The notes under the pieces are model-generated. The model worked only from the letters and a program-made list of their open reading frames with translations, did no database searches and was not told the DNA's origin. A stretch of DNA of 47,289 bases from assembly GCA_017962545.1 (NCBI GenBank), contig JAGCVD010000001.1:1-47289 (forward strand), given 5' to 3'. Every line of letters starts with the position of its first letter. The stretch's first letter is position 1. The translations under genes were made by a program, and so were the position numbers. The DNA is from Bacteroidales bacterium (GTDB lineage Bacteria > Bacteroidota > Bacteroidia > Bacteroidales > P3). Positions 1 through 47,289 of the stretch are shown piece by piece.

Positions 1-105
1 ACCGGCAGCGTGACGATAGATGTGAGCGGCTACGCCAAGGGCGCCTACTTCGTCCGCGTGACGGGCGAGAGCACCACGGCCATCCGCAAGCTCATCGTGA
101 AGTAG
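1..105 (+). CDS. C-terminal end of a T9SS cargo protein (partial)
   Basis: The first frame is open from base 1 and stops with TAG at 103-105, giving the last 34 residues of a protein whose start lies outside the window. The tail contains GAYFVRV followed by a short spacer and IRKLIVK. This matches the end of the type A sorting domain of the type IX secretion system, which directs proteins across the outer membrane and is then removed. Nothing can be said about the mature protein. A strong terminator follows directly, so it is not cotranscribed with the ATP synthase genes. Confidence 0.75.
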   Translation, partial: TGSVTIDVSGYAKGAYFVRVTGESTTAIRKLIVK

Positions 106-126
106 TTGTTCATAAAACACTACATA

Positions 127-163
127 AAAAAGTGGAAGAGCCCCGTGCTCTTCCACTTTTTTT
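127..163 (+). terminator. Intrinsic terminator after the T9SS gene
   Basis: An 11-bp perfect stem (131-141 with 147-157) closes a 5-base loop and is followed by a run of seven T. A-rich sequence on the 5' side can extend the stem into the T tract. It isolates the atp cluster from the upstream gene. Confidence 0.9.
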
Positions 164-195
164 ATCCTTTTAACAAATAATTCAAAAAAAATGCT

Positions 196-203
196 TATCT
201 TTG
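196..203 (+). promoter_or_regulatory. Bacteroidetes -7 box before atpE
   Basis: TATCTTTG matches the Bacteroidetes -7 consensus TAnnTTTG. It lies about 55 bases before the atpE start and after the upstream terminator. No good -33 TTTG box is seen at the expected 19-21 base distance, so the match rests on the -7 element and position. Confidence 0.65.
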
Positions 204-257
204 CACTCGATTATGTCAATGAGAAAACAACGTTTAACAACTATTAAATAAAGCATT

Positions 258-515
258 ATGACAACACTATTGATTGCATTGCAGGCGGTTGCCAACCTGG
301 CTTGGGGCTACCTGGGAGCTGCTGTGGGTGCCGGTCTGGCTACCATCGGCGCAGGTATCGGCATCGGTAAAATCGGACAGGGCGCCATGGAAGGCATGGC
401 CCGCCAGCCCGAAGCCGGTGGCGACATCCGCTCGACGATGATTATCGCCGCCGCTCTGGTGGAAGGCGTCGCCTTCTTCGCTGTCGTGTGCTGCTTGCTG
501 GTCGTCCTCAAGTAG
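258..515 (+). CDS. atpE: ATP synthase F0 subunit c
   Basis: This 85-residue protein forms the membrane rotor ring of F-type ATP synthase. Two hydrophobic hairpin helices (about 10-43 and 58-84) flank the polar RQPEA loop at 49-53. Glu69 in LVEGVAFF is the ion-carrying carboxylate. The position matching the Na+-ligand Gln of sodium c-subunits is Ile36, and Gly70-Val71 follow the Glu where Na+ types have Ser-Thr, so I infer proton coupling. It is the first atp gene after the promoter at 196-203; atpB, which usually precedes it, is not here. A hairpin with a short T run separates it from atpF. Confidence 0.97.
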   Translation: MTTLLIALQAVANLAWGYLGAAVGAGLATIGAGIGIGKIGQGAMEGMARQPEAGGDIRSTMIIAAALVEGVAFFAVVCCLLVVLK

Positions 516-535
516 ACACACCCAAACAAAAACAC

Positions 536-562
536 GGGAGCAACGATTGGTTGCTCCCTTTT
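536..562 (+). terminator. Terminator-like hairpin between atpE and atpF
   Basis: A perfect 9-bp stem (536-544 with 550-558), 5-base loop and four T residues. The T run is short, so partial termination or 3'-end protection is more likely than a full stop. Its place after the c-subunit gene would favour extra atpE message. Confidence 0.6.
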
Positions 563-611
563 AAAGAGTATAAAGTTTAAGGTTTAAGGATTCTATTTCT
601 TGATTCTTAAT
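563..611 (+). repeat. Seven contiguous heptads between atpE and atpF
   Basis: The 49 bases divide exactly into 7-mers: four A/G-rich units ending TTAAGGT and TTAAGGA, then three units TTCTATT, TCTTGAT and TCTTAAT that read as similar purine-rich heptads on the other strand. The array fills the space right up to the atpF start. It belongs to the short-period repeat family described in the findings. Confidence 0.5.
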
Positions 612-612
612 T

Positions 613-1113
613 ATGAATAATCCCCTAATTAACCCCGGCCTGGGTACCTTTGTGTGGATGCTCGTGTCGTTCGGCATTCTGGCCTTCATCCTCATCAAGT
701 TCGGCTGGCCGATGATTCTCAAGAGTCTGAAGAGCCGTGAGGAGGCCATCGCCAACTCGCTCAACGAGGCTGCCAAGGCCCGCGAAGAGATGAAGCACCT
801 GGTGGCACACAACGAGGAGTTGCTACGCCAGGCCAAGATGGAGCGCGACGAGATGTTGCGCAACGCCCGTCTGGCCAGCGACCAGATAGTCGAAGAGGCC
901 CGCGCCAAAGCATCGGCCGAGGCCGACCGTATCGTCGAGAGTGCCCGCGAGAACATCAACTATGAGAAGCTCAAGGCTATGACCGAACTGAAGAACCAGA
1001 TTGCCAACCTCAGCATCGAGATTGCCGAGAAGCTCATCCGTGCCGAACTGGAGGACAAGAGCAAGGCCGATGCCCTGATTCAGAAAGAACTGGAACTGGC
1101 GAAGCTGAATTGA
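613..1113 (+). CDS. atpF: ATP synthase F0 subunit b
   Basis: The 166-residue protein is the peripheral stalk that holds F1 against the rotor. It has one N-terminal membrane helix (about 12-33, WMLVSFGILAFILIKF) followed by a long charged helix rich in Ala, Glu, Lys and Arg that should form the right-handed coiled coil, ending in the delta-binding segment. Length is normal for the family. ATG at 613 immediately follows the heptad array. It lies in the atpE-F-H-A-G cluster, 28 bases before atpH. Confidence 0.96.
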   Translation: MNNPLINPGLGTFVWMLVSFGILAFILIKFGWPMILKSLKSREEAIANSLNEAAKAREEMKHLVAHNEELLRQAKMERDEMLRNARLASDQIVEEARAKASAEADRIVESARENINYEKLKAMTELKNQIANLSIEIAEKLIRAELEDKSKADALIQKELELAKLN

Positions 1114-1141
1114 GTGGTTAAGTAGACAGTAGTTAAGACGA

Positions 1142-1699
1142 ATGAACAACTATCGTATCAATATCAACTACGCGAAGGCGCTCTTCATGCTGTCTGCCGA
1201 CCGCAGCGTCCTCGACACAGTGGCCGAGGATATGCGGCTGGTGAGCCGTGTGGTGTCCGAAAACCGCGAGTTGAACGTGGTCTTCGCCAATCCGACGGTG
1301 CGTTACGACAAGAAGACCGCCATCGTCGAAGAACTCTTCGGCGGCACTGTGAGTGAAGAGACGCTGGCCTTCCTGCGCTTCGTGGTGAGGAAGAACCGCT
1401 CCGTCAACCTGCGCGGCATCAGCGAGGCCTATCTGTCGCTCTATCGCGAGAGCAAGGGTGTTGTGCTCGGTGAGTTGGTGACACATCAGGAGACCGACGA
1501 CAGCGCCAAAGAGTTCGTGCGCCGTCTCATCGAGGAGTACACTGGCAAGCAGGTCGAGTTGCACACCGCCACCGACGTCCACATGCTTGGTGGCTTCAAG
1601 ATGGAGTTCGACCACAACATGTACGATGCGCGCCTACGTACCAAGATACTGAAGCTCCGCAAGGAGTTTGCCAAGAACGATTACGAAAGTAAATTGTAA
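1142..1699 (+). CDS. atpH: ATP synthase F1 subunit delta
   Basis: The 185-residue protein links the b stalk to the top of the alpha3-beta3 head. It begins [17 protein letters not shown], matching the conserved N-terminal start where Tyr-Ala-x-Ala-Leu is typical. The C-terminal [19 protein letters not shown] corresponds to the family signature usually read as LIGG...DGS(I/V)R. It ends 5 bases before atpA, in the usual bacterial F-H-A-G gene order. Confidence 0.95.
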
Positions 1700-1704
1700 C
1701 GAAT

Positions 1705-3282
1705 ATGTCAGATATTAAACCTGCCGAAGTATCGGCAATATTGAAGAAACAACTGGCCGACGTCAACCTCGATGTCGAGCTTGAGGAGGTAGGCACGGTG
1801 CTCACCGTCGGCGACGGCATTGCTCGTGTCTATGGCCTCAACAACGCCCAGAGCGGCGAACTTGTGGAGTTCGACAGTGGCGACCAGGGCATCGTGCAGA
1901 ACCTCGAGGAGGACAACGTCGGCGTGGTGATGCTCGGCGAGATGACCACCGTCAACGAGGGGGACACCGTGAAGCGCACCAAGCGCATTGCCTCACTGCC
2001 TGTCGGCGAAGGTCTGCTGGGACGTGTCATCAACACCATCGGCCAGCCTATCGACGGCAAGGGCCCCATTGAGGGTGAAGTGTTCCCCATGCCCATCGAG
2101 CGTAAGGCTCCCGGCGTCATCTTCCGTCAACCCGTCGACCAGCCTCTGCAGACGGGTATCAAAGCCATCGACTCGATGATTCCCATCGGTCGCGGCCAGC
2201 GCGAGCTCATCATCGGCGACCGCCAGACCGGCAAGACAGCTATTGCCATCGACACCATCATCAACCAGAAGAACAACTACGACGCCGGCGACCCTGTGTA
2301 TTGCATTTATGTAGCCTGCGGCCAGAAGGGCTCTACGGTGGCCAACCTGGTGAAGACCCTCGACGAGAAAGGAGCTATGGATTACACCATCGTCGTCGCC
2401 GCCACGGCGTCGGACCCCGCGGCCATGCAGTTCTACGCCCCCTTCGCGGGTGCCGCCATCGGTGAGTATTTCCGTGACACGGGTCGCAACGCCCTGGTTA
2501 TCTATGACGACCTCTCAAAGCAGGCCGTGGCCTACCGCGAGGTGTCGCTGCTGCTCCGTCGTCCGCCGGGACGCGAGGCTTACCCTGGCGATGTGTTCTA
2601 CCTGCACAGCCGTCTGCTGGAGCGCGCCGCGCGTATCATCCAGAACGACCAGATTGCTGCGCAGATGAACGACCTACCCGCCTCGTTGCAGGGCAAGGTG
2701 CGTGGTGGCGGCTCGCTGACGGCACTGCCCATCATCGAGACACAGGCTGGCGACGTGTCGGCCTACATTCCCACCAACGTCATCTCTATCACCGACGGCC
2801 AGATATTCCTTGAGACCAACCTCTTCAACAGCGGCGTGCGCCCCGCCATCAATGTGGGTATCTCGGTCAGCCGTGTGGGTGGCAAGGCGCAGATCAAGAG
2901 TATGAAGAAGATTGCTGGTACGTTGAAGATGGACCAGGCACAGTATCGCGAGTTGGAGGCTTTCTCCAAGTTCGGTAGCGACCTCGATGCCGCCACCAAG
3001 GCGGTGCTCGACAAAGGTGCACGCAACGTGGAGGTTCTGAAACAGCCGCAGTACAGTCCTATGCCTGTCGAGGAACAGGTGGCTATTATCTTCTGTGGCA
3101 CTAATGGTCTGCTGCAGAAAGTGGCCGTCGACAAGGTGCGCGACTTCGAGAAGGCTTTCCTCTTCCTCATGAAGCAGCAGCACGCCGACATACTGGCCAA
3201 CCTGCGCGCCGGCAAGTTGATTGACAGCGACCTGGCCACTATGAAAGAACTGGCATTAGACACCGCTGAAAGATACAAATAA
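1705..3282 (+). CDS. atpA: ATP synthase F1 subunit alpha
   Basis: The 525-residue non-catalytic nucleotide-binding subunit of F1. The beta-barrel domain (about 25-95) leads to the P-loop GDRQTGKT at 171-178, Walker B aspartates D268-D269 in VIYDDLSKQ, the [20 protein letters not shown] signature (287-306), and the arginine finger R390 in SVSRVGG. Length is slightly above the usual 500-515. The stop codon overlaps the atpG start by one base (TAATG), consistent with coupled translation. Confidence 0.98.
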
Positions 3283-4151
3283 TGGCAAACCTCAAAGAAG
3301 TCCGCACACGCATCGCGTCGGTGAGTTCCACGCAGCAGATTACCTCGGCAATGAAGATGGTTTCTGCCGCCAAGTTCCGTCGTGCGCAGAACGCCATCAT
3401 AGGCATGCGTCCTTATGCGGCTCAGCTGAACGAGATTATCGCCGACATTGACACCGGCGACGGTGTACAGACACCTTATCACGCCGTGCGCGAGGTGAAG
3501 ACAGTGGTATTGGTGGTGGTGACCTCCAACAAAGGTCTTTGTGGTGCTTTCAACAGCAATGTCCTCAAGTTGGCGCAGCAGCGAATCGATCACTATCGCT
3601 CCGAGCAGGTGTCCATCCGTATTGTTGCCATCGGCAAGAAGGCTTCCGAGTTGCTGGCGCGGCAGAAAGACCTGCAGGTCGGTAGTTATGATACCCTGCT
3701 TGACGCCCCAGCTTTCGATGCTGTGGCCACCTTGGCCGATACGCTGATGGACGACTTCGCCGAAAAGCGCATCGACCGTGTGGAGATTGTCTACAACCAA
3801 TTCAAGAACTCGCTGTCGCAGGTGTTCTCCGATGAGCAATGGCTGCCGATAGTCCCTAAGGACGTTAAGGCCTCTAAGGTCATTAAGAATAATGATTATA
3901 TCTTCGAGCCTTCCAAGGAAGAGATACTGCGTGAGATGATACCCCTCACGTTGCGCAGCACCTTCTACCGAGTGGTGCTTGACTCACTGGCTGCCGAGCA
4001 TGGCGCTCGTATGACGGCCATGCAGAAGGCTACCGACAACGCCACCGAACTCCTCAAGGACTTGCGGCTGAGTTACAACAAAGCGCGACAGGCTTCCATC
4101 ACCAACGAGATTATCGAGATTGTCAGCGGCTCCGAAGCCCTGAAAGGTTAA
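3282..4151 (+). CDS. atpG: ATP synthase F1 subunit gamma
   Basis: The 289-residue central shaft. The N-terminal helix carries the conserved R(T/I)xSVxxTxxITxAMKMV pattern (about 9-28), and the C-terminal helix ends in NKARQASITNEIIEIVSG. Both helices form the coiled coil inside alpha3-beta3. Residues 192-203 are a lysine-periodic stretch encoded by four 9-base DNA repeats (3855-3890) within the globular part. The gene ends the cluster; a strong terminator follows 16 bases after the stop. Subunits beta and epsilon are not nearby. Confidence 0.97.
   Translation: MANLKEVRTRIASVSSTQQITSAMKMVSAAKFRRAQNAIIGMRPYAAQLNEIIADIDTGDGVQTPYHAVREVKTVVLVVVTSNKGLCGAFNSNVLKLAQQRIDHYRSEQVSIRIVAIGKKASELLARQKDLQVGSYDTLLDAPAFDAVATLADTLMDDFAEKRIDRVEIVYNQFKNSLSQVFSDEQWLPIVPKDVKASKVIKNNDYIFEPSKEEILREMIPLTLRSTFYRVVLDSLAAEHGARMTAMQKATDNATELLKDLRLSYNKARQASITNEIIEIVSGSEALKG
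3855..3890 (+). repeat. Four 9-bp units inside atpG
   Basis: Units CCTAAGGAC, GTTAAGGCC, TCTAAGGTC and ATTAAGAAT lie end to end and in frame, encoding x-K-x triplets (PKDVKASKVIKN). The same TAAGG-centred 9-bp unit occurs in the ABC-F gene at 44009-44053, and TTAAGG heptads occur at 563-611. Confidence 0.5.
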
Positions 4152-4167
4152 ACAAGAACTAACGTCA

Positions 4168-4200
4168 GACACCGATGTTGTTATCGGTGTCTTTTTTTTT
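4168..4200 (+). terminator. Intrinsic terminator of the atp cluster
   Basis: A perfect 9-bp stem (4168-4176 with 4183-4191), 6-base loop and nine T residues. It ends only 6 bases before the ATG of the first C10 protease gene, leaving no room for a promoter after it. Confidence 0.93.
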
Positions 4201-4206
4201 AATGAA

Positions 4207-6381
4207 ATGAAGAGAGTAATACTGACCCTGTCCCTTCTGTTTGTTTTGGTCGTCACCGCAGTGGCGCGTCCTGTCGACGTGCAGCGTGCACGCCAGCTGG
4301 TGGAGGAGCACTTCTTTGCGCCGGCGTTGTGTGTGTCGCCTGCCGAATGGACTGAACTCTACGTCTTTGTCCCTACGCAGGGTAACGGATTTGTCATCGT
4401 CTCTGCCGACGACTGTGCGCGTCCTGTGCTGGCCTATTCCTACAGCAGCGCCTTCCCTGTTGACAACATGCCTGCCCATGTGGCGGCGTGGATAGACGGC
4501 TACCGACACGAACTTGCCGACTTGCGCAAGGCCGGTGCCACGCCCAGTGCTGCGGTGCAGCGCCTGTGGCAGCAGCCCAAGAGTGGTGTACTGCCAGTGG
4601 TGGAGCCGCTGATGACTACAACCTGGAACCAGGCGCCGTTGTACAACGCCATGTGTCCCTACTCCGTCACCGACTCGGCCCATGCTGTCACCGGCTGTGT
4701 GGCTACGGCTCAGGCGCAGGTGATGAAGTACTGGAACCATCCCGCCAAAGGGCATGGACGCCATTTCTATGTCAGTTATAACTTTGGCGGCCTTGCAGTC
4801 GACTTCGACACCCTCTACCAGTGGGACAGCATGCCCGACGCCTTGGGGTGGGGGAGCAGTGCCACCCAGATACACGCTGTGGCCCAGTTGATGTACCACG
4901 TCGGCGTGGCCATAGAGATGGGCTACGGAGTGAACTCTAGTGGTGCTTATATCATGGCCTATGGTTCCTATAACATGCCTTCGTCGGAGCGCTCCCTGCG
5001 TGAGCACTTCCGTTACAGCCCTACGCTCTATGCTGCATGGAAGCAGAGTTACAATGACGCCGACTGGGACTCGCTGATACGCAATGACCTGGTTCATGGG
5101 CGTCCTGTCCTTTACGCGGGCCATGATTCTGCTGGTGGCCACGCTTTTGTGCTCGACGGCTGCGACTCGATAGGCATGTTCCATGTCAACTGGGGCTGGG
5201 GAGGCTGGTATGACGGCTACTACACCACCGACTCGCTCTCTCCGGGCGCCGGCGGCATTGGTGGCAACGCAACCTACACCTTCAATATGAACAACGCCGC
5301 CCTCTTCGGCATACAGCCTTCCTACGGAAATGACACGGTGGCTGTGGTCAACGTCGTCAGTGCCGACAGCACGATGGGCACCGTCAGTGGTAGCGGCAGC
5401 TATGCCGCCTACGAAGACACCCTCTTCGTCAAGGCCACCGCCAATCCGGGCTACCGCTTTGCGGGATGGAAGAGCGGCAACACCGCCAATCCCCTAAACT
5501 TCGTCATCAATGGCGACTTCACCGACACGGCCCTCTTCGTCCCTCTGGGACGTGACACGCTGGCCTACTGCGGCAACCATTACAGCACGGGCTGGCGTGA
5601 CGATTATAGTACCGTCACCGAGTGGGGCATACGCATCCCCGCCACGCTGCGTAACGAGCTCCGTTCCCTCGCTGCTGTGCAACTCTTTGTGCCCACAGGG
5701 GGCTACTATACCCTATCTGTTTATTACGGTGAGAACATCCACGACGACAACCGTATTTATCAGCACCAGTACGACCTTACCGATGTGCTTGGCTGGACCG
5801 AGCTCGTCCTCGATAGTGCCTTGGTGTTGTTGGGCGACGAACCACTGTGGATTACTTTCAGCTTTACCGCTGTTTCGGTCTTCCCCGCAGCCTCCTCCTA
5901 CTATACCGGCGTCAGCGATGGCAGTTGGTATCGTTTGCCGCAGGGCTGGGTTCCCTTTGATGGGCAGGGCATCTACATGAGCTGGATGATTCGCGCCATC
6001 TTCAGCGAGCGTCCCTGCCGTGTGGCAGTTGAGAATGCCGGCTACTGCGAGCTTGACTCCTTCCATGGTGCCGGCGACTACCCTCTGGGTTCCACCGTCA
6101 CCGTGAGCGTCAGCGACCCCCAGTTCTCCTATTGGGAGGGTATCGGCGTCACTGATACGGCCATCACCTTCACTGTCACTGGCGACACCACTTTCCGCGC
6201 CTATTGCCAAGAGGTGGGTATCGACGAGGTCGAGGAGGACGACATAGCGCTCCCCGTCAAAGTCTATGATATGATGGGACGTTTGGTGGCCACGCGAAAC
6301 GACGATGTCCGTAGATTGCCGACAGGTGTCTACCTGCTCCGAAGAGGCCTCAATACCATTAAGAAAATTGTAGTGTTATGA
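4207..6381 (+). CDS. Secreted C10 (streptopain-type) cysteine protease, T9SS tail
   Basis: The 724-residue protein starts with a signal peptide (1-20, ending VTAVA). A Spi/streptopain-type propeptide follows (about 25-110). The C10 catalytic domain (about 135-370) has nucleophile Cys164 in VTGCVATA, His312 in GGHAFVLDG and the NWGWGGWYDGYY block (328-339). A beta-rich repeat of divergent InlB B type comes next (about 383-447, with ANPGYRFAGWKSG), then a carbohydrate-binding-like beta domain, a second InlB-like repeat, and a T9SS type A tail with VYDMMGRLV and GVYLLR. I infer an exported protease activated by propeptide removal. Its stop overlaps the next gene (ATGA). Confidence 0.88.
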   Translation: MKRVILTLSLLFVLVVTAVARPVDVQRARQLVEEHFFAPALCVSPAEWTELYVFVPTQGNGFVIVSADDCARPVLAYSYSSAFPVDNMPAHVAAWIDGYRHELADLRKAGATPSAAVQRLWQQPKSGVLPVVEPLMTTTWNQAPLYNAMCPYSVTDSAHAVTGCVATAQAQVMKYWNHPAKGHGRHFYVSYNFGGLAVDFDTLYQWDSMPDALGWGSSATQIHAVAQLMYHVGVAIEMGYGVNSSGAYIMAYGSYNMPSSERSLREHFRYSPTLYAAWKQSYNDADWDSLIRNDLVHGRPVLYAGHDSAGGHAFVLDGCDSIGMFHVNWGWGGWYDGYYTTDSLSPGAGGIGGNATYTFNMNNAALFGIQPSYGNDTVAVVNVVSADSTMGTVSGSGSYAAYEDTLFVKATANPGYRFAGWKSGNTANPLNFVINGDFTDTALFVPLGRDTLAYCGNHYSTGWRDDYSTVTEWGIRIPATLRNELRSLAAVQLFVPTGGYYTLSVYYGENIHDDNRIYQHQYDLTDVLGWTELVLDSALVLLGDEPLWITFSFTAVSVFPAASSYYTGVSDGSWYRLPQGWVPFDGQGIYMSWMIRAIFSERPCRVAVENAGYCELDSFHGAGDYPLGSTVTVSVSDPQFSYWEGIGVTDTAITFTVTGDTTFRAYCQEVGIDEVEEDDIALPVKVYDMMGRLVATRNDDVRRLPTGVYLLRRGLNTIKKIVVL

Positions 6382-8402
6382 AACGTCTGACCCTTGTTCT
6401 TGCCGCGTTGCTGGTGGCGCTGACTCTGCAGGCCAAACCTGTGGACCCCGCACAACTGCTGCGTGCCGCCCAACAGGTGCTGCAACGTTCCGACGTCGTC
6501 GACGTTACGCCCGCTGCCTTCAGCGACTGCCGGCTCTTTGTCGGCTCCGATGGTACGGGCTTCGTGCTCATCAGTGATGACGACTGCGTGCGTCCTCTGC
6601 TGGGCTACTCCCTCACTGATGTCTTCCCTGTCGAGGGACTTCCCGAGCATGTGAGGGCATGGGTGGAAGGCTACAGCCGCGAGATAGCCTCTGTCAAGGC
6701 CCTCGACGCCGCCCCGTCGCAGCGCGCTGCCGACGAGTGGGACCAGTTGCTCGGCGACCGTCAGTTACGCAAGACTGTGACCGCCGTGGGACCTCTGGTG
6801 AAGAGCAAATGGGGACAAGGTGACAAGTACAACAATCAGTGTCCTTACGACACCGTATCACACAAGTACTGTGTTACAGGCTGTGTGGCCACGGCCACAG
6901 CCCAGGTGATGCGTTATTGGAAACATCCCGAGGTAGGACGAGGCAGCCACAGTTACACTCATACCCAATATGGTACCCTCAGTGCCATCTACGACACCAC
7001 ATACTACAACTGGAGCAAGATGCCCACCACCTTCGGCACGATTGTCCACGCCAACCAAATCGCCGCTGTGTCGCAGTTGATGTACCATGTCGGTGTGGCG
7101 GTGGATATGACCTATGGTACCAGCGCCAGTGGAGGCTATACCAACCCGTTGGGCAATGTTCGGCGTGCTTCTGCCGAAACGGCTCTCAAGGAATATTTCC
7201 GCTACAATCCCGCGCTCTTTGCTACCTATAAGGAGGGTTACAGTGATGCCGCCTGGCGAGCCCTCCTCGACAGCGACCTGGAGGCCGGTCGCCCCATAGT
7301 CTATGACGGCTATGGCCCCAGTGGCGGTCACGCCTTCGTCCTCGACGGGCGCGATACCTTTGGCCTCTATCACTTCAACTGGGGCTGGGAGGGACAATAT
7401 GACGGCTTTTACACCCTTGACAGCCTGTCACCCGTGAGCACCGTCTCGTTCAGCCAGCTCAATTCCGCCATCGTCCACATCTACCCCATCAATGTCAACG
7501 ACGGGGTGGCGACGCTCAACGCGGTCTCCTCCGACCTTTCGCGTGGCACTGTCAGCGGCAGTGGTACTTACTCGGTCGACAGCATGCGCGTGCTGCTGCT
7601 GGCCACTGCCAAGCCCGGCTACCGTTTCGACCACTGGCGTAGTGGCAACACTGCCAACCCCATCATCACCTCGCCGACCAACGACCTCAACGACACCGCT
7701 GTCTTTGTTCCCTTGCACCGCGACAGCGTGGGCTACTGCCGCAATAACGGCGTCGGCTATAAGAACCTCACCGAGCAGGACTCGGTGGAGTGGGGCATAC
7801 GCATTCCCTTCGACTACTTCGAGGGCAAGCAGACCCTCCGTGAAGTGCATTTCTGGACCTACAGCACCATGGGGCCCTACCACCTGCGACTTTACCGTGG
7901 CACGGTGCCCGAGGGCGAGCCCTTCTACGCCGACAGCCTCATGGGCTCTGGCTACGGCATGGATATCTACCATATCCCCGAAGACCTCGCCATCGACTTC
8001 ACAGACACCACGCCCCTCTGGGTGACCATCTATGCCAAGGGGTCGATTTACCCAATCAGCTATTCCCACTTCACCGGCACTGCCGATGGCTCGTGGGTGC
8101 GCTACGACAGCGTATGGCAGCCCATATATGAGGTACTGCATGTCTATGGCAGCTGGATGCTGCGTGCCATCCTTGACCCGTCGACGCATGTGGGCGTCGC
8201 CGATGTTGTAGAAACGCCGATGCAGGTCAGCGTCAAGGACCGCACCGTCACGGCGATGGCCGAGACACCTGTCAGCCTTTATGATGTTATGGGTCGCCGC
8301 TTGTCTACGGCGTTGGGCGGCACGCTGCACTGCACGGTGCCCGCCGCAGGCGTCTATGTGCTTCGTGCCGGAGCCACCAGCAAAAAGATAATGGTATTCT
8401 AG
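6378..8402 (+). CDS. Second secreted C10 cysteine protease, T9SS tail
   Basis: The 674-residue protein is a clear paralogue of the upstream gene and overlaps it by 4 bases. Order of parts: signal peptide (1-19, ending TLQA), Spi-type propeptide, C10 domain with Cys169 in VTGCVATA, His318 in GGHAFVLDG and NWGWEGQYDGFY (334-345), one InlB-like repeat (KPGYRFDHWRSGNTANP), a beta domain starting YCRNNG, and a T9SS type A tail with LYDVMGRRLS and GVYVLRAG. It lacks the second InlB-like repeat of its neighbour. Catalytic residues are intact in both, so the pair looks like a recent duplication with both copies active. Confidence 0.88.
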   Translation: MKRLTLVLAALLVALTLQAKPVDPAQLLRAAQQVLQRSDVVDVTPAAFSDCRLFVGSDGTGFVLISDDDCVRPLLGYSLTDVFPVEGLPEHVRAWVEGYSREIASVKALDAAPSQRAADEWDQLLGDRQLRKTVTAVGPLVKSKWGQGDKYNNQCPYDTVSHKYCVTGCVATATAQVMRYWKHPEVGRGSHSYTHTQYGTLSAIYDTTYYNWSKMPTTFGTIVHANQIAAVSQLMYHVGVAVDMTYGTSASGGYTNPLGNVRRASAETALKEYFRYNPALFATYKEGYSDAAWRALLDSDLEAGRPIVYDGYGPSGGHAFVLDGRDTFGLYHFNWGWEGQYDGFYTLDSLSPVSTVSFSQLNSAIVHIYPINVNDGVATLNAVSSDLSRGTVSGSGTYSVDSMRVLLLATAKPGYRFDHWRSGNTANPIITSPTNDLNDTAVFVPLHRDSVGYCRNNGVGYKNLTEQDSVEWGIRIPFDYFEGKQTLREVHFWTYSTMGPYHLRLYRGTVPEGEPFYADSLMGSGYGMDIYHIPEDLAIDFTDTTPLWVTIYAKGSIYPISYSHFTGTADGSWVRYDSVWQPIYEVLHVYGSWMLRAILDPSTHVGVADVVETPMQVSVKDRTVTAMAETPVSLYDVMGRRLSTALGGTLHCTVPAAGVYVLRAGATSKKIMVF

Positions 8403-8423
8403 AAAACAAAAATACACAACAAT

Positions 8424-9689
8424 ATGGAAAAGAAACAGAACTACACCATCCCCATCATCGTCATGTTCCTGCTGTTCTTCATGATAGCTTTCGTGACTAA
8501 TTTTGCAGGCTCGATGGGTGTCATTGTGAAGAATCAATTCGGCACCAGCAACGCTATCGCGCAACTGGGCACCTTGGCCAATTTCATTGCCTACGCCTGT
8601 ATGGGCATCCCCGCGGGCATTATTCTGCGGCGCAAGGGTTATAAGTTCACCTCGCTGTTGGCCGTCACCGTAGGCCTCATCGGTGTGGGAGTGCAGTTCC
8701 TCAGCGGCTACGTTGAGAGTTTCGCCGTCTATGTGGCCGGCGCCCTGGTGGCTGGCTTCTCCATGTGCCTGCTCAATATTGTGGTGAACCCCATGCTTAA
8801 CACTTTGGGCGGTGGCGGCAACCGCGGCAACCAGCTCATCCAGTGGGGCGGCACCATCAACAGCACCGGCGGCACGCTGGCGCCCATCCTGCTGGGTTAC
8901 CTCATCGGCGGCGCCGTCGACAAGGCCAGTGTCAGTGACGCTGCTCCCGCCATGATTATCGCCATGGCTATCTTCGCTGTGGCCTTTGTGGTCATCATGC
9001 TCACCCGTATCCCTGAGCCGCATCTGGAGAAAGCGGAAGAAGGAAAACAGAAAACGGAAAAAGGGAAATATTCCCCACTCAGTTTCAGACACTTTGTGCT
9101 GGGCGCCGTGGCCATCTTCTTCTACGTGGGTGTCGAAGTGGGTATCCCTAACACCGCCAATCTCTATATGACCACCTCCACCGACGGCGGCGGTCTCGGC
9201 CTCGGCGCCGACTTGGCAGGCTGGTTCATCGGTGCCTACTGGTTCCTTATGCTCTGCGGCCGTTTCATCGGGGGCTTGCTCGGCGGCAAGGTGTCGTCGA
9301 AAGCCATGCTGAGCACCACGGCCATGATAGCCATCGCCTTCCTGCTGTGCCTGATACTGATTCCTTCCACGGTGACGGTGCACCTGCATGGTGCCGACGT
9401 GCCGTTGAAGATAGCCTTCGCCACCCTCTGTGGCCTCTGCACCTCGGTGATGTGGGGCGCCATCTTCAACCTCTCGGCCGAGGGACTGGGCAAGTACACC
9501 CCCATGGCCAGTGGCATTTTTATGACCCTCGTCTGCGGTGGCGGCATCATGCCCTTCCTCCAGAACCTTATCGCCGATGGCGTGGGCTATGTGGGCAGCT
9601 ACTGGATTGTCGTGGCGGGCTTCGCCTACATCCTCTTCTACGCCCTCGTGGGCTCGAAGAATGTAAATAAGGATATCCCTGTAGAGTAG
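8424..9689 (+). CDS. MFS transporter, FucP/FHS sugar-symporter type
   Basis: The 421-residue protein has about 12 membrane helices. The NPMLNTLGGGGNRGNQLIQW segment (about 130-149) and a first helix with FVTNFAGSMGV resemble the fucose/glucose-galactose:H+ symporter family, but the substrate cannot be told. The central cytoplasmic loop (about 200-215) is lysine/glutamate-rich and encoded by a heptad repeat (9033-9067). It lies 21 bases after the second protease gene with no terminator between, so cotranscription is likely. Confidence 0.75.
   Translation: MEKKQNYTIPIIVMFLLFFMIAFVTNFAGSMGVIVKNQFGTSNAIAQLGTLANFIAYACMGIPAGIILRRKGYKFTSLLAVTVGLIGVGVQFLSGYVESFAVYVAGALVAGFSMCLLNIVVNPMLNTLGGGGNRGNQLIQWGGTINSTGGTLAPILLGYLIGGAVDKASVSDAAPAMIIAMAIFAVAFVVIMLTRIPEPHLEKAEEGKQKTEKGKYSPLSFRHFVLGAVAIFFYVGVEVGIPNTANLYMTTSTDGGGLGLGADLAGWFIGAYWFLMLCGRFIGGLLGGKVSSKAMLSTTAMIAIAFLLCLILIPSTVTVHLHGADVPLKIAFATLCGLCTSVMWGAIFNLSAEGLGKYTPMASGIFMTLVCGGGIMPFLQNLIADGVGYVGSYWIVVAGFAYILFYALVGSKNVNKDIPVE
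9033..9067 (+). repeat. Five heptads in the MFS central loop
   Basis: Consecutive 7-mers GCGGAAG, AAGGAAA, ACAGAAA, ACGGAAA and AAGGGAA, all inside the coding sequence. Because 7 is not a multiple of 3 the array is read in shifting phase, giving mixed Lys, Glu, Gly and Gln. It lies in the loop between the two six-helix halves, a place tolerant of insertions. Confidence 0.45.
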
Positions 9690-9710
9690 TCTACCGTTTC
9701 TCCGACTATT

Positions 9711-9768
9711 CTTTGGCATTTCTTTGGTATTTCTTTGGTTTTTTCCAAAGAAATACCAAAGAAATGCC
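9711..9768. repeat. 11-bp-period repeat forming a perfect 24-bp hairpin
   Basis: CTTTGG recurs at 9711, 9722 and 9733, exactly 11 bases apart, and the inverse CCAAAG at 9745 and 9756. Bases 9715-9738 pair perfectly with 9745-9768 around a loop of six T. It may act as a terminator or 3'-end hairpin for the MFS transcript, though no T run follows. The unit TTCTTTGG recurs at 20753-20798. Confidence 0.8.
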
Positions 9769-9819
9769 TTTAATTAACTAAAAAACAGGTCTTTTTTTCA
9801 CCAATTTGTAAAAAAGTTG

Positions 9820-9827
9820 TATCTTTG
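9820..9827 (+). promoter_or_regulatory. Bacteroidetes -7 box for rpsA
   Basis: TATCTTTG matches the -7 consensus. Transcription would start near 9834, giving an untranslated leader of about 100 bases before rpsA. The -33 region is T-rich without a clear TTTG at the expected spacing. Confidence 0.7.
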
Positions 9828-9835
9828 CATTTCCG

Positions 9836-9935
9836 TATGTGTGGTCCGTATCCTGCCAACGGGTTGCTGCACAGCGTGTTGGAATGTTTAACCGTGCTGG
9901 GCAGGGGCACACAAAAACAATAGTATCCAGTTATA
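9836..9935 (+). promoter_or_regulatory. Structured 5' leader of rpsA
   Basis: The leader can close with GTGTG (9839-9843) on CACAC (9908-9912) and CCTGCC (9852-9857) on GGCAGG (9900-9905), enclosing about 42 bases that can form further short helices such as GGTT with AACC. Ribosomal protein S1 is known to regulate its own message in some bacteria; that this leader does so is my inference. I do not recognise it as a named RNA family. Confidence 0.45.
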
Positions 9936-11699
9936 ATGGACTACAAGAACGTACAACCGCTGGCCGACTTCGATTGGGATGCCGTCGATGAGAAGGCTGG
10001 TAAAATCAAACAACAAGAAACGGGCGCGAATAACGATGCCTATGAGCAGAGTTTCAACGCTTTCACCGAGCAAGAGGTCATCGAGGGCGTCGTTGTCGCT
10101 GTCACGGACCGCGAGGTGGTCGTCAATGTGGGTGCCAAGAGCGACGGTGTCATTCCCGTCAGTGAGGTGCGCTACAATCCCGACCTGAAAGCCGGCGACA
10201 AGATTGAGGTCTATGTCGAGAGCCAGGAGGACGCCAACGGCCAGCTGATGCTCAGCCACAAGAAAGCCCGTATCCTGAAGTCGTGGGAGCGTGTCAACCA
10301 GGCCTACGACAACCAGGAGATCATCACCGGCTACGTCAAGAGCCGCACCAAGGGTGGTCTTATTGTCACGGTGTTCGAGAACATCGAGGCCTTCCTGCCC
10401 GGCAGCCAGATTGACGTGAAGCCTATCCGTGACTACGACGTCTTCGTCGACAAGACCATGGAGTTCAAGGTGGTGAAAATCAATCACGAATACAAGAATG
10501 TCGTCGTCAGCCACAAGGCGCTCATCGAGGACGAAATTGAGGCTCAGAAGGCCGAGATTATCAGCCACCTCGAGAAGGGCCAGGTGCTCGAGGGTGTGGT
10601 GAAGAACATCACCAGCTACGGTGTCTTCGTCGACCTTGGCGGTGTGGACGGTCTGATCCACATCACCGACCTCAGCTGGGGCCGCATCAGCCACCCCAAC
10701 GAGGTTGTCCAACTCGACCAGAAGATCAACGTCGTTATCCTCGACTTCGACGAGACCAAGCGTCGTATCGCCTTGGGTCTGAAGCAGCTCACTCCTCATC
10801 CGTGGGACGCCCTCGATGCCAACCTCAAAGAGGGTGACCACGTGAAGGGTAAAGTCGTCGTCATTGCCGACTACGGTGCCTTCGTCGAGGTTATGCCCGG
10901 CGTGGAAGGCCTGATTCATGTCAGCGAGATGAGCTGGAGCCAGCACCTGCGCAGCGCTCAGGACTTCCTGAAGGTCGGCGACGAGGTGGAGGCCGTCATC
11001 CTGACCCTCGACCGCGAGAACCGCAAGATGAGCCTTGGCATCCGTCAGCTCATGCCGGATCCCTGGCTGGCCATCGCCGAGAAGTATCCTGTCGGCAGCA
11101 AGCACACCGCCACGGTGCGCAACTTCACCAACTTCGGCATCTTTGTCGAGCTGGAGGAGGGCGTCGACGGTCTGATTCACATCAGCGACCTCAGCTGGAG
11201 CAAGAAAATCAAACACCCCGCCGAGTTCACCAAGATTGGTGAGAAGATTGACGTTGTCGTGCTCGAAGTCGATGCCGAGAACCGTCGTCTCAGCCTCGGC
11301 CACAAGCAGCTCGAGGACAATCCGTGGGATGTCTACGAGAGCCTCTTCACTGTGGGCAGCGTGCATCAGGGCAAGATTGTCAACATGAACGACAAGGGCG
11401 CCACCGTCATCCTGCCTTACGACGTCGAAGCTTTCGCTCCCATGCGTCACCTCGACAAGGCCGACAAGGGCAAAGCCCGTCAGGGTGAGACCCTCGACTT
11501 CAAGGTCATCGAGTTCAACAAGGATTCCAAGAAGATTATCGTCAGCCACACGCGCACCTTCCAGGAGGGTAGCGACAATGCCCGCCCCGAGAGCGAGAGC
11601 CGCAAGACCCAGAAGACCGTGAAGCAGATCAACGAGAATCTCGAGAAGACCACCCTTGGCGACCTCGACATCTTCCAGAAACTGAAAGAGGATAAATAA
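9936..11699 (+). CDS. rpsA: 30S ribosomal protein S1
   Basis: The 587-residue protein delivers mRNA to the 30S subunit. Six S1 (OB-fold) domains can be counted, beginning near residues 47, 125, 210, 296, 384 and 470; repeats 3-5 have the strongest signature (YGVFVDLGGVDGLIHITDLS, YGAFVEVMPGVEGLIHVSEM, FGIFVELEEGVDGLIHISDL). Repeats 1, 2 and 6 are more divergent, as expected for ribosome-binding and terminal domains. The gene has its own promoter, a roughly 100-base leader and a strong terminator, so it is monocistronic. Confidence 0.97.
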   Translation: MDYKNVQPLADFDWDAVDEKAGKIKQQETGANNDAYEQSFNAFTEQEVIEGVVVAVTDREVVVNVGAKSDGVIPVSEVRYNPDLKAGDKIEVYVESQEDANGQLMLSHKKARILKSWERVNQAYDNQEIITGYVKSRTKGGLIVTVFENIEAFLPGSQIDVKPIRDYDVFVDKTMEFKVVKINHEYKNVVVSHKALIEDEIEAQKAEIISHLEKGQVLEGVVKNITSYGVFVDLGGVDGLIHITDLSWGRISHPNEVVQLDQKINVVILDFDETKRRIALGLKQLTPHPWDALDANLKEGDHVKGKVVVIADYGAFVEVMPGVEGLIHVSEMSWSQHLRSAQDFLKVGDEVEAVILTLDRENRKMSLGIRQLMPDPWLAIAEKYPVGSKHTATVRNFTNFGIFVELEEGVDGLIHISDLSWSKKIKHPAEFTKIGEKIDVVVLEVDAENRRLSLGHKQLEDNPWDVYESLFTVGSVHQGKIVNMNDKGATVILPYDVEAFAPMRHLDKADKGKARQGETLDFKVIEFNKDSKKIIVSHTRTFQEGSDNARPESESRKTQKTVKQINENLEKTTLGDLDIFQKLKEDK

Positions 11700-11724
11700 A
11701 ACCTCCTCTGTTTAGGAAATCTGC

Positions 11725-11758
11725 AAGTGCGTATCCTGCTGGGTGCGCACTTTTTTTT
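11725..11758 (+). terminator. Intrinsic terminator of rpsA
   Basis: A stem of about 12 bp with two G-T pairs (11725-11736 with 11741-11752) closes a 4-base loop TGCT, followed by a run of T. Confidence 0.92.
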
Positions 11759-11821
11759 GTTTTTTTTGACAACAAAAAGACGCTCACTTGTGTCTATAAT
11801 GTAGAAATTAGATAGAAAAAG

Positions 11822-11852
11822 TTGCAATTGTTGATGGAAATTGCTATTTTTG
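11822..11852 (+). promoter_or_regulatory. Promoter of the gliding-type secreted protein gene
   Basis: TTG at 11822-11824, a 20-base spacer and TATTTTTG at 11845-11852 fit the Bacteroidetes consensus. The leader would be about 60 bases. Confidence 0.65.
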
Positions 11853-11920
11853 CTGTTTGGATAATATGTGTGATTGTGTGTAGGAATTTGATATATAGTG
11901 AAATATAAATGAATAGAGAT

Positions 11921-14900
11921 ATGAAAAGAAGTCATTTTTCCCGTCAGGCGGCCCTGATGGCGCTTGCGATGACCTTGGGTTGCGGCACGGTGAACGCGCA
12001 GAACCCGAACTGCCCCGGCTGGAACAACCCCACCAGTTTCGTGACAGGTAGCACCCTGGCTTCCTATCAAGGCAAGATGGGTATCAAGCAGAACCAGTCG
12101 CCGGATGTGCATTCCGGTCAGACAACCGTTACCTGGGACAACGACTTTATCCCAGCCAATCAGATGGCGACGAGTGAAAATACCCAGGTGGGTGGTGACC
12201 AGGCCCAGTTCCCTTCCGACTATCCTACGAACAGGAACTTTGCCATTTATACCACTGCTACCCGCTATGGTACCGGTCAGGCAAACCGCGACCCTAACAC
12301 GAACTACAATCTGCCCTATGTGCCGAACCATCTCGACCCCAATATTACGAAGAGTATCCGTGTGGGTACGGGTCGTGGTCGTTCTAGCGGTGGCCACAAT
12401 TCCACAGCCCTCTACTACACCATGTGGGTGAATGCCGAAAACGCTTTGATGTATCTCTATTTCGCTAGCGTTCTCGAACCGGGAGGACATGGTACCTCGG
12501 GCGACCCTCTTTTTATGATTCGTGTGATGAGGCAGAACAGCGCTGGCCAGTGGGTGCAGGCAAGTCCCACGCGACAGAACCCTCCCGCCACAGGTAACAA
12601 CCAGTGTGACACGATGGCCTACTTTATCTCCAGCACGCACTCGAGCCAATCGGGCGGCACTGTAACGAACGGTGTGAATGGCTGGCATATCATAGGATCC
12701 AACACCAGCGGTCTTTATTATAAAGACTGGGAGAAAGTGTTGTTGGATTTGACGCCTATGCTGTATGCCCCGGTGCGCATCGAGGTGATGGTCACTGGCT
12801 GCAGTCAGGTGCAGCACTATTCCTACGGCTATATCGCAGGTGACTGCCAGCCGATGAAGATTACCAGCAGTGGCTGTCCCGCCGGTACCGAAACCAATGT
12901 GACGGTGCTCTCTGCCCCCAGTGGTCTGCGCAACTATGTGTGGTATCGGTCGGAATATGGCACGGTGCTCGGCGGCAACCCCTCTGCCACCATGATATTG
13001 CCGGATAGCGACCCCGAGTCGTCGGCTTATTACACTTTCCATCGTTTGACACCCCTGGTGGGTACCGAGGCTGATTCGGCCAACTTTTACCGCGTGACGG
13101 CCGAAGACTTCCGTATTCCTTACCGCAGCAACTCGGCACATGTACAGAACATTCCGAGCACTCCCGACCCCGATGGCGGCGACTCGCTGGGCAACAAGCA
13201 GGTCTTCCGTTGCGAAGTGACCTCGGCCATCAACCCGGCCATTGAGTATATATCCAATATCTACACCGAGGTGCAGAACATCAAGCCGACAATGGATGTT
13301 GACACATTGTCGATTTGTGGCGGTGACGTACAGGTGCGTAACCGTAGTTATGTCACCGGTAGTGAGACGATAGTTAATCTCGACAGCACAATTTGGTACT
13401 TCTATAACAATGCTGATTGCAATGGTGCTGCGATTCATGTCGATACCGGTGAGATTTCGAAGTATGTCTTCGAGGGTGAGGGTCTGCGCGGTGTCAAGGT
13501 GATAACCAATATCCATGAGGACGATCCCACCATTGCCAATCCACCCGAACATAATGCCTGTTATTCGGAAGGCCGGTATGTCATACGTCTGCGTCCCAAC
13601 CCTGTGGCAGTCCTGAATATCACCACAGATCATGGCGGTACTATTATCTGTGAGGGTGAGGATGCTACGTTGTACGACAACACGGCAGGGTCGACCTATC
13701 GTGAGTGGCATTTCCGCGCGGAGGACGACGACAGCACGATGATTCTGAGAGACACGGTGCGCTCTGAAGGTACTGGGTCGCCGAGCAACAGCTACCAAAA
13801 GGTATTTACTCACCGTGACGAGCCCATAGAGATGATTGTGCGCAACGGATACTTCTATCTTGACCCTCTGGACCAGAGCCATACAATATGGTGCGAAGAT
13901 ACAACCACGGGTTCCGTCAGTGTCTTCAAGAATCCCAAACTACATGTCGAGGGCGACTCCATCGTCTGCAAGGGCGACAGCACGCTAATGGTGGTGAGCT
14001 TGGAGGATACCACCATCGGCCAGTGTACTTTCCAGTGGTCTTATAATTACGGTCAGATTACGGGTGGTCTTCCCAGTGGCGACACGTTGGCCGTTCCGCC
14101 CGTCAACGATACCACCACCTACTATGTCCGTGTGAAAAGCCAGCAAGGATGCATAGGTTGGAGCAGTGCCCGCGCTTTCCTTGTCACCCCCAAACTGACG
14201 ATGATTCCGGCCGACGGTAAGATATGTCCGGGTCAGCCTGTGACATTGATTGGCTCGAAGGCCCACCACTTCACGTGGAGCGCCTCGCCCGCCGACTCTA
14301 CGCTGGTGGACAGCCTGTCTCAGGTTGTCGTCTATCCCCAGACCAACACGACCTACACCATGGTGGGCCACGGCAGCAACAACTGTGATGCTTCGCCACT
14401 GACGACCAGTGTGATGGTGTATCCTTATCCAGTGCCGACCATCGAGGCCGACCCTTACATAGTCGACTCGCAGAACCCCACGGTGACGTTGCGCGACGTG
14501 TCGCCTTACAGTGTTGCGTCTCTCTGGACCTTTGACGGTGGTGAGGAGGTGATGGGCCGCGAGGTAACGCACACCTTCGAGGAGGCTTCGGGTGTCAATG
14601 AGGTGAGATTCAATCTCCATAACGTCAATGAACTAGGCTGCGATACAAACCAAGAATTTACGATACCGGTGATTCTCTATACGGCGTGGTTCCCCAACAT
14701 CTTCACCCCAGGTTCCAGCGATGAGAACGCCCACTTCAAACTCTACACTGTCAATATTGATCCTGCCTACGAGATATTCCATATCTATATCTACAACCGC
14801 TTTGGTCAGTTGGTGTATGAGTCGGGTGACCCGCAGTTCGAGTGGGACGGTACCATGGCCGACGGCACCAACTGTCCGCAAGGCACCTACACCTACATCT

Positions 14901-14968
14901 GCCGTTACCGTAAGCCCGGCGCCTATACGGTTGCCAGCATCAACGGTAGCATCACGCTCGTCAGATAA
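11921..14968 (+). CDS. Large secreted protein with gliding-motility (T9SS type B) C-terminal domain
   Basis: About 1015 residues. The signal peptide begins MKRSHFSRQ and ends GTVNAQ. A long N-terminal beta-rich region of unknown function is followed by Ig/PKD-like modules (for example the LWTFDGGEEVMG...HTFEEASG segment) and a C-terminal domain with PNIFTPGSSDENAHF, YNRFGQLVYES and CPQGTYTY, the signature of the gliding-motility-associated type B sorting domain. I prefer the ATG at 11921 over 11909 because it gives a basic signal-peptide start and shares the AATAGAGAT-ATG context with sufC. Probably a surface adhesin-like protein; binding target unknown. Confidence 0.85.
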   Translation: MKRSHFSRQAALMALAMTLGCGTVNAQNPNCPGWNNPTSFVTGSTLASYQGKMGIKQNQSPDVHSGQTTVTWDNDFIPANQMATSENTQVGGDQAQFPSDYPTNRNFAIYTTATRYGTGQANRDPNTNYNLPYVPNHLDPNITKSIRVGTGRGRSSGGHNSTALYYTMWVNAENALMYLYFASVLEPGGHGTSGDPLFMIRVMRQNSAGQWVQASPTRQNPPATGNNQCDTMAYFISSTHSSQSGGTVTNGVNGWHIIGSNTSGLYYKDWEKVLLDLTPMLYAPVRIEVMVTGCSQVQHYSYGYIAGDCQPMKITSSGCPAGTETNVTVLSAPSGLRNYVWYRSEYGTVLGGNPSATMILPDSDPESSAYYTFHRLTPLVGTEADSANFYRVTAEDFRIPYRSNSAHVQNIPSTPDPDGGDSLGNKQVFRCEVTSAINPAIEYISNIYTEVQNIKPTMDVDTLSICGGDVQVRNRSYVTGSETIVNLDSTIWYFYNNADCNGAAIHVDTGEISKYVFEGEGLRGVKVITNIHEDDPTIANPPEHNACYSEGRYVIRLRPNPVAVLNITTDHGGTIICEGEDATLYDNTAGSTYREWHFRAEDDDSTMILRDTVRSEGTGSPSNSYQKVFTHRDEPIEMIVRNGYFYLDPLDQSHTIWCEDTTTGSVSVFKNPKLHVEGDSIVCKGDSTLMVVSLEDTTIGQCTFQWSYNYGQITGGLPSGDTLAVPPVNDTTTYYVRVKSQQGCIGWSSARAFLVTPKLTMIPADGKICPGQPVTLIGSKAHHFTWSASPADSTLVDSLSQVVVYPQTNTTYTMVGHGSNNCDASPLTTSVMVYPYPVPTIEADPYIVDSQNPTVTLRDVSPYSVASLWTFDGGEEVMGREVTHTFEEASGVNEVRFNLHNVNELGCDTNQEFTIPVILYTAWFPNIFTPGSSDENAHFKLYTVNIDPAYEIFHIYIYNRFGQLVYESGDPQFEWDGTMADGTNCPQGTYTYICRYRKPGAYTVASINGSITLVR

Positions 14969-14977
14969 AGCCTCTCC

Positions 14978-16867
14978 ATGGCCGACGCCCGCACGCTCCT
15001 TAAGCGCTATTGGGGGTACGATACGTTCCGCCCCCTGCAGGAGGAGATAGTGGATGCCGTGGCGCAGGGACACGATACGCTCGCCCTGCTGCCTACTGGC
15101 GGTGGCAAAAGTCTCTGCTACCAGATGCCCGCCCTTATGAGGGAGGGCATCTGTCTTGTGGTGTCACCCTTGGTGGCGTTGATGAAGGACCAGGTACAGC
15201 ATCTCAATGACCGCAAACTGAAGGCGGCTTGCATTGTGGCTGGCATGCGGTCGGACGAGGTGACAGCGACCCTCTACAACGCCATGGCCGGCGAGTTAAA
15301 GTTCCTCTATGTGTCGCCCGAGCGACTGCGCCAGCGGCGTTTTATAGAACATCTTCGGAGAATGAAGGTGGGCCTTATCGCCGTCGATGAAGCGCACTGT
15401 GTCTCACAGTGGGGCTATGACTTTCGGCCGCCTTACCTGCAGATTGCGGAAGTGCGAGCCTACTTTCCCCAGACTCCTCTCATCGCCCTCACGGCCACTG
15501 CCACGGAGGAGGTGCAGGAGGATATACGGAAGCATTTGCTGATGCGCGACTGCCGTACCTTCAAGGGCAGCTTCTATCGTCCTAACCTCTCCTATACGGT
15601 GCTGCGCGAAGATAACCCGACGGCCTGCATGCTACGCACTATCCACCGTCTCGGCGGCAGCGGCATCGTCTATGTGCGTAGCCGGCGACTGACGCAGACG
15701 GTGGCGTATCAGCTGGCTGCTGACGGCATTACGGCGACATTCTACCATGCCGGTCTTTCCGCTACCGAGCGCGACGCGCGGCAGGATATGTGGATGCGTG
15801 GCGAGTGCCGTGTGATGGTGGCTACCAACGCCTTCGGCATGGGTATCGACAAGGCCGATGTGCGTTATGTCATCCACATCGACATGCCCGACTCGCTGGA
15901 GGCTTATTTCCAAGAGGCCGGCCGTGCCGGCCGCGACGGCGAGGCCGCCAGTGCCGTGCTGATAGCCAACCCTGCCGCTGTCGACAAGCTGGAACACGGA
16001 TTCGATACCGATTTCCCGACGTTGAAATACATCCGCAACACCTATAAGGCCCTCTGCAACTACTACCGTCTGCCGATGGGCAGCGGCGCCGACACGCAGC
16101 ACGACTTCGACCTGGAGGACCTCTGTACTACTTACAACTTCCAGGTGCGCGAGTTCTACAGCGCTTGCCGCTTCTTGGAGCGCGAGGGACTGATTAGTCT
16201 GCCTGACCGAGAGGAGGCTTACTCGTCGCTCTATATCCCTCTCTCCCGCAACGAACTCTACCGTTTTCAAGTGGACCACATGGCCATGGGTAACCTGCTG
16301 CAGGCGGTGCTGCGTCTGTACCCTGGACTGTTCAACGAGCCTACGCCCATAGATGAGGGCAAGATTGCATCGCGCTGCATGATGGATGCCACCGAGGTGG
16401 CTGTCATGCTGACACAGATGCACGCGATGAATGTGGTGGAATACAAGCCGCGTCCAGTCAAACCTCAGATAATCTTCCTCTCGGCACGCATTGACGAGCG
16501 AGAGATACTGCTGGACGATGCCCATTATGCTCATCTGAAGACGGCGGCGCGGCGGCGTCTCGACGCTATGCGGCGCTATGTCGAGACTGACACGGTGTGC
16601 CGTAGCCGTCAGCTGCTGGCTTATTTTGGCGAAGAGGGAGCGGACTGTGGCGTATGTGACGTGTGTCTCGGTAGACGCCATGACAGCTTGGCTACCGAGC
16701 AGGATGTCCTCGACGCCCTCGGCGGAGGTGTGAAGATGCGTATCAACGATTTGGTGGAGTGTCTGGAGAGGAAGGGGTGCCAAAAGATAAACCCCGTGGT
16801 GCGCCAGATGCTCGACGAGGGCACCGTTGTACTCGACGATGACCTCTATCTGGCCCTTAGCAAGTGA
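14978..16867 (+). CDS. recQ: RecQ family ATP-dependent DNA helicase
   Basis: The 629-residue superfamily 2 3'-5' helicase acts in recombination and fork repair. Walker A is PTGGGKSL (39-46), the DEAH box is at 137-140, and the QEAGRAGRDG motif VI is clear. A zinc module follows with Cys541, Cys557, Cys560 and Cys563. The last ~60 residues resemble a winged-helix end, and no obvious HRDC domain is seen. It starts 9 bases after the preceding gene and its 3' end overlaps the convergent maf gene by 11 bases. Confidence 0.93.
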   Translation: MADARTLLKRYWGYDTFRPLQEEIVDAVAQGHDTLALLPTGGGKSLCYQMPALMREGICLVVSPLVALMKDQVQHLNDRKLKAACIVAGMRSDEVTATLYNAMAGELKFLYVSPERLRQRRFIEHLRRMKVGLIAVDEAHCVSQWGYDFRPPYLQIAEVRAYFPQTPLIALTATATEEVQEDIRKHLLMRDCRTFKGSFYRPNLSYTVLREDNPTACMLRTIHRLGGSGIVYVRSRRLTQTVAYQLAADGITATFYHAGLSATERDARQDMWMRGECRVMVATNAFGMGIDKADVRYVIHIDMPDSLEAYFQEAGRAGRDGEAASAVLIANPAAVDKLEHGFDTDFPTLKYIRNTYKALCNYYRLPMGSGADTQHDFDLEDLCTTYNFQVREFYSACRFLEREGLISLPDREEAYSSLYIPLSRNELYRFQVDHMAMGNLLQAVLRLYPGLFNEPTPIDEGKIASRCMMDATEVAVMLTQMHAMNVVEYKPRPVKPQIIFLSARIDEREILLDDAHYAHLKTAARRRLDAMRRYVETDTVCRSRQLLAYFGEEGADCGVCDVCLGRRHDSLATEQDVLDALGGGVKMRINDLVECLERKGCQKINPVVRQMLDEGTVVLDDDLYLALSK

Positions 16868-17423
16868 TTTCTTTCAAGGTAGCATAGAGCCGTGCCACCG
16901 GCAGGCCCATGACGTTGTAGTAGCAGCCCTCGATGCGGCTGACGCCCACCATGCCTATCCATTCCTGTATGCCATAGGCGCCGGCTTTGTCGTAGGGTCG
17001 GTAGTGGTCCACATAGTAGTCTATCTCGCTGTCGGTCAGCGTGGCGAAATGCACAGTGGTGCACTCTATAAATGACTGCTCGCGCTGTGTCGTCCGCAGA
17101 CATACGCCAGTGTAGACCTCATGGCTGCGACCGCTGAGGCTGCGGAGCATGGCGATGGCTTCGTCGCGTGAGACGGGCTTGCCGAGTACACGGCCGTCGA
17201 GCACCACTACGGTGTCGGCTGTCACCAACACCTGGTCGTCAGCCAGTTGGCCGATAGGGTAGGCTGCCGCCTTGCGGCATGCCAGATGTTTGGCCACCTC
17301 GTGGGCGGCCACAGGCGTGTCGAGATGCTCGTCCACGTCGACACTGACAATCTCAATAGGGAAGCCCAATTCGGCGAGCAGCTGCCGCCGGCGGGGCGAT
17401 TTGGAAGCCAGCAGCAGTCTCAT
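16857..17423 (-). CDS. maf: Maf-type nucleoside triphosphate pyrophosphatase
   Basis: The 188-residue protein starts MRLLLASKSPRRRQLLAEL, the family hallmark S-x-S-P-R-R-x-x-L. Maf proteins hydrolyse dTTP, UTP or modified nucleotides to monophosphates and are linked to septum control. TADTVV (about 67-72) supplies the catalytic acidic residue. A longer open frame exists upstream, but the ATG at 17423 overlaps the stop of the MORN gene (ATGA) and begins exactly at the conserved motif, so it is the start. The 3' end overlaps recQ on the other strand. Confidence 0.93.
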   Translation of the reverse strand: MRLLLASKSPRRRQLLAELGFPIEIVSVDVDEHLDTPVAAHEVAKHLACRKAAAYPIGQLADDQVLVTADTVVVLDGRVLGKPVSRDEAIAMLRSLSGRSHEVYTGVCLRTTQREQSFIECTTVHFATLTDSEIDYYVDHYRPYDKAGAYGIQEWIGMVGVSRIEGCYYNVMGLPVARLYATLKEITC

Positions 17424-18562
17424 TTCACCTCGCGGCCAGCCTTGAACTTGGCTTTGTAGGCCTCTTTGCCGTTGTCGTACCAGACCCACTTGCCCTCTTT
17501 CTCGCCGTCGACAAACTGGCCTTTCTCTATCACGCCGCCGGCCTCGTTGTAGCGTTCGTATTTGCCGTTGAGCAAACCTTTATTATAGCTCTGGCGAGAT
17601 TCCACCTTTCCGTTGGGATAGTAGCGCACCTCCTCGCCGTCTTTCTTGTCGGCGGAGTAGTGCATGATGTAGCGTACCGAGCCGTCGTCATAGAGGCCGC
17701 GCCACTCGCCCTCTTTCAGGCCGCCACGGAAAGAACCCTCATAGTCCACCTTGCCATCCTCGTACCAGGAGGTCCAGAGGCCTTCCTCAAGGTCGTTGAT
17801 GTAGCTGCCCTCGTGCAGTTTCTCGCCACTTTCGTACCAGGTGGTCCACACACCTTCACGGCGGCCGTTGCGATAGTTGCCCTGACGCCAGCGCTCGCCA
17901 GTCTCATAATAGTAGGTCCACTGGCCTGTCTCCTTGTCGTTGCTGAAAGAGCCCTCGATGCCGAGTTTGCCGTTGGTGCGCCAATAGTAGCGCCACAGTC
18001 CTTCCTGGGCGCCATCCTTGAGGGTGCCCTCCATGTCGAGTTTGCCGTCGGCGAGCCACCAGGTGGCTTTGCCTTGGAGCTCGTTGTGCTGGTAGGTGCC
18101 CTCGAACTTGAGCTGTCCGTTGGGGTGCCACTGGCGTGTCTCGCCTTCACGGCTGCCACCGACATAGGTGATTTGTTCCTCGAGCTGTCCGTTGTCGTAC
18201 CATGAGCGGTAGAGTCCTGTGCGCTTGCCGTTTTCCACGTTCACCTCGCTCTTCAGGTCACCGTTGCGGAACCATGAGCGGCTGACGCCGTTGCCGTGGC
18301 ATTCTTCTGCCATGCGGCTGCCGTCCTCGTAGTAGAGCGTCCATGTGCCACTCTTTTGTCCGTTGATGTAGCTGCCCTGTTGCGACATCTGGCCGTTGGG
18401 GAACCACCAGGTCCAGTTGCCTGTACGTTTGCCCTCGTCGTTGAGGGTGCCCTCGACAGAGAGTTGCTTGCTGTCGCTATAAGTCTTCTCATAGCGGGTC
18501 TGCGCTGTAAGCATGACGGGCAGCGTGAGTGTCAGCGCTGCGGTGAGTATGATTCTCTTCAT
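17420..18562 (-). CDS. Secreted MORN-repeat protein
   Basis: The 380-residue protein has a signal peptide ending MLTAQ (about 1-21) and then roughly 14 MORN-2 type repeats of 21-25 residues. The repeated core is G-x-W-x-x-(Y/W)-(Y/W)-x-(N/D)-G-(Q/K)-x-x-x-(E/Q)-G-x-(Y/F). MORN arrays form elongated beta sheets that bind proteins or lipids; no catalytic domain is present. It lies 6 bases downstream of the DUF4270 gene and overlaps maf. Location is probably periplasm or cell surface; role unknown. Confidence 0.85.
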   Translation of the reverse strand: MKRIILTAALTLTLPVMLTAQTRYEKTYSDSKQLSVEGTLNDEGKRTGNWTWWFPNGQMSQQGSYINGQKSGTWTLYYEDGSRMAEECHGNGVSRSWFRNGDLKSEVNVENGKRTGLYRSWYDNGQLEEQITYVGGSREGETRQWHPNGQLKFEGTYQHNELQGKATWWLADGKLDMEGTLKDGAQEGLWRYYWRTNGKLGIEGSFSNDKETGQWTYYYETGERWRQGNYRNGRREGVWTTWYESGEKLHEGSYINDLEEGLWTSWYEDGKVDYEGSFRGGLKEGEWRGLYDDGSVRYIMHYSADKKDGEEVRYYPNGKVESRQSYNKGLLNGKYERYNEAGGVIEKGQFVDGEKEGKWVWYDNGKEAYKAKFKAGREVK

Positions 18563-18568
18563 GGTTCT

Positions 18569-19819
18569 TTATTCGGTGTATATTAGTTCAATACGTATGT
18601 GGTCGGTTGCCGATAGACCGTTGATGACGGCGCCTGCCGCCGAGCTGCGGCGTGAGTTGAGCACCAGCATTGTCCCGGGGTCGGCGCCTTCGCGCAAGAG
18701 GCCCTGCACATGCTGTGTCACCCGCAGGCGGTAGCTGTTACGGCTGTCGTCGTAGGTGCCGTCGAAGCGCGACATGGTGATGAAATCCATCATCAGGTCG
18801 TCGATATAGACATCGCTGGCGCCGTTGCGCTTGGCCACGGCCAGCACACGGTCGGGCATCATCGATGCCGTGGAGGCAGTCACGGGGACCAGCAACTCGG
18901 CATGATGTATGGTGGCGGTGGGATGGGCTGTAGCAAAGGCGCGTATGGCGTTGTCGAAACTGAGCAGGATATTGTAGCCACCCATAGGCTCAAGGTAGAG
19001 CGTCGTGCTGCCATCCAGACTGTCGACACCGCCAGTGGCGCTGCCGGTATAGTTGTGTGTGAAGTTCAAGAAGTGCGCCGCACCGGAACTCAGCAGGAAG
19101 GTGTAGGTGGCGTCGACAGTGTCCTCGGCGCTGTAGCGATGGTAAACGGTGAGACAGGTGTTGGAGGCCGAGAAGTTGACACCCAGCATGCCCATGCTGC
19201 CGGCGTCGGTGATGCGGACGCGCAGACCTTTGGTGGCCTCGGCGAACTCGGCGGCGGTACCCGTCTGGTTGAGGATGGTGCTAATGGAGTTGTCGAGTTT
19301 GAGGCGCACAATGGTGTCGGTGGGTCCCACGCTGACGCTCTGGTCGAAGTATTTGGCGGCGGGGTTCACCGGCAGGGTGTCACAACTGTAGTAAACGCTG
19401 TCGGCCTGCAACGGCTCGGCCAGCTGCATCACCTCGAAGTGGAAGTTATAGGTGGCCGTGGAGTCGGGGTAGGTGCGCTCCTTGACGAGGGTGAGCACCA
19501 CCGAGTCGATGATATTCTCGGCCATGTTGATGCTGCTGGTGTTCTCGTCCAGGGCTATCTGGGTGTAGAGGGTGGCGCTGACGCGGCCGAAGATGGCACC
19601 AGCGTCCTGGTAGTTGCCGATGACGCCGAAGCTGTAGTTGGATGTCAGCAATGAGTCGTCGCGCACACTCAAGGCGCGGTCGGCGGTGAGGGTGGCTTGT
19701 TGGCCATTGTATAGGGTGTTGTTGTCCACTAGGTTCACGCCCAGGCCCGACTCCTCGTCGGTGCAGGCGGTGACGGTAAGCAGCAGCAGGCAGGCTGCCG
19801 TGTAAAGTATTCTCTTCAT
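18569..19819 (-). CDS. DUF4270 lipoprotein
   Basis: The 416-residue protein has a lipoprotein signal with lipobox TVTAC (Cys19) followed by TDEESGLGVNLVD. The long beta-rich remainder matches my recollection of the Bacteroidetes DUF4270 family, outer-membrane lipoproteins of unknown function commonly found beside the short GlgA-like gene, as here (7-base gap). No catalytic motif is seen. Confidence 0.8.
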   Translation of the reverse strand: MKRILYTAACLLLLTVTACTDEESGLGVNLVDNNTLYNGQQATLTADRALSVRDDSLLTSNYSFGVIGNYQDAGAIFGRVSATLYTQIALDENTSSINMAENIIDSVVLTLVKERTYPDSTATYNFHFEVMQLAEPLQADSVYYSCDTLPVNPAAKYFDQSVSVGPTDTIVRLKLDNSISTILNQTGTAAEFAEATKGLRVRITDAGSMGMLGVNFSASNTCLTVYHRYSAEDTVDATYTFLLSSGAAHFLNFTHNYTGSATGGVDSLDGSTTLYLEPMGGYNILLSFDNAIRAFATAHPTATIHHAELLVPVTASTASMMPDRVLAVAKRNGASDVYIDDLMMDFITMSRFDGTYDDSRNSYRLRVTQHVQGLLREGADPGTMLVLNSRRSSAAGAVINGLSATDHIRIELIYTE

Positions 19820-19826
19820 AGTAGGG

Positions 19827-20648
19827 TTAGTTGTCTATTCTTCCGATAAGGCTGTCGTAGAATCTGTTGATGCGGTTATAGAATTCGTCGCGATCTTCGA
19901 TGTAGTCCAGCACGTTGCGTTTGTTCTCTTTGGCGAAGGCTACCAACTCAGGGTTGGCGTTCTTGGAGCCGATGATGACACCTTGGGAGTAGGTGATGGC
20001 CGATTTCATGAGGCCCAGATAGGTGGTGTCGCCGTAGAGACGCAGGTCTTTGGCTGTGGCGTTGTCGGCCTTCATCTTGCGCTCCAGGTCGCCGCCGATG
20101 GTGCCCTTGAAGCCGTCGTCCATCAAGGTGATGACCAGCTTGGTGCCGCTGAAGAAAGCGTTCTCCTTGTTGATGCGCCGCATATAGAAGGGTATCATCG
20201 AGGTAAACCATCCGGAGAAGTTGATCAGGTGGGGCTGCCAGGCCAGCTTGCGCACGGCCTCGAGGCATCCGCGGCCGAAGAACAGCAACTGTTCGTCGCT
20301 GTCTTTCGCCAGCGTGCCGTTGTCCTGCAGTGCCGCAGGGCGTCCGACGAAATACTCCTCGTTGTCGATGAAGTACACCTGCATGCGGGCGGTGGGGATG
20401 GAGCCCACCTTGATGATGAGCTGGTGGTCGCAGTTGTTCACTATCAGGTTCATGCCGCTGAGGCGTATCACTTCGTGCAGCTGGTGTTTGCGCTCGCTGA
20501 CAGAGGCGAATTTGGGCATGAAAACCCTGATTTCGCGTCCCATCTCTTGCGTTTTTGCCGGCAGATAGCGTCCCATCGATGACATCTCGTTTTCGTTGGA
20601 AAAAGGCATAATCTCCTGGCTTACAAACAGAATCCTTCCTTTGGCCAT
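19827..20648 (-). CDS. Glycogen/starch synthase-like N-domain protein
   Basis: The 273-residue protein begins MAKGRILFVSQEIMPF, like the N-terminal GT5 Rossmann domain of glycogen synthase. The C-terminal nucleotide-sugar-binding half is absent, so it is unlikely to be a full synthase. Such stand-alone proteins are common in Bacteroidales and are often annotated as glycogen/starch synthase. A longer open frame reaches 20867, but the promoter at 20677-20707 lies inside that extension, so the ATG at 20648 is the start. It heads the operon with DUF4270, MORN and maf. Confidence 0.8.
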   Translation of the reverse strand: MAKGRILFVSQEIMPFSNENEMSSMGRYLPAKTQEMGREIRVFMPKFASVSERKHQLHEVIRLSGMNLIVNNCDHQLIIKVGSIPTARMQVYFIDNEEYFVGRPAALQDNGTLAKDSDEQLLFFGRGCLEAVRKLAWQPHLINFSGWFTSMIPFYMRRINKENAFFSGTKLVITLMDDGFKGTIGGDLERKMKADNATAKDLRLYGDTTYLGLMKSAITYSQGVIIGSKNANPELVAFAKENKRNVLDYIEDRDEFYNRINRFYDSLIGRIDN

Positions 20649-20676
20649 AATAATATATATATAATTTGTCCGAATG

Positions 20677-20707
20677 CAAAAGTACGAAAAAAAAACGACT
20701 CGACAAA
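20677..20707 (-). promoter_or_regulatory. Promoter of the GlgA-like/DUF4270/MORN/maf operon
   Basis: On the minus strand TTTG (20707-20704), a 19-base spacer and TACTTTTG (20684-20677) fit the Bacteroidetes consensus fully. The leader is about 20-25 bases. Confidence 0.85.
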
Positions 20708-20752
20708 ATAATTTTCTTACCACCAGCAGTAAGCGATAGGTGTTTACTGGCT

Positions 20753-20798
20753 GTTCTTCGGTTGTTCTTTGGGAACAACCGAAGAACAACCGAAGAAA
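20753..20798. repeat. 11-bp-period repeat hairpin in a divergent promoter region
   Basis: TTCTTCGG (20754) and TTCTTTGG (20765) lie 11 bases apart. The inverse CCGAAG recurs at 20779 and 20790, again 11 apart. Bases 20753-20767 pair perfectly with 20773-20787. The unit TTCTTYGG plus three bases matches the hairpin at 9711-9768, although spacer bases differ. It lies between two divergent promoters, so it cannot be a terminator for either neighbour. Confidence 0.75.
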
Positions 20799-20866
20799 TG
20801 AGGGGGTTGGGCTTGTCCCATTTGGGTTGTATGTGGTGCGTTTTCTTCGACCGAGGACAAATTGCA

Positions 20867-20898
20867 TTTGGTTAAGTCGAAAATTGTTTGTACTTTTA
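20867..20898 (+). promoter_or_regulatory. Promoter of the T9SS protein gene at 20914
   Basis: TTTG (20867-20870), a 20-base spacer and TACTTTTA (20891-20898), one mismatch from the -7 consensus. The leader would be about 10 bases. Confidence 0.65.
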
Positions 20899-20913
20899 CA
20901 AAAAAATTAACAG

Positions 20914-22035
20914 ATGCTTATGAAAACAAAAGTTGTGGTGTTTGCCTGCGTATATTTTTTTGGGTCGGTGGGGGCCATGGCTCAGGTTACGATTCATACC
21001 ACTCGGTTGCCGAGAAATTATTATAGCAATTGTTGGTATGGATATGATGTTGATCCCGAGTCTCAAGGGCTGGCTTTGGTGCCGATGATGGTACAGAAGT
21101 CTAAAGGCTTTTTCGGTAAGTGTTTTTATTCCAAGGATTCTATCCAGATATACGGAGTGGCGGCCAGTCTGTCAACGTTTGACCTGACTGTACGGGAGTA
21201 CGACAGCTATGATGCCAATGGAAATCCGATTCATGTTGTCGATTCCAGTTCGTATAGATATTATTTTTCAAGGATGTGTGATACCAGCGCGTATGACGAA
21301 GCTTACGAGTATTTTGGAATATACACCCATGAGTCGGATTCGTTACGGTTGATTGGGCCGCAACAGAGTGTCAATATCAAGACTACGCCAGTGACGTATT
21401 ATATGAATCTCGGAACCAGAATGTATCATGAAATATCAGAAGAATACACACCTCCGCTTCCGTTTTATGAGATGTACTTTGACAGCCCGGTGACGGTGGC
21501 CGATTCGTTCTATGTGGGCATGACATGCTATAATTACACACGGGAGGACAAGTGTCCAGACAAATGGTTTTACACCTGGCCTATACTCTGGAACACGCTT
21601 GGCCTTAGCCCGGGACCGTTGCCATGTGCCGATAACACGGCTTGGTATCAGACCATACTGTACCCTGATGGAACAGGAGGCTGGGTGTATGGGGCTTCCA
21701 ATAATGTATACTGCATTTTCCCTATTTTGGACACCAACCACAGAAACGGCTATGTTGACACCACAGGAGGCGGCGCCGGTATGGCTGCGGCAGGGCTGGA
21801 GCGTTTTGTGGCGGTGCTCCCTAATCCTGCTGTGACGGAGGTTCGTGTGGTGTCGAGTGTTGGGATGGCGCAGTTGGATGTTTATGATGTGAAGGGCGAG
21901 AAGGTGATGTGCCGGCAGGCAACGGGCCCCGACGTTACTTTCAGTGTCAGTGCATGGCAGGACGGTGTCTATGTCCTGCATCTCCATACCCCGTTGGGAA
22001 TCGCCGTCAAACGGTTGGTGGTGAAACGGGAATAG
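20914..22035 (+). CDS. T9SS-exported protein of unknown function
   Basis: The 373-residue protein has a signal peptide (about 1-24, ending GAMAQ) and a T9SS type A C-terminal domain with VLPNPAVTEVRV, LDVYDVKGEKV and GVYVLHL. The central ~250 residues are beta-rich and aromatic and match no family I recognise. Codon third positions look more A/T-rich than in its neighbours, so it may be a more recent arrival. An in-frame ATG at 20920 (MKTK) is an alternative start. It has its own promoter, and recX downstream has another. Confidence 0.75.
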   Translation: MLMKTKVVVFACVYFFGSVGAMAQVTIHTTRLPRNYYSNCWYGYDVDPESQGLALVPMMVQKSKGFFGKCFYSKDSIQIYGVAASLSTFDLTVREYDSYDANGNPIHVVDSSSYRYYFSRMCDTSAYDEAYEYFGIYTHESDSLRLIGPQQSVNIKTTPVTYYMNLGTRMYHEISEEYTPPLPFYEMYFDSPVTVADSFYVGMTCYNYTREDKCPDKWFYTWPILWNTLGLSPGPLPCADNTAWYQTILYPDGTGGWVYGASNNVYCIFPILDTNHRNGYVDTTGGGAGMAAAGLERFVAVLPNPAVTEVRVVSSVGMAQLDVYDVKGEKVMCRQATGPDVTFSVSAWQDGVYVLHLHTPLGIAVKRLVVKRE

Positions 22036-22065
22036 CGCTGCTGTGAGTGGTGGGGAAAACTTTAT

Positions 22066-22096
22066 TTTGTCATGTCGTGAAATGTTCGTACTTTTG
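22066..22096 (+). promoter_or_regulatory. recX promoter, near-leaderless
   Basis: TTTG (22066-22069), a 19-base spacer and TACTTTTG (22089-22096) match the consensus exactly. The ATG of recX is only 8 bases after the box, so the transcript should have a leader of a few bases at most. Confidence 0.8.
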
Positions 22097-22104
22097 CATC
22101 CGGA

Positions 22105-22590
22105 ATGGAAAGCAAAAAGACTACGCGTAATACCGCCGCTCTGACGGAATCCTCACGTGCCTTGTTGGAGCGCGCACGTCACTATTGTGCCCTCAGCGAG
22201 CAGTGTGAAAGTGGTGTGCGACAGAAACTTATATCGTGGGGCGCCACTTCCGACGAGGTTACGCCCATCGTCGAGCGTCTTCGTGCGGAGGACTACCTCA
22301 ACGACTTCCGTTATGCGCGCGCATTCTGTGAAGGAAAGTTGATTCACCAGCGCTGGGGGCGTCAGAAGGTGCTCTACCACCTGCGCACCAAGCACCTGCC
22401 CAAGGAGGCCATCGAAGCTGGCATGTCGGTCATCGACGACGAGACCTATTTCGGCATCATGGCCGACGAAACGGAGAAGAAACTGAAGACGTTGGGTGGC
22501 GAGATGACCCCCGATGTGCGTCGCAAGATGCTCTCGTTCCTGGCCTCGCGCGGCTACAGCGTCTCAGAAATCAGCCGTGTGCTGGATTGA
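22105..22590 (+). CDS. recX: Regulatory protein RecX
   Basis: The 161-residue, three-helix-repeat protein binds RecA filaments and modulates recombination. Family features include ALLERARHYCALSEQCESGV, the R-L-(R/K)-x-(E/D)-x-Y-(L/I)-(N/D)-D-x-R-(Y/F)-A stretch (RLRAEDYLNDFRYARAF) and RWGRQKVLYHLR. Length is normal. The start at 22105 lies just past the promoter. A DUF3078 gene follows 39 bases later without a terminator. Confidence 0.92.
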   Translation: MESKKTTRNTAALTESSRALLERARHYCALSEQCESGVRQKLISWGATSDEVTPIVERLRAEDYLNDFRYARAFCEGKLIHQRWGRQKVLYHLRTKHLPKEAIEAGMSVIDDETYFGIMADETEKKLKTLGGEMTPDVRRKMLSFLASRGYSVSEISRVLD

Positions 22591-22629
22591 CAACAAGAAA
22601 GAACAACAAACAAAAAAACATTACCGATA

Positions 22630-23739
22630 ATGAAAAAGCTCTTTACAATTCTGGCAGCCCTCGCCATGACGGCTGCCGTCGCCACGGCCCAGGACGAGCC
22701 CGCGGCACCTGCCGGCAAGTGGGAGACCAGTAGCACTCCCGCACTCAAGGCCAGCGAGTTCCTGTACAACAACTGGTCGAAGAGCGGTAATTCGCAGATC
22801 GATGTTACCGGCACCTTCTTCGGCAACTACAAGTACACGCACCCCAAGTTTGTGTGGGACAATGTCGTTGACCTGGCCTACGGCTATGCCTGGCAAGACC
22901 TTGACAACAGTAGTGCCGACAGCGTGGGTGGCCTCTTTGAAACCCGCCGCAAGAGCAACGACAAGATTGACCTTACCAGCGCCATCAGCTGGAATGCCTA
23001 TAAAGGCTGGGGTGCCAGCTTTACGGCCAACCTCAAGACCCAGTTCGGTAGCGGCTATGAGTATGATGGCATAGGTATCAACCAGACCCAGAAGTTGGTG
23101 TCGAGTTTCTTTGCCCCTGCCTATCTCACCACGGCACTCTCGTTCGAGTACAAGAAAACCGACTGGTCGGTGTCGCTGTCGTTCTTGACAGGCAAGACTA
23201 CCTTCGTGTGCAACGACTCGCTCATCGCCGACGATAAGACCTATGGTGTCATACAGCCCGACAATTTCCTGGCTACCGATCCTACCACCTTCAATCATGT
23301 CTATTTCGCACTTGGTAGCTATGTGAGGGCACAGTACCTGAAAAAGGATATCCTCCCGAATCTCGACCTCTACGCCCGTATCGAGCTCTTCTACGATTAC
23401 AAGAAGCCCAAGAACATGTCGTGGAACGCCATCGACGCCTATGTCGTCGATCCTGCCGACCCCGATGCCAAGCCTGACGGCTGCAAGTACACCCTCGCCG
23501 ATGAGGAGACATGGGCCGACCTGCAAGGCAAGGGCTGGTTCGCCAAGCGCGCCTTCGAAACCGACCTCGACTTCGAACTGAAGCTCGACTACCGCCTCTC
23601 CAAGCATATCTCCGCCAATTTCGCCACCAACCTGAAGTGGGACACTGACTTCAGCGGTATGGGTAACTGGGGTCACTGGCAGCTGTACCAGATGGCCGGC
23701 GTGCAAATCTTCTTTAGCTGGAAGACTCCTAAGGAGTAA
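22630..23739 (+). CDS. DUF3078 outer-membrane beta-barrel-like protein
   Basis: The 369-residue protein has a signal peptide ending AVATAQ (1-21). It contains the NNWSKSGNSQIDVTGTF segment (about 47-63) typical of DUF3078, and the rest alternates hydrophobic and polar residues with many aromatics. The C-terminus ends with strand-like segments (VQIFFSWKTPKE). I infer an outer-membrane barrel of unknown function. It ends one base before the convergent SAM hydrolase gene, with no terminator visible. Confidence 0.78.
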   Translation: MKKLFTILAALAMTAAVATAQDEPAAPAGKWETSSTPALKASEFLYNNWSKSGNSQIDVTGTFFGNYKYTHPKFVWDNVVDLAYGYAWQDLDNSSADSVGGLFETRRKSNDKIDLTSAISWNAYKGWGASFTANLKTQFGSGYEYDGIGINQTQKLVSSFFAPAYLTTALSFEYKKTDWSVSLSFLTGKTTFVCNDSLIADDKTYGVIQPDNFLATDPTTFNHVYFALGSYVRAQYLKKDILPNLDLYARIELFYDYKKPKNMSWNAIDAYVVDPADPDAKPDGCKYTLADEETWADLQGKGWFAKRAFETDLDFELKLDYRLSKHISANFATNLKWDTDFSGMGNWGHWQLYQMAGVQIFFSWKTPKE

Positions 23740-23740
23740 T

Positions 23741-24508
23741 CTATTTAAACTTCAAGAGTACCGATCCATTGACTTTCAGACCGGTCAACTGGGCTAGCGA
23801 ATGACCTTGCAGCGCTAGCTCCAGTTGGCCGGTCGCTGATATGGTGAGGCGCAGGTTGAGGTCGTTGCCGTTATGGTAATAGGATGGGCTTATTTCGCTG
23901 ACGGTCATCTCGTTGACCTGCAGCACAAATGGGCGACCCTGGCGCAACTCCTCGAATTCGCGGTAGCTCATGCCCAGATAGGCGTTGCCATAGTCGTCGA
24001 TGTAATGCACATAGATGCGGTAATACTCGCCCTGTTGCAGGAAGTCGGGGCGGGGACGCTGCAGCAGTTGGGCGTGTCGCGGCCCGATGTCGGACAGGGC
24101 GGCGCCTTTCAGCAGTTGTGCCGCTGCGGGGACGAAGAGGTTGTAGGCGGCGAAGTTGTATACGCCGCCGGCTTGAGTGGGTATCTCGACGACCCCTTCT
24201 ACCTCGTCGCCGAACACCAGTGCCGGCAATCCATTGTCGGAACAGATGTAATACTGCCCACGGGCGCGCAGAGCCACGTAGGGCGCCTGCGAAGCCACAT
24301 CGATGATGTGCACCGTTCCTGAGGGAAAACCCAGGCAGCCATGGCGCACCATGAAACTGGCCTCCATTACGTTGAACGCCTTGAGCCCGTGGCTGATGTC
24401 AACCACCTGTACGCCTTCTACAAGGTTCATTAGAGCCCCTTTCACCATGCCGGCGAAGAAGCCTCTTTCACCCCAGTCGGTAGTCAGTGTTGCTATTGGC
24501 GTTTCCAT
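23741..24508 (-). CDS. SAM hydroxide adenosyltransferase (DUF62) family protein
   Basis: The 255-residue protein has ATLTTDWG near the N-terminus (usual form TDFG), VVDISHGL, and SDNGLPALVF, the SAM-binding signatures of the DUF62 chlorinase/fluorinase family. Most members hydrolyse S-adenosylmethionine to adenosine and methionine. The open frame runs 26 codons further upstream, but METPIATLTTDWG at 24508 is the natural start. Its 3' end meets the DUF3078 gene tail to tail with one base between. Confidence 0.88.
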   Translation of the reverse strand: METPIATLTTDWGERGFFAGMVKGALMNLVEGVQVVDISHGLKAFNVMEASFMVRHGCLGFPSGTVHIIDVASQAPYVALRARGQYYICSDNGLPALVFGDEVEGVVEIPTQAGGVYNFAAYNLFVPAAAQLLKGAALSDIGPRHAQLLQRPRPDFLQQGEYYRIYVHYIDDYGNAYLGMSYREFEELRQGRPFVLQVNEMTVSEISPSYYHNGNDLNLRLTISATGQLELALQGHSLAQLTGLKVNGSVLLKFK

Positions 24509-24634
24509 CCCTCTTTTAACGGGGAAGGCTCTCCCTTTATTGTGTTCGATGGAAAGAAAAAACGCTGTGGTGTTGTTGAAGGGCAAATCTTTTCATTTTG
24601 GGAAGGAAAATTCTCCTATATGGCGAAAAAACCG

Positions 24635-24642
24635 TATCTTTG
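24635..24642 (+). promoter_or_regulatory. -7 box of the sufC-sufD transcript
   Basis: TATCTTTG matches the -7 consensus and lies about 64 bases before the sufC ATG. It also lies within the longer upstream open frame, which argues against the earlier sufC start. Confidence 0.7.
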
Positions 24643-24705
24643 CTTTTTGGCTTTGGCCTGTATTATGGTGTTAATATATTAGAGTTCAAAATAATAAATA
24701 GAGAT

Positions 24706-25479
24706 ATGTCACTGCTTTCTATACGCAATTTGCACGCTTCGATAGGTGAGCGCGAGATACTGAAGGGTGTCAACTTGGAGGTGAACCGTGGCGAGGTGCA
24801 TGCCATCATGGGCCCCAACGGCAACGGTAAGAGCACATTGGCTGGTGTCGTCGCCGGCAACCCTAAGTATACCGTCACTGCTGGCGAAGTAATCTACAAC
24901 GGCAAGAACATCCTGGACCTGCCTGTCGACCAGCGTGCCTGTGAGGGCATCTTCCTCGGCTTTCAGTATCCCGTGGAGATACCGGGAGTGAGCATCACCA
25001 ATTTTATGCGCACTGCTGTCAATGAGCAGCGCAAGTATCACGGCCTCGACCCGCTCAGTGGATCGGAGTTCCTCAAGCTGATGGAAGAGAAGAAAAAGGT
25101 GGTGGAGATGACCACCAACCTGGCCAACCGCTCGGTCAACGAGGGTTTCAGCGGTGGCGAGAAGAAGAAGAATGAGATTTTCCAGATGGCCATGCTCAAC
25201 CCGACGCTCTCCATCCTGGACGAGACCGATTCGGGCCTCGATATCGACGCCCTGCGTATCGTCGCCGGTGGCGTCAACCAGCTGCGCAGCAAGGACAACG
25301 CCACCATCGTCATCACCCACTACCAGCGTCTGTTGGACTTCATCGTGCCCGACTTCGTGCATGTGCTCTATGAGGGGCGTATCGTGAAGACAGGTCCCAA
25401 GGAATTGGCGCTGGAACTGGAAGAGAAGGGCTACGAGTGGATTAAAGAGGAGTTGGACGTTAAGGGGCAGGAGTTATGA
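24706..25479 (+). CDS. sufC: Fe-S cluster assembly ATPase SufC
   Basis: The 257-residue ABC-type ATPase powers SufB/SufD scaffold work in iron-sulfur cluster assembly. Walker A is GPNGNGKS (36-43), the Suf-specific signature is FSGGEKKKNEIFQ and Walker B is LSILDETDSGLD. The start at 24706 is chosen over a 36-codon longer frame because the promoter lies inside the extension. sufB is not upstream; sufD overlaps the 3' end by 4 bases (ATGA). Confidence 0.96.
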   Translation: MSLLSIRNLHASIGEREILKGVNLEVNRGEVHAIMGPNGNGKSTLAGVVAGNPKYTVTAGEVIYNGKNILDLPVDQRACEGIFLGFQYPVEIPGVSITNFMRTAVNEQRKYHGLDPLSGSEFLKLMEEKKKVVEMTTNLANRSVNEGFSGGEKKKNEIFQMAMLNPTLSILDETDSGLDIDALRIVAGGVNQLRSKDNATIVITHYQRLLDFIVPDFVHVLYEGRIVKTGPKELALELEEKGYEWIKEELDVKGQEL

Positions 25480-26405
25480 TTAGGAAAGACCAATTGCCTG
25501 ATGTGTGGACCGACGGCTGGCGCTGTGAGGCACCGGAACAGGTGCTACAGGTAGGGCGTGGCGAGGAGCGCCATGTGGTGCTGTGCCACCCCGAGGATGC
25601 TCCCATGTTCATGCTCCGTGAAGGGAAGGGTTATAGTATCATGCCCGATGTGGAGCATCTGCGTGTCGAGATGGCTGTGGGTACCCGTCTCTGGCTTTAC
25701 CGTCTGCAGGGCGTCAACACACCCAGCAGGCATCTCACCGAGATGGCTGTCTCCATGCAGGAGGAGGCGCAGCTGGATATGTGCACCGTCACCCTCGGCG
25801 GCGGCCATGTGAGGAACAATGTCGTGGTGCGTATGCAGGGAGAGGGGGGGCACTGTGAGGCCAATGGACTCTATCTGATTGACCGTGAGCAGCAGTGCGA
25901 CAACTATATTTTCGTGGAGCATGCCAAGCCGCATTGCGCAAGTCGCGAACTCTACAAGGGTATCATCGACGACTCTGCACGTGCCCGCTTCAACGGTCAT
26001 GTACTGGTGCAGGATGGTGCCGTCAAGACCGAGGCCTACCAGACCAACCGCAATATACTGCTCACCGACAAGGCCCATGTCGACACCCGTCCGTTCCTGG
26101 AGATATACAACGACGATGTCAAGTGTTCGCACGGTAGCACCATCGGTCAACTCGACGAACAGGCGATGTTTTACCTAATGACGCGTGGTATCGGTCAAAA
26201 GACCGCTGTCACCATGTTGAGTTATGCTTTCTGTGACGAGGTGATACGAGGCATCGCCATTGAGTCCCTGCGCGACGCTGTAGGCGACATGGTCAAGAAG
26301 CGCCTGCATGGCGAGCTGACCTCGTGTGCCGACTGTGCCATTGCATGTAAGAACCCCTGCAACGGTCCCGACGCGCATTTTGAGATAGATACCAGCAAGT
26401 TGTAG
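25476..26405 (+). CDS. sufD: SufD-type Fe-S scaffold, short form with cysteine tail
   Basis: The 309-residue protein has the SufB/SufD beta-helix core ending in YNDDVKCSHGSTIGQLDEQA (211-230), with Cys217 and His219 at the positions used in the SufB-SufD interface. It is much shorter than the usual 400-450 residues, mainly because the N-terminal helical part is reduced. The C-terminus carries Cys284, Cys287, Cys291 and Cys295 in CxxCxxxCxxxC spacing, which could bind a metal or cluster. I call it SufD from its place after sufC; SufB identity is less likely because of size. Confidence 0.85.
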   Translation: MIRKDQLPDVWTDGWRCEAPEQVLQVGRGEERHVVLCHPEDAPMFMLREGKGYSIMPDVEHLRVEMAVGTRLWLYRLQGVNTPSRHLTEMAVSMQEEAQLDMCTVTLGGGHVRNNVVVRMQGEGGHCEANGLYLIDREQQCDNYIFVEHAKPHCASRELYKGIIDDSARARFNGHVLVQDGAVKTEAYQTNRNILLTDKAHVDTRPFLEIYNDDVKCSHGSTIGQLDEQAMFYLMTRGIGQKTAVTMLSYAFCDEVIRGIAIESLRDAVGDMVKKRLHGELTSCADCAIACKNPCNGPDAHFEIDTSKL

Positions 26406-26406
26406 T

Positions 26407-28233
26407 ATGATGCATGGAGTGAAAAGGAGTGCAGAAGGAGTGAAATGGAGTGAAAGGACAATAGCCTTGTCCGGTGCATTTGTCTTTTCACTCCCTCTCA
26501 CTTCCTTTCTTTTCCTTTCACTTCTTTTTTCCATCCTTCCCCTCCAGGCGCAGGATGTGAAACAGGGGGACAAGGCTGCCTATGAGAAGGCTATGGCTTG
26601 TTACGGGAAAAGGCAGTACCGTGATGCGGCGCAGCAGTTGCGGCGCCTTGCAGGCCGCAACCCGCGGTCGGCCGATGTACAGTTCTGGCTCGGCATGACG
26701 GCCGTCAAAGATGGCTTCAATGCCACCGCCATACGACGCTACTTCACTCGTTGTATAGAAATCAGCCCTGACTACCCCGATGCGCTGGCGCACTACTATA
26801 TGGCCGTCATCCATTACACTGATGACCGTTTCGACGATGCCGTTGCCGAGCTTGACCGCTACTTTCTGAGGGTCAATGGTGCTGACAATGCCGCTTGGAT
26901 GGCTGTGTACGAAGAGGCCTCCAACTACCTGTATTGGTCGCAGTTCTTGGCCGGGGCTATGCTCAACAAAGCGCCTTTCGACCCGCAGCCTGTAGAAGGC
27001 GTCAGCTCGCGTCATAACGAGATGCTACCTTATCTCAGCCTCGACGGACAGACATTCTATTACCTCCGTGAGATGCCCGCCAGTAACGAGCGTACCTTCT
27101 ATTCCCGTGAGCTCGAACAGAAGCAGTGGCTCCTCTGCAGCAGCAAGCGCCTCAACGATACATCCTTCAGTAAAGGGGTTGCCCTGTCGGCGCCGTTCAA
27201 CAGCGGCGACCCTGAGGGTAGCGTTACCCTCACTGCCGACGGCACGGAGCTCTACTATTCCATCATCAGAAACAAGGCCGGCTATGCCAATAGCGACATC
27301 TATTGTGTGCGCCGTGTTGGTGGCGTTTGGCAGCAGCCCGAGGCGTTGGGGACACAAGTCAACGGCGACCGCAGTTGGGAATCGCAGCCCACCGTCAGCG
27401 CCGATGGCCAGACGCTGGTTTTCGCCTCCAACCGCAAAGGCGGCTTGGGGGGTATCGACCTCTGGCGGTGCCATCGGTTGAAGAACGGCGACTGGAGCAG
27501 GGCGGAGAACCTGGGTTCCTCCATCAACACCGCAGGTAACGAGAAAGCACCCTTCTTGGCTGCCGACGGTCGCACGCTATATTTCCTCAGCGACGGCTGG
27601 CAGGGCTTCGGCGGCTATGATGTCTATTTTGCCAACCTCGCCGACGTCTACGGCAACCGTCCCACCAACCTCGGTCTACCCATCAACACCGAGGGAGACG
27701 AGCTCAGTCTCGGCGTCACAGCTGACGGTCGTCAGGCTTACTACGCGGCCAAGCAGGAGGGCGCTCGTAGCAGCGATGTCTACCTCTTCGACCTGTACCC
27801 TGCCGCACGTCCCGAGGCCATGCGTCTCTGTCGCATGCACATGGAGCCGGCTCACCGCGACACATTGCTGATGCTCCCTGTGCAGGAGTCTACAGCAGTG
27901 CTCTTCGACGGTCCGTTGCCCACCATCCTGTGTGGCAGGGCCAGAGACCTCGACAACAAGACGGTGGCGCAGGCCGACACCGTTTCTCCGATGAACCTTG
28001 CCGAGCCGCTGGTGCTCGACGCCTTGGCGGCATGGTTGGTGGAACATCCCCGTGTACATCTGTCAATCGAATGCCCCAAGGTGGCCGACGCGCAGGCCGC
28101 CCTTGCGCGCCTGCGTGAGAAAGGCCTGCGCTCCGAGCGTTTCAGCTACCGTGGCGGCACTGACATCTCCCGTCCCCAAATCCGCTTATTATTATCCTCC
28201 AATCACCGACCACCGACCACCGACCACCAATGA
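26407..28233 (+). CDS. PorE-like TPR / PD40 propeller protein
   Basis: The 608-residue protein has a hydrophobic export signal (about 23-46, ending PLQAQ), TPR-like helices (about 50-180), a beta-propeller with PD40 blades (LSLDGQTFYYL, LTADGTELYYS, VSADGQTLVFASNRKGG, LAADGRTLYFLSDG), and a degenerate OmpA-like end (about 535-590). This order recalls PorE, a T9SS anchor at the cell wall, but no lipobox is present and the OmpA part is weak. DNA repeats encode most of the signal peptide and the last ten residues. The stop overlaps the next ATG (ATGA). The start could be 26407 or 26410, or a downstream GTG. Confidence 0.75.
   Translation: MMHGVKRSAEGVKWSERTIALSGAFVFSLPLTSFLFLSLLFSILPLQAQDVKQGDKAAYEKAMACYGKRQYRDAAQQLRRLAGRNPRSADVQFWLGMTAVKDGFNATAIRRYFTRCIEISPDYPDALAHYYMAVIHYTDDRFDDAVAELDRYFLRVNGADNAAWMAVYEEASNYLYWSQFLAGAMLNKAPFDPQPVEGVSSRHNEMLPYLSLDGQTFYYLREMPASNERTFYSRELEQKQWLLCSSKRLNDTSFSKGVALSAPFNSGDPEGSVTLTADGTELYYSIIRNKAGYANSDIYCVRRVGGVWQQPEALGTQVNGDRSWESQPTVSADGQTLVFASNRKGGLGGIDLWRCHRLKNGDWSRAENLGSSINTAGNEKAPFLAADGRTLYFLSDGWQGFGGYDVYFANLADVYGNRPTNLGLPINTEGDELSLGVTADGRQAYYAAKQEGARSSDVYLFDLYPAARPEAMRLCRMHMEPAHRDTLLMLPVQESTAVLFDGPLPTILCGRARDLDNKTVAQADTVSPMNLAEPLVLDALAAWLVEHPRVHLSIECPKVADAQAALARLREKGLRSERFSYRGGTDISRPQIRLLLSSNHRPPTTDHQ
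26416..26526. repeat. 10-bp-period opposed repeat encoding a signal peptide
   Basis: GGAGTG-type units start at 26416, 26426, 26437 and 26447, with a GGAC unit at 26456. Opposed CACTCC/CACTTC-type units start at 26489, 26499, 26509 and 26519, exactly 10 apart. The arms can pair imperfectly; GGACAA (26456-26461) and TTGTCC (26467-26472) form the apex. The second arm reads as Phe, Ser, Leu and Pro codons and supplies residues 27-40 of the PorE-like protein. Confidence 0.7.
28203..28230 (+). repeat. Four heptads at the PorE-like/ABC exporter junction
   Basis: TCACCGA, CCACCGA, CCACCGA and CCACCAA run to the first base of the next ATG. They encode the last residues (NHRPPTTDHQ) of the upstream protein and form the immediate upstream context of the exporter start codon. 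Confidence 0.65.
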
Positions 28234-30077
28234 AGCCCATCCTCCGCATATTCCGCTACCTGCGCCACTTCCCTTGGCAGATAGGATTCAACATATTCTT
28301 CAATGTGTTGCATATCCTCTTCAACCTAGGGTCCTACGTGATGATAGTGCCTTTTGTGGAGTTGCTTTTCGGATTGGGCGACGTCTCCGCGGCGGAACCA
28401 GCCTTCTCCTTTAGCCAGCAGGGACTGGCTGACTGGGCTTTCTGGCATCTCCATGCCTATCGCGACACCCTTGGCCTGTGGCCTTGTCTGCTTATTGTCG
28501 CTGGCGGTTACTTGGCCTGTTCGCTATTGAGCAACCTCTTTCGTTATCTGGCGTTGGTCTTCCTCAGCACCATCCGTAATGGCTTGATAGAACATCTGCG
28601 CAATGACATCTACCGTCGTGTCACCATTCTGCCCATCAGCTACTTCAACCGCAAACGCCGCGGCGACCTCATCAGCCGTATGGCCAACGACCTCTTCGAT
28701 GTGGAGTGGAGCGTGGTGAGTACCCTCCAGTCGCTCGTCAAGGATCCTATCAACGTTATCGTCTTCTCGGTCACGCTGCTCTTTGTCTCGTGGCGTCTCT
28801 TCGTCCTCTTCCTGGTGGTGCTGCCAGTGGGAGTGTGGCTTATAGCCCTCATCGGCAAGAGCCTGAAGCGCAACTCTCAGCAAGGCCAGAACCGCCTGGG
28901 TGTCCTCTTCGCCTGGCTTGATGAGTCGTTGGCCAACCTCCGTGCCGTCAAGTCGTTTGGCCGTGAGGAGCAGCGAGAAAAAGGTTTCCGGCGTATCAAC
29001 GACCACTATACCCGCTCAATGGTGCGTGTCACGCTGCGGCGCGAGCTATCGAGCCCTTTGTCCGAGATTCTCGGCACACTGGCCCTCGTCATTATTCTCA
29101 TCGTGGGCGGTTGGCAGGTTATTGACGGTGTGATACATCCCTCGGTGTTTATCTTTTTCGTTATTGTCTTCGCCCGTCTGATACCACCCATCCAAGCTGT
29201 AGTGAAGGCCTATAACAGCCTGCAGAAAGGCTCTGCCTCGGCGGCGCGTTTCCTTGAGGTGCTTGACGCCGATGAGGTTATCCTCGAGGTTCCCGAAGCC
29301 AAGGTGCTCGACGGATTCCATCACGCGATAGAACTGCATGACGTCACGTTTAGTTACGATGAGGCATCACAGGGATCTGGACAGCGGGAAAGACATATCG
29401 TCCTCAATCATGTCAACCTTACCGTACCCAAGGGCAAGACCGTCGCCCTCGTCGGCCCTTCAGGTGCCGGTAAGAGCACACTGGTGGACCTTCTGCCGCG
29501 TTTCTACGACTGCACCTCTGGCACCATCACTGTTGACGGGATGCCAGTCAAGGAACTTAATATCAACTCGCTGCGGTCGCAGTTCGGCCTCGTCAGCCAG
29601 AACTGTATCCTTTTCAACGATACCGTGGCCAACAACATCTCTTTTGGCTCGGAGCGCTACACTGCCGACGAGATACGCGCCGCCGCCGTGGTGGCCAACG
29701 CTGACGACTTCATCCAGGCGCTTCCTGAAGGTTACAACACCATCATTGGAGACCGAGGGATGAACCTCAGCGGTGGCCAACGTCAGCGTCTCAGCATTGC
29801 ACGCGCCGTGCTGCGCGGCACTCCGATACTGATACTTGACGAGGCTACCTCGGCATTAGACTCCGAGTCGGAGCAACTGGTGCAGCAGGGGCTCGAGGCG
29901 CTGATGCAGGGGCGTACCGCCATCGTTATTGCCCACCGTCTCTCTACCATACGCCATGCCGACCTCATCGTTGTTCTCGACCATGGCCGTATTGTGGAAC
30001 AAGGCACGCATGACGAGCTTTTAGCTGCCGGAGGCATGTATCGGAAACTGGTTGACATGCAGTCCTTTGAAAAATAA
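28230..30077 (+). CDS. ABC exporter, MsbA type (fused membrane and ATPase domains)
   Basis: The 615-residue half-transporter has six membrane helices (about 1-330) and a C-terminal ATPase. Walker A is GPSGAGKS (409-416), signature LSGGQ (513-517) and Walker B LILDEA with D537-E538. The family includes lipid A flippases and drug exporters; the substrate cannot be told. It is translationally coupled to the PorE-like gene by an ATGA overlap. A tRNA-Val with its own promoter follows. Confidence 0.9.
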   Translation: MKPILRIFRYLRHFPWQIGFNIFFNVLHILFNLGSYVMIVPFVELLFGLGDVSAAEPAFSFSQQGLADWAFWHLHAYRDTLGLWPCLLIVAGGYLACSLLSNLFRYLALVFLSTIRNGLIEHLRNDIYRRVTILPISYFNRKRRGDLISRMANDLFDVEWSVVSTLQSLVKDPINVIVFSVTLLFVSWRLFVLFLVVLPVGVWLIALIGKSLKRNSQQGQNRLGVLFAWLDESLANLRAVKSFGREEQREKGFRRINDHYTRSMVRVTLRRELSSPLSEILGTLALVIILIVGGWQVIDGVIHPSVFIFFVIVFARLIPPIQAVVKAYNSLQKGSASAARFLEVLDADEVILEVPEAKVLDGFHHAIELHDVTFSYDEASQGSGQRERHIVLNHVNLTVPKGKTVALVGPSGAGKSTLVDLLPRFYDCTSGTITVDGMPVKELNINSLRSQFGLVSQNCILFNDTVANNISFGSERYTADEIRAAAVVANADDFIQALPEGYNTIIGDRGMNLSGGQRQRLSIARAVLRGTPILILDEATSALDSESEQLVQQGLEALMQGRTAIVIAHRLSTIRHADLIVVLDHGRIVEQGTHDELLAAGGMYRKLVDMQSFEK

Positions 30078-30078
30078 A

Positions 30079-30110
30079 TTTGGCTGTATGCCGGAAAGTG
30101 TGTATTTTTG
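30079..30110 (+). promoter_or_regulatory. tRNA-Val promoter
   Basis: TTTG (30079-30082), a 20-base spacer and TATTTTTG (30103-30110), 17 bases before the tRNA. Confidence 0.8.
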
Positions 30111-30127
30111 CACCCTCAAAAGAAAGC

Positions 30128-30202
30128 GGGAGTATAGCTCAGCTGGTTCAGAGCGCCTGCCTTACAAGCAGGAGGTCACTGGTTCGATCCCTGTTACTCC
30201 CA
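30128..30202 (+). tRNA. tRNA-Val (anticodon TAC)
   Basis: The acceptor GGGAGTA pairs with TACTCCC, the anticodon stem CCTGC/GCAGG encloses CTTACAA with anticodon TAC, and the T loop is TTCGATC. No CCA is encoded. The T stem ACTGG/CCTGT has a T-T mismatch at its third pair. Confidence 0.95.
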
Positions 30203-30206
30203 CATC

Positions 30207-30235
30207 AAGGGAACCTTTGAGGGTTCCTTTTTTTT
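30207..30235 (+). terminator. Terminator after tRNA-Val
   Basis: Stem 30207-30215 with 30222-30230 (one G-T pair), 6-base loop, and a run of eight T beginning within the stem. Confidence 0.88.
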
Positions 30236-30309
30236 GTAGCGTGTCACTGATACGCTACCTTTTAATATCATTTAACAATATAATTCATTAACAATTACCC
30301 GAATAGTTG

Positions 30310-30317
30310 TATTTTTG
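30310..30317 (+). promoter_or_regulatory. -7 box before the lipoprotein gene at 30369
   Basis: TATTTTTG fits the consensus in an A/T-rich upstream region; no convincing -33 box is seen. Confidence 0.6.
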
Positions 30318-30368
30318 CAACATTAAAGTTGAATGAAAAATATTATTATAACCTTAAAAATCAATAAA

Positions 30369-30806
30369 ATGAAGAAAGTTCTGTCTTTTGTTAGCTGCGC
30401 CCTTTTCGTCGCCGCTATGACCGTTGCCTGTGGTCACAAGACCGCTGAAGAGGCTGTTGATTCCACCGTTGAGGCCACCGTCGAGGAAGCCACCGAGGTT
30501 GCTCCCGTCGAGGCTGCTACCATGAGCGATGCCGAGCATGAGGCTATGTTGAACGCCGCCCGCGAGGCTGGCCAGGCCAAGTGCAACTGCTACAAGACCG
30601 ACGCCGCCAGCGTTGAGAGCTGCATCAAGAGCATCATCGCCCAGAGCTACGCCGCCTATCAGGACAACGAGGAGTTCAAAGCCGCTATGGAAGAGGAGTT
30701 CAATAGCTGCGTGAAAGCCAAAGCTACCGCCGCCGTCAAGGATGCCGCCAACGAGGGTATCAAGGCCGGTGCCAACGAGCTCTCCAAGAAGCTTGGCAAG
30801 AAATAA
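30369..30806 (+). CDS. Small Ala/Glu-rich lipoprotein, unknown function
   Basis: The 145-residue protein starts MKKVLSFVSC and has a signal ending MTVAC (Cys21), likely a lipobox. A Glu/Ala/Val-rich linker follows, then a helical domain with Cys in CNCYK (around residue 75), VESCIK and FNSCVK, which could form disulfides. The frame is open 12 codons further upstream, but the lipoprotein start at 30369 is more natural. The N-terminus resembles the lipoprotein at 31827-32195. No family is recognised. Confidence 0.75.
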   Translation: MKKVLSFVSCALFVAAMTVACGHKTAEEAVDSTVEATVEEATEVAPVEAATMSDAEHEAMLNAAREAGQAKCNCYKTDAASVESCIKSIIAQSYAAYQDNEEFKAAMEEEFNSCVKAKATAAVKDAANEGIKAGANELSKKLGKK

Positions 30807-30824
30807 CTTCTTGTAACACCATGG

Positions 30825-30864
30825 AACAGGCCCCACACCTTCAGCGCGTAGGGCCTGTTTCTTT
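30825..30864 (+). terminator. Terminator after the Ala/Glu-rich lipoprotein gene
   Basis: A perfect 9-bp stem AACAGGCCC/GGGCCTGTT (30825-30833 with 30851-30859), 17-base loop and a T-rich run. Confidence 0.8.
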
Positions 30865-30878
30865 TTCTTAATTCGAGA

Positions 30879-31211
30879 ATGAGGAAGATATTATTCTGTT
30901 TGCCACTCGTCCTACTTCTTACGGCCTGTCACCACCAGGTGACACCCCCAGAGGTGCTGCCGCAGGACCGTATGGCCGACTTCCTGACCGACGCTTATCT
31001 TCTGGAGGGTGAATATGCCGTCAGTTCACGGTATCGTTTCGACTCCATCTCCGAAGGTATGCTGCATGCTTACGACAGCATCCTCGACCTTCATGGCACC
31101 ACCATAGAACAGGTGGAGCTTAGTCTAGACTATTATACGCAGCACCTCGACCTCTATCAGGCCATTCAGGACACCGTCGTCGCCCATATCAAGGCGCAGG
31201 ATATCCAATAA
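30879..31211 (+). CDS. DUF4296-type small lipoprotein
   Basis: The 110-residue protein has a lipobox LLTAC (Cys17) and a helical domain with MADFLTDAYLLEGEYAV, close to my recollection of the Bacteroidetes DUF4296 family. Function is unknown. It lies between two terminators, so it is transcribed alone or by read-through. Confidence 0.75.
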   Translation: MRKILFCLPLVLLLTACHHQVTPPEVLPQDRMADFLTDAYLLEGEYAVSSRYRFDSISEGMLHAYDSILDLHGTTIEQVELSLDYYTQHLDLYQAIQDTVVAHIKAQDIQ

Positions 31212-31249
31212 AAAGAGAGGACACGCTAAAATGCGCGTCCTCTCTTTTT
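31211..31249. terminator. Bidirectional terminator between convergent lipoprotein genes
   Basis: A 12-bp stem AAAAGAGAGGAC/GTCCTCTCTTTT (31211-31222 with 31237-31248) with A and T tracts on both sides serves the plus gene and, in reverse, the minus gene ending at 31268. Confidence 0.88.
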
Positions 31250-31267
31250 GTTTTGGTGGAAGATTTC

Positions 31268-31765
31268 TTATTTAACGAGAGGGACAATCTTGGTTGGAGG
31301 CTCTATGACGGAGTCGTTACAATGCATGCGGGTATTTGCCATTTCAGCAGTGTCAATGACTTTAATGGCGCCATTTGAGAAAGGCATCGGGTTGATTGGT
31401 TGGTGTGCTAACCATTGTCCGTCTCTGAGACGCATTTCCACATTGGCACATAAGTGGGGTTGTAAAGGAGTCTTTTTGTGGTAATAAACGACCGCCTGGG
31501 TGTCATCTATATGTACCACCGAGTCGATGGCTGTTGAGGCGGGCGTATTGGAGGCGATGTAGTTGCTGTCAACAATGGTCAGCAAGTGTTTGAAATAGTC
31601 TAACGTATACTTTTGAGTCTCAGGAGTGGCGAGTGGGTAGGCCTCATCAATATTATAGTCAGCCATGGCCTGAATGTATCTTTCAGCATTGTGTCGTAGG
31701 CCTCCGTCGGTTTGGCATGCAGTAATCAGCAGGAGAGCTGCTAGGAATATGAATGTCTTCTTCAT
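31268..31765 (-). CDS. Lipoprotein of unknown function
   Basis: The 165-residue protein has a lipobox LITAC (Cys17). Residues 25-100 (ERYIQAMADYNIDEAYPLAT and DYFKHLL) have the look of the DUF4878/NTF2-like fold, in which a short helix pair precedes a curved sheet. That assignment is tentative. Convergent with the DUF4296 gene; a hairpin lies on its upstream side. Confidence 0.7.
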   Translation of the reverse strand: MKKTFIFLAALLLITACQTDGGLRHNAERYIQAMADYNIDEAYPLATPETQKYTLDYFKHLLTIVDSNYIASNTPASTAIDSVVHIDDTQAVVYYHKKTPLQPHLCANVEMRLRDGQWLAHQPINPMPFSNGAIKVIDTAEMANTRMHCNDSVIEPPTKIVPLVK

Positions 31766-31775
31766 TTTTTAAAAT

Positions 31776-31807
31776 AAAAGTGCGAATGATTACTCATTCG
31801 CACTTTT
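31776..31807 (-). terminator. Hairpin terminator of the minus-strand lipoprotein pair
   Basis: A 14-bp perfect stem (31776-31789 with 31794-31807) with a 4-base loop. On the minus strand a T-containing tract follows. Confidence 0.82.
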
Positions 31808-31826
31808 CTGATGTTTGTAAGACTAC

Positions 31827-32195
31827 TTATTTGCCTTTTTTAGTCTCGGGAGTAGCGGAAGCCTGAGGGTCAACGTTGGTAGGAGTGACTTTCTGCTCAA
31901 CCTTTTTTGCGCTACCCTTGGTGCTTTGGTCAGCGGTACCGACTTTATTCAGGTCGGTCGGTTTGACGGAAGCGGGACTGTTGGTAGCAGTGGTGGTTTT
32001 CTTCGTCACTTTCTTGACCGGCTCCTCGGGAACTACCTCTTCGGCAACTTCCTCGAGAGTGTCAACGACATCTTCGATTACCATTTCCTCGATGGGAGTG
32101 GTGTCCTCGACTACTTCAGTAGCCTTGCTTTTGCAGGCCACCGTGAGGCTCATTGCTACGAGAGCGATGGCTGCGAGTTTGATTGTCTTTTTCAT
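31827..32195 (-). CDS. Low-complexity acidic/Lys-Thr lipoprotein
   Basis: The 122-residue protein has a signal with SLTVAC (Cys21). A Glu/Val-rich stretch (27-60) leads into a Lys/Thr/Ser/Pro-rich tail with no predicted fold. It resembles the lipoprotein at 30369-30806 in the signal and Glu-rich linker. It lies 20 bases downstream of the next minus gene, likely one transcript. Function unknown. Confidence 0.7.
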   Translation of the reverse strand: MKKTIKLAAIALVAMSLTVACKSKATEVVEDTTPIEEMVIEDVVDTLEEVAEEVVPEEPVKKVTKKTTTATNSPASVKPTDLNKVGTADQSTKGSAKKVEQKVTPTNVDPQASATPETKKGK

Positions 32196-32215
32196 TATAT
32201 AGCTCTTCGTTTTGA

Positions 32216-32845
32216 TTATTTGCTAACAGCGGTGAAGGTGTAGTTGTTCACAGTGACGGTCATGTCTTTGGTGTCAGCATCTTCGGCATTGGTGACGAGA
32301 TCCTGGTACCAGGAGGCATAGTCGTACATCGTGGCGGTGAGCACGAAAGAGGCGGTAAGGCTGTTGAGGTCGAAAGCGGTAACAGTCAAGCTAGCGGTCA
32401 CAGGACGCCAGTCGCCACGGTAGACAGTGCCGCCAGTCGAGGTCTGCTGCGAGAAGACGTTAGCCTCAAAATAGTTGATGTCGTAGATGTCCATGTTCTG
32501 CCAGCCATAGTAGGTGTAACCCTCGGCCTGACCGAGAGTTGCTTCGGCGCTATAGGTGCCAGGGGTGGCCTGAACCATGAAATCAACAAAAGGATATTCG
32601 CTGTTGCTGGTTTTGTACAGTGTGTACTCGTTCAGACCGTACTGCTCATAGTTGGCAGTGTAGATGGTGGCCGTAGCGGCGTCCCAAGAGTAGGTGCCGA
32701 GGGTTACATTGGCGACGGTGGTGGGTTGGGGCTGGGGTTCGGGAGTGGGAGTGGGATCGGGGACCTCGGTCTCATCGGGACCACAAGCAACCATCATGCT
32801 GCAAGCGAGGACAGCAATGCCTAAAAGTTTGAAAATGTTCTTCAT
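32216..32845 (-). CDS. Lipoprotein with Pro-rich linker, unknown function
   Basis: The 209-residue protein has a signal with MMVAC (Cys21), then a (Pro-Thr/Glu/Gln)-rich tether (about 26-42) and a beta-rich domain with many Tyr and Thr (VTLGTYSWDAATATIYTA). Its form suits a surface-exposed outer-membrane lipoprotein. No family is recognised. Confidence 0.7.
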   Translation of the reverse strand: MKNIFKLLGIAVLACSMMVACGPDETEVPDPTPTPEPQPQPTTVANVTLGTYSWDAATATIYTANYEQYGLNEYTLYKTSNSEYPFVDFMVQATPGTYSAEATLGQAEGYTYYGWQNMDIYDINYFEANVFSQQTSTGGTVYRGDWRPVTASLTVTAFDLNSLTASFVLTATMYDYASWYQDLVTNAEDADTKDMTVTVNNYTFTAVSK

Positions 32846-32891
32846 TGTTTTTATTGTTTTTGGGGTTAATAATTACATTCCAAATCGGGTG

Positions 32892-32899
32892 CAAAAGTA
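32892..32899 (-). promoter_or_regulatory. -7 box of the minus-strand lipoprotein pair
   Basis: TACTTTTG on the minus strand, about 47 bases before the ATG at 32845. The -33 box is not clear. Confidence 0.65.
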
Positions 32900-32954
32900 C
32901 GAACTTTTTCTGATATAGAAGAAAAAAGTTCGTTTTTTTAATATTTTTTATACT

Positions 32955-34046
32955 TTATCGTTTGACATCCAGTGCGTCGCGAAGGCCGTTGGCCAGCAGC
33001 ATAAAGGCCAGGACGATGAACATGATGGCCAGGCCGGGTAGCAGGGCCAGGTAGGCGCTGTCGAGGAGTATGTACCCGTAGTTGTCCTTGACCATCATGC
33101 CCCACGACGGCATGGGAGGCTGCACGCCTATGCCGAGGAAGCTCAGGCCCGCCTCCAGTAGTATGGCACTGGCAAAGTTGGAGGCCGCCACGACGACCAC
33201 GGCGCCTAGACAGTTGGGCAGAATATGACGGAAGATGGTGCGGAAGGTGCTGTAGCCGAGGGCACGGGTGGCCTCGACATATTCTTTTTCTTTGATGCTG
33301 AGCACCTCGCCACGTACCACACGCGCTATGTCGACCCACATCGTCAATCCTACGGCCACGAAGATTTGCCAGAAGCCCTTACCCAGGGCGAAGGTGATGG
33401 CAATGACCAGCAGCACTGTGGGGATGGACCACACGACGTTGATGAGCCACAGAATGACATTGTCGACCCAGCCGCCATGGTACGCCGCTAGGGCGCCGAG
33501 GGTGATGCCGATGAGTAGCGCTATGGCGATGGCGATGAAGCCTACGCTGAGGCTCACGCGCGAGCCTATCATCAGCATGCTCAGCACGTCGCGTCCGTAA
33601 GCGTCGGTGCCGAGGAGGAATGTGCGCCGCTCGACACGTGCCTCGTGGGCCGACACTGTTATAGGTTCGCCGTTGTAAGGTGTGGCGGTGATGCTGTCGC
33701 GCGTGTATTCATATTTATACATAGGCGTGGCGGTATAGGGTAGAGGTTCTCCGTTTACCATACGGCGAAGGAGTGACGAGTGATGAGAGGTGAGAGATGA
33801 GTCAGATGTGTAGAGGAAGGTGGCTTTGCTGCCAGGTTTGAGGGTGGCGAGTTCGAGGTACTGCTGGTTGCAGAAAGGTGTGGGGTCGGGGGTGATGAGA
33901 TAGCCCAGCACCGCCACCAAGGCGAAGAACCCTATGACGACAAGACTGGCCACTGACAGGGGGTTGCGGCGGAATCGCCGCCACGCCATGCGGTCGAGGG
34001 AGTGACCCGCCAGGTCGGCATCAGAATGTTTTTTGAAAAGGTGCAT
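32955..34046 (-). CDS. ABC transporter permease, OppC/DppC type
   Basis: The 363-residue inner-membrane permease has an N-terminal helix with RFRRNPLSVASLVV typical of OppC, and the conserved EAA loop (YVEATRALGYSTFRTIFRHI, about 258-277). FLLGTDAYGRDV precedes the helical core, as in the family. The periplasmic segment between the first helix and the core (about 60-145) is longer than usual and includes a Ser/His-rich stretch encoded by five heptads (33770-33804). No partner OppB, OppA or ATPase genes lie in the window. It ends the mutA to permease minus operon. Confidence 0.85.
   Translation of the reverse strand: MHLFKKHSDADLAGHSLDRMAWRRFRRNPLSVASLVVIGFFALVAVLGYLITPDPTPFCNQQYLELATLKPGSKATFLYTSDSSLTSHHSSLLRRMVNGEPLPYTATPMYKYEYTRDSITATPYNGEPITVSAHEARVERRTFLLGTDAYGRDVLSMLMIGSRVSLSVGFIAIAIALLIGITLGALAAYHGGWVDNVILWLINVVWSIPTVLLVIAITFALGKGFWQIFVAVGLTMWVDIARVVRGEVLSIKEKEYVEATRALGYSTFRTIFRHILPNCLGAVVVVAASNFASAILLEAGLSFLGIGVQPPMPSWGMMVKDNYGYILLDSAYLALLPGLAIMFIVLAFMLLANGLRDALDVKR
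33770..33804. repeat. Five heptads inside the OppC-type permease gene
   Basis: In plus orientation: GGAGTGA, CGAGTGA, TGAGAGG, TGAGAGA, TGAGTCA, end to end. They encode the Ser/His/Thr-rich part of a periplasmic loop. GGAGTGA also opens the units at 26416-26450. Confidence 0.55.
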
Positions 34047-34070
34047 AGGGGCTTTAGAGTCTTTTGGTTA

Positions 34071-34388
34071 TTACATGAATCCCAGTTCCACCTTGATGTC
34101 GTCGGGAATCATGTCCATGGTCCAGGGCGGGTCGAAGGTGAGCTCCACGTCGACGCTCTTCACGCCGCTGATGTATTCCACCATCTGCTTCACTTCCTGG
34201 AACATGTATTCCGCCTCGGGACAGTCGGGTGCCGTCATGGTCATCACGATCTTCACATTCAGTGCCTCATCGACGTCGACCTTGTAGATGAGCCCTAGAT
34301 CATAGATGTTGACGGGTATCTCGGGGTCGTAGATGTTCTTCAGGCAGTTGATGACTGCCGATTTGATGGTTTCTTGAGTAGGCTCCAT
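34071..34388 (-). CDS. DUF59/MIP18-family Fe-S assembly factor (SufT-like)
   Basis: The 105-residue protein carries YDPEIPVNIYDLGLIYKVDV, the DUF59 hallmark with D-P-E-I/V-x-x-x-I-x-x-L-G-L. Later features are MTAPDCPEAEYM with the reactive-type Cys, and a DPPW motif near the end. Such proteins help deliver iron-sulfur clusters. The frame stays open 92 codons further upstream, but that stretch overlaps sufE out of frame; the start at 34388 is the right one. It lies 20 bases after sufE. Confidence 0.9.
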   Translation of the reverse strand: MEPTQETIKSAVINCLKNIYDPEIPVNIYDLGLIYKVDVDEALNVKIVMTMTAPDCPEAEYMFQEVKQMVEYISGVKSVDVELTFDPPWTMDMIPDDIKVELGFM

Positions 34389-34408
34389 TGCTTGAGTCTT
34401 TAAGGTCG

Positions 34409-34828
34409 CTATTTCTTTATGGAAAAGGCTAATGCGTACATCTTCATCTGTTTCACCATGGCGGTGAGGCCGTTGGAGCGGGTGGGGGAGAGGTGTTCCT
34501 TGAGGCCAATGGCATCGATGAAAGCAAGGTCGGCGTCGAGAATTTCCTGCGGCGTGTGACCGTTGAGGGCGCGGATGAGGAGGGTGACGATGCCACGGGT
34601 GATGACGGCGTCGCTGTCGGCACGGAAGTGCAGCAGGCCGTCGTCGCAAGTGCAGCTGAGCCACACACGGCTCTGGCAGCCCTTGATAAGGTTCTGCTCG
34701 GTCTTGTCTTTCTCGTCAATCTGCGGACACTCGCGTCCTAGGTCGATGAGGTAGGCGTAACGGTCCAGCCACTCGTCGAAGTTGCTGAACTCGTCGATAA
34801 TCTGTTGTTCTATTTCTTGTATTGTCAT
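34409..34828 (-). CDS. sufE: Cysteine desulfuration protein SufE
   Basis: The 139-residue protein accepts sulfur from a cysteine desulfurase. The sulfur acceptor is Cys51 in KGCQSRVW. TRGIVTLLI and the C-terminal helix SPTRSNGL also match. It sits away from sufC-sufD (about 9 kb) but directly before the DUF59 gene; a desulfurase (sufS) is not in the window. Confidence 0.95.
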   Translation of the reverse strand: MTIQEIEQQIIDEFSNFDEWLDRYAYLIDLGRECPQIDEKDKTEQNLIKGCQSRVWLSCTCDDGLLHFRADSDAVITRGIVTLLIRALNGHTPQEILDADLAFIDAIGLKEHLSPTRSNGLTAMVKQMKMYALAFSIKK

Positions 34829-34844
34829 ATTCTTTTTCTTCTGG

Positions 34845-34944
34845 GGAGTTCAAGGAGTTTAGGGAGTTGCAAGGAGTTCAAGACAAATGGGCCAGCCGAG
34901 GTATTGTCCTGAACTACTTGAACTACTTGAACTACTTGGACTCC
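34845..34944. repeat. 9-bp-period opposed repeat between the LptF/G and sufE genes
   Basis: GGAGTT starts at 34845, 34854, 34863 and 34873 on one arm. GAACTACTT units start at 34911, 34920 and 34929 on the other, ending in GGACTCC at 34938, exactly 9 apart. The two arms of about 40 bases are near-complementary, with GACAA/TTGTC at the apex. It fills nearly all of the 118-base gap. Confidence 0.78.
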
Positions 34945-34946
34945 AT

Positions 34947-36032
34947 TTATTTTGGTGCTTTGTATATCAGGTACACCGCCGCCACGCCGAAGACCAGCTG
35001 AGGAAGCAACACGGCCATGAAGGGTGACAGGTTGCCGCCGATGGCGAAGACAGTGGTTACTTTCATAAATACTATGAATCCGAAGGCCAGCGTGATGCCT
35101 ATGGCCAGGTGCATGCCTATGCCGCCACGCGTCTTGCGAGACGCTATGGCTACGCCGATGAAGGTCATCACGATGATAGCCAGTGGGTTCAGTAGACGTT
35201 GGTTGAGCTCTATCTGGGCTTCCTTGACGGTGCCGGTGCCGCGAATCTTTTCGCGCTCGATATGTTGCAGCAATGCCGGTGTCGGCATGGTCTCTATGCG
35301 TTTCGACAGCAGGTCAAAGTCCTCAGGCGTAATGCCATAGTCCACGGTGATGAAGCCTTCTCGGCTGAGGGTCTCGTTGCCGTGGCTGTCGATGGTGCGT
35401 AGGGTGTAGTTGGTGCTGCGCCACAGGTGTGTATTGGTGTCGTAGACGATGATGTCGGCGGTCTCGCGCCGTGTCATGTGCCCCTTGGCGTCCATGGTCT
35501 CGCGGCAGAACTTGAATCCGCGTTGCTGCTTGACGTCATAACTTTCGGCATACACCTGTACGCCGGGTTCGGATTGGAAGTGCAGGTTGCTGTAGTAGCT
35601 GGTGGCCTTGGTTTTGACGTAATGCTCCTCGAAGTCTATCAGATGTCTGTTCGACAGGGGGATAATGAAGTTGCCCAGCAGCAGCACCACCACAGCCACT
35701 ATCAGTGAACCGTAGAGGTAAGGCCGCAGCATGCGGTGGTAGCTGATGCCCGACCCCAGGATGGCGATAATCTCGGTGTTGCCCGCCATCTTCGAGGTGA
35801 AGAAAAGCACCGCAATGAAGATGAACAACGGGCTGTAGAGATTCACGAAGCCCGGGATGAAGTTGAAGTAATAGTCCGTCACCACCTGGCCGAAGGTGGC
35901 GTGGTGGGAGATGAACTTGTCGAGTTTCTCGCTGACGTCGAAGGTGATGACGATGACGATAATCAGAGCCAGTGCCAGCAAGAATGTCTTGAGGTATTTG
36001 CTCAGGATATATCTGTCAAGTCGTTTCAGCAT
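34947..36032 (-). CDS. LptF/LptG family permease
   Basis: The 361-residue protein has six membrane helices with a periplasmic beta domain between helices 3 and 4. The start MLKRLDRYILSKYLKTF and the segment LIIPL-like NFIIPLSNRHLIDFEE (about 121-136) are typical of the YjgP/YjgQ family, which extracts lipopolysaccharide from the inner membrane to the Lpt bridge. F or G cannot be told apart here. Its ATG follows the mutA stop with no bases between, so translation is coupled. Confidence 0.9.
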   Translation of the reverse strand: MLKRLDRYILSKYLKTFLLALALIIVIVITFDVSEKLDKFISHHATFGQVVTDYYFNFIPGFVNLYSPLFIFIAVLFFTSKMAGNTEIIAILGSGISYHRMLRPYLYGSLIVAVVVLLLGNFIIPLSNRHLIDFEEHYVKTKATSYYSNLHFQSEPGVQVYAESYDVKQQRGFKFCRETMDAKGHMTRRETADIIVYDTNTHLWRSTNYTLRTIDSHGNETLSREGFITVDYGITPEDFDLLSKRIETMPTPALLQHIEREKIRGTGTVKEAQIELNQRLLNPLAIIVMTFIGVAIASRKTRGGIGMHLAIGITLAFGFIVFMKVTTVFAIGGNLSPFMAVLLPQLVFGVAAVYLIYKAPK

Positions 36033-37886
36033 TTATAGCAGCAGTTTCTGGAAGTTGGTCAGGCATTCAAGGGCGTTGGTTTTGACGTGGATGAACTCGT
36101 CGATGCCATACCCCTTGTAGGTTTCCACCATCTCCTTGGGATAGCCTGCCAGGACGAGGCTCTTTGCCTTGCCCTTCAGGGCCTTGCACACCGGCTCGGT
36201 GAGTTCGGCGTACTCGTCGTCGCTCGAGCAGAGCACCACCACGTCGGCGCCACTCTCCAGTGCTGCTTTGGCGCCCTCCTCGGGAGTGGCGAAACCTGGG
36301 TTGTCGATAATCTCGTAGCCTGCCACGCCGAAGAAGTTGGTGGCGAAGCCCGAGCGGGCCTTGCGCATGGTCAGGTTGCCGTAGGTCAGCAGGAATACTT
36401 TGGGACGGCGTGCCGCCTTCTCGGTCTGCAGACGCAGTTGTTCGAAGACTTCAGCGCCGCGGTATTCCGGCAGCACCTTCACCTCGTCGCCCTTCTCGCA
36501 GCAGCAACAATGCTCGCCTTTCTCGATCTTCTCGCCCATCTTCTCCAGCAGGTTGGGATACTGGTTGGTGCCGAGGATGGTGGTCTTGCGGGTGGCGATG
36601 TCGAGGACGCGCTTGCGTGCTGTCGCCATCACCTCGTCCTGCACCATGCCGGTGCGGAGGGCCTTGCAGTAGCCGCCGGCCTCTTCTACCTTCAGGAAAT
36701 GCTGCCAAGCACCCTGAGCTATCTCGTTGGTGAGGTTTTCAATGTAGTAGCTGCCTGCGGCGGGGTCGACAATCTTGTCGAGGTAGCTCTCCTCTTTCAG
36801 GAGCAGCTGCTGGTTGCGGGCGATACGGTAGCCGAAGTCGTCGGCCTCCTTGTAGGCGTTGTCGAAAGGCAGCACCGAGATGCTGTCGGCGCCGGCCACG
36901 GCCGAGGACATGGCCTCGGTGGTGCTGCGCAGCATGTTGACATAGGGGTCGTAGACCGACTGGTTCCAGCGGCTCGTCGTGGCGTTGATGAAGAGCTTGT
37001 AGGCGCAGTCGCATTCGGGCTTGTATTGCTCCACAATCTTGCTCCACAGCATACGGGCGGCGCGAATCTTGGCAATCTCCATGAAATAGGTGCTGCCTAC
37101 GCCCACGCTCAGCACGATGCTCTTGGCCACACGGTGAGCCTTGCAGCCCATATCTGTTAGACGGGCTACCAACTCGTTGGCGGCGGCCAGGCCGAATCCC
37201 AACTCTTGCACGATATTGGCGCCGGCGTTGTGCAACACGTTGCTGCCCACCGTCAATACACGGAACTTAGGCAGCGCCTCGTGGGCGTACTCCACCAGTT
37301 CCTTGGCCATCTGCAGGTCGCCCTCTTCACCGCGGTGGAACTTGCCGTGCTTCAGGGCGTAACGGAACATGTCGAAGCCTGTCGAGCCGCACAGTTCTTT
37401 GGTGTCGTAGCCGTTCTTTTGGGCATACTCCACATAGAGTTTTAGCAGTTGCAGGTAGTCTTGCGAGCACATGAAGTTGATGCTCACAGCGTTGATATAG
37501 ATGCCTTTCAGCAGTACCGCCAAGTCGTTGACCGACTGCACTGCCTTGGCGCAGAGGCCCAGTGACGTAGCGCCGCGCTCCACTGCGTCGAGGGCTATAC
37601 GGTTGGCCTCGGCCAGGTCCTGCACGTGGATATCCTGACGCACCTCCCACACGTTGCCGTCAGCCTGATGGCCGCGCGTGAAGGGCACCTGTCCAGGGTT
37701 GCTTTCAAGATACTCCAGGCCTTCAAGGTTTTCGGCACGGTAGTAGGGCTTCACATTGAAGCCTTCGATGGTGTGCCACACCAACTTCTTGTCATAGTCG
37801 GCACCTTTGAGGTCTTTGTTGATAACCTCCTCCCATTTCTCGGTCGAAACGGGTGGGAATTCGTTGAATAACTTGTTGTCTTCCAT
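36033..37886 (-). CDS. mutA: Methylmalonyl-CoA mutase small subunit
   Basis: The 617-residue protein matches the beta (small) chain of methylmalonyl-CoA mutase: PYYRAENLEGLEYL and GYDTKELCGSTGFDMFRY in the barrel, and a degenerate B12-binding domain at the end where the usual D-x-H-x-x-G is replaced by RKARSGFATNFFG. The catalytic large subunit MutB, normally next to it, is not downstream. A promoter lies at 37924-37931 and supports the start at 37886 over a 16-codon longer frame. It heads the five-gene minus operon. Confidence 0.92.
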   Translation of the reverse strand: MEDNKLFNEFPPVSTEKWEEVINKDLKGADYDKKLVWHTIEGFNVKPYYRAENLEGLEYLESNPGQVPFTRGHQADGNVWEVRQDIHVQDLAEANRIALDAVERGATSLGLCAKAVQSVNDLAVLLKGIYINAVSINFMCSQDYLQLLKLYVEYAQKNGYDTKELCGSTGFDMFRYALKHGKFHRGEEGDLQMAKELVEYAHEALPKFRVLTVGSNVLHNAGANIVQELGFGLAAANELVARLTDMGCKAHRVAKSIVLSVGVGSTYFMEIAKIRAARMLWSKIVEQYKPECDCAYKLFINATTSRWNQSVYDPYVNMLRSTTEAMSSAVAGADSISVLPFDNAYKEADDFGYRIARNQQLLLKEESYLDKIVDPAAGSYYIENLTNEIAQGAWQHFLKVEEAGGYCKALRTGMVQDEVMATARKRVLDIATRKTTILGTNQYPNLLEKMGEKIEKGEHCCCCEKGDEVKVLPEYRGAEVFEQLRLQTEKAARRPKVFLLTYGNLTMRKARSGFATNFFGVAGYEIIDNPGFATPEEGAKAALESGADVVVLCSSDDEYAELTEPVCKALKGKAKSLVLAGYPKEMVETYKGYGIDEFIHVKTNALECLTNFQKLLL

Positions 37887-37923
37887 TATATTGTATCGTT
37901 TGTTTGCGTGTATTTGTAAAAAG

Positions 37924-37931
37924 CAAAGATA
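37924..37931 (-). promoter_or_regulatory. -7 box of the mutA operon
   Basis: TATCTTTG on the minus strand, 38 bases before the mutA ATG at 37886. Confidence 0.75.
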
Positions 37932-38098
37932 CAAAAAAAATCCATATTTTAAAGGAAATGTTGTAAAAAGGATCCTCTTTGCTTTATTTTTTTTCGAATT
38001 GACGCCTTCGTGTCTCCGCCTTCTTTCGGATCATCATTAGAGTTTTGTTGGAGTTGGTGCGGGGAAATCGCTGAGAGTGAAGGGTGTTGATAAATGGG

Positions 38099-38130
38099 TT
38101 TGCAGGAGCCGTAATTTCTTCGTATCTTTG
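38099..38130 (+). promoter_or_regulatory. Promoter of the AddA/UvrD-type gene
   Basis: TTTG (38099-38102), a 20-base spacer and TATCTTTG (38123-38130). The leader is about 10 bases. The remaining divergent space (37932-38098) holds nothing else I recognise. Confidence 0.82.
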
Positions 38131-38147
38131 CGGACAAATATTACGCC

Positions 38148-41100
38148 ATGACTGCTGTGCAGAAGTCACATAATCCGTTTGTTATATGTCGTGCCGCCGC
38201 TGGCAGCGGCAAGACTTTCACTTTGGTGAAGGAGTACTTGAAGCTGGCCATGGCGGTACCTAGTGCCGCCGTGCGGCGCGACCGTGTCGCTTTCGAGCGT
38301 CAGCTGCGTCGTCAGTTCGCCGGCATCCTGGCCATCACCTTCACCAACAAGGCGGCCGGTGAGATGAAGAGTCGCATCATGGAGTATCTGGAGCAGATAA
38401 TGCGCTATGGAATCGACGCGAAGCGTTCGCGCTTGGGTGTGCCGCTGTTGAAGGCTCTGAACGACATGCCCTGCTACCAAGACATGCCGCTGGAGGAGAG
38501 CGACCTGCGCTGGATGGCCGAGGTGGTGCATTCGGCTATATTGCACCAATACAGCGACTTGTCGGTATGCACTATCGACAGTTTTATGCACCGTATCGTA
38601 CGCACTTTCGCCCACGACTTGAACCGTCCAGTGAACTTCGAGGTGAATGTGGAGCAGGACGAGATGATACAGCAGGCAGTGTCGCAGCTGATGTCGCAGG
38701 CAGGCATGTCTGAAAAAGAGGACCTCACGCGAGTGCTTCGGGCTTTCGCCGAGAGCCGTATGGAAGACGCGAAGGGGTATGATATCGAAAGGGAGTTGAC
38801 GAGACTGGCGGACCAACTCTTCACCGAGGGGGCCGACAAGCATCTTGGGCAGCTCAAGGAGATGGACCTTGGTGACTACATCACTCTGCACAAGGCTTTG
38901 ACGGCGGCCAACCGACGTTTTGAGGGCGAGGCCATGGCCTGCGGACAAGCGGTGATGGCGTTGTTGGCACGCAAAGGGGTGGAGGAGTCCGATTGCGCTA
39001 GCGGACGGACAGGCTACTATGGCTTCTTCCGCGGATTGGCGGGCGGGAAGATACGTCCTCTCACGCCTACCGTGGCCGATACCTTCGAGAGTGGCAAGTT
39101 GTATAGTTCCAAGTGCTCGGAGGCGACAATGGATGTCATTGACGACCTGACGGACGAGCTTTACCCGCTGTACGAGCGGGCTCGCGACATGCTGGGTGTG
39201 GCCGACGGACGTACACCCGACGAGGGCGGCGCGCTGCGTGACTACAACACTCGTGGGATACTGTTGAAAAATCTCTATTCGATGGCCTTGCTGGGACAGT
39301 TGAAGAAACAACTCGACCTTTACTGCAAGGAAAACGAGGTGGTGCATCTGTCGGAGTTCAACAAGATGATTAACAGTATTGTCTGCGACCAGCCAGCACC
39401 CTTTATATATGAGCGTCTAGGTAACCGCTACCACCATTTCCTTATAGATGAGTTTCAGGATACGTCGGTGCTGCAGTGGCACAACCTGGTGCCGTTGTTG
39501 GAGAACGGAGTGTCGCAACGCTACGAGTCATTGGTAGTAGGCGACGGCAAGCAGGCCATCTATCGCTTCAGACAGGGCGACGTGCGTCAGTTCGTGGCGC
39601 TGCCGCATGTGGAAAATATGCCGTCGTTCCATGGGAAGACGCTGGATGTTGAGGGTAACTACAGCCACGAGCCCCTCATTGTCAACTACCGTACAGCGTC
39701 GAGCGTTGTCAATTTTAACAATGCTTTCTTTACATGGCTTCTGAATTGCAAAAAACTGCCTCTGGCCGACAATATGCTGGCACAGCAGATATATGTGGGT
39801 GCCCCCGATGACAAGGGTCATGCGGAATTGTGGCAGTATCTGCCTGAAAACAAAGATGTCCCTGAGGGTCATGTCGACGTGACCTTTGTTGACGGTGATG
39901 CCGATGCAATCAACGAGCGCATACGGCAGATTATTGTTCAGTTGGTGACGCGACAGGGTTACCGCCAAAGTGATATTATGGTGCTGGGACGCCGCAAGAA
40001 GGAGCTTGACAGTGTGAGCACCTACTTGCAGCATCACAGCGATGAGCTGAAGATAGAGGTGAGTTCCAATGAGTCGTTCTTTCTGGTGCGCAGTCATGCT
40101 GTCATGGCTGTGGTATCGGCTCTGCGGCTGCTTTACGACCCAAGCGACAGAGTGGCTGCCGCCGACTTGCTGCAACGGCTCTACAATCTGGGGCTGGTGG
40201 CCAGCAGTCACCGCGACGCTTTCTTGGAGAAAGGCCCAATCGATGTGGCTCGTTTGCTGCGTGACGAGCACCGTGGGTTTGACGTCAAGCCCGACTACTT
40301 GGTGTCGTTGGATCTCTACGACTGCTGCGAAGAATTGGTGCGCGAGTTGCACCTCGACGGTCTTGACACAGCCTATATAGGGTCGCTGCTAGGTCGTGTC
40401 GCTGCCTTTGTGGCGCGCCGTCACCAAGGAGTGGCGGAGTTCCTTAAGTGGTTTGACGACAACGCCACCGCCGACCTTGACGTCTCTAAGCACCGTCAGC
40501 TGTCGGCCGCCAGCCCCGAAGGAGTCGATGCCGTGCGACTGCTGACCATACACAAGGCCAAAGGCCTTGAAGCCCCCGTCGTCATCTGCCCTTTCCTATC
40601 GCAGCAAAACTTCGGTTACAAACTATGGGTGACACTCGACAAGAAGGCGGGCGTCGGCGGCAAATTGCCGGCGGCTTTTGTGGAGTTGAGCCGTGACGGA
40701 ACCTCGCAGTTCGACACGGTGCGTGACGAGGAGCGGCGTCTCGATGAAGTCGATCAGCTGAACTTGCTTTATGTCGCCATGACGCGGCCTCAGGAGCAGC
40801 TCTTTGTCGTCTGCCCCACGCCGCCGAAGACCAGCAAGGATACGCTGAGTTATGCACGTCTTATCAAAGAGTTTATGGACAGCGAGCATCCTGACCTGGG
40901 CGATGCTGACTTCTGCCATGTGTGTAAGGAAGAAGAGGATGAGAACGAGAAACCTAAGGAGATGGCTTTGCACCAGATGTCGTTTGCCGAGTGGACTAAA
41001 AAGGTACAGGTGGCGTCGCCGGCTGAACGTGCCCTTACGCCGTTGCAGGAGGAGAGTGTGCGTCTGGGCAATGTCGTGCATGACTTGATGGCACAAGTGT

Positions 41101-41486
41101 ACCATGCTTCTGACATCGATGCCGCGGTGCAGCGTATGGCTGCCGATGAACAGATGGACGAGCCGATGCGAGAAAATCTTGAGGCGCTGGCCTACAGCGT
41201 GGTGACGCATGCTGATACGGAACGTTTCTTCCGTGAGGAATATGATGTCAAAACGGAGTGTGACCTGTGTGACGCCGAAGGCTTGTGCCGTCCCGACCGT
41301 GTGGTGCTCACGGGGAATGAGACCTGGGTGGTCGACTTCAAGACAGGGCGCGAGATGGACGAGAAACACGACCGACAGGTGCAGCGTTATTGTCGCGCCA
41401 TGGAGGAGATGGGCTATCCGCAGGTCAGCGGTTGGCTTATCTATCTGCTGCCCGAGGTGCATGTCCGACCCGTGAAGAAATGTTAA
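38148..41486 (+). CDS. UvrD/AddA-type helicase with C-terminal nuclease domain
   Basis: The 1112-residue superfamily 1A helicase has Walker A AAAGSGKT (16-23), FTNKAAGEMKSRI (motif Ia), DEFQDTS (motif II) and LLTIHKAKGLEAPVV (motif V region). The C-terminus has RPDRVV with Asp1050 and VDFKTG with D1063 and K1065, the PD-(D/E)xK nuclease pattern of AddA. Double-strand break resection is the likely role. The usual partner AddB is not in the window. It stands alone with its own promoter. Confidence 0.88.
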   Translation: MTAVQKSHNPFVICRAAAGSGKTFTLVKEYLKLAMAVPSAAVRRDRVAFERQLRRQFAGILAITFTNKAAGEMKSRIMEYLEQIMRYGIDAKRSRLGVPLLKALNDMPCYQDMPLEESDLRWMAEVVHSAILHQYSDLSVCTIDSFMHRIVRTFAHDLNRPVNFEVNVEQDEMIQQAVSQLMSQAGMSEKEDLTRVLRAFAESRMEDAKGYDIERELTRLADQLFTEGADKHLGQLKEMDLGDYITLHKALTAANRRFEGEAMACGQAVMALLARKGVEESDCASGRTGYYGFFRGLAGGKIRPLTPTVADTFESGKLYSSKCSEATMDVIDDLTDELYPLYERARDMLGVADGRTPDEGGALRDYNTRGILLKNLYSMALLGQLKKQLDLYCKENEVVHLSEFNKMINSIVCDQPAPFIYERLGNRYHHFLIDEFQDTSVLQWHNLVPLLENGVSQRYESLVVGDGKQAIYRFRQGDVRQFVALPHVENMPSFHGKTLDVEGNYSHEPLIVNYRTASSVVNFNNAFFTWLLNCKKLPLADNMLAQQIYVGAPDDKGHAELWQYLPENKDVPEGHVDVTFVDGDADAINERIRQIIVQLVTRQGYRQSDIMVLGRRKKELDSVSTYLQHHSDELKIEVSSNESFFLVRSHAVMAVVSALRLLYDPSDRVAAADLLQRLYNLGLVASSHRDAFLEKGPIDVARLLRDEHRGFDVKPDYLVSLDLYDCCEELVRELHLDGLDTAYIGSLLGRVAAFVARRHQGVAEFLKWFDDNATADLDVSKHRQLSAASPEGVDAVRLLTIHKAKGLEAPVVICPFLSQQNFGYKLWVTLDKKAGVGGKLPAAFVELSRDGTSQFDTVRDEERRLDEVDQLNLLYVAMTRPQEQLFVVCPTPPKTSKDTLSYARLIKEFMDSEHPDLGDADFCHVCKEEEDENEKPKEMALHQMSFAEWTKKVQVASPAERALTPLQEESVRLGNVVHDLMAQVYHASDIDAAVQRMAADEQMDEPMRENLEALAYSVVTHADTERFFREEYDVKTECDLCDAEGLCRPDRVVLTGNETWVVDFKTGREMDEKHDRQVQRYCRAMEEMGYPQVSGWLIYLLPEVHVRPVKKC

Positions 41487-41512
41487 AATTTGAAGTTTTT
41501 CACATTTTCTTG

Positions 41513-41542
41513 TTGGTAATTCAGTTTTTTTTTGTAATTTAG
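41513..41542 (+). promoter_or_regulatory. Promoter of tonB
   Basis: TTG (41513-41515), a 19-base spacer and TAATTTAG (41535-41542), one mismatch from the -7 consensus. Confidence 0.5.
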
Positions 41543-41605
41543 CGGTGTGAAAATAGGGCTCAATGGGCTCTTGAAAGTAGAAATAAACAATTAAAAAACA
41601 ATAAT

Positions 41606-42292
41606 ATGGAACTGAAGAAAAATCCGAAAGCCGACCTTGAAAACCGTCGGGGACTCTATCTGGAGATAGGCCTGGTGGTGACTTTGGTGGCTGCACTGGT
41701 GGCCTTCAATGTGAAGACTTACGACAAGGAGGAGAAGGTGCAGTTCGAACGTCAGGCTAGTGAGGAACAGGAGGAGATTATCATCCAGACGCAGCAGGAA
41801 GAGCTGCCGCCACCCCCTCCCCCCGAGACTCCTGAGGTGACCACCGAGTTTGAAGTGGTCGAGGATGATGCCGAGATTAAGACAGAGCTGGTTGTCAATG
41901 CCGAGGTTACCGACGACACCAAGAACATTGAGATTACTCCGGTGAAGATTGAAGATGAAGAGGAGGAGGAGGATGTGCAGATTTTCACTGTCGTGGAGAA
42001 TGACCCTGAATTTCCCGGTGGCATGGAAGCCCTGTACAAGTACCTGCGTGAGAACATCAAGTACCCGCAGCTGGCACGTGACAACAACATCACCGGCAAG
42101 GTGTATGTCACTTTCGTGGTGGAGCGCGACGGTTCGATTGCCAATCCTCGCGTGCTGAAAGATATCGGCGGCGGTTGCGGTGCCGAGGCTATCCGTGTGG
42201 TGAAGTCCATGCCTAAGTGGACGCCCGGTAAGCAGCGCGGCAAATCAGTCCGTGTGCAGTTCAACCTGCCCGTGAGCTTCAACCTGCAATAA
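41606..42292 (+). CDS. tonB: TonB family energy transducer
   Basis: The 228-residue protein has one membrane helix (about 18-36), a Pro-rich stretch (LPPPPPPETPE), an acidic periplasmic linker (70-130) and a TonB C-terminal domain (about 138-228) with PEFPGGMEALYKYLRENIKY and the WTPGKQRGKSVRV end. It couples proton-motive force to outer-membrane receptors. No ExbB or ExbD genes lie beside it, and several TonB paralogues per genome are usual in this phylum. Confidence 0.9.
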   Translation: MELKKNPKADLENRRGLYLEIGLVVTLVAALVAFNVKTYDKEEKVQFERQASEEQEEIIIQTQQEELPPPPPPETPEVTTEFEVVEDDAEIKTELVVNAEVTDDTKNIEITPVKIEDEEEEEDVQIFTVVENDPEFPGGMEALYKYLRENIKYPQLARDNNITGKVYVTFVVERDGSIANPRVLKDIGGGCGAEAIRVVKSMPKWTPGKQRGKSVRVQFNLPVSFNLQ

Positions 42293-42357
42293 AAGGTTAA
42301 AGTGTAAAGGTTAAAGAGGTTGACGCGTCTTTTGAGGTGTCAACCTCTTTAGTCTTT
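42292..42357. repeat. Heptad repeat hairpin after tonB
   Basis: AAAGGTT, AAAGTGT, AAAGGTT and AAAGAGG (42292-42319) lie end to end, then a perfect 12-bp stem AAAGAGGTTGAC (42313-42324) pairs with GTCAACCTCTTT (42339-42350). A further opposed heptad, AGTCTTT, follows at 42351-42357. It may serve as the tonB terminator, though only short T runs follow. Confidence 0.7.
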
Positions 42358-42400
42358 ATTAGTGTAACTTAACTACTAACCTGTAGCCTTACTATATCCA

Positions 42401-44308
42401 TTGATAAGTGTAAACAATCTCTCTGTACAGTTCACAGGCACTGACCTTTTCAAGAACGTTACGTTCAACATTGCCGACCACGACAGGGTCGGCCTTGTTG
42501 GTATGAATGGGGCCGGTAAGTCGACCCTGTTGAAGGTGCTTTGTGGCTGGCAGGAGCCCGAAAGCGGCACGTTGGTGATTGCCAGCGGCCAGACGGTGGG
42601 CTACCTGCCGCAGGAGATGGTGCCCGACGCAGTGGGTAGCGTCATAGAGGAGGCTTTGACGGCTTTCGGCCATTTGGACGAACTGGAACGGGAGCAGGAG
42701 CGCATGATGCAGGAGATTGCCGAGCGCACGGACTATGAGAGTGCCGAATATACACGGTTGTTGGAGCGTCACAACGAGGTGACGGAGCGCTTGGCTGTGC
42801 TGGGTGGCGGCCGACGTCGCGAGGCCGCCGAGAAGGTACTGCTGGGCTTAGGCTTTCGGCACGACGACTTTGAACGGCCAGTGGCGGTGTTCAGCGGTGG
42901 CTGGCAGATGCGTGTAGAATTGGCCAAGTTGCTGCTGCGGCATCCCGACTTTCTATTGCTCGACGAGCCTACCAACCACCTCGATATCGAGTCGATACAG
43001 TGGCTGGAGAACTACCTGCAGGCCTATACCGGCGCCGTGGTGCTGGTGAGTCATGACCGTACTTTCCTTGACAACATCACCAAACGCACCATTGAGATTA
43101 CCGCCGGACGCATCTACGATTACAAGTGCCCCTATTCGGAGTATGTGGTGCAGATGCAGGAACGGCGCGCCAGTCAGATGGCACAACTGACAAACCAGCA
43201 ACGGCAGGTGGCGCAGATAGAGGCATTTATCGAGCGCTTCCGCTACAAGGCTACCAAAGCCAAACAGGTGCAGAGCCGAGTGAAGATGTTGGAGAGAATG
43301 GAGAGGATAACGGTCGATGAGGTGAGCACCGAGAGCATCCATTTCCAGTTCCCGCCGGCACCGCACAGCGGCAAGATAGTGGTGGAGACGAAAGGGTTGG
43401 GCAAGGCCTACGGCGAGCATCAAGTGTTCGACGGGGTTGACATGTTGCTCACGTCGGGCAGGAAAGTGGCCTTTGTGGGCCGCAATGGCGAAGGCAAGAC
43501 GACACTGGCCAAGATACTGGTGGGCGACATCAACGACTATACCGGCACCTACCGACTTGGACAAGGCGTCGTGTTGGGATACTATGCACAGAACCAAGCG
43601 GCTATGCTCAATCTGGACAAGACCGTGTTCGAGACCATTGACGATATCGCGCAAGGTGATATACGTCCCAAGATACGCACCATATTGGGCAGTTTCCTCT
43701 TCTCGGATGACGATATAGATAAAAAGGTCAAGGTGCTCAGCGGCGGCGAGAAAGCACGGCTGGCATTAGCAAAATTGCTGCTGACACCCAGCAATTTATT
43801 AGTGCTTGACGAGCCTACCAATCACCTGGATATGAACTCCAAGGATATTCTGAAGAATGCCCTGTTGCAGTATACTGGCACACTGATTGTGGTAAGCCAC
43901 GACCGTGACTTCCTCAGCGGTCTCACCGACGAACTCTATGAGTTCCGCGACGGGGCGGTGCATGAGTTCAAAGGGGATATCATGGAATTTCTGGAGCAGG
44001 CCAAAAACCTTAAGGATCTTAAGGTTCCGAAGGACTTTAAAGACCCTAAAGCCCATTCCTCATCCAAGCAGGCCTATGAGCAGAATAAGGAGCGTGAGCG
44101 AGAGCGTAGAAAATTGCAGAACGTGGTGAAACAGAAAGAGGAAGAGATAGAGGCTCTGGAACAGCAACTGTCCGAGAAAGATGCCCAGTTGGCCGGCGGG
44201 CAGGCTCAGGAAACCTCGTTCTATGAAGAATACCAGCGGCTGAAGAAGGATCTGGAAAGAAAGATGGAAGAGTGGGAGGAGGCAGTGATTGTTGCAGAGG
44301 GAGCATAA
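42401..44308 (+). CDS. ABC-F family ATPase (TTG start)
   Basis: The 635-residue protein has two ABC ATPase domains and no membrane helices. Walker A motifs are GMNGAGKST (34-42) and GRNGEGKT (360-367); signatures are FSGGWQMR and LSGGEKAR. ABC-F proteins act on the ribosome. The conserved family start ISVNNLSVQF follows directly on a TTG at 42401, and no ATG or GTG fits, so TTG is the start. A Lys-rich linker (537-551, LKDLKVPKDFKDPKA) is encoded by 9-bp repeats, followed by a coiled-coil C-terminus. mutS follows 29 bases later. Confidence 0.9.
   Translation: MISVNNLSVQFTGTDLFKNVTFNIADHDRVGLVGMNGAGKSTLLKVLCGWQEPESGTLVIASGQTVGYLPQEMVPDAVGSVIEEALTAFGHLDELEREQERMMQEIAERTDYESAEYTRLLERHNEVTERLAVLGGGRRREAAEKVLLGLGFRHDDFERPVAVFSGGWQMRVELAKLLLRHPDFLLLDEPTNHLDIESIQWLENYLQAYTGAVVLVSHDRTFLDNITKRTIEITAGRIYDYKCPYSEYVVQMQERRASQMAQLTNQQRQVAQIEAFIERFRYKATKAKQVQSRVKMLERMERITVDEVSTESIHFQFPPAPHSGKIVVETKGLGKAYGEHQVFDGVDMLLTSGRKVAFVGRNGEGKTTLAKILVGDINDYTGTYRLGQGVVLGYYAQNQAAMLNLDKTVFETIDDIAQGDIRPKIRTILGSFLFSDDDIDKKVKVLSGGEKARLALAKLLLTPSNLLVLDEPTNHLDMNSKDILKNALLQYTGTLIVVSHDRDFLSGLTDELYEFRDGAVHEFKGDIMEFLEQAKNLKDLKVPKDFKDPKAHSSSKQAYEQNKERERERRKLQNVVKQKEEEIEALEQQLSEKDAQLAGGQAQETSFYEEYQRLKKDLERKMEEWEEAVIVAEGA
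44009..44053 (+). repeat. Five 9-bp units inside the ABC-F gene
   Basis: CTTAAGGAT, CTTAAGGTT, CCGAAGGAC, TTTAAAGAC and CCTAAAGCC lie in frame, encoding x-K-D/V/A triplets in the linker before the coiled coil. The unit is nearly the same as in atpG at 3855-3890. Confidence 0.6.
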
Positions 44309-44337
44309 TTAATAGGAATATTATATATTAAATACTG

Positions 44338-46974
44338 ATGGCAAAGAAGAACGATGACGGTTCACCGCTGATGAAACAGCACGCCGAGTTGAAGAAGAAG
44401 TTCCCCGACGCGGTGCTGTTGTTCCGTGTGGGTGATTTCTATGAGACCTTTGGCGAGGATGCCCGCAAGGCATCGCGCATCCTGGGTCTTACGCTTACGC
44501 GCAAGATGGCCGGCGGTGGCGAGTATACCGATCTGGCCGGCGTGCCGTACCATGCGTTGGAGCAGTACCTGCCGCGACTGGTGAAGGCGGGTCTGAGGGT
44601 GGCCATCTGTGAGCAATTGGAAGACCCCAAGACCGCCAAAGGCCTGGTGAAACGCGGTATCACCGAGTTGGTGACACCAGGCGTGGCTTACAATGATATG
44701 GTGCTCGAGGTCAAGGAGAATAACTTCCTCTGTGGTCTGCATCTTACTGACAAGATACATGGTATTAGTTTTCTGGATGTCTCGACGGGTGAGTTCTATG
44801 TGGCCCAAGGAGATTTGGCTTATATTGATAAGTTGCTGACCAACTTCCATCCTTCGGAGGTAGTGCTGCAACGCAAGCGGCAGCGGTGGTTCCAAGAGCA
44901 CTTTTCCGAGAAATACTATTGTAACACATTCGACGACTGGGTCTTCGCTCCTGACTTTGCCCACGATTTGTTACTCAAGCAATTCGGCACCAACTCGCTG
45001 AAAGGCTTTGGCGTGGAAGATCTTGATATGGGTATTGTCGCTGCTGGCGCTGTGCTCTACTACCTACAGGATACGCAGCACAACCAGACGGCCAACATCA
45101 CGCGGCTCAGCCGTGTGGAACGCGACCGTTATATGTGGCTTGACCGTTTTACGATACGCAACCTGGAACTTGTGTCGTCGCCCAACGAGCATGCGAGGAC
45201 GCTGCTCGACGTGCTTGACGAGACGTTGACACCCATGGGGTCGCGTCTGTTACGGCGTTGGGTGGTTATGCCGTTGAAAGAGCGAGAGCCTATCGAGGAA
45301 CGTCTGGGTGTGGTGGAGGTGTTGCTCCGTGAGGGTGAATTGCGACAGCAGTTGGCTAAGCATATCAAAGCTATCGGTGACCTTGAGCGACTGATTACCA
45401 AGGCAGCCGTGGGCCGTATCAGCCCACGTGAGATGTTGCAGTTGCGACGGTCGTTGGAGGCTGTGGGTGAGGTGAAACGCCTCTGTGCCGATAGCGGAAG
45501 CGAAGCGCTGGAGCGTATGGCGGAACAGTACAATCCCTGTGTGAAACTGGCTGACCGTATAGGCCGTGAGGTGAAAGAGGATCCGCCAGCCAAAGTGGAG
45601 AAAGGTGGCGTGATGGCTGCCGGTGTCAACGAGGAGCTCGACGAGTTGCGTGGCATGGCGGGGTCGGGCAAGGAATATCTGCGGACGTTGCAGCAGAAAG
45701 AGCAGGAGGCCACCGGCATCCCCTCCCTCAAGGTGGGCTTTAACAACATCTTCGGCTATTATTTTGAAGTCTATAACACTCACAAGGACAAGGTGCCGGC
45801 TGAGTGGATACGCAAGCAGACGCTCACCAATGCCGAGCGTTATATTACGCCCGAACTGAAAGAGTACGAAGATAAGATACTGGGAGCCGAAGAGCGTATA
45901 CTGGCGTTGGAGGTACAGTTGTACAACCAGTTGATGATGGCTGTGACGGAGTATGTACAGCCGATACAATATGATGCCCAGTTGGTGGCGCATCTGGACT
46001 GCCTGCAGTGTTTTGCCGAGGTGGCGCTCAGGGGTAACTATTGCCGTCCTGAACTGACTGACGATGACAAGATTGTCATTCTTGAAGGCCGTCATCCTGT
46101 GATTGAAACGCAGATGGCTCCTGGAGAGCAGTACATAAGCAACGATGTGATGCTCGACCGCGAGCATCAGCAGATTATGATTATCACGGGTCCCAACATG
46201 AGCGGTAAGTCGGCTTTGTTACGGCAGACGGCACTCATCGTGCTGATGGCGCAGATGGGTTGCTACTGTCCCGCCAAGAGAACTACGATAGGTCTGGTTG
46301 ACAAAATCTTTACACGTGTGGGTGCGAGTGACAACATCAGCAGCGGTGAGTCGACCTTCATGGTGGAGATGAATGAAACGGCCAGCATCCTAAACAATGT
46401 AACAGACCGTAGCCTTGTGTTGCTGGATGAAATAGGACGTGGCACGTCGACTTATGATGGTATCTCCATTGCTTGGGCCATCACGGAGTATCTGCACGAT
46501 AACAGGAAAGCGCGCCCCAAGGTGATGTTCGCCACGCACTACCACGAACTTATCGAGATGGAGAGTCAGTATGAGCGTATCAAGAACTACCATGTGAGTG
46601 TTAAGGATATCGATGGCAGGGTTATTTTCCTGCGCAAGCTGGTGCCCGGTGGTAGCGAGCACAGCTTCGGTATCCATGTGGCCCGACTGGCCGGCATGCC
46701 CTCCCAGGTGGTGAACCGCGCCGACGCCATGCTGCAGGTGCTGGAAACTAAAAACGGACGTGAAACGGAAGATGGCAAAAAAGCGAAAAATGGCAACCTG
46801 AAAGGTCAAAATAGCACGCGGGACGGAGGCTATCAACTTAGTTTTATCCAGTTGGACGACCCAACGCTACTTGAGATAAAGAATATTCTTTTGGATATTG
46901 ATATTGATACACTTACGCCGATAGAAGCACTGCTGAAACTGAGCGAAATCAAAAAAATTGTAGGGGAAAAATAA
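44338..46974 (+). CDS. mutS: DNA mismatch repair protein MutS
   Basis: The 878-residue protein recognises mismatches. The N-terminal Phe-x-Glu wedge is F34-Y35-E36 in VGDFYETF. Walker A is GPNMSGKS (618-625), Walker B has D697-E698 in LLDEIGRGTSTYDG, and ATHYHEL is present. The C-terminal region has a Lys/Asn/Gly-rich linker (about 802-830), then a short helical end. Length and motifs are those of MutS1. Probably cotranscribed with the ABC-F gene. Confidence 0.97.
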   Translation: MAKKNDDGSPLMKQHAELKKKFPDAVLLFRVGDFYETFGEDARKASRILGLTLTRKMAGGGEYTDLAGVPYHALEQYLPRLVKAGLRVAICEQLEDPKTAKGLVKRGITELVTPGVAYNDMVLEVKENNFLCGLHLTDKIHGISFLDVSTGEFYVAQGDLAYIDKLLTNFHPSEVVLQRKRQRWFQEHFSEKYYCNTFDDWVFAPDFAHDLLLKQFGTNSLKGFGVEDLDMGIVAAGAVLYYLQDTQHNQTANITRLSRVERDRYMWLDRFTIRNLELVSSPNEHARTLLDVLDETLTPMGSRLLRRWVVMPLKEREPIEERLGVVEVLLREGELRQQLAKHIKAIGDLERLITKAAVGRISPREMLQLRRSLEAVGEVKRLCADSGSEALERMAEQYNPCVKLADRIGREVKEDPPAKVEKGGVMAAGVNEELDELRGMAGSGKEYLRTLQQKEQEATGIPSLKVGFNNIFGYYFEVYNTHKDKVPAEWIRKQTLTNAERYITPELKEYEDKILGAEERILALEVQLYNQLMMAVTEYVQPIQYDAQLVAHLDCLQCFAEVALRGNYCRPELTDDDKIVILEGRHPVIETQMAPGEQYISNDVMLDREHQQIMIITGPNMSGKSALLRQTALIVLMAQMGCYCPAKRTTIGLVDKIFTRVGASDNISSGESTFMVEMNETASILNNVTDRSLVLLDEIGRGTSTYDGISIAWAITEYLHDNRKARPKVMFATHYHELIEMESQYERIKNYHVSVKDIDGRVIFLRKLVPGGSEHSFGIHVARLAGMPSQVVNRADAMLQVLETKNGRETEDGKKAKNGNLKGQNSTRDGGYQLSFIQLDDPTLLEIKNILLDIDIDTLTPIEALLKLSEIKKIVGEK

Positions 46975-46982
46975 AAAATAAT

Positions 46983-47013
46983 TTTGTCGGTTTCAAAAAA
47001 GGTTGTACTTTTG
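46983..47013 (+). promoter_or_regulatory. Promoter of the tRNA cluster
   Basis: TTTG (46983-46986), a 19-base spacer and TACTTTTG (47006-47013), matching the consensus fully, 37 bases before the first tRNA. Confidence 0.85.
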
Positions 47014-47050
47014 CACCCGCTTTTGAGAGAAAAAGTGTGCCAATTTTAAC

Positions 47051-47126
<76 letters not shown>

Positions 47127-47149
47127 AGGCTCCTAAATCAGAGAGAGAT

Positions 47150-47232
47150 GCTCTGGTGGTGGAATGGTAGACACGAGGGACTTAAAATCCCTTGCCCGCA
47201 AGGGCGTGTGGGTTCAAGTCCCACCCGGAGTA
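47150..47232 (+). tRNA. tRNA-Leu (anticodon TAA)
   Basis: A class II tRNA with acceptor GCTCTGG/CCGGAGT (with G-T pairs), anticodon loop CTTAAAA (anticodon TAA), a long variable arm (GCCC/GGGC) and T loop TTCAAGT. No CCA is encoded. Confidence 0.93.
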
Positions 47233-47257
47233 CAAAAAGAGAGATTATTGAAATGAT

Positions 47258-47289
47258 GCGGAAATAGCTCAGTTGGTAGAGCACGACCT
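47258..47289 (+). tRNA. Second tRNA-Gly (GCC), cut by the window end
   Basis: The 32 visible bases are identical to the first 32 of the tRNA-Gly at 47051, reaching the 5' half of the anticodon stem. The anticodon itself lies outside the window, so the GCC call rests on this identity. Confidence 0.8.

Follow-up and report, generated by a model that had tools for sequence, protein, structure and literature searches.

Hairpin-forming repeats with short-period tandem arms in the genome of an uncultured gut Bacteroidales bacterium

INTRODUCTION

The STRRs of cyanobacteria are heptad tandem repeats, as are the 7-bp arrays considered here; we know of no palindromic cores or 11-bp families among them. 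To our knowledge, the origin of REP-like families, their uniformity within a genome, and their change between species are unsettled. Because gene order is conserved among the related species compared here, repeats can be matched site by site, which makes it possible to distinguish insertion, growth of arms, and their overwriting from one another. In-frame copies within ORFs, one of which appears to supply a new protein start, make these elements a visible source of protein change.

REPs tagged with GTAG or CGTC are palindromic, often species specific, and mostly intergenic, and they sometimes lie within genes, including repair genes (PMC3733652). The elements described here are likewise short dispersed palindromes, some in species-specific families, located between and sometimes in genes, but they differ from REPs in that their arms consist of tandem 7- to 12-bp units and no Rayt association was found in the genus. 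REP palindromes span 20 to 40 bp, whereas the 11-bp core of this genome is about 48 bp, with outer units in addition, and elements with a GACAAATG core are longer still. Inspection of 22 palindromes gave no common outer tetranucleotide, that is, no unpaired end tag of the GTAG/CGTC type. REPs lie mostly between convergent or unidirectional ORFs, whereas convergent gaps are not preferred here. Like MITEs, the elements are short and dispersed and have inverted repeats.

TAACTGA heptad direct repeats occur in Beggiatoaceae, Cyanobacteria, and five Bacteroidetes (PMC4679880). They are mostly intergenic and share with our arrays the 7-bp tandem organization, a frequent position near start codons, and absence from some close relatives; unlike them, the arrays here have many units, periods of 7 to 12, and shared cores flanked by opposed arms, and a large number lie inside predicted ORFs (PMC4679880). 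BrickBuilt of Porphyromonas gingivalis is also an intergenic MITE of the Bacteroidales with an internal tandem repeat, but it has a 23-bp unit with a leader and a tail, in contrast to the 7- to 12-bp units in opposed arms here (PMC4596501). Borg tandem repeats, from extrachromosomal elements of archaea, are similarly fast evolving, formed independently, and found in intergenic regions and ORFs, but they are direct repeats rather than dispersed hairpin families (PMC9879509). No description of mixed-period tandem-armed palindromes in Bacteroidales was found in openly licensed PubMed Central, which is weak evidence of novelty.

RESULTS AND DISCUSSION

Strong hairpins and weak repeats in the window

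The window is the whole stretch of 47,289 nucleotides analyzed (contig JAGCVD010000001.1). The host of the hairpin repeats is an uncultured gut Bacteroidales genus. The elements are built of 7- to 12-bp units and form hairpins, and some are inserted between or inside genes. A first-pass annotation had listed short-period repeats at no fewer than ten sites as a dispersed family. Several were confirmed by TRF, inverted repeats, or folding, while those at 3855, 9033, 33770, and 44009 are weak and coding (Table 1). TRF, inverted-repeat search, and folding single out four strong hairpins: 9709-9768 (24-bp perfect stem; RNA z -12.5), 20750-20798 (z -8.9), 26416-26526 (z -6.7), and 34845-34944 (z -6.4). 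The repeats are indeed dispersed, of short period, and often palindromic, but they do not make up one family: they vary in unit, in core, and in whether relatives carry them, and several of the listed sites represent coding variation. The GACAA/TTGTC apex ascribed to two sites is real and common to 26416 and 34845. Opposed second arms exist at the strong sites and also at 42292, where the first list had none: here arms at 42305-42329 and 42334-42358 fold with a z of -9.4, and the 7-bp array itself (42292-42319) is weak (TRF score 36). At 28204-28228, with 3.6 exact copies of a 7-bp unit, the opposed arm is absent. An Rfam search at curated gathering scores gave four tRNA matches only (window, L029, L036, and L039), and a known RNA family was rejected as the identity of the hairpins.

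Table 1. Repeat features of the window
Position	Strand	Feature	Context and remarks
563..611		Weak 7-bp array (TTAAGG-like), partial hairpin	Near noise; not conserved in G012
3855..3890	+	Degenerate 9-bp repeat, coding	G012 has a different short repeat there, GAGCACT x2
9033..9067	+	Purine-rich coding repeat	MFS protein gene; strong hairpin absent
9709..9768		Palindrome of 11-bp units (GGTATTTCTTT) with a TTTTTT loop	Between MFS gene and S1-domain gene
20750..20798		11-bp-unit palindrome, unit GGTTGTTCTTC/T	Near 5' end of starch-synthase-domain gene, neighbor divergent
26416..26526		GACAAATG...TATTGTC-core palindrome, 10-bp arms GGAGTGAAAA	In frame, start of PD40/TPR-protein ORF
28190..28229		About 40 extra bases, CACCGAC heptads	Overlaps end of one ORF, directly before next start codon
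33770..33804		Degenerate GAGTGA-like 7-bp repeat	Inside coding stretch variable in G012
34845..34944		GACAAATG...TATTGTC-core palindrome, 9-bp arms GGAGTTCAA / GTAGTTCAA	Between LptF/LptG-family gene and next gene
42292..42400		Additional sequence (about 106 bp); hairpin, 7-bp-like arms (AAAGGTT), GGTTGACGC...GTCAACC core	Between two genes
44009..44053	+	Degenerate 9-bp repeat	Variable coding stretch, by comparison with G012

Among the weaker sites, the 7-bp arrays at 563-611, 9033-9067, and 33770-33804 reached TRF scores of 31 to 34 only, with 9028-9068 scoring 61 as a 21-bp repeat, and TRF at a score of at least 30 gave no row for 3855-3890 and 44009-44053. The coding stretches that hold 3855, 9033, 33770, and 44009 also differ in the nearest relative, G012, and slippage is likely the right explanation for these four.

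Abundance and periods

Arrays of period 6 to 13 number 95 in this genome (444,909 bases surveyed), compared with 0 to 3 in five dinucleotide shuffles, and 57 in 80 loci (950 kb) of other Bacteroidota, compared with 1 to 5. Period 11 is overcounted in the figure for this genome because 15 of the 20 sampled stretches were chosen for holding 11-bp matches. Genomic periodicity, chosen beforehand as the test that could overturn the proposal, is thus far above the shuffled level, and shuffles, control lags, and reversed patterns together rule out chance or composition as the source. All seven genomes of the genus that were sampled carry 138 to 775 arrays per Mb, versus 60 per Mb in the 80 loci. Among exact repeats, lag 7 or lag 11 is the most frequent in six of these seven (tied with 10 in G001), and period 11 is strongly preferred over the control lags 9, 10, 12, and 13. 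The recurrence of lags 7 and 11 would suit a dedicated enzyme that adds units, such as a reverse transcriptase that makes successive copies of one short template; against this, a single genome contains very diverse units, and RVT_1 has no match in this 81%-complete genome. The search for a dispersing enzyme covered the Y1_Tnp and RVT_1 models, neither of which matched here. We rejected a reverse transcriptase as the agent on the RVT_1 result and regard a unit-adding enzyme as highly improbable.

The period-7 arrays comprise many different units within one genome and lie mostly inside predicted ORFs in 24 of 34 cases. TRF hinted that 7-bp arrays share a constant length near 30 bp, but this was not clear in exact runs and was dropped; for enrichment in signal peptides there are examples only, and we make no claim.

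Core families

The core pattern of 9709-9768 has 23 forward and 23 reverse matches in this genome, by our count 23 places, and none in 60 other genomes, the reversed control also giving none. Near-identical cores of this 11-bp family, about 48 bp long and with outer units added, are dispersed over some 20 places. The outer GGCA variant of 9709-9768 is mirrored in both arms; the palindrome at 20750-20798 is a relative yet falls outside the core pattern. The GACAAATG core is more widespread: 17 of the 41 genomes of the genus carry it, with arm units that vary, whereas the control gave no match. Outside the genus, 38 of 148 genomes had one or two matches, which we attribute to chance because control matches were about as common (42 of 148, our count). 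The core patterns tested are therefore confined to one species or genus, and identity of arrays across distant genera, which would have spoken against the proposal, was not seen.

The two GACAAATG elements of the window measure about 100 to 110 bp. Thirty-three of 44 distinct GACAAATG cores have at least one arm with a lag-7-to-12 identity of at least 0.6, a level reached by 2.6% of random 40-mers and hence by about 5% for two arms. Similarity within arms exceeds that between arms in 26 of the 33 (0.70 versus 0.62), a modest excess that is partly built in, as the elements were chosen for periodicity. Units of this family often begin with GTAG, GGAG, or GAAG, repeated and inside the arms.

These families bear directly on ordinary replication slippage, whereby arrays would arise and grow locally at each site and nothing moves. 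The diversity of period-7 units, the opposed arms flagged in only 8 of 44 period-7 arrays (our count), and the coding stretches that hold different repeats in two species are all in its favor. Slippage cannot, however, make near-identical cores at so many dispersed places; GACAAATG cores common to several species, and the attachment of opposed arms to a common core, also speak against it. As a general account it is unlikely, and for the core families it is already unlikely on these grounds.

REP-like mobilization in trans by a Y1/HUH (Rayt) transposase would account for movement. The elements resemble REPs in being palindromic, often species specific, mostly intergenic, and sometimes intragenic (PMC3733652), and 28 of the 41 genomes of the genus have Y1_Tnp. 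The linked Y1/Rayt-like transposase that had been suggested was nevertheless not recovered: PF01797 has no match in this genome (81% complete), and Y1_Tnp occurs in 9 of 17 core-bearing versus 19 of 24 core-free genomes (Fisher P = 0.10), so that a positive association with the core is absent in the genus. Nor are convergent gaps preferred: by simple ORF calls, 11-bp hairpins occupy 0 of 17 convergent, 6 of 42 codirectional, and 7 of 30 divergent gaps in this genome and 9 of 69, 35 of 177, and 18 of 81, respectively, in G012. We consider Rayt mobilization very unlikely. In the one pair of neighboring GACAAATG cores that was read, the enclosed gene was rejected as a transposase, reading by eye as pyrD.

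The same sites in relatives

G012 has 11-bp families of its own; a G012 unit pattern matches 91 times per strand, with more than one match in an element, and nowhere in 40 other genomes, so units are species specific. Four regions are free of arrays in both G012 and a second relative, G010: 34829-34948, a clean absence in each; 42292-42400, where the G010 gap is 11 bp; 28190-28229; and 26416-26526, which has no counterpart. Because two relatives lack them, the arrays at 34845, 42292, 28204, and 26416 are, as judged from these alignments, most simply insertions in this genome. Inspection of two clean empty sites revealed no evident target duplication.

At other sites, one repeat stands in place of another. 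The site of 9709-9768 holds an 11-bp direct array with a different unit in G010 and a palindrome without 11-bp periodicity in G012, and the gap orthologous to 20750-20798 holds a GGTAGTATTAC 11-bp palindrome in G012. The dehydrogenase gene read as pyrD is flanked on both sides by GACAAATG elements here and by ATTACTCGAATT-core elements in G012. By eye, G012 has an 11-bp hairpin of different unit opposite 6 of 8 anchored 11-bp hairpins of this genome; the eight comprise the anchored-palindrome set, with 6 of 7, and L031, a marginal pair read as negative. An automatic test in ORF-defined gaps gave 5 of 6 against a background of 6 of 24 (Fisher P = 0.016), but it is fragile, since thresholds were set after the sites had been seen and four of the five positive pairs lie at the 0.68 cutoff; P becomes 0.14 with the marginal L031 pair as negative and 0.036 with it dropped. 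Only 1 of 7 passed a strict automatic screen, and in the reverse comparison only one of four anchored G012 11-bp elements faces an 11-bp hairpin here. These figures apply to the anchored sites: 7 of 18 own palindromes (11 without a site, about 47% of G012 compared), with 107 of 137 own arrays lacking an anchored site in the 670-kb G012 set and 45 of 56 G012 elements lacking one in the own-genome sample. Six of 10 own GACAAATG cores compared with G012 had no anchored site, and 5 of the 19 lptF loci listed showed a wrong flank; both were left out. From the alignments, the hairpin thus seems to be retained at several sites even as its units are exchanged for others between species. Alignment of orthologous intergenic regions, as the first-pass annotation had advised, uncovered presence/absence and same-site unit change, but several of its listed sites turned out to be coding variation.

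Recurrence of hairpins with other units at some orthologous sites, very stable stems, and the strong preference for period 11 might also reflect selection on RNA or DNA structure (in terminators, hairpins at mRNA ends, or protein-binding sites), with function keeping pairing and period while sequence drifts. Terminators were rejected, as convergent gaps are not preferred, and inspection found no regular T-run after the stem. Many sites are missing in relatives, a G-A mismatch is repeated in the 34845 arms (inspection), and some mixed-family arms are unpaired. Selection for structure is, in our judgment, distinctly unlikely.

Rewriting of arms

Unit identity in the 11-bp elements decays gradually outward: matches per unit from the apex are 10.75, 9.68, 6.14, 5.82, 3.95, and 3.55, against a null of 2.88. 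The gradient could also arise without conversion, if a mobile core of 48 bp had landed within older repeats. Mixed-family clusters account for 3 of 26 in this genome and 16 of 77 in G012, and in one comparison (C41:39992 versus C25:63 and C41:63) the loop is inverted within similar flanks. Our preferred reading, offered tentatively and at slightly less than even confidence, is that the elements are REP/MITE-like nonautonomous hairpins of several families whose arms are rewritten by slippage and template switching. The basic element is a core or apex flanked by opposed arms of tandem 7- to 12-bp units, and copies with the same core are scattered through a genome, some of them missing from the corresponding site in relatives; their dispersing agent is inferred. 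Slippage may duplicate and homogenize units within one arm, while other copies may overwrite arms, first near the apex, with the hairpin as the putative site of gene conversion or template switching. Arms would therefore be uniform within a genome and changed between species, with the period and, at several sites, the hairpin persisting. Among the growth mechanisms proposed earlier (slippage, a Rayt-like transposase, or templated repair), templated rewriting probably fits best; slippage alone does not account for the near-identical cores, and a Rayt-like transposase is not supported.

A bolder version, which we think rather unlikely, is a self-rewriting system in which hairpin sites act as sockets and 11-bp modules are exchanged among dispersed copies from the apex outward, so that a whole genome would switch to a new unit yet retain its period and many of its sites. 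The module would correspond to about one turn of the helix, modules of three families in G012 would be combined on one recurring scaffold, and the driver could be a specific enzyme or replication across hairpins. If true, this would amount to concerted evolution of short dispersed palindromes, which is absent from the REP, MITE, and heptad descriptions compared here.

Short-period repeats in the window and the genus

The repeat phenomenon is real and richer than first described: where the first-pass annotation had seen one dispersed family, the arrays are indeed widespread in the genus but fall into several families over a background of coding variation. The predicted excess over shuffled sequence is upheld, with 95 arrays of period 6 to 13 in 444,909 bases of the source genome (1.95 Mb, 42 contigs, 81% complete, the window being one contig) versus 0 to 3 in five dinucleotide shuffles. 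The comparison set, 80 loci of other Bacteroidota, yielded 57 arrays in 950 kb (shuffles, 1 to 5). The nearest records of the S1 protein are Bacteroidales/Bacteroidetes metagenome assemblies, several from rumen, omasum, and faeces.

Across seven sampled genus genomes there are 138 to 775 short-period arrays per Mb, and in six of them exact repeats recur most often at lag 7 or 11 (a tie with 10 in G001). Period-11 exact runs number 12 to 125 per Mb in six genus genomes, 0 in 80 kb of G021, and 1 per Mb in 75 loci of other Bacteroidota; the source-genome figure is biased upward because 15 of its 20 stretches were picked for holding 11-bp matches, while those of G001, G002, G010, G021, and G023 were picked without regard to repeats.

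Among the window sites first listed, hairpin arrays at four and a heptad array at a fifth were recovered by TRF, inverted-repeat search, and folding (table). The site at 42292 is a hairpin with a weak 7-bp repeat (TRF score, 36) and a second arm that had gone unlisted. Four others, at 3855, 9033, 33770, and 44009, are weak repeats within coding sequence that varies in the nearest relative, G012, as well; 563-611 is close to noise. The five folded hairpins lie 6.4 to 12.5 standard deviations under shuffles.

Coordinates of repeat elements and facing sequence in two relatives (window unless a locus, L, or contig, C, is given)
Position	Feature	G012	G010
9709-9768	11-bp hairpin array	palindrome of another type	11-bp direct array, yet another unit
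20750-20798	11-bp hairpin array	11-bp hairpin, another unit (by eye)	
L029 8904	11-bp hairpin	11-bp hairpin, another unit (by eye)	
L030 9623	11-bp hairpin	11-bp hairpin, another unit (by eye)	
L030 14178	11-bp hairpin	11-bp hairpin, another unit (by eye)	
L040 9062	11-bp hairpin	11-bp hairpin, another unit (by eye)	
L047 13441	11-bp hairpin	11-bp hairpin, another unit (by eye)	
L031 11637	11-bp hairpin	none beside it	
26416-26526	10-bp hairpin array	different, hydrophobic-looking (by reading)	different, hydrophobic-looking (by reading)
28204-28228	heptad array	28190-28229 missing	no heptads at 28190-28229
34845-34944	hairpin array	flanks of 34829-34948 joined, almost nothing between	0 bp
42292-42358	hairpin	flanks of 42292-42400 joined, almost nothing between	11 bp
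L038 3450	7-bp site	7-bp repeats, another unit	
L043 7052	7-bp site	7-bp repeats, another unit	
L038 12634-12786	ATTACTCGAATT-core hairpin between opposed 9-bp GCGAATTTA arrays		
L045:2546-4975	MutS2-like ORF, in-frame array directly before MutS_V domain		
L035:13342-14439	TsaD ORF, in-frame array within		
L029:8984-9589	RuvA ORF, in-frame array after helix-hairpin-helix domain		
26407-28233	PD40/TPR ORF		
G000:C25:1-540, G000:C41:1-528, G000:C41:39930-40075	duplicated flanks, 93-96% identical, around one 48-bp palindrome (source genome)		

Arrays within genes

ORFs hold fewer than their share of arrays, since 58 of the 95 lie mostly inside predicted ORFs that make up 93.6% of the sample (by simple calling, some spurious). 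Several are nonetheless read in frame (table). At its start, the PD40/TPR ORF carries the 26416 palindrome in frame; because the starts of this protein in G012 and G010 are unrelated and hydrophobic-looking, one arm of the palindrome may have been turned into a signal-peptide-like stretch. Other ORFs, examples only, likewise have hydrophobic starts read from arrays.

Repeat families

In the source genome, the core pattern drawn from the 9709-9768 hairpin matches 23 times on the forward and 23 times on the reverse strand, at 23 places; no match occurs in 36 same-genus and 24 same-order genomes. The 20750-20798 hairpin is related but escapes this pattern. Some 48 bp are common to 20 loci, with two units on either side of the loop, in most cases A6 or T6. 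Outward from the apex, unit match falls from 10.75 of 11 to 9.68, 6.14, 5.82, 3.95, and 3.55 (null, 2.88; 22 palindromes and 44 arms, one chance palindrome in L021 kept in). G012 has different 11-bp families, with stems up to 55 bp; the pattern of one gives 91 matches per strand, several per element, and 0 in 40 other genomes. A combined hairpin and lag-11 test was positive in 62 of 367 G012 gaps and 13 of 104 source-genome gaps, versus 0 to 2 at lags 9, 10, 12, and 13 and 0 in mononucleotide-shuffled G012 gaps. In G010 (L231, L241, L243), several 11-bp direct arrays have units of CGGACCATCNC type; most are about 50 bp long, and none is flagged as a hairpin.

The GACAA/TTGTC apex, correctly noted at two sites, is common to 26416 and 34845, and it gave the pattern defining the second family, GACAAATG...TATTGTC. 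This occurs in 17 of 41 genus genomes (control matches, 0); in other genera it matches 38 of 148 genomes, as chance would give (control, 42 of 148). A periodic arm accompanies 33 of the 44 distinct cores read, the expectation at the lags tried (7 to 12 only) being 2.6% of random 40-mers, or about 5% for two arms; some single matches are armless and within coding sequence. Beside lptF, arrays stand in the source genome and in 4 of the 14 congeners whose flank reaches the site (one degenerate); one other has about two units and nine have no array. Each species has its own arm units at this site (GGAGTTCAA, GGAGTACAAA/GGAGTGCAAA, GTAGTTAAA). Within the arms of several elements (L186, L192, L193, L197, L202, L206, and L036 near 6840) are small GC-rich hairpins, for example CGCTTCGCTCG.

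Hairpins with 7-bp arms and TGACGC/GCGTCA-like or GTGGCTTGCGCAG-like cores are present in both the source genome and G012, and G012 has AGTGGGT-armed ones as well. Four 7-bp hairpins of G012 could be placed on G002, G023, or G010, none of which has an array at the position; opposite two of these four, the source genome holds degenerate 9-bp coding repeats. ATTACTCGAATT-core hairpins occur in G012 (L227, L228) as well as in the source genome.

Enzyme and class

The Rayt-like transposase raised as one possible agent finds no support. Neither Y1_Tnp (PF01797) nor the reverse transcriptase model RVT_1 has a match in the source genome (81% complete), and across the genus Y1_Tnp shows no positive association with the core, being found in 9 of 17 core-bearing versus 19 of 24 other genomes (p 0.10, opposite direction). 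In their behavior the repeats resemble REPs and MITEs. None of the four features tested places them in the tagged REP superfamilies.

Same site, different unit

The window and G012 are syntenic, with DNA identity of 68 to 92%. Alignment of orthologous regions, advised at the outset, reveals presence/absence at 28204, 34845, and 42292; with two relatives compared, sites present only in the source genome probably reflect insertion here, less likely loss there. The 11-bp sites differ, mostly in facing another unit.

Of the anchored 11-bp hairpins, 6 of 8 face a G012 11-bp hairpin of another unit by eye, while a strict automatic screen flagged 1 of 7, versus 6 of 7 by eye. In ORF-defined gaps, G012 was positive in 5 of 6 own-positive versus 6 of 24 own-negative cases (Fisher p 0.016), with thresholds fixed after the sites were seen and 4 of the 5 positive pairs at the cut-off; p becomes 0.14 if the marginal L031 pair is called negative and 0.036 if it is dropped. 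In the reverse direction, four G012 11-bp elements could be anchored in the source genome, and one of them has an 11-bp hairpin opposite. On each side of a gene read as pyrD lies a GACAAATG element, both facing ATTACTCGAATT-core elements in G012; anchoring covers 4 of the 10 cores examined, these two and two window sites absent there.

Proposed rewriting of arms

Two 11-bp families are combined in 3 of 26 source-genome clusters, in two of these with one family per arm. Mixed clusters number 16 of 77 in G012; in 9 of the 16, a GGTAGTATTAC stem with both its sides encloses a T- or A-run and is accompanied by a half-arm from another family. One source-genome copy carries an inverted loop between flanks 93 to 94% identical to those of two others. 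In 26 of 33 elements of the GACAAATG family, units are more alike within an arm than across arms; this is no more than supportive, as the elements were chosen for a periodic arm. Taken together, these observations point to slippage inside arms and to copying between elements that would begin at the apex. A 48-bp mobile core that inserted into pre-existing repeats would account for some of these data as well.

The G012 composites (C16 near 38900, C4 near 322979, and others) combine their GGTAGTATTAC stem, around a T- or A-run, with half-arms taken in various combinations from three other 11-bp families. The stems of the C16 and C4 examples are interleaved, and the two hairpins would therefore be mutually exclusive.
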